From: Prevotella sp.
Lineage (GTDB): Bacteria > Bacteroidota > Bacteroidia > Bacteroidales > Bacteroidaceae
Assembly (NCBI GenBank): GCA_017477435.1
Contig: JAFUVV010000010.1
Location: 1 to 36,790, forward strand
Length of the DNA: 36,790 bases
Reading direction: 5' to 3'
The notes beneath the pieces were generated by a model. That model worked only from the letters and a program-made list of their open reading frames with translations, searched no databases and had not been told where the DNA came from. Of the stretch, positions 1-36,790 are shown in pieces (positions within the stretch are counted from its first letter, which is position 1; every line of letters begins with the position of its first letter). The position numbers and the translations under genes are program-made.

Positions 1-236
1 GGAGCATTCAGGTCGATGATGTTGTCGCTCGATGCTTCGCAGATCCATCCGTAGTTGGATGCTGAGTAAGCCGATCCGAGCAGCATGATGACCTGATCGA
101 GGTTTGTCACCTCCACGCGCTCATCGGGTACCTGGTCGAGGAACTCGTCGGGCTTGACGAGGAAATCGCAACCGGTGGTGAGTGACATCACCAGGATGCC
201 AACAACAAGACTATTGATATATTTAATTGACTTCAT
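1..236 (-). CDS. SusD-like outer-membrane lipoprotein, N-terminal part (cut by window edge)
   Basis: Reading leftward from an ATG at 236, the frame stays open to the window edge (78 codons). It begins with a lipoprotein signal peptide: basic start MKSIKY, a hydrophobic stretch, and a lipobox ending TTGC with the lipidated cysteine at residue 23. The following residues (FLVKPDEFLDQVPDE) are typical of the mature N-terminus of SusD/RagB nutrient-binding proteins, which cap a SusC transporter and bind glycans or peptides at the cell surface. It lies 43 bp downstream of the SusC gene on the same strand, the usual susC-susD order. The substrate cannot be told from this fragment. Confidence 0.85.
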   Translation of the reverse strand, partial: MKSIKYINSLVVGILVMSLTTGCDFLVKPDEFLDQVPDERVEVTNLDQVIMLLGSAYSASNYGWICEASSDNIIDLNA

Positions 237-279
237 AATTTTCAATGTATTTCTTTACGTTTTGTGATTATCAATTAAA

Positions 280-3200
280 TTACATTCCCAAGCGCACTGT
301 GAAAGTGAACTGCTTTGGCATAGGAGTAGCGACACCGCCTGAGTTGACGAATTCCGGATCCTGTCCGTTGAGCTTGTCGTCGGCATAGAGCAGGAAGAGG
401 TTGGTGGCATCGATTTTCAGAGAAGCCGAGCTGAGTCCGAACACTCTGCTGAGCCAGTTGCGTGGGACGTCGTATGTGAGCGAGATGTCCTTCATGCGGA
501 TGAATCCGCCGTCGGCCACGCGGGCTGTAGAGTAGTTGTATGCGTTGTAGGCATAGCTCAGCTGGTTGTTGTTGTAGTACTGACGGCGGCTTGCGATTGC
601 CGGTATCGTCGTGATGTTCTCGTCACCGGGGATCACCCAGCGGTTCTTGAACTCCTTCGGCATTGCCGACATGTCGGAGTAGGCTGCTGCGAACGACGGA
701 TCGAGACGCACCTTGTTTCCGAAGGAGTAGGTCACGAAGATGTTCAGACGCCAGTTCTTGTAGGTGAGCAGGTTGTTGAGTCCACCGGTGATTGTGGGTT
801 CTGTCGGACCTTCATACTTCAGGAAGTCGAGTTTGTCGTACTCTTGGAAGTAGATATTCGTGAGTGTCACGTCGCCGTCTTCGTTGATGAACTGTGGAAT
901 ACCTTCGTCGTTGAGTCCTACGAATGGTATTGAGAACAGTGCCGAAACGGGATATCCCTTACGGAAGTGGTTGCTGCTTGCACCCGACACGAGGTTGATC
1001 ACGTTTGAGCGTGAGAGCAGGTCGGTGATTTCGTTGGCAGCGTAGGAGAATGTGAAGTCGGTGTCCCACTTGAAGTCCTTGCCCTGGATGTTGTGTGTAG
1101 AGAGTGTGAACTCCACGCCGTGAGAGTCCATCGATGCCACGTTGGCGAGCTTGTCGATGTAACCTCCGGCACCCAGTGTCTGGATGTAACCGATGAGGTC
1201 GAAGTTCTTACGCCAGTAGATATCGAAGTTGAGGTTGATTCTGTTCTTCAGGAAACCTGCATCGAGACCGAAGTTGAGCTCGTGTTTCTTCTCGTAGGTG
1301 AGCTCTTTGTTAGCGATGTTGCTGAGCACTGTCACTGTCTCAATCTGGTCTCCCTGCGGACGCCAAGCGTTTGTGGAATAATAGATTGGCATTGCGTTTG
1401 ACACCGACGATGGTCCGCGGTCGGCTGTCAGCGAATAAGATGCGCGGAATGCCAGGTGGGAGATGGCGTCGTGGGTATTCTCCATGAAGCGGCGGAAGAA
1501 GTTCTCCTCGTGTACGTTCCATGTCGGCAGCCAGCGTGAGCTACGTGCACGTCCGAGCTTGTTAGAACCTTCGTAGCGGATTGTTCCGTTGATGACGTAG
1601 CGTCCCTTGTAGGAATAGTTGGCGTTGGCGAAGTAGGCGAGGTTGCGTGTCCACGACTTTGCAAACGACGAGAGCGTTGTTCCTTCTTCCTTTGCCTGCT
1701 TGTAGAACTCCGGTGTGATGGTGACGAGGCGTGCTGCGTCGTAGTCTACTCCGTAGTCGGAGTGGAACATCTGGTCGCGGTCGGTCTTGTTGGCCTCGAT
1801 ACCTCCGAAGAGGTTCATGATGTGTGTGTCGTTCCACACCTTATTATATTGTATGGTACCGCGGAAGTCGTACTGGCGAACCATGTAGTCGTTGCGGGTA
1901 TAGATACCTCCGTGCGGCATCACCGATATCGGGAGTGAGTTCGGTTTGTCGGGATCGGTGTAGAGGTAGGAGTTAGAGTTCTGGATATTCGGGTCGCCTA
2001 CACCTGCGCGATATGCCTCTGCCTGGTTGGAGCGGTTGAGGATGAAGTGCTCCTGTGAGGTCTTCTGTGTGCGGTATGCGGCAAGTCCGTGGATCTCCAT
2101 ACCCATGATTGGTTTCCACGTGAGTTCGCCTTGGAACTTCATATCTGAGATTGAGAGGTCGATGTAGTTGTTCTCAAGCTCGTCGAAGATATTGAACGGA
2201 GCGTAGTTACGTGTGTAGATCTGGGTTGGGTCGAGCGTACGCGATGTGTTCATGGCGTAGCTGAACGGGTTGATGTCGAACGAGCGGTTCACTGCTCCGC
2301 TCACCACGTCGGTTGATCGTGCGAGCGTACCGGGCGCTTTCTGGTCGCGGTAGCTGCCGTTGGTCAGGATAGAGGCGGTGAGGTGCTTCGAGAGGTTGAA
2401 CGATGCGTTCATGTTGGCTGTGTAGCGGTCGACCTTCGAATCCTTTGTCCATCCTGGGTCCGACATTACTGATACCGATCCGTAGAGGCTTGCCTTGTCG
2501 GTACCGGTCGAGATGCTTACGGAGTGGTTCTGCACGATGTTGCTGTTGAAGAGCAGGTCGAACCAGTCGGTGTTGCGGAACTCGGCCTGCTGCAGGTATG
2601 CGTTCATTGCAGCGTCGGTGTAGGGGAGTCCGAACTGTCCGTTTGTCTCGTTGTAGTGTGCAATCTCGGTGTACATCTTTCCGTAGAGTCCTGATGTGCT
2701 TCCGTTGGCGAGTGCCGAGAACTCGAGCCATCCCTTTGCTGCCATCTCTTTGTAGATACCCATCTGCTCTTGTGAGTTGGATACGTTGTAGTTGGCATAG
2801 CTTGGCTTGAGTCGGTGTGTGAACTCACCGGTGTAGTTGATTGTGCTGCGTCCTGCCTTACCTCGCTTTGTCGTTACGACCACGACGCCGGCCATAGCGC
2901 GCGCGCCATAGATAGATGTGGCCGAACCGTCTTTCAGCACTTGGAACGACTCGATGTCGTCGGCGCTCAAGCCGGCAATGGCGTTGGAGATCATCGTCAC
3001 TGCGTCACCCGATGAGAGGTCGTCGGCGCTCACGTCGACCGACTCTTCCTGGATGACACCGTCGATGACCCACAGGGGTTTCGAACTACCGTAGATGGAT
3101 GTAGCACCGCGCACGCGGATCTTCGGGGCCGTACCGAACGTACCCGACACGTTCTGCACGCTGACACCTGCCGCACGTCCTTCAAGGGCGCGGCTGACGT

Positions 3201-3609
3201 CGGCGATACCGCTAAGCTTGGCTTTCTCGGCATCGACCTTCGTGGTGGCACCGGTGTTAAGTCGCTTGTCCACCTTCATCATACCCGTCACGACAACCTC
3301 TTCTATCTGTTGGGCGTCGCTCTCGGGTTCAATCACGATGCGCATGTCTTGCTTGCCGGAAACCTTCACCTCCTTGTATCCGATGTAGGATACTACAATC
3401 GTGGGCTTCTTGGCGCTGGTGGTAACCTTAAAATTACCCTCAATGTCGGTCACTGCTTGGTCTTTAGTGCCTTCCACTCGGATAGTAGCACCGATTACTG
3501 GTTCATCGTCGTCGCCCGAGATGACCGTACCCGAAACCACTGTCTGAGCCATGGCAAGTCCTGCTGTAAGGAACAGGCCGGCAAGAGTTGAAATCAGTCT
3601 TTTTCTCAT
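280..3609 (-). CDS. SusC/RagA-family TonB-dependent outer-membrane receptor
   Basis: This 1,109-residue protein is full length for a SusC-type importer, which moves oligosaccharides or peptides across the outer membrane with energy from TonB. It has a signal peptide (about 1-22, ending AMAQ), a carboxypeptidase-regulatory-like domain (about 23-97), a TonB-box-like EEVVVTGM at 103-110, and a plug domain with the family motifs SSKPLWVIDGV (175-185) and VLKDGSATSIYGARA (224-238). The rest is the beta barrel, ending in the aromatic-rich strand QFTFTVRLGM. It is transcribed from a canonical promoter at 3689-3719 and is followed by the susD-like gene. No anti-sigma factor or glycosidase lies beside it in the window, so the substrate is unknown. 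Confidence 0.95.
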   Translation of the reverse strand: MRKRLISTLAGLFLTAGLAMAQTVVSGTVISGDDDEPVIGATIRVEGTKDQAVTDIEGNFKVTTSAKKPTIVVSYIGYKEVKVSGKQDMRIVIEPESDAQQIEEVVVTGMMKVDKRLNTGATTKVDAEKAKLSGIADVSRALEGRAAGVSVQNVSGTFGTAPKIRVRGATSIYGSSKPLWVIDGVIQEESVDVSADDLSSGDAVTMISNAIAGLSADDIESFQVLKDGSATSIYGARAMAGVVVVTTKRGKAGRSTINYTGEFTHRLKPSYANYNVSNSQEQMGIYKEMAAKGWLEFSALANGSTSGLYGKMYTEIAHYNETNGQFGLPYTDAAMNAYLQQAEFRNTDWFDLLFNSNIVQNHSVSISTGTDKASLYGSVSVMSDPGWTKDSKVDRYTANMNASFNLSKHLTASILTNGSYRDQKAPGTLARSTDVVSGAVNRSFDINPFSYAMNTSRTLDPTQIYTRNYAPFNIFDELENNYIDLSISDMKFQGELTWKPIMGMEIHGLAAYRTQKTSQEHFILNRSNQAEAYRAGVGDPNIQNSNSYLYTDPDKPNSLPISVMPHGGIYTRNDYMVRQYDFRGTIQYNKVWNDTHIMNLFGGIEANKTDRDQMFHSDYGVDYDAARLVTITPEFYKQAKEEGTTLSSFAKSWTRNLAYFANANYSYKGRYVINGTIRYEGSNKLGRARSSRWLPTWNVHEENFFRRFMENTHDAISHLAFRASYSLTADRGPSSVSNAMPIYYSTNAWRPQGDQIETVTVLSNIANKELTYEKKHELNFGLDAGFLKNRINLNFDIYWRKNFDLIGYIQTLGAGGYIDKLANVASMDSHGVEFTLSTHNIQGKDFKWDTDFTFSYAANEITDLLSRSNVINLVSGASSNHFRKGYPVSALFSIPFVGLNDEGIPQFINEDGDVTLTNIYFQEYDKLDFLKYEGPTEPTITGGLNNLLTYKNWRLNIFVTYSFGNKVRLDPSFAAAYSDMSAMPKEFKNRWVIPGDENITTIPAIASRRQYYNNNQLSYAYNAYNYSTARVADGGFIRMKDISLTYDVPRNWLSRVFGLSSASLKIDATNLFLLYADDKLNGQDPEFVNSGGVATPMPKQFTFTVRLGM

Positions 3610-3688
3610 AAGTAGATTTTATATGAATAATATTTTATTTCCCGAAAACATCCGGCACACTTACTATGATGGGGATGCAAATTGCCTG

Positions 3689-3719
3689 CAAAATTACACA
3701 TTTTTTAATAAACAGCAAA
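3689..3719 (-). promoter_or_regulatory. Bacteroidetes-type promoter of the susC gene
   Basis: On the minus strand TTTG (3716-3719) is followed after exactly 19 nt by TAATTTTG (3689-3696), a perfect match to the Bacteroidetes vegetative consensus TTTG-N19-TAnnTTTG. The predicted 5' leader to the ATG at 3609 is about 70 nt. Confidence 0.75.
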
Positions 3720-3923
3720 TATTTTAATAAAAAATCAAGCATTTTGAGCCTAAAATGAGCATTTTTTTAATTTTTATCAAAAATTTCTGACATTTGGTGT
3801 TCATTTTTATTTCACAATGTCATTTTTCCTGTATTGATTGCTGCCATGACGGCCGATGAATCTCGTTTCTTCCAGCTATGCTTTGGGGCTGCCTCGACGG
3901 CGCCTACCATCGCAGATGTCAGG

Positions 3924-4010
3924 AGTACATGGGCTTTGTACTCCGAGTACATGAACGTTGTACTCCAAGTACATGGCCTTTGTACTGCGAGTACAAAAGC
4001 CATGTACTGC
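3924..4010. repeat. Array A: four tandem 22-bp palindromic units (GTACT arms)
   Basis: Four head-to-tail units start at 3924, 3946, 3968 and 3990. Each is a 19-nt palindrome of form AGTACA-N7-TGTACT with a 3-nt linker, giving a 22-nt period. The seven-base cores are TGGGCTT, TGAACGT, TGGCCTT and, in the last unit, the inverted AAAGCCA. The arms are nearly invariant while core and linker vary, so pairing appears to be what is kept. The array is intergenic, between the terminator of the phosphatase gene and the susC promoter about 200 bp away. The rest of the 3610-4158 gap is AT-rich and shows no gene. Confidence 0.9.
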
Positions 4011-4097
4011 TTCCGACTGACGCCATCACGCCCACAGCCCCATCGCATCGCCATGTTCTACAAGCAGCCATAGCGAGAATGGAAAAGCTTAACGGCA

Positions 4098-4140
4098 TAA
4101 AAAACGAGTCCCACAAGCTCTGAAAAGCCTGTGGGACTCG
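4098..4140 (-). terminator. Rho-independent terminator of the phosphatase gene
   Basis: An 11-bp perfect stem, CGAGTCCCACA (4105-4115) pairing with TGTGGGACTCG (4130-4140), is followed on the minus strand by a run of T (4098-4104). It begins 18 bp after the TAG stop at 4159. Confidence 0.9.
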
Positions 4141-4158
4141 CTATTCACTGACGTGAGC

Positions 4159-5070
4159 CTATTTGAACACGTTCATCGGCACTCCGCGCCAGCTCTGCGG
4201 GGTCTCGAGGGCGAGAATCTTTGCCACCGTGGCAGCAACGTCGTACTGAATCATCGTCTCGGTGATTTCTTCACCCTTCTTTATTCCTTTACCCCAGATT
4301 ACGAACGGTGTCTCTATCTCGTAGAGCGAGTCGCCGCCGTGGCCAGTGCCGTTGTGTCCGTGGTCTGAGGTGAGTATTATCACGCTGTCGTCGTAGATAC
4401 CGGCCTCTTTCACTGCCTCAACAATCTGAGCCACCTGTCCGTCGGCATGCTCGAGGGCTGCGTAGTATTCCGGCGTGCCACGACCGAAGGCATGGCCAGC
4501 ATGGTCGATAGCGTCTATGTGGATGAACAGCAGTGCGGGCTTCTTTTCCTTGATATATTTCGTCGATTCTTCGACTATCTTCTCGGGGTTCTCTGATGCA
4601 TGGGCGATGCGCTTATAGTAGCTCAGGCACAGTGTGTCGGCATAGTTGAGGAAGTCTCCCCACTCGCACACCACACCCGTCTCGGCATCGGGATGCTGCT
4701 GGCGCATGAGGTGGAAGAATGTCGGCTGCTCGTTGTGCTCGGTCAGGAAGAGGGGCTTGAACGAAGGATTGGGGTCGTTGCCTGTATAGCCTGACGATTC
4801 GAGAGGTGTGCCGTTCATCTGCGCAGCCCAGTTAGGTCCGCTGTCCGAGGGACGGATAGTTCTCTTGAAGAGAGTGTAGCATCCTTCGGCCATAAACTGG
4901 CGGATGTTCGGTGCTTGGGCACTGTCCATACTGTACGATCCCCAGCCGTCGAGACCAATAATAATCACGTGCTTAGCGATGGCTTTCTTTCCGTTGTTGC
5001 AACTTGTTGCGACAAACATTGCAGCTCCCAATGTGAGAAGAGCTACGATAGATAATAAGATTTTCTTCAT
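4159..5070 (-). CDS. Alkaline-phosphatase-superfamily lipoprotein (phosphodiesterase/pyrophosphatase-like)
   Basis: This 303-residue protein has a lipoprotein signal with cysteine 24 (VATSC), so it is probably membrane-anchored in the periplasm. The alkaline phosphatase/nucleotide pyrophosphatase fold shows in its metal ligands: GLDGWG with Asp41; a PSDSGPNW segment whose Ser77 sits at the nucleophile position; HIDAIDHAGH with Asp186, Asp189, His190 and His193; SDHGHNG with Asp236 and His237; and a final GHGG with His244. It is compact compared with classical PhoA. It probably hydrolyses a phosphate mono- or diester; the substrate is not evident. The gene ends in TAG followed by a strong terminator, so TAG works as a stop here. 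It is a single-gene unit. Confidence 0.88.
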   Translation of the reverse strand: MKKILLSIVALLTLGAAMFVATSCNNGKKAIAKHVIIIGLDGWGSYSMDSAQAPNIRQFMAEGCYTLFKRTIRPSDSGPNWAAQMNGTPLESSGYTGNDPNPSFKPLFLTEHNEQPTFFHLMRQQHPDAETGVVCEWGDFLNYADTLCLSYYKRIAHASENPEKIVEESTKYIKEKKPALLFIHIDAIDHAGHAFGRGTPEYYAALEHADGQVAQIVEAVKEAGIYDDSVIILTSDHGHNGTGHGGDSLYEIETPFVIWGKGIKKGEEITETMIQYDVAATVAKILALETPQSWRGVPMNVFK

Positions 5071-5302
5071 TTTGATTGTTTATGGATGTTGTATAATAAT
5101 GATGATTCCAGGCTTTATTCATCTTTCATTCGTCGGCAAAGATACAGAAAAATGCCGCAACTTGCATTGTTTTCTCGACTATTTTATGAAAAAAAATGTT
5201 GTTGCATGCCTTTTTCTTCGTGCCGTGGTGGCTTTCCGCCATGAGCCGGGTAACAGCCTGCCGCCGCCTGCTTAATGCCTTGCCCCACCCGGCACATCGG
5301 CT

Positions 5303-6199
5303 TCATCCTGCCACTATCCTCTTTTGCTCTTCTATGTACTTCTTCAGTTCGTCGCCGCCGAGCACCTCGATGTCGGAATAGAGACCCATGACGAACCGCC
5401 CGATGCCGAGCAGACTGACAACATCGGTGTCCAACAACCAGTAGGTGTCGTCTTCCCGAGTGATGCAAGGCTCTGAGTCGGGGTGCTCTTCGAGGAGGAT
5501 ATTGAAGGCCAACTGCCCGAGGCGGAGCCTGACAGGGATGCGTTCCTCGCCGCTGAAACCGAACAGATCGGTGAAAATCTCTTTATGAAGGTCTTCGTGC
5601 ACCCAGGGCACGTCGATGATCTCAACCGATTTCATGCGCGACGTCTTGAACGTCTTGTTCATCCGTGTCTTTACCTCGTAGCAACGAACATCGAGTCCTT
5701 CGTTGAACAGGAGAAACGGTTCCACTATCCTGTCGCTTACGCTGTGGCTGTGAGGCGAGGAATATCCGTGGAGCGTGACCATCTTCTTCTGCGCCATGGC
5801 CTGCTTCAATACTTCGACGTTGCGTCCGCGCCGACGTTTCACAGCAGGGCTGGAGATGTCGCCCAGATTGTAGTAGCGTTCGAGTTTCGCCCGTATCGTC
5901 TGCGCCGTGAGGTTCTTCTCGCCGGCGCCGTCGAGCATCCGATGGACGAAGGCTGCCTCTGCCTCGCTGAGCACGATGTTCTCGTGGAGCTGGCGGAAGA
6001 ACGGCGACTGGCGGTCGATACGATATCGGGCGCCGCTCTTATGGAGGATGAAACCGCTGTCGCGAAGGTATTCAAGATAATAGTAGAGGCTCCGACGCGT
6101 TATATCGAGCTTGTCGGCAAGCTGCTGGGCGGTATAGCTCCCGCCGCCGGTGAGAAGGAGAATGAGGTCGAGCTCACGCCCGTATTTGTTCAGACGCAT
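5303..6199 (-). CDS. WYL-domain transcriptional regulator
   Basis: The 298-residue protein begins with a winged helix-turn-helix (about 5-60; QQLADKLDITRRSLYYYLEY is the recognition region). A WYL domain follows at about 128-195, with an aromatic, basic ligand-sensing core (HGYSSPHS, EPFLLFNEGLDVRCYEV, TRMNKTFKTSRM), and a C-terminal dimerisation extension completes it. WYL proteins are DNA-binding regulators whose WYL module senses nucleic acid or nucleotide ligands; many control DNA repair or defence. No defence genes adjoin it here, so its target is unknown. It is transcribed alone, about 230 bp upstream of the phosphatase gene on the same strand. Confidence 0.9.
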   Translation of the reverse strand: MRLNKYGRELDLILLLTGGGSYTAQQLADKLDITRRSLYYYLEYLRDSGFILHKSGARYRIDRQSPFFRQLHENIVLSEAEAAFVHRMLDGAGEKNLTAQTIRAKLERYYNLGDISSPAVKRRRGRNVEVLKQAMAQKKMVTLHGYSSPHSHSVSDRIVEPFLLFNEGLDVRCYEVKTRMNKTFKTSRMKSVEIIDVPWVHEDLHKEIFTDLFGFSGEERIPVRLRLGQLAFNILLEEHPDSEPCITREDDTYWLLDTDVVSLLGIGRFVMGLYSDIEVLGGDELKKYIEEQKRIVAG

Positions 6200-6357
6200 G
6201 GAATATAATTGAAAATTTATAATTGATAATTACGATATGAATTGGCCGATTGGAAACCTAAAAATAAAACCGTCAAAGTATTAAATCGTGAGATTCTTCG
6301 CTTTTCACTTTTCGTTTTTCACTCAGAGTGCAGCGATGTCATCTCTTCTACTTCTTT

Positions 6358-6960
6358 TCAGAAATCGAGAAACAGTTCTTGTGTGCCGAGGAGGTTGTAG
6401 CTCATGCGGTGATATGGCGTGGGTCCGTAGAGGCGTATGGCCTCGCGGTGTTTCTTCGTGGGATAGCCTTTGTTTGATGCCCAGTCGTACTGCGGGTACT
6501 TCTCAGCCAATTCGTTCATGTAGTCGTCGCGGAATGTCTTTGCCAGTATGCTCGCCGCAGCGATAGACTGGTATTTCCCGTCGCCCTTCACCACCGTGGT
6601 GTATGGCAGGTCGTGGTAGGGAGTGAAGCGGTTGCCGTCGACGATGATGGCCTCTGGCCGCACGCTGAGCTGATCCAGTGCGCGGTGCATGGCGAGCAGT
6701 GAGGCCCGCAGGATGTTTATCTTGTCTATCTCCTCCGGCGTTACCACTCCCACTGCCCACGCCCGGGCGTCGGCAACGATCTGCTCGCGAAGGGCATAGC
6801 GCTGCCGCTCGCTGAGCTGCTTGGAGTCGTTGAGCAGGGGGTTGTCGTAGTCGTCGGGCAGTATCACCGCCGCAGCATAGACGCTTCCTGCCAGGCATCC
6901 GCGCCCGGCTTCGTCGCAGCCGGCCTCCGTCAGGCCCATATAAAAGTGGCTTTTAAGCAT
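6358..6960 (-). CDS. rnhB: Ribonuclease HII
   Basis: A 200-residue protein of normal RNase HII length. The first catalytic motif [10 protein letters not shown] places the metal-binding Asp16-Glu17 pair, and the third acidic residue lies in [11 protein letters not shown]. The family signatures SILAKTFRD and the C-terminal [18 protein letters not shown] are present. It cleaves RNA-DNA hybrids and removes misincorporated ribonucleotides in the cytoplasm. The start [10 protein letters not shown] is supported by its position just before the catalytic core; the Met at residue 8 is an alternative. The gene stands alone and is divergent from the small gene at 7096. Confidence 0.97.
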
Positions 6961-7005
6961 TTTCTTCTATCTAAAATGTGAACAAATCTTAATATTTAAG
7001 CCTTT

Positions 7006-7060
7006 TTAACGAACTATTTTTCAAATTGAAGTATTATTTCCATTTCCAGTGATACGTTTG
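7006..7060 (+). promoter_or_regulatory. Promoter with conserved upstream motif, copy 1
   Basis: TTAACG (7006-7011), 16 nt, GAAGTATTATTTC (7028-7040), then a -7 box TACGTTTG (7053-7060) starting 25 nt after the first G of GAAG. The ATG of the 91-aa gene lies 35 nt downstream. The usual -33 TTTG is absent, so the upstream motif may replace it. Related copies lie near 8746-8800 and 23690-23745. Confidence 0.55.
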
Positions 7061-7095
7061 CATCGTGAAACATAAACGAACAAACAATCATAATT

Positions 7096-7371
7096 ATGGA
7101 AAATAACATCACCATCAGTCGTCATTTCCTCGTGCTCAGCACGATAGTGAACATCGTTTTAAGCAAGGTTTCTGTTCCTGTGGAGGCGCTCCGCAAGTAT
7201 TATTCGTCGGTCCTTGAGCGCGAGATTGACATGCGCCAGACGTGGCTTCTCATCAATGCCCAGGCCGCCTTCGTCTTTGCTGCGCTGCCTGCCGACGGGC
7301 CTCTCGTGTTGCGCATGGCATGCTGCGCGTGGTTCATCCATGCCGTACTGCTCTGCAAGCGGAATATCTGA
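7096..7371 (+). CDS. Small protein of unknown function, 91 aa
   Basis: The frame runs from ATG 7096 to TGA 7371 and is GC-rich like its neighbours. I do not recognise a family. The first 20 residues are moderately hydrophobic (HFLVLSTIVNIVLS); the centre holds a charged segment (EALRKYYSSVLEREIDMRQT); the last 40 residues are hydrophobic (LLINAQAAFVFAALPADG, VLRMACCAWFIHAVLLC) and could form one or two membrane helices before the basic end KRNI. It has its own promoter-like element at 7006-7060 and converges on sufS with only 19 bp between stops. Coding status is supported by promoter placement and by the lack of another frame explaining the interval. Confidence 0.7.
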   Translation: MENNITISRHFLVLSTIVNIVLSKVSVPVEALRKYYSSVLEREIDMRQTWLLINAQAAFVFAALPADGPLVLRMACCAWFIHAVLLCKRNI

Positions 7372-7390
7372 GTCGCCGACGCGGTGAGCA

Positions 7391-8608
7391 TCAGAACATC
7401 TTCCTCACTCGCTCTATTCCCTCCACGAGGACGTCGATCTCCTCGCGGGTGTTGTAGAGAGCCAGCGAGGCACGCACCGTCCCGAGCACCCCGAGGCGTT
7501 CCATGAGCGGCTGGGCACAGTGGTGACCGGTCCTGACGGCAATGCCCAGGCGGTCGAGGAGCGTGCCGAGGTCCATGTGGTGGATATCGCCGACGAGGAA
7601 GCTCACTACTGCATCTTTCTCCGGCTGAGTGCCGAATATGCGCATACCGTCTATGCTACTGAGCTTTTCAGTGGCGTAGGCGGTAAGTTGTTTTTCATAT
7701 TCACGGATGCTTTCAATCCCGATGGAATCGATGAATTTTATCGCTGTGGCGAGTCCGTGGGTGGCTATATAGTCGGGTGTGCCTGCCTCAAACTTGAAGG
7801 GCAGCTGGGCAAACGTGGTCTTCTCCATCGTCACGCTTTCAATCATCTCTCCCCCACCCTGATACGGCGGCATCTGCTCGAGCCATTTCTCCTTACCATA
7901 GAGTACTCCGACGCCCGTGGGACCGTACATCTTATGCCCCGAGAAGGCGAAGAAGTCGCAGTCGAGAGCCTGGACGTCTACTTTCATGTGGGGCACGCTC
8001 TGTGCTCCATCCACCAGCACGGGCACGCCATGGTCGTGGGCCTTGCGGATGATGTCGGCAACGGGATTCACCGTTCCGAGCACATTACTAACGTGGCAGA
8101 GGGAGAGCAAACGTGTCTTCTCGGTGAAAAAATCGTCGATTTCATCGAGAAGAAGCTCCCCGCTGTCGGATATCTTAAGAACCTTGATTTTTATTCCTCG
8201 CCTCTGCTGCTGCAGTTGCCACGGCACGATGTTGGAGTGATGCTCCATCTCGGTGACGATCACCTCGTCGCCCTCCTTCATGAAGGCGTCGCAGAACGAG
8301 CTGGCCACAAGGTTTATGCTCTCCGTTGTGCCGCGCGTGAAGACTATCTCGCTTGTGCTGCGCGCGCCGATGAACTGCCTGACAGCCTCGCGGGCTCCTT
8401 CGTGCAGCTCGGTAGCACGCTGCGAGAGGTAGTGCACACCACGGTGCACATTGGCGTTGGCATTCAGATATTCGTCGCGCATGGCATCGAGCACGCAGAG
8501 GGGCTTCTGCGTCGTGGCGGCATTGTCGAGATACACCAGCCGATGGCCGTACACCTCACGGCCGAGGATGGGAAACTCACTGCGAATCGTCTCTATATCG
8601 TATGTCAT
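7391..8608 (-). CDS. sufS: SufS-type cysteine desulfurase
   Basis: SufS is a PLP enzyme that takes sulfur from cysteine for iron-sulfur cluster assembly on SufBCD. With the start at 8608 (MTYDIETIRSEFPIL) it has 405 residues, normal for the family. It shows the PLP lysine in FSGHKMYGP (Lys226), PLP contacts in the TEMEHHSN segment and VLVDGAQSVPH, and the persulfide-carrying cysteine in RTGHHCAQP (Cys364). The frame is open upstream to 8674, but that ATG falls inside the predicted promoter (8645-8675), so 8608 is preferred. Its partners sufB, sufC and sufD are on the same strand about 15 kb away. No SufE or SufU is seen in the window. Confidence 0.95.
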   Translation of the reverse strand: MTYDIETIRSEFPILGREVYGHRLVYLDNAATTQKPLCVLDAMRDEYLNANANVHRGVHYLSQRATELHEGAREAVRQFIGARSTSEIVFTRGTTESINLVASSFCDAFMKEGDEVIVTEMEHHSNIVPWQLQQQRRGIKIKVLKISDSGELLLDEIDDFFTEKTRLLSLCHVSNVLGTVNPVADIIRKAHDHGVPVLVDGAQSVPHMKVDVQALDCDFFAFSGHKMYGPTGVGVLYGKEKWLEQMPPYQGGGEMIESVTMEKTTFAQLPFKFEAGTPDYIATHGLATAIKFIDSIGIESIREYEKQLTAYATEKLSSIDGMRIFGTQPEKDAVVSFLVGDIHHMDLGTLLDRLGIAVRTGHHCAQPLMERLGVLGTVRASLALYNTREEIDVLVEGIERVRKMF

Positions 8609-8632
8609 AAATGCGGAAATATATAAAAAATG

Positions 8633-8694
8633 GAAATAACGTTGCAAAATTAACTCTTTTGCTCTTAAAGGCAAAAAAAATGCAACGTTATTTC
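8633..8694 (-). promoter_or_regulatory. sufS promoter enclosed by a perfect 14-bp inverted repeat
   Basis: On the minus strand TTTG (8672-8675), 19 nt, TAATTTTG (8645-8652) is a perfect vegetative promoter about 40 nt before the sufS ATG. It is flanked by GAAATAACGTTGCA (8633-8646) and its exact reverse complement TGCAACGTTATTTC (8681-8694). One arm overlaps the end of the -7 box and the other lies just upstream of -33, as expected for paired operators. The arms could also form a hairpin in a transcript started further upstream. Confidence 0.65.
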
Positions 8695-8745
8695 AACGAT
8701 TTATTCACCACAACACAATAATTGGCTTTCATCTCTATTCCGCCA

Positions 8746-8800
8746 CAAAGATACCCGCTGCTATTGAAACAATACTTCAATTATGAAAAAGTTTCGTTAA
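8746..8800 (-). promoter_or_regulatory. Promoter-like element with conserved upstream motif, copy 2
   Basis: Reading the minus strand: TTAACG (8800-8795), 16 nt, GAAGTATTGTTTC (8778-8766), then TATCTTTG (8753-8746), again 25 nt from the first G of GAAG to the -7 box. It points toward sufS and would give a second, longer sufS leader of roughly 130 nt. Confidence 0.5.
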
Positions 8801-8852
8801 TTATAATTAATAAAGACTGTCTTCATTTACCGTATATCACACTCTCTTGTCA

Positions 8853-8981
8853 ACTATCAAAACCAGATAGCTGTACTATCAAAGCCAGATAGCAGTACTA
8901 TCAAAGCCAGATAGCAGCACTGTCAAAACCAGATAGCAGCACTATCAAAGCCAGATAGCAGCACTGTCTGGCTTTGACAGT
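8853..8981. repeat. Array B: five tandem 22-bp palindromic units plus one inverted unit (CTATC arms)
   Basis: Units start at 8853, 8875, 8897, 8919 and 8941, each with CTATC or CTGTC, a seven-base core (AAAGCCA or AAAACCA) and GATAG. A sixth unit at 8963-8981 is reversed: ACTGTC, core TGGCTTT, GACAGT. The period (22) and layout (6-7-6 plus 3-nt linker) equal those of arrays A, C and D, and the core AAAGCCA is the exact reverse complement of TGGCTTT found there. Only the arms differ. It lies between the divergent sufS and DUF5009 genes and ends 25 bp before the -33 box of the latter. Confidence 0.9.
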
Positions 8982-9006
8982 AGCGACACTTTTTTACCGT
9001 AAATTA

Positions 9007-9036
9007 TTTGTTGTTACGGAAAACTTTGTAATTTTG
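9007..9036 (+). promoter_or_regulatory. Promoter of the DUF5009/acyltransferase gene
   Basis: TTTG (9007-9010), 18 nt, then TAATTTTG (9029-9036). The leader to the ATG at 9064 is about 20 nt. Confidence 0.7.
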
Positions 9037-9063
9037 CCATAGACAAGAAAAACAGAAACTATT

Positions 9064-10203
9064 ATGGCAAAGAAAAAAACTCCATCCGAAGGGGGCCAGA
9101 CGAAAGGCCGCCTGCAATCGCTCGACGCCCTGCGCGGGTTCGACATGCTATTCATCATGGGTGGCGCCGGCCTCGTCACGGGTCTGGCCACGCTCATCCC
9201 CTGCCCTTTCACCGAGGCATTGGCCGGTCAGATGCACCACGTGGAGTGGCACGGTCTGGCATTCATGGACACCATCTTCCCGCTGTTCCTCTTCATTGCC
9301 GGAATCTCGTTCCCCTTTTCACTCGAGAAACAACGCAAGAGCGGAAAGAGCCGCGCGGCGATATACAAGAAGGTGATACGTCGCGGCATCATCCTTGTCC
9401 TGCTCGGCATCATCTACAACGGACTGCTCGTGAACCTCAACTTCGCCGAGCAGCGCTACGCCAGTGTGCTCGGACGCATCGGACTGGCGTGGATGTTCGG
9501 AGCACTGATATTCATGAACACACGCTGGAAGGCGCGGGCTGTAATCATCGGAGTGATCCTCGTGGGCTACTGGCTCGTGATGGGATTCATTCCAGCACCC
9601 GACGGCGGAGGTGCCGACATCTTCTCGGCCGAAGGGTCGATAGCGGGATGGGTCGACAGAACATTCCTCCCGGGGACGCTCTTCCACGGAAACATCGACC
9701 CCGAAGGGCTGCTCGGACTCTTCCCGGCCATCGCCACAGCACTGCTGGGAATGGCGACGGGAGAGTTTGTGAAGCTGAAGCGCGAAGGGCTGACCGAGAG
9801 CCGCAAGGTGGCATATATGATCTGTGCCGGGCTTGTGATGCTCGCAGTAGGACTACTGTGGAGCACCGTGTTCCCGATAAACAAGAAACTGTGGACCAGC
9901 ACGTTCGTGCTCGTCGTAGGGGCTTATTCGCTCATAATGTTTGCATTGTTCTATTGGATCATCGACGTCAGGAACCATCGCAGATGGACATTCTTCTTCG
10001 TCGTCATAGGCATGAACTCCATCACCATCTACCTTGCGCAGCGGTTCATACGCTTCTGGGACACCACGTGGGAGCTCGGCAACGGCATCAAGAACCTGCT
10101 CCCCGAACCCGCACAACCGCTGTTCAACTCAATGGTCTACGTGTCTCTATGCTGGCTCTTCCTCTATTTCCTCTACAAAAAGAAAGTATTCCTGAAAGTT
10201 TAG
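9064..10203 (+). CDS. DUF5009 / heparan-alpha-glucosaminide N-acetyltransferase-like membrane protein
   Basis: A 379-residue polytopic inner-membrane protein. The N-terminal signature RLQSLDALRGFDMLFIMGG and the following helix with MDTIFPLFLFIAGISFPFSL are hallmarks of the NagX/HGSNAT-like family (DUF5009, related to acyltransferase 3). About ten hydrophobic segments follow, ending in the basic tail YKKKVFLKV. Relatives transfer acetyl groups to amino sugars across a membrane. In Bacteroidetes such genes often accompany glycan-degrading loci, which fits the SGNH hydrolase just downstream and the GH2/DUF4838 operon further on. The gene stops at TAG, 71 bp before the SGNH gene; that spacer contains TTATCAATT-type AT-rich short repeats. 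Confidence 0.88.
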   Translation: MAKKKTPSEGGQTKGRLQSLDALRGFDMLFIMGGAGLVTGLATLIPCPFTEALAGQMHHVEWHGLAFMDTIFPLFLFIAGISFPFSLEKQRKSGKSRAAIYKKVIRRGIILVLLGIIYNGLLVNLNFAEQRYASVLGRIGLAWMFGALIFMNTRWKARAVIIGVILVGYWLVMGFIPAPDGGGADIFSAEGSIAGWVDRTFLPGTLFHGNIDPEGLLGLFPAIATALLGMATGEFVKLKREGLTESRKVAYMICAGLVMLAVGLLWSTVFPINKKLWTSTFVLVVGAYSLIMFALFYWIIDVRNHRRWTFFFVVIGMNSITIYLAQRFIRFWDTTWELGNGIKNLLPEPAQPLFNSMVYVSLCWLFLYFLYKKKVFLKV

Positions 10204-10274
10204 ATGTTGTGGAGTGAGGAGGGAAAAACGGTAATCATAATTATCAACTATCAATTTTTCAATTATCAATTATT

Positions 10275-11171
10275 ATGAAACGCATTGTTATATTGGCAAT
10301 TATCCTTACTGCCACATCGATGGCATTCGGCCAGAAGCAACAAGCAAGAGGCAAGAAGCAAGATACTTCATTATCCAGCCCCTCACTCTCTTCCGACATC
10401 CCCCTCCGGGGGGGCACGGGGGGCTATCCCATCGTGCATCCGTGGGCCGGCAAGCGCGTGGCATACATTGGCGACTCCATCACCGACCCCAACACTAAAG
10501 CCTCGGAAACTCCGTTCTGGCAACTGCTGCAGGACTGGCTCGGCATCACTCCTTACGTTTACGGTATCAGTGGACGGCAATGGGACGACGTGGTACCGCA
10601 GGCAAAAAGGCTGCAGGATGAACACGGCGACGACGTCGACGCCATAATCATATTCATGGGCACCAACGACTTCAACGCCGGCGTGCCTATCGGCGAGTGG
10701 TTCACGGAGAAGGTTGAGCGCGTGGAGGCAGCCACGGGCGAGATGAAGACAATGTATCCCCGTCGCCGACGCACACCAGTGATGACACGCGATACCTACT
10801 GCGGACGCATAAACATCGCACTGAGCACACTCAAGGCCATGTACCCCACAAAACAGATTGTGCTGCTCACTCCTCTGCATCGCGGCTATGCCAACTACGG
10901 CGACCGCAACGTCCAGCCCGACGAGAGCTACCAGAACCAGTGCGGCGAGTATATCGACGCCTACATAAAGAAGGTACGTGAGGCCGCCGACATCTGGGCA
11001 GTACCCGTCATCGACTGGGCAGCGCTCGGCGGACTGCAGCCGCTGCTGCCAGAGCACCTGCAGTTCTTCGGCAACGCCGAGTGGGACCAGCTGCACCCCA
11101 ACGGCAAAGGCCACACACGACTGGCAAAGACACTCGTCTATCAACTCCTTACTCTCCCCTGCACGTTTTAA
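10275..11171 (+). CDS. Secreted SGNH/GDSL-family hydrolase
   Basis: A 298-residue protein with a signal peptide (1-20, ending AFGQ) and SGNH blocks: YIGDSIT with nucleophile Ser68, the Gly of YGISGR near 97-100, GTND with Asn131, and DQLHPNGKGH with the Asp-His pair near the C-terminus. The family includes carbohydrate and acyl esterases, so deacylation of a glycan is likely. Residues 21-55 are an odd, low-complexity linker (KQQARGKKQD, SLSSPSLSS, PLRGGTGG). The underlying DNA resembles intergenic short repeats: AAGCAAGAGGCAAGAAGCAA and a C-run/G-run element. That segment looks like captured repeat DNA. It is probably co-transcribed with the upstream acyltransferase gene. Confidence 0.9.
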   Translation: MKRIVILAIILTATSMAFGQKQQARGKKQDTSLSSPSLSSDIPLRGGTGGYPIVHPWAGKRVAYIGDSITDPNTKASETPFWQLLQDWLGITPYVYGISGRQWDDVVPQAKRLQDEHGDDVDAIIIFMGTNDFNAGVPIGEWFTEKVERVEAATGEMKTMYPRRRRTPVMTRDTYCGRINIALSTLKAMYPTKQIVLLTPLHRGYANYGDRNVQPDESYQNQCGEYIDAYIKKVREAADIWAVPVIDWAALGGLQPLLPEHLQFFGNAEWDQLHPNGKGHTRLAKTLVYQLLTLPCTF

Positions 11172-11240
11172 CCATAGCAGTCATTTCAATTGATATATTT
11201 GCGGAGAGTTGTTATTTACTCTTTCTTTCAGATGAAATAA

Positions 11241-11286
11241 AGACATCCGAGAACAGGAACGAATTCATTCCGATTCTCGGATGTCT
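11241..11286. terminator. Bidirectional terminator between convergent genes
   Basis: A 13-bp perfect stem, AGACATCCGAGAA (11241-11253) with TTCTCGGATGTCT (11274-11286), lies between the stop of the SGNH gene and that of the convergent gene ending at 11323. A T-rich stretch (GCTTTTTGCG) follows on the plus strand and TTATTTCATC on the minus strand. Confidence 0.85.
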
Positions 11287-11322
11287 GCTTTTTGCGATTT
11301 TAAGATATTGAAAAACTTTCTG

Positions 11323-11796
11323 TTATTTGTTAAACAGAGAAGGATAAATATTCTCCAAATAATTTGTCCACCAGTTTTGCCCCCATGTTGCAAATAAAAT
11401 AACTATCAAAGCAGATATTACGTAAAGTGATACTTTTCTTTTATAATAGCATAAGCCCGTTAATAAAACAGATAAGAAAACTGTGACATGAACCATATCC
11501 ATGGTTACCAAAGATATGGGGTGATTCATATAGAATGGATGCATTAGGACAAAGCGTCCAAACAAAACTGCTAAAATTATAGAGCAAATAGATAATTTGT
11601 CATCACAATTATTCTTTTTCAATAAAAAGATAGTCCATGCAGCGAAAATAACAGATTCTAAAATTGCTCGTAAAATATAGTTCTGCTCATTATAAACACT
11701 ACATTTGGAAGCAATCATAATAATTAATGATGAAATGAAAGCTATAACAACTGTCAGCAAAGAATAATAAACAAGATTTAAATTCTTAGTTTTCAT
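11323..11796 (-). CDS. Membrane protein of unknown function, last gene of the AT-rich operon
   Basis: The 157-residue product has about five hydrophobic segments (near residues 10-30, 42-60, 70-88, 98-113 and 121-140). A short polar tail, WGQNWWTNYLENIYPSLFNK, ends the protein. I do not recognise the family. It begins 28 bp after the stop of the fulvocin C-like lipoprotein gene in the same strand and is clearly in the same operon. Its composition is AT-rich like the rest of 11.3-15.6 kb and unlike the GC-richer flanks. A role as an accessory, export or immunity partner of the cysteine-rich protein is possible only by position. Confidence 0.75.
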   Translation of the reverse strand: MKTKNLNLVYYSLLTVVIAFISSLIIMIASKCSVYNEQNYILRAILESVIFAAWTIFLLKKNNCDDKLSICSIILAVLFGRFVLMHPFYMNHPISLVTMDMVHVTVFLSVLLTGLCYYKRKVSLYVISALIVILFATWGQNWWTNYLENIYPSLFNK

Positions 11797-11824
11797 AATT
11801 AATGATATTATTGGTTTATAACGT

Positions 11825-12508
11825 TTATATTATAGAATTACTACAGCGGCCATCGCACCTTTGAAGTAAAAGCCAACCGCAATAATTACCCTCGGTGCAA
11901 TCTGCATCATCGCATGTACCTTCACCTGATACAAAACAGAATATAGAGGCACCAGTACTACAGGTACAGCTTTCAACTTCTGACGACAATACCATTATTT
12001 CCTTGCCAGAAGGTAGTTCTAAATTCCCTTCTTTATCTAAGAGAGTATAGCCAGATCCTGCAATTGCTATACCGACATTTTCCTTCCACCCAAGTACTTC
12101 AATACCATAGTTATACCATTTATAAAAGAAAGCTTCTAATAAATCTTCTTGTTCATCAGTCAAAGGGACACTATTAAAAAGATTAGTATTGTTATCAATA
12201 AATTCTTCAATTTTATTTATGTGTTCCACTTCCTTTTGACTCCAATCCAATCTCTTAACTGTTTCTAATTTTTCTTTCCAGAATTTAATCTTTTGTTCTT
12301 GCGTAAAAGCACTAAAGATTGCACCACTAATTTCCACACTGGTATTCAGCCAGTTCTGCCGAGACATTTTACGTATTTCCTGTAAATGGCTGGAGACCCA
12401 CTCATTTACCGCTGGATCACAACTGTATAAATCTTGATCCGTGCCACTACATGACTGCATCAATATAATCGAAGCAGCTGCAATAAAAAAAAGAATGATT
12501 TTTTTCAT
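11825..12508 (-). CDS. Lipoprotein with C-terminal fulvocin C-like eight-cysteine domain
   Basis: The 227-residue protein has a lipoprotein signal with Cys20 (LMQSC). An alpha-helical middle (about 45-145) carries the WLNTSVEISGAIFSAFTQEQ stretch that I associate with Bacteroidetes proteins named 'bacteriocin fulvocin C-related'. The tail holds eight cysteines at 181, 183, 191, 199, 204, 210, 218 and 222, beginning CTCST. From memory, mature fulvocin C of Myxococcus fulvus is a 45-residue peptide with eight cysteines in a similar order, also beginning with a CSCST motif. No GG leader peptide is visible, and a Sec/lipoprotein route is implied instead. Neighbours with redox-type folds (MauE-like, DUF1573) suit a disulfide-rich product. 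Bacteriocin activity is an inference only. Confidence 0.8.
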   Translation of the reverse strand: MKKIILFFIAAASIILMQSCSGTDQDLYSCDPAVNEWVSSHLQEIRKMSRQNWLNTSVEISGAIFSAFTQEQKIKFWKEKLETVKRLDWSQKEVEHINKIEEFIDNNTNLFNSVPLTDEQEDLLEAFFYKWYNYGIEVLGWKENVGIAIAGSGYTLLDKEGNLELPSGKEIMVLSSEVESCTCSTGASIFCFVSGEGTCDDADCTEGNYCGWLLLQRCDGRCSNSII

Positions 12509-12533
12509 AAATAATATAAATAAAATATGCCTA

Positions 12534-13562
12534 CTATTTTCCGCATTTCGGCTTGTGCGTTTTTACAAATAGAATGATGACAATATAAGAAAAGATCCAG
12601 AAAAGCATAGGGACAATTCGTACCCGATTAAATTTTATATCATTAAGTTTTTGAGGCATGTCCTGTAAACCTAAAGAATTTTGCTGCCATTTTCCGATAA
12701 CATTTTTACCATATATAACATAAATACCAATATTCGCTGCCATGCAATTCTGTAAACTTTGCGAGTCGGATTTATATAAACGACAATCTGCAGATGAAAT
12801 CCAGTTAGGAGATTTAGAAGATGTAGTCAATAAATAATCGAATCTTCGAGTCCTATCAAAACACATGAATCCTTTTATCATTTCCTTTGAATAACTATCC
12901 ATTCGAATATTTCTAATGACACCAATAACAATAGTATCTTCTAAAGATTGTTCTTGTATTTCAGTATAAGAAAGTGTATGGGTCCGGCAGAATGATTCAA
13001 ATTCTAATGTTTCCAATTCTAATTTTGATGTAGAGTATCGATAATCATATAACGGTTGATTCATAATATTAATAACACAAAAAGCAATAATCCAAATAAT
13101 AAAAAGGACTTTTTCAAAATTTGAATTTGATGATGAACTATTATTACAAAAGAAAAACGCTAAAATACAAATAATAATTAATACTATGTTTTTTATAAAT
13201 GATCTTAATATATTCATTTCAAATAAACCGCCAAAGCATCCACATTCTATTATACTATTATTTATAAGTAAATGTGCCATGATAAAACAAAAAAACAGAA
13301 GCATAATGATGGTTACTAACAGGTAAAATCTAATATGCGTTCCTATTATAAAACAAGAGCCTAAAAACAATTCTCCTCCGATAAGAACAAAAGCGATGGT
13401 ATCAGGCAGAACAAGCATTACATCTATATTGAGAACATAAAAAAACTCCTCTATCTTCAACGATGTACCGAAGAAGTCTACGCCTTTACTTAATCCTGAA
13501 ACTATAAAAAAAACACCGAGTATAAATGTAAAGACTCTAATAATATATTGGTTTGTAATCAT
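12534..13562 (-). CDS. MauE/DoxX-like membrane protein with C-terminal extracytoplasmic domain
   Basis: The first ~145 of 342 residues form four to five membrane helices with the MauE/DoxX signature IECGCFGG, typical of Bacteroidetes MauE-like proteins tied to disulfide or redox maturation outside the cytoplasm. Residues about 170-310 are soluble and end in a stretch (IGIYVIYGKNVIGKW) reminiscent of the last strands of a thioredoxin fold, but I see no CxxC there. A last membrane helix (about 315-333) and a KPKCGK tail follow. The start ATG overlaps the stop of the DUF1573 gene (ATGA), so the two are translationally coupled. It precedes the fulvocin C-like gene by 25 bp. It stops at TAG. Confidence 0.82.
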   Translation of the reverse strand: MITNQYIIRVFTFILGVFFIVSGLSKGVDFFGTSLKIEEFFYVLNIDVMLVLPDTIAFVLIGGELFLGSCFIIGTHIRFYLLVTIIMLLFFCFIMAHLLINNSIIECGCFGGLFEMNILRSFIKNIVLIIICILAFFFCNNSSSSNSNFEKVLFIIWIIAFCVINIMNQPLYDYRYSTSKLELETLEFESFCRTHTLSYTEIQEQSLEDTIVIGVIRNIRMDSYSKEMIKGFMCFDRTRRFDYLLTTSSKSPNWISSADCRLYKSDSQSLQNCMAANIGIYVIYGKNVIGKWQQNSLGLQDMPQKLNDIKFNRVRIVPMLFWIFSYIVIILFVKTHKPKCGK

Positions 13563-13972
13563 TCTTCAACGTCCCCTTTAATTCTCAAAAGCAATAATTC
13601 ATCGATGCCATAATTGACATAAATACATTTATTAAAATGCCCTCGTTGGTTTTTTAAGTCAATGTATCCTCCAATTTTGATTGAGTCTAACGGATCTAAC
13701 GCATTGTTATGCTCATTAATAACGATACAACTACATGCTACGTCAATTTTTACTATTTGTATTATTGAGTCTGTATTATTATATACCGTAAAACTAAAAG
13801 GAATGGTCTTAAACTGACTTTTTGACACACTCCCGAAATCAAAATATCTATTTGTGACACTTACCTTGGCTCTGGCAGTTCGATCTAACCCCCTATTCCT
13901 ACTATCTGGCTGGTAATTATTACAACTAATGAATAAGATTGCAATAATAATAAATAAATAATTACTTTTCAT
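13559..13972 (-). CDS. DUF1573-domain lipoprotein
   Basis: The 137-residue protein has a lipoprotein signal with cysteine 17 (LFISC). Its single Ig-like DUF1573 domain (about 38-135) has the diagnostic FDFGSVSKSQFKTIPFSF start and a VACSCIV motif near the centre. Such lipoproteins are common in Bacteroidetes and often sit beside MauE-like or thioredoxin-like genes; their molecular function is not established. Its start lies 11 bp inside the end of the upstream polymerase-like gene and its stop overlaps the start of the MauE-like gene by 4 bp, so it belongs to one compact operon. Confidence 0.85.
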   Translation of the reverse strand: MKSNYLFIIIAILFISCNNYQPDSRNRGLDRTARAKVSVTNRYFDFGSVSKSQFKTIPFSFTVYNNTDSIIQIVKIDVACSCIVINEHNNALDPLDSIKIGGYIDLKNQRGHFNKCIYVNYGIDELLLLRIKGDVEE

Positions 13973-15620
13973 ATTCTTTTAAAAATTTTGTTACTACACT
14001 TTTGATTATTCGAACCTCTTTAGAATCAACTTTTATCGGTTTAGTTATAATCTCTCTCGCAATATATTTCTGTTCTGCGACTTTACCCATTTGTCCATAA
14101 ATGTTATATATTTCATATAGAGGTTTAAATCTATTTGGACACATATTTGAGGCATTCCTAAAGTGATTGATAGCATTATCAAAAAAACTTGAACGATAAA
14201 AAATTTCTCCCTTTAACATTTCTGTTTCATAGCTATAAGTTTTAATTTTTTGTATTATTTTAATTGCTTTTCCTTGTTTATTTGATGCGCTTAGAAATGA
14301 AGAATAATTATATAAAAAAGAATCTTCCCTTTGCATTTTTTTCTCAATTATCATATACATCTTTTCGGCTTTTTCATAATCTCCAACCGATGCCATAATA
14401 TAGGCTTTTTCCCATCTATAATGGTCATAAGCATAGTTTACGACATTATATAATAAACATGCTAAAAAAATAGCCACTGGCAATACATGAAATTCCTTTA
14501 GAGAAGCCATTTTATTTTTATTCAGAGACGAAAGAGTCCACACGATAAGGACCCATGTAAGTGGATATCTAAGCGGATATGTGAATAAGGCATAAACAAT
14601 TATTGAAAATAAAATAGAATTATATAATATATTTGTAGGACAACTACGAATGAAGAGGAAAATTAAAAAGAAAAAAAGTACAAGCGACAATACACCATAC
14701 TCTAATATATATAATAAAAATTCATTAAGAGGATGCTTTATATTGTCAGCCCTTTGTCTTATTGCGTCTGGCTTATTTGTTAGATTTTGTGCTTGTTGAA
14801 ACATGTAATCCTTTTCAAAAGCCATATAACCCTTTCCAAACAAAAAGTCTGTTGGACTCTTTATCATTGACAATGTTGTGTTATATATAAACGCCCTGCC
14901 AAGTGTAGAATCGTTTTTATTTATTGAAATAATTATAAAACAAAAAAATATAAGCACTGAAAAAAATATTTTTTTATAACAAGACAAATATTGCAAAAGA
15001 GGAATGCTTGTTGCTAAGATTCCGACCCGGCACTTAAGTAATAAAAGAAGAGCAAAAGAACAAATAATCAAAAACAAATATATCCATTTTGCCATATTAT
15101 TCAATCTTGCGAACTTATGCATTGCAAAAATTACAAACAATGTAATACAGAGAGATAATTCAGTAAGACTCTCAAATATATTTCCATTTAACAACTTGTC
15201 TTTCCTTAAAAGAACAATGAAAGATATAATCACAGAATAAAGACCAATTAAAAAAAATAGCGAACTAGATAATCTGTGTATTTTACAATCCTTAAAAATA
15301 AAGTAAAGTAAAAACAATATTAACAACTGCGTAAAATTATTAGGCTTAAAACCCTTGTACATAAATAACATAGCGGTTATAACAACCAGACATATTATAT
15401 ATATATCATTCTTGGAAACATAAAAACTAGATTTGCCTGTAATGTAAACAATAAACAAAAGGAAAAAATAGACGTATACTACCATCCATCTTGTAAATAT
15501 TATTCCACTTACAGCAAACCTTCTAACAGAAAAGAAAGAAATAAAAAGGAAAAATATAAACATGCCCCCACTTATCAAGTGTGAGTGAAAATATATATTT
15601 TTATGATTCTTTCCTTTCAT
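13962..15620 (-). CDS. O-antigen ligase/polymerase-like membrane protein with C-terminal TPR-type repeats
   Basis: Starting from ATG 15620 (MKGKNHKNIYFHSHL) the protein has 552 residues; a TTG start at 15656 would add 12. About ten to twelve hydrophobic helices fill residues 20-400. The periplasmic loop (GRAFIYNTTLSMIKSPTDFL, FGKGYMAFEKDY, HPLNEFLLYILEYG) resembles the Wzy/WaaL polymerase-ligase loop. The C-terminal third (about 410-545) is soluble with TPR-like helices (GDYEKAEKMY, FDNAINHFRNAS). Single proteins of this type, outside polysaccharide loci, occur in Bacteroidetes next to DUF1573 and MauE-like genes. Here it is the first gene of the AT-rich operon. No glycosyltransferases are nearby, so an O-antigen role is doubtful. 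Confidence 0.8.
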   Translation of the reverse strand: MKGKNHKNIYFHSHLISGGMFIFFLFISFFSVRRFAVSGIIFTRWMVVYVYFFLLFIVYITGKSSFYVSKNDIYIICLVVITAMLFMYKGFKPNNFTQLLILFLLYFIFKDCKIHRLSSSLFFLIGLYSVIISFIVLLRKDKLLNGNIFESLTELSLCITLFVIFAMHKFARLNNMAKWIYLFLIICSFALLLLLKCRVGILATSIPLLQYLSCYKKIFFSVLIFFCFIIISINKNDSTLGRAFIYNTTLSMIKSPTDFLFGKGYMAFEKDYMFQQAQNLTNKPDAIRQRADNIKHPLNEFLLYILEYGVLSLVLFFFLIFLFIRSCPTNILYNSILFSIIVYALFTYPLRYPLTWVLIVWTLSSLNKNKMASLKEFHVLPVAIFLACLLYNVVNYAYDHYRWEKAYIMASVGDYEKAEKMYMIIEKKMQREDSFLYNYSSFLSASNKQGKAIKIIQKIKTYSYETEMLKGEIFYRSSFFDNAINHFRNASNMCPNRFKPLYEIYNIYGQMGKVAEQKYIAREIITKPIKVDSKEVRIIKSVVTKFLKEYEK

Positions 15621-15625
15621 ACTTG

Positions 15626-15657
15626 CAAATATAAATACAAAATTTTTAACTACCAAA
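15626..15657 (-). promoter_or_regulatory. Possible promoter of the fulvocin C-like operon
   Basis: On the minus strand TTTG (15654-15657), 20 nt, then TATATTTG (15626-15633). This places the transcription start almost at the ATG (15620), implying a nearly leaderless message. The IS982 element ends 44 bp upstream, so the insertion may have removed original upstream sites. Confidence 0.4.
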
Positions 15658-15700
15658 GAAACATAACAAATTAAACAAAAATTCTCATAATTTATAATTT

Positions 15701-16728
15701 AACGTGAGTTCGACGAATTCAGAATAATGCAAGCTGTGTGTCTAATGTTCTTCGAACATTGATACACGGCTTTTTCGGAAAACAACAGTATGCTGCCAAT
15801 GCTCCCAGCATGTTAACGACGAAGTTGTCAAAGCATCTGTGCCTGGAGTGCTCGATCTGTGCGATGTTCTTCAACTCGTCATTGACGGTCTCTATGATGG
15901 CCCTCTTCCTGAGCAGCAGTTTGTCAGAGACGCTCATCAGCGCGCCTTTCATGTTGTCCCTCAGCTTCGTGATGAGCTGTATGCCGTCGACGAAAAGCCT
16001 TTCAAAGAGGTTCTTGCCGATATATCCCTTGTCCGCGACGAGTTTCCCGTAGATGAACTCCACGAAAGCCTTGTATTCGAGAGGCTTCCTGTCATCCACA
16101 TCCCCAGGCGTTATCATGAAGTTGAGCAGCTCTCCCTTCTCGTTGCAGATAAGGTGCAGCTTAAACCCGAAGAACCAGCCCATGGAACACTTGCCCCTTT
16201 GGGCGATTCCCCTGAAGACCTTGTGCATGTGGATTCTCTGGTTCCTGCACACCCTGAGCGGCGTGCTGTCAACGAAACTCACGCCCGTACACTTGCCAAG
16301 CAGCACCTTCTTGACGAACAGCGCCAACGGAACGGCCACATCGCGCTCCAGCTCCACAAACCGGTTGTATGAGACAACGCGAAGGAACAGATGGCGCATG
16401 TGCTTACAGACGGATTCCAGGTAGAAATGCTTCAGGCAGCGGTAGCCGGAGTCGTGGAAAAGTATCATGATTAGCATCACTTCCGACTTCGACAGTGTCG
16501 AGTCACGGTGATAATTGCGCTTTTTGGCCTCCTTTATGGTATATTTTTCCATCATGGCATCAAAAAACTTGCAGAAATCGTCTGCAATACAAAATAATTC
16601 CGTAACTTTGTCCTCGGTGATCATAGTGATTATTGTTTGTGAAACTTTTGTTTTTAGCACTATAAAGTTACAACAACTTTCGCTAATTACCAAATTTTCA
16701 GATAGTTATATTTCGTCGAACTCACGTT
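15701..16728 (-). mobile_element. Intact IS982-family insertion sequence
   Basis: The element is bounded by perfect 17-bp inverted repeats, AACGTGAGTTCGACGAA (15701-15717) and its complement (16712-16728), and encodes one transposase on the minus strand. The four bases ATTT occur directly outside both ends and may be the target duplication, though the AT-rich flank makes this uncertain. Its GC content is higher than the surrounding AT-rich DNA. The right end directly abuts a truncated signal-peptidase gene. Confidence 0.93.
15719..16624 (-). CDS. IS982-family transposase
   Basis: With start ATG 16624 (MITEDKVTELFCIADDFCKFF) it has 301 residues, normal for IS982 transposases; the open frame reaches back to 16693 but the family start is at 16624. 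The DDE catalytic triad is visible: Asp in SFVDSTPLRVCRN, Asp in LVADKGYIGK, and Glu in RKRAIIETVNDELKN. HRDSTLSKSEVMLIMILFHD is the usual N-terminal block. No frameshift is seen, so the enzyme should be active. The gene nearly fills the element. Confidence 0.95.
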   Translation of the reverse strand: MITEDKVTELFCIADDFCKFFDAMMEKYTIKEAKKRNYHRDSTLSKSEVMLIMILFHDSGYRCLKHFYLESVCKHMRHLFLRVVSYNRFVELERDVAVPLALFVKKVLLGKCTGVSFVDSTPLRVCRNQRIHMHKVFRGIAQRGKCSMGWFFGFKLHLICNEKGELLNFMITPGDVDDRKPLEYKAFVEFIYGKLVADKGYIGKNLFERLFVDGIQLITKLRDNMKGALMSVSDKLLLRKRAIIETVNDELKNIAQIEHSRHRCFDNFVVNMLGALAAYCCFPKKPCINVRRTLDTQLALF

Positions 16729-17049
16729 ATTTATATACCACATAAAGGTAATAGAATAAAAATAAATAAGGGAAATATTCTTCTTTACAAAAATATTATA
16801 GAGTGGGAGAGTGGAAAACATATAATTATCTCCAATAATGACATTATGATGAACGACAAGCCTCTGCAAGAGTATACATTTATTCATGATTATTATTTTA
16901 TGGCTGGTGATAATATATCTATTTCTGTGGACTCAAGATATTGGGGATTTGTACCAGATGTGTTTATTGTTGGAAAAGCATACTGTCTTATTGGGCATAC
17001 GTCTAAAAATACGAGAGAAGGAAAAAAATGGTTTAAAAAAATAGAATAA
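16729..17049 (+). pseudogene. 5'-truncated S26-family (type I) signal peptidase
   Basis: From the first base after the insertion sequence, one frame is open for 106 codons and reads as the C-terminal half of a Bacteroidetes signal peptidase I. It contains IYIPHKGNRIKI, LLYKNIIEWE, then the diagnostic DYYFMAGDN, DSRYWGFVP and FIVGKAY motifs. The N-terminal membrane anchor and the catalytic Ser and Lys boxes are missing. The sequence left of the element (15657-15700) does not continue the gene, so the 5' part was lost, not just split. An ATG at 16846 lies within the remnant, but a product from it would lack the active site. Its TAA overlaps the ATG of the next gene (TAATG), showing it was once coupled to the transglutaminase-like gene. 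Confidence 0.88.
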
Positions 17050-19040
17050 TGAAAACTCAATATTATTTATTTATTTTAATTATTTCATTGTATGCTTGTA
17101 ATATTATTCATGAAGACCATGATGAAATAAATATGGCACTGAATCTCGCTGGAAAGAATCGACATGAATTAGAGGCCGTGCTCTCACACTATGCAAGCGA
17201 ACCACAGAAACTGGAAGCGGCAAAGTTCCTAATCAGGAACATGCCCGGACACTATTCTTATGCCGATACAGTAATTTTAACAAGATATTCAGCCGCTGTA
17301 GACTCCATACTGACTGCCATGAGCAATACAAGCATGTATGAACGGAAGGATTCTATAAACTCATGCGCTGAAAAACTCGGAATTGCGCAAGTGAAAAAGA
17401 TTCAGGACATTCACGTTATTACATCCGACTATCTCATCCGTAACATAGACAATGCTTTCGAGGCCTGGAACGGTCCTTGGGCACGTCACCTCAGTTTCGA
17501 ACAATTCTGCGAATACCTTCTTCCATACAAGGTTGGAGAGTTACAATTACTTGACGACTGGCGCAACCGTCTTAAAGGTTTCCATACAGAGGTACTCAAC
17601 GACATGGATAAATGCGACGCCTACCGCAATGCCACTCTCGAGGCAGCACGTCGTCTGTCGAAAAGCCTCGGTGCATACGTTCACCCGAACTATAATAGTG
17701 TGGTTAACTTCCCCGTAATGAGATTCGAAGTAAACGCACGGGTGCCGTGCGGATCATGCGATTATTACATTCCCTTGGCTTTGGCTGTACACCGAAGCAA
17801 TGGAATACCACTCACCCATGATTTCTGCCCTCATTGGGCAAGTCGTCGTCTAGGTCACAGCTGGAACGCAGTGCTCGCTGAGAATGGGCGTACGATGGCA
17901 TTCAATGGTGTCAGCGAGAACCCGGTTATGGCTACTAACGGCATAAGCGTATCAGATGGAGACATGCATAACTCCATGGAGAAAATGGCAAAAGTATATC
18001 GGCACACTTACGCACGAAATAAGGAACTTTCGGAATTAAATCGAAAGGAGAAAAACGTACCGCCGTTGCTACGCAATGTTTTTATGAAAGACGTTACTAC
18101 AAGTTATATGGAAACCTCCGATATTTCTGTTCATTTGCGCAATGTGCCACGTGGTGTGTCTTATGCATATCTCGCCATTTATGGTGACAATGACTGGTAT
18201 CCAGTTACGTTTGCCAAGATAGAAAAAGGCAAGGCCATTTTCCAGAACATGGGACGAAATATCATGTACATTGTCCTGTGTTATTCTCCGGATGGTACAA
18301 GACATATGCTCTCCGAACCGTTATTACTCGGTTTCGATGGAAACGTTAAGACATTTGCTCCATCCGAAAAGAGAACCACTATGCGTCTAACACGGAAATA
18401 CCCCATTCTTGAATACGTCTACAAATGGCTTTCATGCGTTGACAATTGTGAGTTTCAAGCCTCCAACGACAACAATTTCCACCGATACAGCACCATTCAT
18501 ATCACGTCAGGAACAAAGGCAACAGGCAACGAACTGGATATCCCTGAGCCTACGCCTCCATTTAGGTTTTGGAGATTCATCCCACTGAAAGAAAACTCTC
18601 GCGGAAACATTGCAGAGATTTACTTTTACGACAGCAATGGTAAAAAAATATGCGGAAGAGTGATAGGCACGGAAGGATCATTTGAAAACAGGGCAAACCG
18701 CACACGCGAAGCAGCATTCGATGGGAATACACTCACCTATTTCGAATCTCCTGACGGCAAAACACCGTGGGTGGGAATGGATTTCGGTTACCCCGTAAAA
18801 TTATCAAGCATTATATATTATCCCCGTGGCGACGGCAACTCGGTTGAACTAGGCGATGAGTACGAACTCTTTTATTGGGATGACGACAATTGGCAAAGCA
18901 TAGGAAAGAAAAGAGCACAAAGCCATTGGATTGAATTTGCCGCCGTGCCTGAAGGGACAATCTATCTGCTTCGCGACATAACAAAAGGCCACGAAGAGAG
19001 AATTTTCACATATGATGACTCCATGCAGACTTGGTGGTAA
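17049..19040 (+). CDS. Transglutaminase-like lipoprotein with C-terminal discoidin-type domain
   Basis: The 663-residue protein has a lipoprotein signal with Cys17 (LYAC). An alpha-helical N-terminal region leads to a transglutaminase-like core with RVPCGSCDYYIPLALAVHRS (likely nucleophile Cys237) and GHSWNAVL (His270). Beta-rich segments follow. The last ~150 residues (about 510-660) look like an F5/8 type C (discoidin) carbohydrate-binding fold: FRFWRFIPLKEN, IAEIYFYD, AFDGNTLTYFES, WVGMDFGYPVKLSSIIYYPR. Such proteins are cell-surface enzymes of unknown substrate in Bacteroidetes. Composition is intermediate between the AT-rich block and the GC-richer flank. Its original promoter was probably upstream of the lost signal-peptidase start, so present expression may depend on the IS end. 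Confidence 0.85.
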   Translation: MKTQYYLFILIISLYACNIIHEDHDEINMALNLAGKNRHELEAVLSHYASEPQKLEAAKFLIRNMPGHYSYADTVILTRYSAAVDSILTAMSNTSMYERKDSINSCAEKLGIAQVKKIQDIHVITSDYLIRNIDNAFEAWNGPWARHLSFEQFCEYLLPYKVGELQLLDDWRNRLKGFHTEVLNDMDKCDAYRNATLEAARRLSKSLGAYVHPNYNSVVNFPVMRFEVNARVPCGSCDYYIPLALAVHRSNGIPLTHDFCPHWASRRLGHSWNAVLAENGRTMAFNGVSENPVMATNGISVSDGDMHNSMEKMAKVYRHTYARNKELSELNRKEKNVPPLLRNVFMKDVTTSYMETSDISVHLRNVPRGVSYAYLAIYGDNDWYPVTFAKIEKGKAIFQNMGRNIMYIVLCYSPDGTRHMLSEPLLLGFDGNVKTFAPSEKRTTMRLTRKYPILEYVYKWLSCVDNCEFQASNDNNFHRYSTIHITSGTKATGNELDIPEPTPPFRFWRFIPLKENSRGNIAEIYFYDSNGKKICGRVIGTEGSFENRANRTREAAFDGNTLTYFESPDGKTPWVGMDFGYPVKLSSIIYYPRGDGNSVELGDEYELFYWDDDNWQSIGKKRAQSHWIEFAAVPEGTIYLLRDITKGHEERIFTYDDSMQTWW

Positions 19041-19496
19041 TGCAATTTTAATTGTATCGAAATGGGGCATCATATTCCTGTAAATAGTTATAGCCAAACA
19101 AAACAAAAAATAGTGAACTGTATAGTCCACTCTAACAAGTAGTATAGAATATATATTATGAGAGATTTTTATTGATATAAAGGACATTGATATTGTTTAT
19201 TTGAGACAAATGATTTATCCCTCGATGTTGAGTTACAATGACTCACATGCTCAATCCCCACAGATGCAATCGCAATGGCGGTATAATAATTTGTTTTTGT
19301 TGCATTCATTTTGTTTTTGATGCTGCAAAAAAAGAAGCGGCAAAATATTTCTTTACCAGATATGGCGACATGAGCGATTATACACACGTGGTTTAACATT
19401 CATGTTTCGCTTATGATTGGTGATATGTATGATCTCTGTTAAAGAAATCCCTTCACCAGCGAAGGGATTTCTTGTTTATATGCTTTCTTATGTTTT
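19041..19496. other. Gene-free interval between convergent genes
   Basis: This 456-bp AT-rich stretch shows no gene I can support. A short plus-strand reading frame ending near 19,396 (FDAAKKEAAKYFFTRYGDM) looks protein-like only over its last 25 residues and may be a fossil. The interval ends with the hairpin at 19442-19473. Confidence 0.4.
19442..19473 (-). terminator. Hairpin downstream of the GH2 gene
   Basis: A 12-bp perfect stem, AAGAAATCCCTT (19442-19453) with AAGGGATTTCTT (19462-19473), lies 23 bp after the GH2 stop codon. The T-tract on the minus strand is short, so it could also be bidirectional. Confidence 0.65.
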
Positions 19497-22226
19497 TTAT
19501 TTCCTCAGTACGAGTGTTGGGTCGAGGGGATAGCGTCCGAAGTCCTTGCCATAGATTGCGAGTCCGCCGTCGAGTCCGTCGTCGGGGACGGTGAAGCGGA
19601 TTGTTGCTGTTTGGCTGCCGGCAAATGCTGAGAGCGGAATGTCGACGTGGAACAGATATCCGTATGACCCTGCTTCGGTCATGACGGGTTCTTTGGGCTG
19701 TGCTCCCCACGAGAGTATTCCTCTGTGGTCGGCGGGCGCGTCGGCAATCTCCTGCTTACCCACGACGGTGCCGTTGACCGATATCTCCACTCTCGAGGGC
19801 CACAGCTTGGTGTCGGTCATGGCGTAGGAGTTTGCCGAGCGGCAATGGTCGCGGTTGCCACCAGGCACGTAGGTGCTGGGCAGTACGACGCTGTCATCGA
19901 CATCGCGTGTGAAGAGTTCTCGCGACGAGGCTTCAAAGACGAGCTCGGCCGATTTCACCTTCGAGAGGTCAACATCGTCGGGAATGGTTACCTTGTATTC
20001 GAAATATCCGTGTCCGAAGCCATTCACCTTCTTTCCTTCCATTGCATCGCCCTGTTTCTGCGACCATTTCTGTGAGGTGAACGACGCCGGAGCGAATGTC
20101 ACGAGTCGGGTGCCGGCGTCCTTTATACTGCTGCCGTCTTTCACTCTCAGCGTGAGGAAGTTGCGATGGAGGACCTTCTCGCCGGTCTTCAGCACGTAGC
20201 GAAGTATATAGAGCCCGTTCTGCTGTGGTGCTTTCACGACCATGGTTTCGAGCAATGAGTTTTTGTAAGGCACGAATTTAAACTCTGATTTTTTCCCCGA
20301 CGTTGGCATATAGGTGACGGGCTGTCCCAGTTCGTCCCAGCCTACAATCTCTGTCTCGAGTTGCAGTGGGCCTGGGTCTTTGTCGGTCATGAACGACGCG
20401 AAGAAGTTCACTTTCATTTCCTCTCCGGCCTTTGGCTCGGTGTAGAGTTGATGGTCGGTGGTGATGTAGTAAGGACTATGGAAATCTGCTATCGTCATTC
20501 CTGGCACGATGTCGCCGAGGCCGTCGTACTTAGGTGTGCGGTCGTAGCGCACATATCCGTTCCACTCGGTGGGTACGTCGTGGTGCTCGGTGTAGAGCCA
20601 TCCGGCACACTTAGGATTTCTTCGGAACGCATTGATCATGATGTGATAGTCCCACGTGAAGTCGCTGTCGCCTGCGCTGCCGCTATATCCCCACACATTG
20701 CCGCACTCGCTGTTCATCATGGGCTGGCGACCCTGCACACTGCCTTCGACAAAGTTGAACGGACTGCCGGGGTAGGTGTTGTCGACGTAGTATTTCAGTT
20801 CTCTGTCCCAGTCCCATCCGGGTCGATAGGAGTGCCACGAGTTGATGTCGGTCTCTACATGGTCTTGGTTGCATGCCGACTGATCTTCCACCAGTCTTGA
20901 CGTGTCGAGGCTCTTCGTGAGTCGGTACATCGACCGCACCCACTCCTGCGTCTCTTTCAGGTAGACGCGCTTTGTCTTCAGTCCCCACGTCTCGTTGAAG
21001 TTCACCCATGCGAAGATGGACGGATGGTTGTAGTCGCGTTCCACCTGACCTCGCAGGCAGTGCTCCCAGTCGGCGCGTGCCTCGGCGTCGGGCTCGCCCC
21101 AGAAGTGTGGCGTGTCGGCCATGATGAGCAGCCCGAGGCGGTCGGCCCAGTAGAGCTTGCGGGGCACCTCAACCTTTATGTGCACGCGGTTACCGTTGAG
21201 CCCGAGACGCTTGGAGATGAGTATCTCGTTGCGCATATACTCGTCGGTGGGGAAGGTATAGAAACCGTCGGGGCAGAAACTCTGGTCGAGGGTGAGCTGC
21301 AGGTAGACGGGGTTGTTGTTCAGAGCGATGTAAGGATAGTCGGTTCCCGGCAGGTCGACGACGCTTATCTTGCGCTGTCCGAAATAGCTGCTGACGGCAT
21401 CGCTATGGCCGAGCTGTGCCGTGACCTCATAGAGGAACGGGTCGTCGAGGTTCCAGAGGTGCTGGTTCTTTATCGGCACCGTGAACGATGCTTTCTGTCG
21501 GCCCGAGATGTCGGCCGTGAATTTCTTCTGACCTCCCGTGCGGAACTTCAGCTGGAACTTCTCTCCCTGTGCTGCGGGGGCTGCGAGGGCGACGTCGACC
21601 TTCACCGTCGAGCCGTCGATGTCGGGTGTGAAGTGGAGCGAGGTGATATAGTTGTCGCTGCGGGCCTCAAGGTATACCGTCTGCCAGATGCCTCGCACGT
21701 TGCCATACTCCTGCTTGCCGTAGAGGTGGGAGGAATTTTTCAGGTCTTCCACGCTCATGACAATCTGCTGGCGCTCACCGTATTTCACGTTCTTCAACTC
21801 GAACTCAAACGGGGTGTATCCTCCCTTGTGAGAACCCAGTTCTTGTCCGTCGAGCCATGCATGTGTCTCCCAATCGGCTGCTCCCACAACGAGGAACACC
21901 CGCTTGCCCTTCCACGCCTTGGGCACGACGATGTCGCGTGCATACCATCCCATGTCGCCCTTGCCCTTCACTTCGGACAGGGGTGTCTCCCAAGAGAACG
22001 GCACAAGGATGCGCTCGTCGAACGACGAGAGCGTCCTCTCGGCCATCGAACGGCGGGCAGCCGACTCGTCGAAGGTGAACGACCAGTAGCCGTTCAGGTT
22101 GATCCACTTCGACCTCTCAAAGTCGGGACGGGGATGCTCCGGAAGTGGAACACTTCCCAATGATTCAATACTTGTCCCAAAGAACAAGCAGAATAGAAAG
22201 AAAAAGAATAATCTGAAGTTCTTCAT
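19497..22226 (-). CDS. Glycoside hydrolase family 2 protein (beta-galactosidase/glucuronidase-like)
   Basis: Using ATG 22226 the product has 909 residues (a TTG at 22232 would add two). After a signal peptide come a jelly-roll sugar-binding domain (RSKWINLNGYWSFTFDE, then GDMGWYARDIVVP), an Ig-like domain, and a TIM barrel with the GH2 acid/base in AWVNFNETWG (Glu412) and the nucleophile in MMNSECGN (Glu507). Long C-terminal beta-sandwich regions follow, possibly a galactose-binding-like module near 650-900. It removes a beta-linked sugar from a glycan in the periplasm or at the surface; specificity cannot be read. It follows the DUF4838 gene by 36 bp, so both form one operon. Confidence 0.92.
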   Translation of the reverse strand: MKNFRLFFFFLFCLFFGTSIESLGSVPLPEHPRPDFERSKWINLNGYWSFTFDESAARRSMAERTLSSFDERILVPFSWETPLSEVKGKGDMGWYARDIVVPKAWKGKRVFLVVGAADWETHAWLDGQELGSHKGGYTPFEFELKNVKYGERQQIVMSVEDLKNSSHLYGKQEYGNVRGIWQTVYLEARSDNYITSLHFTPDIDGSTVKVDVALAAPAAQGEKFQLKFRTGGQKKFTADISGRQKASFTVPIKNQHLWNLDDPFLYEVTAQLGHSDAVSSYFGQRKISVVDLPGTDYPYIALNNNPVYLQLTLDQSFCPDGFYTFPTDEYMRNEILISKRLGLNGNRVHIKVEVPRKLYWADRLGLLIMADTPHFWGEPDAEARADWEHCLRGQVERDYNHPSIFAWVNFNETWGLKTKRVYLKETQEWVRSMYRLTKSLDTSRLVEDQSACNQDHVETDINSWHSYRPGWDWDRELKYYVDNTYPGSPFNFVEGSVQGRQPMMNSECGNVWGYSGSAGDSDFTWDYHIMINAFRRNPKCAGWLYTEHHDVPTEWNGYVRYDRTPKYDGLGDIVPGMTIADFHSPYYITTDHQLYTEPKAGEEMKVNFFASFMTDKDPGPLQLETEIVGWDELGQPVTYMPTSGKKSEFKFVPYKNSLLETMVVKAPQQNGLYILRYVLKTGEKVLHRNFLTLRVKDGSSIKDAGTRLVTFAPASFTSQKWSQKQGDAMEGKKVNGFGHGYFEYKVTIPDDVDLSKVKSAELVFEASSRELFTRDVDDSVVLPSTYVPGGNRDHCRSANSYAMTDTKLWPSRVEISVNGTVVGKQEIADAPADHRGILSWGAQPKEPVMTEAGSYGYLFHVDIPLSAFAGSQTATIRFTVPDDGLDGGLAIYGKDFGRYPLDPTLVLRK

Positions 22227-22262
22227 AATCAATATTTATATGTGTATTTTTACTATTTTGTC

Positions 22263-23327
22263 CTATCTTTTTGTCTTTCGCCCAGCTTTCTTTGGGCGGA
22301 ACGATGCCAGCGCGTCGCCATATTCCTTCAGGTAATATGCGTTGGGGTAGGTGCTGAAATATGTCGAATCCATATACACGGCGAAGGAGGTGATGTTGCG
22401 TATTCCCATCGAGGCATACGTCTCGATGTCGGAGCGGAACACATCACCATGCCATGGTAGTTCTATTGCAGGTTTTTTGTATCTGCTTGCCAGCGACACG
22501 TCGAGCCAATACTCGAGCACCACTGCCGTCTTTGCTGGGAACACCTCAAGGTTCTCTTTCAGGTAAGTGAGATTCTTGGCGTTGTTGCCCATCTCGCGCA
22601 CATAGGCAGTGGAGTCGGTGATGGGCTTGTCCCATCTGCGATGTACGGGGGCAAACTCGAGGAATATGCCTTTATGCGGCTTCACCTTGCGCGGGGCCTG
22701 CAATGTTGGCATATAAGCCAGATGTGCCAGCATGGCCTTGGGGTCGTAGGTGCGGATGGCCTCGATCATTCTGTTCTCAATGACAAGTGCCTGTTCGCTT
22801 GCCGTCAGATGTGAGCAGTCAGGGCATTGACAAGTCAGCGAGCAGTCGTCGAGCCAGAGATAGTACCGGTGATTCGTTGCGGGCAGATGGCGGGCATAGT
22901 ACAGTGCACGGCTGGCGATGGTGTCGAGTGCGCGTGCAGAGCTCACACAGCAGTTGAAATCGGCAGTGCGGCGGCCGTGCTCGTTCATTCGGAACATTGT
23001 GGAATCGACGGCAAACAGGTTGCGCGGAAGGAGAATGCTCATCGAGTGAAGCTGGTGCTCAACCTCTATTCCATACTTGCGGCAGTCGGCTTGAAACTTG
23101 CGCCCTTTCTCCGATTCCCAGAAACGAAGCACCTGGTCGGGGGTGATGTGCGTGCCCAAGGTGTTTATTCCGTTCTCGAAAGCAATGCGTGGCCAGTCGG
23201 CTGTCTCTAAGTCGGGCACCGACAACACCGCACCGCGCATCTTGAAATATGGTTTCTGTTTGCCGTATCCGGCAGTAATCATCAGCAGAAACAGTAAAAG
23301 GAATAACGACTTAAGATGTAGTTTCAT
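22263..23327 (-). CDS. Secreted DUF4838-like (glycosidase-related) protein
   Basis: The preferred start is ATG 23327 (MKLHLKSLFLLLFLLM), giving 354 residues with a clear signal peptide; a longer frame to 23369 overlaps the promoter and lacks support. The body resembles the alpha/beta barrel of DUF4838 proteins: a FWESEKGRKFQADCRKYGIE segment, NCCVSSARAL, YYLWLDDCSLTCQCPDCSHL, and HRRWDKPITD. The paired cysteines around CQCPDC are typical. DUF4838 proteins accompany glycosidases in Bacteroidetes polysaccharide-use loci; activity is not established. It is the first gene of the operon with the GH2 enzyme and ends in TAG. Confidence 0.78.
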   Translation of the reverse strand: MKLHLKSLFLLLFLLMITAGYGKQKPYFKMRGAVLSVPDLETADWPRIAFENGINTLGTHITPDQVLRFWESEKGRKFQADCRKYGIEVEHQLHSMSILLPRNLFAVDSTMFRMNEHGRRTADFNCCVSSARALDTIASRALYYARHLPATNHRYYLWLDDCSLTCQCPDCSHLTASEQALVIENRMIEAIRTYDPKAMLAHLAYMPTLQAPRKVKPHKGIFLEFAPVHRRWDKPITDSTAYVREMGNNAKNLTYLKENLEVFPAKTAVVLEYWLDVSLASRYKKPAIELPWHGDVFRSDIETYASMGIRNITSFAVYMDSTYFSTYPNAYYLKEYGDALASFRPKKAGRKTKR

Positions 23328-23358
23328 ATCTCGATGGATTGTCTGAGGATTTCGCAGA

Positions 23359-23389
23359 CAAAGATACAAATAATAATCAGTGGAACAAA
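23359..23389 (-). promoter_or_regulatory. Promoter of the DUF4838-GH2 operon
   Basis: On the minus strand TTTG (23386-23389), 19 nt, then TATCTTTG (23359-23366): a perfect vegetative promoter about 30 nt before ATG 23327, which supports that start. Confidence 0.75.
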
Positions 23390-23485
23390 GAAATGCACGA
23401 GAAATTATCGGCCACGTCCGTCCGCTTTCCCAGATAACGCCGCCAAACGAAAGCCTTTAAAGAAAGAGAAAGCCGCTATGAAAAC

Positions 23486-23573
23486 AGTACATGGCTTTTG
23501 TACTAACAGTACATAGGCTTTGTACTCGGAGTACATGGCTCTTGTACTCGAAGTACATGAGCCTTGTACTGCA
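23486..23573. repeat. Array C: four tandem 22-bp palindromic units (GTACT arms)
   Basis: Units start at 23486, 23508, 23530 and 23552, each AGTACA-N7-TGTACT plus a 3-nt linker. The cores are TGGCTTT, TAGGCTT, TGGCTCT and TGAGCCT. The array lies about 100 bp upstream of the DUF4838-GH2 promoter and is intergenic. The first core is the exact reverse complement of the main core in array B. Confidence 0.9.
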
Positions 23574-23689
23574 GCCAAGAAAAGCAAGAGGAAAAGCTGA
23601 TGGGAAATACCGACGGCGCCTACAAAGCCTCTCTGTCTGCTCAAAAATTATCCGCATCGCAGTCAAAAAAGCCTGATATTTAAGATTAT

Positions 23690-23745
23690 TTAACGGTATT
23701 TCTGCCACTATAGAAGTATTATTTCAATTTACCATATTATTTTTG
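23690..23745 (+). promoter_or_regulatory. Promoter-like element with conserved upstream motif, copy 3
   Basis: TTAACG (23690-23695), 17 nt, GAAGTATTATTTC (23713-23725), then TATTTTTG (23738-23745), again 25 nt from GAAG to the -7 box. No plus-strand gene follows: a transcript would run about 100 nt into the hairpin at the 3' end of sufD, so it could make a short RNA or one antisense to sufD. ATATTTAAG precedes it, as in copy 1. Confidence 0.45.
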
Positions 23746-23825
23746 CTGCAGAAAAAGAAAGTTGCCATAGACGTGCAGCGACTGAGAAATAAAAAAAAAT
23801 GCTAAATTAAAGGACAATACTTGTA

Positions 23826-23858
23826 TAGGCTGCAAACTACTTACAGAGTTTGCAGCCT
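23826..23858 (-). terminator. Hairpin overlapping the sufD stop codon
   Basis: AGGCTGCAAAC (23826-23836) pairs perfectly with GTTTGCAGCCT (23848-23858); the sufD TAG (23837-23839) is in the loop. There is no strong T-tract on either side, so termination may be partial, or the hairpin may protect the message end. Confidence 0.6.
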
Positions 23859-25177
23859 TCACATTTGTTCAGCTCGCCGCGAAAGCGCTTATCTACAAGA
23901 TAGCGAAGGCGGTCGCGGAGAGGAGTAAGCTCAATCTTGTCGATCACCTCGCCCACAAACGCTATCTGCAACAGCAGCTTTGCCTCTTCAAGACTGATAC
24001 CACGCTGACGCATGTAGAACAGCGCCTGATCGTTGAGCTGCCCGACGGTGGAACCGTGAGAGCACTTCACGTCGTCGGCATAGATCTCGAGCATCGGCTG
24101 GGTAAACATACGTGCCTCGCGGGTGGCACAGAGATTCTGGTTGACTTCCTCTGAGACGGTCTGCTGAGCATCCTGCCTGACGAGCACACGGCCGGCAAAG
24201 GCACCAGTCGACTTGTCGTCGAGGACATACTTATACAGCTCGTGACTCGTGCAATGCGAGACTTGATGGTCGACGAGAGTGTTGTTGTCTACATGCTGCT
24301 CCTTGTCGGAGATCACGCAGCCTCCCAACGAGCACTCGGCCCCTTCGCCACGGAACGCCAGGCGAAGCGTGTTGCGCGTCACGCCGTTGTGAAGGGTGAT
24401 GACATTGTGAACCACACGGCTGTCGGCCTGCTGATTAATGTAGACATTGCTGAAACGGGTGTTCTTGTAATGAGTCTCTTCGAGCGAATGTAGTTCGAGC
24501 GACGCATTGTGTCCGACGAATGCCTCAACCACCTCTGTGGCGAGGAAGGGACGGTCGTCGGAGGCATGGTCGCAGAACAGCAACTTCACTGAGGCTCCTT
24601 CCTCGACGATGATCAGCACACGGCGATTGACCATCAGGTCGACATCCGAACGTAGGATATTCACCACCTGTATGGTCTTCTCTGCAACGACGCCCTTCGG
24701 CACGTAGACAAGCAGCCCATCCTGGGCGAGCATCGTATTGAGGGCAGTGACAGCATCACCGATAAAATCGGCGATTTTTGAATAATACCTCTCGATGAAA
24801 CCGGGATTTTTAGAAGAATAGGCTTTCAGAGAATCGACTATCACTCCGTCAACAACATGCTTGGGAATCTCTGAAAGAAGCGGCTGGTCGTTGACCACAA
24901 AATAGAGCTGCGTGCTCAGGTTTGGCACGTCGCAGCGGAAGGCCTCGTAAGGATCGACGGGTATTGCGAGTCTGTTCAGATTGAGACCATAGTCGGGAGC
25001 GAAGAGTGTGGGCACATCGGTGTAGCGGTATTCCTCGGTTTTCTTCGTCGGGAACCCCTTGCTGCGGAACGCCTCGAATGCCTCATCGCGCACGGCATTC
25101 ATCGGTGTCGCGCTATGACTGCAGATCATATCGCGGCACTGCTCGTAGAGGTCGATATATTGCTGTTCGCTATTCAT
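23837..25177 (-). CDS. sufD: SufD, Fe-S cluster assembly scaffold subunit
   Basis: The 446-residue protein is a SufB/SufD beta-helix family member. Its N-terminal region (RSKGFPTKKTEEYRYTDVPT) and the core (VNNTLVDH-type stretch QHVDNNTLVDHQVSHCTSHE, then FAGRVLVRQDAQQTVSEEVN and KCSHGSTVGQLNDQALFYMR) are typical of SufD. SufD joins SufB and SufC in the cytosolic scaffold that builds iron-sulfur clusters with sulfur from SufS. The C-terminus ends with a cysteine cluster CEGCKLCK before TAG. The ATG overlaps the sufC stop by 4 bp (ATGA), so the two are translationally coupled. Confidence 0.96.
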   Translation of the reverse strand: MNSEQQYIDLYEQCRDMICSHSATPMNAVRDEAFEAFRSKGFPTKKTEEYRYTDVPTLFAPDYGLNLNRLAIPVDPYEAFRCDVPNLSTQLYFVVNDQPLLSEIPKHVVDGVIVDSLKAYSSKNPGFIERYYSKIADFIGDAVTALNTMLAQDGLLVYVPKGVVAEKTIQVVNILRSDVDLMVNRRVLIIVEEGASVKLLFCDHASDDRPFLATEVVEAFVGHNASLELHSLEETHYKNTRFSNVYINQQADSRVVHNVITLHNGVTRNTLRLAFRGEGAECSLGGCVISDKEQHVDNNTLVDHQVSHCTSHELYKYVLDDKSTGAFAGRVLVRQDAQQTVSEEVNQNLCATREARMFTQPMLEIYADDVKCSHGSTVGQLNDQALFYMRQRGISLEEAKLLLQIAFVGEVIDKIELTPLRDRLRYLVDKRFRGELNKCEGCKLCK

Positions 25178-25929
25178 TCTTCGCCGATTTCCTCTTTAAT
25201 CCAATCGTAGCCTCGCTCCTGAATTTCTTTTGCCAGTTCTGGGCCGGCGGTCTTCACTATTCGTCCCTGATAGAGCACGTGCACCACGTCGGGACGTATC
25301 ATCTCGAGCAGGCGGTCGTAGTGGGTTATCACGATGCACGATGACTCCGACGTGCGCAGTTTGTTCACTCCCTCGGCCACGATGCGCATGGCATCGACGT
25401 CAAGACCTGAGTCTGTCTCGTCGAGGATCGACAGTTTAGGCTCGAGCATTGCCATCTGGAATATCTCGTTGCGTTTCTTCTCTCCCCCGCTGAAGCCCTC
25501 GTTGACAGAGCGATGTGAGAGTTTCGAGTCGAGATCAACAATCTTCCGTTTCTCGCGCATCAGCTTCATGAAGTCGGATGCATTAAGTGGCTCTTGCCCG
25601 AGGAAGCGGCGCTTCTCGTTGATGGCGGCTTTCATGAAGTTTGTCATCGATACACCAGGAATCTCCACCGGATACTGGAACGAGAGGAACAGCCCCTCAT
25701 GGGCACGGTCTTCGGGTTTCATCTCGAGCAAGTTCTTGCCGTTGAACCACGCCTCACCCTCCGTCACTTCGTAGAGAGGGTTGCCTGTCAGCACGGCGCT
25801 CAGCGTGGACTTGCCCGACCCGTTGGGCCCCATGATGGCATGGGTCTCACCGTCATTGACGACGAGGTCGATGCCCTTCAATATCTCCTTGCCTGCAATG
25901 GAGGCATGCAAATTCTTTACTTCAAGCAT
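25174..25929 (-). CDS. sufC: SufC, Fe-S cluster assembly ATPase
   Basis: A 251-residue ABC-type ATPase. It has Walker A GPNGSGKST (34-42), a Q-loop FLSFQYPVEIPG specific to SufC, the signature FSGGEKKRNE, Walker B LSILDETDSGLD, and the switch histidine in VITHYDR. SufC drives conformational change of the SufB2C2D/SufBC2D scaffold in the cytosol and has no membrane partner. It sits between the deaminase gene (42-bp gap) and sufD (4-bp overlap). No abnormality is visible. Confidence 0.97.
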   Translation of the reverse strand: MLEVKNLHASIAGKEILKGIDLVVNDGETHAIMGPNGSGKSTLSAVLTGNPLYEVTEGEAWFNGKNLLEMKPEDRAHEGLFLSFQYPVEIPGVSMTNFMKAAINEKRRFLGQEPLNASDFMKLMREKRKIVDLDSKLSHRSVNEGFSGGEKKRNEIFQMAMLEPKLSILDETDSGLDVDAMRIVAEGVNKLRTSESSCIVITHYDRLLEMIRPDVVHVLYQGRIVKTAGPELAKEIQERGYDWIKEEIGEE

Positions 25930-25971
25930 TTTACTGTCTTCTTTGGTAAATATGATACCGTTTTACGCTCA

Positions 25972-26451
25972 TCAATATTCTATTTTATCTTCCTTTTCCT
26001 TCCACAGCTGGAACGTGTGCAGTGCCTCGTCGTGCAGCAGGGGGATGATGGGCACCGAGCGGTCTTCCATCTTTTTGTCGAGCTCTTCGTAGATGAAATC
26101 ATCGGCAAATCCAACGTTGCCTACGTCCTTGCGGGTGTTGCCGTAATAGATACGACCGATGCGGGCCCAGTAGATAGCACCGAGACACATCGGGCACGGT
26201 TCGCTTGAGGAGTAGATGACGCAGCCGCTGAGGTCGAAGGTATGCAGTCGCCGGCATGCCTCGCGAATTGTGTTCACCTCGGCATGGGCCGTGGGGTCGT
26301 TGTCGGTTGTCACGCTATTCGAGCTTCCCGCAACGATCTATCCGTCTTTCACAATGACAGCGCCGAAGGGTCCACCGCCATTCTTCACACTGTCATCGGC
26401 CAGCCGGATGGCCTTGCGCATGAATTCTTTATCTTTGTCCGTAATATTCAT
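25972..26451 (-). pseudogene. Guanine/nucleoside deaminase (CDA superfamily) interrupted by an in-frame TAG
   Basis: Reading from ATG 26451 (MNITDKDKEFMRKAIRLADD) gives a 159-residue guanine-deaminase-like protein except that codon 38 (26338-26340) is TAG. The same frame continues on both sides of it: GGGPFGAVIVKDG before and IVAGSSNSVTTDNDPTAHAE after. The zinc site HAE and PCPMC, and the C-terminal LWKEKEDKIEY, all lie after the stop. A restart at ATG 26313 would give 113 residues lacking the first strand and helix of the fold. The position normally holds a charged or polar residue such as Glu, Lys or Gln. The gene lies inside the suf operon, 25 bp after sufB and 42 bp before sufC. Confidence 0.85.
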
Positions 26452-26476
26452 AGCTATTCACTTAGCTTTTAGTTTT

Positions 26477-27934
26477 TTATCCTACAGTGCCTTCGAGTGA
26501 CACACTCAACAGTTTCTGTGCCTCTACGGCAAACTCCATCGGGAGTTTGTTAAGCACTTCCTTGGCATATCCGTTCACTATCAGGCCGACAGCCTGCTCG
26601 GTGGGTATGCCGCGCTGGTTGCAATAGAAGAGCTGGTCTTCGGAAATCTTCGACGTCGTGGCTTCATGCTCGACGATTGCCGACTCGTTGTGCACGTCCA
26701 TATATGGGAATGTGTGTGCTCCGCACCTACTGCCGAGGAGCAGCGAGTCGCACGACGAGTAGTTGCGAGCATTATCGGCACCAGGGGCCACACGCACGAG
26801 TCCGCGATAGGAGTTCTGCGAATGTCCGGCCGAGATGCCTTTTGAGATTATCGTCGACGTCGTGTTCCGCCCAAGGTGTATCATCTTCGTGCCGGTGTCG
26901 GCTTGCTGGAAATTGTTTGTCACTGCCACGCTGTAGAACTCGGCATGCGACCCGTCGCCCCGGAGAACACACGATGGATATTTCCACGTCACGGCACTCC
27001 CCGTCTCCACCTGGGTCCACGACAGCTTTGAGTTGACACCCCGCAGCTCGCCTCGCTTAGTCACGAGATTGAGCACACCGCCACGACCTTCCTCGTCGCC
27101 AGGGTACCAGTTCTGCACCGTGCTGTATTTCACCTCGGCATTATTCATCACTACAATCTCGACAATCGCCGCGTGAAGCTGGTTCTCGTCGCGCATCGGA
27201 GCCGTGCAGCCCTCGAGATAGGAGACGTAGCTGTCGTCGTCGGCCACGATGAGAGTGCGCTCAAACTGACCGGTGTTCCTCGCATTGATGCGGAAATAGC
27301 TGCTCAGCTCCATCGGACAACGCACACCCTTGGGGATATACACAAACGATCCGTCGGAAAAAACCGCAGAGTTGAGCGCTGCAAAGAAATTATCTCGATA
27401 TGGCACGACCGTGCCGAGATACCGTCTGACCAGGTCGCCATGCTCCTTGATTGCCTCGCCAATGGAACAGAAGACGACACCCTTCTCGCGCAGTTTCTCC
27501 TTGAAAGTGGTCTTCACCGACACCGAGTCCATGATTGCATCCACCGCCGTGTTTCCGCTCAGTGCCAGTCGTTCCTCAAGAGGGATGCCGAGCTTGTCGA
27601 AGGTCTTTTCAAGTTCAGGGTCGATCTTGCCGTCGCCCTTCGGTTTCTTCGCCATCGGGTCGGCATAGTAGGAAATGCTCTGATAGTCGATGGGGGGCAG
27701 TTGCAAGTGTCCCCAGTCGGGCTGACTAAGCGACTGCCAATGACGGAAAGATTTCAAACGGAAATCCAGCATCCAGTCAGGCTCACCCTTCTTGGCAGAG
27801 ATCAGTCGGACAATGTCCTCATTCAGTCCGACTGGAATCACCTCAGTATGCACGTCGGTAGTGAAGCCGAACTCATATTTCTTCTCGGCCACACTGCGCA
27901 CCAGGGCGTTGCCATCGCCTCTTGTCGCTTGCAT
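26477..27934 (-). CDS. sufB: SufB, Fe-S cluster assembly scaffold subunit
   Basis: With ATG 27934 the protein has 485 residues, the normal SufB length. It begins [20 protein letters not shown] and continues [20 protein letters not shown]. Conserved blocks include [45 protein letters not shown], and [20 protein letters not shown] near the C-terminus. The frame is open to ATG 28012, but the extra residues ([19 protein letters not shown]) are a repeat-derived low-complexity tract, and a -7 box at 28000-28007 lies downstream of that ATG. SufB receives sulfur and builds the nascent cluster with SufC and SufD. It heads the sufB-deaminase-sufC-sufD operon. Confidence 0.95.
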
Positions 27935-27999
27935 CTTGCTACTTGCCTCTTGCATCTTACTACTTGCCTCTTGCTCTTCGCTTCTTTTTTTACGGGGGA

Positions 28000-28007
28000 C
28001 AAAATTA
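28000..28007 (-). promoter_or_regulatory. Putative -7 box of the suf operon
   Basis: TAATTTTG on the minus strand, identical to the -7 boxes of susC and sufS here. No TTTG is found 19-20 nt upstream, so activity may need an activator. Its position argues for the sufB start at 27934 or 27955 over 28012. Confidence 0.4.
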
Positions 28008-28128
28008 CACATAATTCTCGAGATACGAGCCTTTCAGCTCAAAGAAAATATCATCTGCCCCAGCACAGAGCCACGCAGGAGAGGCATGGAAAACTGCTTT
28101 GCAGCACTCAAACCAAGCAACCTGACTC

Positions 28129-28213
28129 AGTACATGAGCTTTATACTTCGAGTACATAGCCTTTGTACTCCGAGTACATGGGCTTTGTACTGCCAGTACA
28201 TGGCCCATGTACT
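28129..28213. repeat. Array D: four tandem 22-bp palindromic units (GTACT arms)
   Basis: Units start at 28129, 28151, 28173 and 28195, each AGTACA-N7-TGTACT with a 3-nt linker. The first unit has one arm change (TATACT). Cores are TGAGCTT, TAGCCTT, TGGGCTT and TGGCCCA. It lies between the stop of the AsmA-like gene and the sufB promoter region, about 120 bp upstream of the latter. Confidence 0.9.
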
Positions 28214-28246
28214 AAAGTCAAAAAAAAATATCATGTACGACAGGTC

Positions 28247-30085
28247 TTATTGCTTGCTGTCCCTGACGGGCTTGCTTTTCTTCGCTTTCTTCTCTTTCGG
28301 CGCAGCATCGGTGGCAGCCTGCCCGCGGTGACGGCCAAGGTGGAGCTTCATGCCTGGCTTCACAATCTTCATTTTCTTCAGGTCGTCGGTGTCGGTGAAG
28401 GTAAAGGAGCAATAGAGATCGGCAAGTTTTCCTTTGTTCTCTATTCTCCCCTCGGCCAGGGCACCGTCGCTGTTAATGTGGGCTTCGATGTTCTTGAACT
28501 TCACCCCCGAGTAGCTGCACTCGCCCACGTTGGCGCTCACCGTGCCGATGGGCAGTTTGCCGCCCTTCTCCTTTCGCATCTTCGCCGTGCGGGGCTTCGA
28601 TATGTCGATCTTGAAATTGCCCTTGAGAGTGGCATCACCGATGGCGGGCAGCCCGAGCACTTGTCCCAGCCGGTAGGCACGAGTGGAGGCGGTACCTTCG
28701 AGATACTTGTTCTTCTCGTCGATGCTGAAGTCGAAGTCGAGTGGTCCGCCTGCGGTATGTACGACTCCACGGAAGTTCTCCCGCTTCCAGCGGATGAATA
28801 TGTCGCCAGCGTAGCTAATGTCGCCCAGATTGCGCAACTGCTTCATCATGAGCTTCTTGACAGGGAACTGATTGATGATTTCTTCTTTTATTCCCTTCTT
28901 CGCATGCATGCTGTTCACGTGGAAGTTTATCCGAAAATCATGTTTCTTTTTCAGATGCGACATGTGTCCTGTCGCTTTTATGAGCAACCGGTTGTCGTCG
29001 GTAGCGACACGTATGTTACGAAAATCGATGGTACTATCGGTGCCTTCCATCCTCGTACTGACGTTCAGGGGAATATTGAAGTTCTTCAGCACGGGAGCGA
29101 AAGGTCGGGAGATGTCTTTGAGATAGGGTCGCACATGGATTTCGGGTGCGACGTACGACAAGCGTCGGCCGTGACGCTTATCGGGGAGAGAGAAATGGGC
29201 TTCGGGAACGGTAATCTTGGTAGTCTTCTGCCGAAACGCTATATCCGAGATATCAATGGTGGTCTTACCCACGCAGATGCCTGCCTTCAGCTCTGGTATG
29301 TCGAAACCCGTCATGTCGTCCTTAATCCGGCAGGAGCTTATTCTTGCAACAACTGTATCGGCAGCAAGAGAGTCGACATCTATCTTCATGTCGACAAGAA
29401 AATCCATATGCCCGACATCGAAATATCCTCTGTGGGGCTTGCCGGTGTTTTTGCGTGGACGCTCGTTGTCGGTCTTTAGATTCAGATTGTCGATTTCTAT
29501 CACCCCGCGGCCGAGTTGTTTCTTTTCGAACGTGGCCTGATGGAGATTGAACATGAGAACGCCGGCCGACTTCCTGGGCTGCCTGTCGTAGCGACCACGA
29601 ATGTCGCGCAATTCTATCTTGCTGACGTTCACCTCCGTCTTGCTCTTCTTACCGATCCGACGGGGGCTCTTCCTCTTTAGCGAATCAACGATGAACTGGA
29701 AATTAGTAGTAGAATCGGCCAACGACCTGACGATATTCACATCGAGTCCTTTTACCTCTATATCATCCACTATCACACGATTATGAAGCAGTGGCCAAAG
29801 GTTTATATTGGCACTGAGCTCGTCTATTTGCAAAAGCTTACGCTGCTTCTGATCTTCTACAGCCAGGCCATACAGATTGAACGAATGGGAAAAAAGACTG
29901 ACGCTTGCACTGTCGATATCAACCTTGGTGCCGATCCTTTCCGATATCATCACAACCGCTTCATTCACTATACGGCTTTGCACCGCCTTAGTATTCACCA
30001 AGACAGTGCACATCGCCATCAATAGCATCACCACGGCAATGACAATGCCGAGCACCTTGCCGACTTTCTTAATACTTAATGACAC
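28247..30085 (-). CDS. AsmA-like periplasmic/membrane-anchored protein
   Basis: Starting from GTG 30085 (SLSIKKVGKVLGIVIAVVML) it has 612 residues: one N-terminal membrane helix and a long beta-rich periplasmic part with AsmA/TamB-like pattern (MISERIGTKVDIDSASVSLF, INLWPLLHNRVIVDDIEVKG, then repeating amphipathic strands). It ends in a Lys-rich tail (APKEKKAKKSKPVRDSKQ). AsmA-like proteins are implicated in outer-membrane lipid transport or assembly. The frame is open to ATG 30154, but that codon lies inside the infB terminator hairpin, so the GTG is preferred. It sits between infB and the suf operon. Confidence 0.82.
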   Translation of the reverse strand: MSLSIKKVGKVLGIVIAVVMLLMAMCTVLVNTKAVQSRIVNEAVVMISERIGTKVDIDSASVSLFSHSFNLYGLAVEDQKQRKLLQIDELSANINLWPLLHNRVIVDDIEVKGLDVNIVRSLADSTTNFQFIVDSLKRKSPRRIGKKSKTEVNVSKIELRDIRGRYDRQPRKSAGVLMFNLHQATFEKKQLGRGVIEIDNLNLKTDNERPRKNTGKPHRGYFDVGHMDFLVDMKIDVDSLAADTVVARISSCRIKDDMTGFDIPELKAGICVGKTTIDISDIAFRQKTTKITVPEAHFSLPDKRHGRRLSYVAPEIHVRPYLKDISRPFAPVLKNFNIPLNVSTRMEGTDSTIDFRNIRVATDDNRLLIKATGHMSHLKKKHDFRINFHVNSMHAKKGIKEEIINQFPVKKLMMKQLRNLGDISYAGDIFIRWKRENFRGVVHTAGGPLDFDFSIDEKNKYLEGTASTRAYRLGQVLGLPAIGDATLKGNFKIDISKPRTAKMRKEKGGKLPIGTVSANVGECSYSGVKFKNIEAHINSDGALAEGRIENKGKLADLYCSFTFTDTDDLKKMKIVKPGMKLHLGRHRGQAATDAAPKEKKAKKSKPVRDSKQ

Positions 30086-30111
30086 GCTGAATGAATGTAT
30101 GTAGGTTATCT

Positions 30112-30162
30112 GACAAACAAAAACACGGAATTGGCGAACAATGTTATCCGTCAAATCCGTGT
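30112..30162 (-). terminator. Rho-independent terminator of the rimP-nusA-infB operon
   Basis: On the minus strand ACACGGATTTG (30162-30152) pairs with CAATTCCGTGT (30133-30123) with one mismatch and is followed by TTTTGTTTG. It begins 24 bp after the infB stop. Confidence 0.8.
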
Positions 30163-30185
30163 CTTTCTATACTAACATGAAAAAA

Positions 30186-32978
30186 CTACAATTTCTGTTG
30201 TACTTCTATCTCAGTAAAGGTCTCAAGGATATCACCCACCTCAATGTCGTTGAAGTTGACGAGCGAGATACCACACTCGAGTCCTGTGGCGACTTCCTTG
30301 GCATCGTCCTTGTAGCGCTTCAGAGCATCGATATTGGCAGTATGGACCACAATACCGTCTCTGATGACGCGAGCTTTGTCCTTGTTGTGCACCTTTCCGT
30401 TGGTGACGAGACCACCGGCAACAGTACCAACTTTCGAAATCTTGAACACCTGCTTCACCTCTATCTCGCCAGTGATGATTTCCTTCTTCACCTTGTCGAG
30501 CATGCCTTCCATCGTCGACTTCACCTCTTCGATGGCGTCGTAGATGATTGAGTAGGTGTTTATTTCCACATCCTCGCGCTCTGCCAGCCGGCGTGCCTCT
30601 GCCGACGGACGCACCTGGAAGCCGACAATGATTGCTTTCGATGCGCTTGCCAGCATGACATCGTTCTCGGATATTTGACCCACAGCCTTGCTGATGACAT
30701 TCACCTGCACCTTCTCTGTGGAAAGCTTTAGGAACGAATCGGAAAGGGCCTCTATCGATCCATCGGTGTCACCCTTGACGATGATGTTCAACTCATGGAA
30801 CTCGCCGAGAGCAATACGGTGTGATATCTCGTCGAGGCCAAGCACGTGACGCGTCCTCAGGCTCTGTTCACGCTGGAGCTGCAGGCGCTTGTTGGCAATA
30901 TCCTTGGCATCTTGCTCCGACTCCATCACGTGGAAACTGTCGCCAGCTGTAGGAGCACCGTTGAGGCCGAGGATGATAACCGGCTCTGCCGGGCCGGCAC
31001 TCTTGATGCGAGCTCCACGCTCGTTGAACATGGCCTTTATTCGTCCGAAACTTGTTCCCGCTATCACTACGTCGCCCACCTTGAGCGTTCCGTTGCTAAC
31101 AAGTACAGTTGAGACGTATCCACGTCCTTTGTCGAGCGAGGATTCGATAATCGAGCCTGTTGCCTTGCGGTTTGGGTTTGCCTTCAGGTCAAGCATCTCT
31201 GCCTCGAGGAGGACCTTCTCGAGAAGTTCCTGCACTCCCATGCCTTTCTTTGCACTAATCTCCTGACACTGATATTTTCCGCCCCATTCTTCTACAAGCA
31301 GATTCATCTGTGCCAAGTCTTCGCGAATCTTGTCGGGATTAGCGCCCGGCTTGTCTATCTTGTTTATCGCAAACACCATCGGCACGTTGGCAGCCTATGC
31401 ATGAGCGATAGCCTCCTTGGTGGTGGGCATCACAGAGTCGTCGGCAGCGATTATGATGATTGCAATATCGGTCACCTGAGTACCACGGGCACGCATTGCT
31501 GTGAATGCTTCGTGACCAGGAGTATCGAGGAACGTTATCCGGCGACCGTCCTCGAGCTTCACGTTGTAAGCACAGATGTGCTGAGTGATACCACCTGCCT
31601 CACCAGCAATCACGTTGGTCTTGCGAATATAGTCGAGCAGCGACGTCTTGCCATGGTCGACATGTCCCATCACGGTCACAATCGGAGCACGTGGCACAAG
31701 ATCGTTCTCGTCGTCCTCTTCTTCGCTCACAGCTTCCTGCACTTCTGCACTGACGTATTCTGTAGTGAATCCGAATTCGTCGGCCACGAGATTGATTGTC
31801 TCTGCATCAAGACGCTGATTGATAGACACCATGATACCGACGCTCATAAGAGTGCTTATTACTTGCGTGACACCGACATTCATCATTGTTGCCAGTTCGC
31901 TCACGGTGACGAATTCCGTCAGTTTCAACACCTTACTCTCGCTGCGCTCGGCTGCAGCCTCCTCTGCCATTTTTTCCTGCACAGCTTCGCGTTTCTCCTT
32001 ACGATACTTCGCGCCTTTCTTGTTCTGACTCTGTTTGTTCGTCAGCCGTGCGAGGGTTTCTTTTACCTGACGTGCCACATCCTCTTCATTCACCTCAAGC
32101 GGTTTCTGGTTGCGGCCGCGATTCTTCTTTTTCTTTGCGTTCTTACCCGAAGGACTACCTTGCTGCACCTGGTTGGCGGCGTCGTTAATATCGACGCGCT
32201 CCTTGTTTATGCGAACGCGCTTCTTCTTCTCGCCTCCATGCTGCTGGGCGGCCTTCTCCTCGCGCTCTTTCTTGCGCTCCTCCTTTGTCTTCTTCTTCGG
32301 ACGGGTACTTTGGTTTATCGAGTCGAGGTCGATCTTACCGAGCACATTCACCTTTGGAGCATTAAGAATCTTCTTCTCGCTCTTCAGATGGAAAACCTCT
32401 GTCTGAGGCTCAGCCGGCTTCTCCTCTGTCTGTGGCTCTGTCTTGGGCTTTTCTTCCTGCTTTTCTTCGAGCTTCGGAGCAGGTTTTTCTTCCACCTTCT
32501 TCTCCTCCACAGCTGGTACCTCCACCGCAGGAGCTGTCTTCTCTGGTTTCTTTTCCTCAACCACTTCTTGCTTGGGACGACTTTCGGCAGCAGTCGTCGC
32601 AGGCACGGCTTCGGGCTTCACTTCCTTCTTCTCTACGACAGTCTCTTTCGGCTTACGGCCGATACTGTCGAGATCTATCTTACCAAGAGTCTTGAATTGA
32701 GGCTGAACTCGTTTTTCAAGCAATGCCTCGGCTCGCTCTTCCTCTGCCTCCTTCGGCTTTTTCTCCTTCGCCTTCTTCACAAACAATTTGTCGGCTTGGG
32801 TCTTTACGTCTGCATCTTGTTTAAACGCTTCGACAAGCGCACCGTATTGTTCATCAGAAAGCTTGAAGTTAGGATCGGATTTCACCTCACCAAGGTCTTT
32901 CTTCTTTTCAAGGAACTCAACTGCCGTTTGAATTCCGATGTTCAATTCTCGTAATGCTTTGTTAAATCTGACGCTCAT
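30186..32978 (-). CDS. infB: Translation initiation factor IF-2, with an in-frame TAG
   Basis: The full frame is 930 codons. The N-terminal third is a long Lys/Glu/Pro-rich linker (about 60-330). The IF2 N2 domain and the G domain follow: G1 [13 protein letters not shown] (near 435-445), G3 DTPGHEAF. Codon 528 (31395-31397) is TAG, between EAIAHA and [19 protein letters not shown], just before the G4 motif NKID. Translation ending there would lose G4, G5, domain II and the fMet-tRNA-binding C-terminal domains, which IF-2 cannot do without. The same frame then runs intact to a natural TAG at 30186, followed by a terminator. A CAG-to-TAG change would explain it. Sequencing error, strain mixture or readthrough remain open. 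Confidence 0.93.
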
Positions 32979-33034
32979 CTGTTTCTCTCTTTATTCCTTA
33001 GTCTCTTTGATAATGTTGAAGTGAAAATGTTATT

Positions 33035-34294
33035 TTATTCAAACTCCGATTTCAGTATATTCAGGATATTGTCCACTGTCTCCTCTTCTAGGTCGGCTCT
33101 TTCGATGAGCATTTCGCGTGGAGCATTTATCACCTGCTTAGCAGTATCGAGGCCGATAGCCTTCAGCGAATCGATGATCCACTGGTCGATCTCGTCGGCA
33201 AACTCTTCGAGATAGATGTCTTCCTCGCTGTCTTCGGCCGGAATTTCACGGAATACGTCGATGGTATATCCAGTGAGCATCGAGGCGAGCTTGATGTTCA
33301 GTCCCGAACGACCGATGGCAAGGCTCACTTCCTCGGGCTTCAGGAACACCTCTGCCTTCAGTTCTTCTTCGTTCACATTAATACTGCTTACGGTGGCAGG
33401 ACTCAGCGCACGCTGGATGAACAGCTTCGAGTTCGTAGTATAATTGATCACGTCGATATTCTCGCCGCCGAGCTCACGTACGATTCCATGCACGCGGCTA
33501 CCCTTCACACCTACACAGGCACCCACCGGATCGATACGGTCGTCGTAACTCTCCACTGCCACTTTTGCTCTCTCGCCCGGCATACGTGCCACCTTCTTTA
33601 TAGAGATGAGCCCGTCGCCAATCTCAGGCACCTCGGCCTCAAGCAGGCGCTCAAGGAATATCGGACTTGTGCGGCTAAGTATGATCTTCGGATTATTGTT
33701 CTCGTTGTCCACACGCAGTATGATGGCTCTTATGGTCTCGCCCTTGCGGTACTGGTCCTTCGGTATCTGTTCTGTGCGTGGGAGGATGAGCTCGTTGTTC
33801 TCGTCGTCGACGAGCAGCACCTCGCGCTTCCACACCTGATAGACCTCGCCCGAGATCACCTCGCCGACGCGATCCTTATATTTGTTATAGAGCGAGTCGT
33901 GCTCCAGTTCGAGGATCTTCGACGCCAGTGTCTGGCGCAGGTTCAGGATAGCTCTGCGTCCGAACTTTGCAAAGTCGACTTTCTCCGACACTTCCTCGTC
34001 CACTTCATAGTCGGGATCTATCTTCTGTGCCTCCGAAAGCGAGATCTGCTTGTTAGCATCTTCCACGTCGTCGTCGTCCACGACGATACGGTTTCGGTAG
34101 ATTTCGAAGTCGCCCTTGTCGGGGTTCACGATCACGTCGAAGTTCTCATCGCTGCCAAAGATCTTGGCTATCACGTTACGGAAACTTTCCTCGAGCACGC
34201 TCACCAGTGTGGTGCGGTCGATGTTCTTCGTCTCCTTAAACTCTCTGAAGGTATCAATCATGCTGACACCTTCTGTCTGTTTTCTTGCTGCCAT
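33035..34294 (-). CDS. nusA: Transcription termination/antitermination factor NusA
   Basis: The 419-residue protein has the NusA N-terminal RNA-polymerase-binding domain (MIDTFREFKETKNIDRTTLV start, VLEESFRNVIAKIFG), an S1 domain (about 130-205, VISGEVYQVWKREVLLVDD) and two KH domains (RAKVAVESYDDRIDPVGACV and SLAIGRSGLNIKLASMLTG). It lacks the long acidic repeats of the E. coli protein, as usual for Bacteroidetes. It controls pausing, termination and antitermination. It starts 4 bp after rimP and is followed 56 bp later by infB in the conserved operon. Confidence 0.97.
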   Translation of the reverse strand: MAARKQTEGVSMIDTFREFKETKNIDRTTLVSVLEESFRNVIAKIFGSDENFDVIVNPDKGDFEIYRNRIVVDDDDVEDANKQISLSEAQKIDPDYEVDEEVSEKVDFAKFGRRAILNLRQTLASKILELEHDSLYNKYKDRVGEVISGEVYQVWKREVLLVDDENNELILPRTEQIPKDQYRKGETIRAIILRVDNENNNPKIILSRTSPIFLERLLEAEVPEIGDGLISIKKVARMPGERAKVAVESYDDRIDPVGACVGVKGSRVHGIVRELGGENIDVINYTTNSKLFIQRALSPATVSSINVNEEELKAEVFLKPEEVSLAIGRSGLNIKLASMLTGYTIDVFREIPAEDSEEDIYLEEFADEIDQWIIDSLKAIGLDTAKQVINAPREMLIERADLEEETVDNILNILKSEFE

Positions 34295-34298
34295 AGCT

Positions 34299-34766
34299 TT
34301 ATTTGAAACTTATTAGATATTTTGTATATTTCACTTCCTTCATGTCGTAGGTGTAGTCTACGTCCTGCATCTGCGGGCGCTTCTTGCCTTCCACCTTTAC
34401 CTTCTCACTCACTGTCACGGTGAACTTTTCTCCGTCGACGCTCTTCAGTACGCCTTTCACCTTTTTTCCTTCCCCAGTGAGCACTTCCACTTCCTTGCCG
34501 ACATGATTCACGTATTGCTGCACCACCTTGAACGGCTGTCCGAGCCCTGCCGAACCCACTTCGAGTTCGTAGTCCTCATCGTCGCGGCTAAGATGGTCTT
34601 CGATAAATCTGCTCAGTTCCACACAGTCCTCTATCCACACACCATCGGCGTGGTCGATTTCCACAAGAATCTTGTTGTCGCTGCTGATCTCGACGTCTAC
34701 CAGGAAATAGCTCTTGTCTGCGAGCCATTCCTCAACAATACTTTTTACTACGTTTTTGTCTATCAT
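34299..34766 (-). CDS. rimP: Ribosome maturation factor RimP
   Basis: The 155-residue protein matches RimP: the N-terminal alpha/beta domain (VKSIVEEWLADKSYFLVDVE), the family motif YELEVGSAGLGQPFKVVQQY, and a C-terminal SH3-like barrel (GKEVEVLTGEGKKVKGVLKS). RimP helps 30S subunit maturation. It is first in rimP-nusA-infB and ends 4 bp before nusA. The leader contains a promoter and an attenuator-like hairpin. Confidence 0.95.
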   Translation of the reverse strand: MIDKNVVKSIVEEWLADKSYFLVDVEISSDNKILVEIDHADGVWIEDCVELSRFIEDHLSRDDEDYELEVGSAGLGQPFKVVQQYVNHVGKEVEVLTGEGKKVKGVLKSVDGEKFTVTVSEKVKVEGKKRPQMQDVDYTYDMKEVKYTKYLISFK

Positions 34767-34785
34767 ATCAATAATTTAAAATAAA

Positions 34786-34814
34786 ATGAGGAACTCTCTC
34801 TGGAGTCCCTCATT
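34786..34814 (-). promoter_or_regulatory. Attenuator-like hairpin in the rimP-nusA-infB leader
   Basis: On the minus strand ATGAGGGACTC (34814-34804), loop CAGAGA, GAGTTCCTCAT (about 34797-34787) form an 11-bp stem with one G-T pair, followed directly by TTTTATTTT. It lies after the predicted promoter (34829-34860) and about 20 nt before the rimP ATG, so transcripts must pass it. Confidence 0.65.
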
Positions 34815-34828
34815 CCTCTGAACGGCTG

Positions 34829-34860
34829 CAAAATTACGAAATAAATTCCTAACTACCAAA
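34829..34860 (-). promoter_or_regulatory. Promoter of the rimP-nusA-infB operon
   Basis: On the minus strand TTTG (34857-34860), 20 nt, then TAATTTTG (34829-34836). Confidence 0.6.
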
Positions 34861-34922
34861 CTTTTTCGTCATTTTCAGCTTTTTGTCGCATTCTTGTGTC
34901 GTTTTTTCGTGTAATAATGTTC

Positions 34923-35021
34923 TCACATCATGCACGACGTCACACCGAGCGTGGTCCCAATTGCTGTCAGGATAGCCAACAGTGTCTGGACGATGAATTT
35001 CAAAATCTCCTTGTTTTTCAT
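34923..35021 (-). CDS. Smalltalk-type small protein, 32 aa
   Basis: ATG 35021 to TGA 34923 encodes a 32-residue protein starting MKNKEILKFIVQTLLAILTA and ending in TSCMM. A short basic start is followed by one hydrophobic helix and a lipobox-like VTSC near the end. This matches the Bacteroidetes 'smalltalk protein' pattern, whose genes regularly follow HU-HIG genes, as here (14-bp gap). Its function is unknown. It is small enough to be missed by most gene finders. Confidence 0.85.
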   Translation of the reverse strand: MKNKEILKFIVQTLLAILTAIGTTLGVTSCMM

Positions 35022-35035
35022 GGTATCCCGTGTTT

Positions 35036-35482
35036 TTACGGTTCTACGGGCTTCGAGGTATCAACGGCGTTCTTCGGTGCCTCCTTCATCTTCAGCCCCG
35101 TGATGAACTGGATGGTCTTCTTCGAACCCTTCTGGCTGCCGCCAGTCATCTGAGGGATAAAATTTACGTGAGCCCCGAGGATATTCTCCTGCACGTTGAA
35201 GTCGGCTGCAGTGTTTGCGGGTGCTGTGCAGAGACCGATGCGGAAGTATCCGAAGCCGTCGAGCTTGATGCTGTGGGAATTCTGGAGCTCGTCCTTCATC
35301 ACCTCCACAAGCTCGGTGAGCACGGCCACGACGTCCGACTTCTTCACGGTGCAGTTTCTCTGAATGCGCTCGGCGATTGCTGCGGTGTCGATGGTGTTGG
35401 TCATTACTGAACGGGCATACCACTTACCCGAAAATTCTGAATTCTTACGATTGTTCTGGTACAAACGATAAAGTACTGCCAT
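35036..35482 (-). CDS. HU family DNA-binding protein (HU-HIG type)
   Basis: The 148-residue protein begins MAVLYRLYQNNRKNS and WYARSV, typical of Bacteroidetes HU-HIG proteins. The HU-like core (IDTAAIAERIQRNCTVKKSD, VVAVLTELVEVMKDELQNSH, SIKLDGFGYFRIGLC) follows, with a C-terminal extension (NFIPQMTGGSQKGSKK, then a Pro/Lys tail). These are nucleoid-associated or nuclear-type architectural DNA-binding proteins; some are linked to mobile or phage-like regions. It is followed directly by the smalltalk gene. A promoter-like element lies about 130 bp upstream (35611-35642). Confidence 0.92.
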   Translation of the reverse strand: MAVLYRLYQNNRKNSEFSGKWYARSVMTNTIDTAAIAERIQRNCTVKKSDVVAVLTELVEVMKDELQNSHSIKLDGFGYFRIGLCTAPANTAADFNVQENILGAHVNFIPQMTGGSQKGSKKTIQFITGLKMKEAPKNAVDTSKPVEP

Positions 35483-35610
35483 AATTTTTTTATGTGTTTT
35501 TAATGGTTAATAAAATAAATAATGTTATCCTGTGTCTGTGGTTCGTCCTTGCTCTGCTCCGATTTAGTCGACGTCGTCTTCGCATCTGCCGTTCTGAACT
35601 TTTGACGATG

Positions 35611-35642
35611 CAAAGTTAACGACATAATTTTCTTCCTACAAG
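35611..35642 (-). promoter_or_regulatory. Likely promoter of the HU-smalltalk unit
   Basis: TAACTTTG (35611-35618) is a good -7 box; 20 nt upstream lies CTTG, an imperfect -33. The leader would be about 125 nt. The interval 35483-35716 holds no gene I can support; it also contains a short C-run/G-run repeat near 35681-35703. Confidence 0.45.
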
Positions 35643-35716
35643 CGATATCATGTTTTAGGGTTAACCACCAATTTAAAGCCCCCTCAGTCCCCCCAAGGGG
35701 GGATTTATAAAAAAAA

Positions 35717-36170
35717 GATTTCACAGATTCATTCTGCTCGAATCTGTGAAATCAATATAATTTAATATTGTGCACGGATGAAAAATCTGTTTAATCAGCT
35801 AAATCTGTGGTTTTCGTCCTTCGTCCCACCTAGGGATTCCTAATAAAAAAGATTTCACAGATTCTTTCTGCTCGAATCTGTGAAATCTATATAATTTAAT
35901 ATTGTGTACGAATGAAAAATCTGTTTAATCTGTGACTCTCGGCGCTTGCGACGCTTATTCGAGCGAAGCGAGTCTTAAGAATCTGTGGTTTTCGTCCTTC
36001 GTCTTTCGTTCTTCGTACTTCGTCCCACCTAGGGATTCCTAATAAAAAAGATTTCACAGATTCATTCTGCTCGAATCTGTGAAATCTATATAATTTAATA
36101 TTGTGCTCGGATGAAAAATCTGTTTAATCAGGTAAATCTGTGGTTTTCGTTCTTCGTACTTTGTTCTTTC
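35717..36170. repeat. Three direct copies of an intergenic repeat with a 13-bp palindromic head
   Basis: Each copy starts with GATTTCACAGATT, an 11-nt loop and AATCTGTGAAATC (heads at 35717-35753, 35851-35887, 36050-36086). A common body follows: ATATAATTTAATATTGTG, GATGAAAAATCTGTTTAAT, TCTGTGGTTTTCGT and, between copies, CACCTAGGGATTCCTAATAA. Copies 1 and 2 are 134 bp apart; copies 2 and 3 are 199 bp apart, because copy 2 carries an extra GC-richer hairpin (GACTCTCGGCGC to GCGAGTC). No coding sequence is present. Confidence 0.9.
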
Positions 36171-36180
36171 GTCCTTCGTT

Positions 36181-36217
36181 TCATATCCGTGGCCGCATCG
36201 AGCGGCCACGGATATGA
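36181..36217 (-). terminator. Strong hairpin after the dockerin-like gene
   Basis: A 16-bp perfect stem, TCATATCCGTGGCCGC (36181-36196) with GCGGCCACGGATATGA (36202-36217), immediately follows the stop at 36219. No T-tract follows on the minus strand, so it may terminate weakly or protect the 3' end. Confidence 0.65.
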
Positions 36218-36218
36218 T

Positions 36219-36539
36219 TTACTTCTTCATCTCGTTGATAATTACCTGTATGTCGGCGGTGGAGATCTTACCGTCGCCGTTCAGGTCGTACTCGAAGGCG
36301 TGGTTCTTGTACAGATAGGTTCTTCCCGTCGCGGTGATATCACGATAGATGCTGTCCTCGGCGATGCTATCCAACTGGAAGCGGCGCCCCACATCATCGG
36401 AATAACTGTATGACTGGCCGTAGCTGGCATTCAGATGACTATCTACAGTGCCGCTGTTCTGCTCTGACAGAAGACTCTTGCTCCTCACACAGCACATTAT
36501 GTTACTTTTGCTCAATATTATAATATATAATAATTTCAT
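36219..36539 (-). CDS. Small dockerin-like (EF-hand) protein, possibly the C-terminal remnant of a larger one
   Basis: The 106-residue product ends in one calcium-binding dockerin-type repeat (YDLNGDGKISTADIQVIINE, about 84-103). The preceding residues (DVGRRFQLDSIAEDSIYRDI, GRTYLYKNHAFE) resemble no domain I recognise. The N-terminus (MKLLYIIILSKSNIMCCVRS) is not a good signal peptide, so this may be the end of a protein whose 5' part was lost, or a start within such a relic. A TATATTTG -7-like box at 36552-36559 could serve it. A full dockerin needs two repeats; only one is present. Confidence 0.55.
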   Translation of the reverse strand: MKLLYIIILSKSNIMCCVRSKSLLSEQNSGTVDSHLNASYGQSYSYSDDVGRRFQLDSIAEDSIYRDITATGRTYLYKNHAFEYDLNGDGKISTADIQVIINEMKK

Positions 36540-36652
36540 CTGTTTTTTTTACAAATATAGAATCTCCTCTTTTTTCACAGGAGAAAATGGTTCCATTATC
36601 AAACATGTTCTCATGATGAATGATTATTTTTCTATTTAAAGGAATACCGACA

Positions 36653-36790
36653 CTACTGTCCAAAGAAATTTTTCCATAAGGTCAGCTGACCATTATCGGA
36701 GTCATTCTGAGGATGTTTTGGTTTAACAAATAGCTCGCCTAAGGGTTTCCTCTCAAAGAGTACTTTCCCTATGGCAGCCGATAAAATATA
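36653..36790 (-). CDS. C-terminal end of an unidentified protein (cut by window edge)
   Basis: From the right edge the minus strand is open for 45 codons to TAG at 36653. The residues (SAAIGKVLFERKPLGELFVK, PKHPQNDSDNGQLTLWKNFF) have protein-like composition, with no low-complexity runs. I do not recognise the family. The short length makes this tentative. Confidence 0.4.
   Translation of the reverse strand, partial: YILSAAIGKVLFERKPLGELFVKPKHPQNDSDNGQLTLWKNFFGQ

Follow-up and report, generated by a model that had tools for sequence, protein, structure and literature searches.

The window analysed here, the whole 36,790-nucleotide stretch of Prevotella sp. contig JAFUVV010000010.1 (assembly GCA_017477435.1), contains three intergenic arrays of a short palindrome repeated with a 22-nt period, and a further array of the same period with different arms. 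The features, in order of position, are as follows.

3918..4014, no strand: array A with 6 bp on each side, flank positions that have a weak consensus in other copies
3924..4008, no strand: array A, four 19-bp palindromes AGTACA-N7-TGTACT spaced by 3-nt linkers (period 22), flanked by the start of ORF 280..3609(-) and the stop of ORF 4159..5070(-)
8853..8981, no strand: further array with other arms, (A)CTATC-N7-GATAG(C), six units with a 22-nt period, in the intergenic region separating the divergent ORFs 7391..8674(-) and 9064..10203(+)
23486..23570, no strand: array C, four units at a 22-nt period, flanked by ORFs 22263..23369(-) and 23837..25177(-)
28129..28213, no strand: array D, four units at a 22-nt period, flanked by ORFs 26477..28012(-) and 28247..30154(-)

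Arrays A, C and D had been noticed from the letters of the window and described as intergenic blocks of exactly four units, and all three were recovered at those places, with units starting at 3924/3946/3968/3990, 23486/23508/23530/23552 and 28129/28151/28173/28195, respectively. The last units of arrays A and C end at 4008 and 23570, the ends given in the sequence-only reading having included the trailing linker. Eleven of the twelve units match AGTACA-N7-TGTACT exactly and the unit at 28129 has one arm mismatch, whereas dinucleotide shuffles gave a mean of 0.79 matches and a maximum of 3. The right flank of array A alone fits the flank consensus, and in part. The six-unit CTATC-type array, in which the core of the last unit is reversed, is absent from the sequence-only reading. 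The genome from which the window derives (hereafter the source genome, G000; 2.32 Mb, 77.9% complete, 62 contigs) also encodes two proteins of the family DUF6078, neither of whose genes falls inside the window.

A genome-wide search, which the sequence-only reading had called for, revealed a family far larger than three loci. The source genome holds 550 exact single AGTACA-N7-TGTACT units (none of the reversed pattern), 343 exact two-unit matches, and 160 four-unit matches at three or fewer mismatches, a count in which a six-unit array scores three times. Accepting units with as few as 8 of 12 arm matches, we found 78 arrays in 813,474 bases read in stretches that were partly picked around known arrays, as well as two lone units, one of them apparently spurious. 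Scaling the 550 exact units by the 262 exact units within these 78 arrays leads to an estimate of ~164 AGTACA arrays in the genome. The constancy of unit number and period held at this scale, contrary to the random variation that would have spoken against the sequence-only reading, with four units in 74 of the 78 arrays and one array each scored as six, five, three and two; the array scored as two really comprises four units, two of which carry 1-nt insertions, and the one scored as three is a hybrid array. A CRISPR array was rejected, the units being separated by 3 nt and not by unique spacers of repeat length, and dispersed at ~164 places.

Arms were perfect in 44 of the 78 arrays, and the impression that arms are nearly invariant while cores drift is borne out by 176 units, in which identity is 92.6-100% at arm positions and 55-89% at core positions, the core being roughly W-R-R-N-Y-Y-W. 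Outside the arrays, a weak inverted flank (YYGGCNGC before, GCNGCCRR after) is all that the copies share, ~8 bp with little in common beyond. The view taken from the window that the arrays do not stem from recent duplication holds only in part: they resemble copies of a single four-unit block scattered through the genome, but copies of sufficient age for their cores to have drifted.

The arrays have a partner gene. In two genomes of different genera (G159 and G220), a four-unit array starts at or a few bases from the stop codon of a gene for a DUF6078 protein (PF19555), and the proteins beside these arrays score 116 bits against the PF19555 profile, compared with a curated cut-off of 27. DUF6078 proteins are ~145 aa long with four invariant cysteines that are probably zinc-binding. 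They were detected in 45 of 101 sampled genomes of the bacterial family, and a family search found their genes adjoining 22-nt arrays with other arms. Trying periods of 10-60 within 400 bp on either side of each gene, we obtained 22 or 44 as the best period in 36 of 48 DUF6078 loci (28 or more of 44 matches in each; near-duplicates L191 and L193 are both in the set) and in none of 48 control stretches located 700-1400 bp away. The first set drew on 16 genomes, of which seven had been chosen because they had arrays; in a second set, with loci not selected by arrays, the best period was 22 or 44 in 22 of 29. Among the 12 loci that missed this period, two (in G220 and G053) contain a 22-nt array that scores below another repeat, two have best periods of 21 (G048) and 31 (G176), and eight are without a strong repeat. 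Other collections supplied nine more loci, four in plasmid-labelled records (including Treponema saccharophilum) and five in faecal scaffolds, and all of these had a best period of 22 or 44 directly downstream of the gene. Palindromy of the consensus unit exceeded that of column shuffles (z>2) in 29 of 38 loci. The array can precede or follow the DUF6078 gene, and outside the source genome it mostly lies downstream of the stop codon.

DUF6078 had no credible relative in Pfam beyond itself, NCBIfam, PADLOC or PHROGs, its best profile match among solved structures (E 0.11) was not credible, and no catalytic relative was recognisable. A literature search found no paper mentioning 'DUF6078'. The pairing of this protein with a matching array, accompanied by dispersed copies of the array that lack the gene, appears to constitute an undescribed system.

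Protein and array diverge together. Across 37 loci, protein identity correlated with array similarity (Mantel r 0.288, P 0.0002; Spearman 0.16), including among pairs with less than 50% protein identity (r 0.176, P 0.001). This correlation is modest overall and clearest for closer proteins, such as those of G060, G086 and G124, which are 53-66% identical and share the arms AGTCCG/CGGACT. The two DUF6078 paralogues of the source genome are 37% identical and differ correspondingly in their neighbours, with AGTACA arms beside one (on contig C30, the C30 gene) and AGTATC arms beside the other (on C10, the C10 gene). Both have array units 215, 193 and 149 nt upstream of the ATG, and at 171 nt one has a further unit where the other has a degraded one.

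Were each gene and its adjoining array a matched pair, the arms of that array would be expected at other places in the same genome and not in other genomes. AGTATC gave 41 two-unit matches at ~21 places in the source genome, a count that takes in the CTATC-type variant such as the window array at 8853..8981, and its control gave none. AGTCCG gave 30 matches at 11 places in G086, 10 at five in G060, two in G124 (at its own locus only) and one in G379, and was absent from the other 16 of 20 genomes. TTACC gave 34 matches at 10 places in G202, 11-12 at nine in G150 and 2-3 at one in G043, with none in the other 17 of 20. Arms were therefore dispersed in five of six gene-genome pairs, or six of seven when both source-genome genes (C30 and C10) are counted, the positive genomes being G000, G086, G060, G202 and G150; G124 has no dispersed copy of its own arms.

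The palindromic units could be read by a protein or folded as RNA. The sequence-only reading had raised both selection on a dimeric binding site and selection on base pairing, and had named a four-hairpin RNA among the possible elements. Since tandem palindromes with a small gene next to them resemble type III toxin-antitoxin loci, a structured four-hairpin RNA was considered, such as a repeat RNA antitoxin adjoining its protein. Across 45 arrays compared with shuffles, however, we found no base-pair covariation within units: pairs 8-12 and 9-11 were at chance and pair 7-13 paired less often than chance. Some 40 tests of pairing, within units, along the array and from flank to flank, gave two isolated signals, namely arm pair 4-16 (P 0.013, the only such arm pair and due to a single G-C unit) and flank pair 7 (P 0.08 for Watson-Crick pairs, 0.010 with G-U). 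At gathering score, the window matched no Rfam family, and the position of arrays on either side of DUF6078 genes also argues against an RNA partner, which we regard as very improbable.

Conservation of the arms is visible between genomes. Two uncultured Prevotellaceae MAGs, RUG12886 (G201) and RUG11493 (G202), contributed six array-bearing stretches found among genome contigs. G201 is a sister of the source genome at ~83% identity, and stretches of 96-98% identity share arrays with it. In five arrays at orthologous loci of the two genomes, arms differ at 1 of 240 positions and cores plus linkers at 9 of 185 (P 0.003). Since compensatory changes are lacking, the arms look like sequence read by a protein and not like a stem kept by pairing, and the units are best read as protein-bound DNA sites. 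This preserves the suggestion of a functional multi-site element under selection as a dimeric site, further supported by arms that track the protein, while selection on base pairing is not supported.

The AGTACA family itself is patchily distributed. Its exact two-unit pattern was found in one of 201 genomes of the bacterial family, namely the source genome. A looser three-unit GTACA pattern was found in 7 of 399 genomes (one genome, G373, had two control matches), with convincing arrays besides the source in G108, G379, G159 and G220; G198 and G359, found at three mismatches, were not counted as they look like another repeat. G202 contains ~8 AGTACA arrays but its one DUF6078 gene has other arms, and G201 has arrays but no DUF6078 match, both genomes being MAGs. 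A search of G201 for a clean empty site showed sister-type stretches without the array at the two comparable loci, with intergenic DNA too diverged for the insertion point to be defined. One IMG/VR contig carries a five-unit GTAC array. A phage origin was rejected, three DUF6078 alignments having given no confirmed relative in viral contigs (12, 600 and 81 candidate stretches). The five phage-collection records with DUF6078 are the faecal scaffolds, which are unverified and unannotated.

None of 65 tested arrays in the source genome lay within a called gene (own gene caller, 76% coding), and 63 classified arrays occupied 32 tandem, 22 divergent and 9 convergent gaps. Divergent gaps were enriched, accounting for 22 of these 63 compared with 26 of 176 array-free gaps of at least 100 bp (P 0.0015). 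The smallest of 48 distances between arrays was 2,486 bp, where uniform placement would lead to 12 shorter ones, and under a null limited to intergenic DNA (41 gaps) none was under 2.9 kb compared with 7-9 expected (P at most 0.0003). Arrays of the second, AGTATC-type family mostly lie more than 3.5 kb from an AGTACA array, apart from an array at a distance of 1,035 bp and a hybrid array.

Because arrays avoid one another, either a host role or target immunity could be at work. In the former case, the arrays would be DUF6078 binding platforms for insulation of transcription units, regulation of divergent promoters or nucleoid organisation, which perhaps spread as an element and are now kept by host selection. 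Besides the avoidance, the enrichment in divergent regions and the retention of arms after insertion at orthologous loci are consistent with such a domesticated function. However, the absence of the two-unit pattern from the 200 other family genomes searched is too patchy for an essential role, and the array is absent from the comparable sister-type stretches of G201. The variation coefficient of the gaps was also not significant (P 0.05 and 0.18), and the over-dispersion could also be target immunity. We therefore consider a host function possible but not probable.

Copies lacking the gene were identified in two further genomes. The gene-bearing locus of G202 has the order left part, DUF6078, array, and six of nine copies elsewhere in that genome join the left part to the last nucleotides of the gene plus the array at one common junction; one of the others has a different junction and two consist of the array only. 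Copies in G150 are ~800 bp long with sharp ends and terminal inverted repeats of ~200 nt (77-79% identical, ungapped, four copies), and two of them keep broken remnants of the DUF6078 C-terminus. The gene locus of G150 shares the left end and the array portion with these copies. This anatomy suggests that the dispersed copies in both genomes arose by deletion from a DUF6078 element. The shared G202 junction would be best explained by one deletion followed by spread, though the gene could conceivably have inserted into an older copy. Gene-less copies that share ends with a gene-bearing element were seen in G202 and G150, not among the source genome's own arrays, and in 62 of the latter direct repeats of at least 5 nt, as expected from target-site duplication, were no commoner than in re-paired flanks.

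Based on these observations, we propose, with a probability of about 60%, that the arrays are MITE-like, gene-less copies of an element consisting of a small DUF6078 gene and its own array, bound by DUF6078 and spread in trans. Palindromy, spacing and arm conservation suggest that a DUF6078 dimer would bind each 19-bp palindrome, the four sites following one another at intervals of two helical turns. Each DUF6078 would recognise its own arm sequence, so that protein and array diverge together as the observed association suggests. Copies without the gene would then spread in trans in the manner of MITEs, a step modelled on the derivative anatomy of the two genomes. In the source genome, the AGTACA family of the C30 gene would have reached ~164 copies in this way, and AGTATC with its variants, belonging to the C10 gene, ~21 places.

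A different actor could have moved the DNA. No right-hand terminal repeat was found beside the G150 DUF6078 gene, so the mobile copies of that genome could be moved by another transposase, and their long terminal inverted repeats are like those of ordinary transposons. DUF6078 and its array might then be passengers in such elements, for example a self-regulating DNA-binding cassette with the array serving as operator only. The small size of DUF6078, its lack of a known catalytic relative and the operator-like position of the array 149-215 nt upstream of the ATG in both source-genome loci are compatible with this. Most source-genome copies, however, consist of the array and ~8 bp, so that a transposase would have only the array to recognise, and in most other DUF6078 loci the array lies downstream of the stop codon. 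A passenger role is the less favoured explanation, although a possible one. A bolder form of the trans-spread proposal is more doubtful still: DUF6078 might be a new minimal mobility protein, unrelated to DDE, HUH or recombinase enzymes, that addresses its own array, moves gene-less copies and enforces their spacing as target immunity, with specificities drifting jointly across Bacteroidota and at least one spirochaete.

Spread in trans of DUF6078-bound arrays would give a protein family of unknown function a testable one. With protein and arm sequence side by side at each locus, the family could also offer hundreds of natural protein-site pairs for learning a recognition code, and the ~164 spaced, arm-keeping copies in the source genome allow a test of whether dispersed repeats contribute to chromosome organisation.

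Among described repeats, the BrickBuilt MITE of Porphyromonas gingivalis is also an intergenic tandem repeat of the Bacteroidales, with a 23-nt unit where the present arrays have 22, and comprises leader and tail parts, some copies having neither (PMC4596501). BrickBuilt copies hold 1 to 22.8 repeats, their terminal repeats match IS5-family ISPg elements and no cognate gene was reported for them (PMC4596501), whereas DUF6078 arrays have a near-constant four units and a cognate gene. MITEs in general are likewise gene-less deletion derivatives of gene-bearing elements, as the copies in G202 and G150 appear to be, those in G150 also having terminal inverted repeats and sharp ends. Unlike MITEs, source-genome copies are reduced to the array, showed no target-site duplication among the 62 arrays and have no known transposase.

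A close parallel is the REP/REPIN system with its RAYT (TnpA-REP) protein. In this system, short palindromes are dispersed in intergenic DNA, and a single-copy RAYT gene sits beside its cognate repeat and co-diverges with it (PMC8266576, PMC3116915). That the arrays are themselves REP-type repeats spread by a Y1/HUH transposase might be suggested by their being dispersed intergenic palindromes and by four Y1_Tnp matches in the source genome, one with an array inside its ~3.3-kb locus. Y1_Tnp (PF01797) matched in G000, G108, G379 and G201 but was not found in array-bearing G220, G159 and G202, and an array was present in 1 of 10 Y1 loci fetched compared with 36 of 48 DUF6078 loci, making this the least plausible of the readings weighed here. 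The REP-like element proposed from the window was hence close in spirit without being a member of that class, as the cognate protein is DUF6078 and not a Y1/HUH enzyme, and the repeat is a tandem array with a 22-bp period, usually of four palindromes. REP palindromes carry an adjacent conserved tetranucleotide tag (GTAG or CGTC); the flank consensus of the present arrays is YYGGCNGC on one side and GCNGCCRR on the other. With dispersed intergenic palindromes, a gene beside its matching repeat and joint divergence of the two, the DUF6078 arrays would by analogy work like REP/RAYT, and may add a second example, apparently an independent one, of a gene that has dispersed palindromes of its own.

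In the sister MAG of the Prevotella sp. genome (RUG12886), identity to the latter falls from 97.6% to 80.9% directly past an array (contig C27, about position 15564 in the examined stretch L109). This drop immediately after the array points to an introgression or assembly breakpoint located at the array itself.

The 22-nt arrays of the Prevotella sp. genome also occur with other arms, and the window holds a fourth array of this period:

8853-8981, 22-nt array of six units with CTATC/GATAG-type arms, in a divergent intergenic region

At contig position C56:68785 of the same genome (in L162), AGTATC and AGTACA half-sites are combined within one unit, forming a hybrid array. A five-unit array of the GGTACA/TGTACT type was found at 6681-6787 of L086, an IMG/VR contig, and was the sole match in viral_contigs to the GGTACA/TGTACT-type pattern searched.

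Additional repeats were observed beside genes for DUF6078, a family of ~145-aa proteins (PF19555). Past the 22-nt array downstream of the G220 gene (L176) comes another tandem repeat, this one CCTAGGAAGA-like and with a period of 20, and in G053 (L197) a 26-nt repeat with self-matches of 44/44 lies between the DUF6078 gene and a 22-nt array. Of two Parabacteroides distasonis records (L269 and L271), one has DUF6078 beside a gene of the RhuM family, the other beside a type I restriction subunit. Within the window, the ORF at 15719-16693 on the minus strand resembles an insertion-sequence transposase, putatively an IS982-like one.
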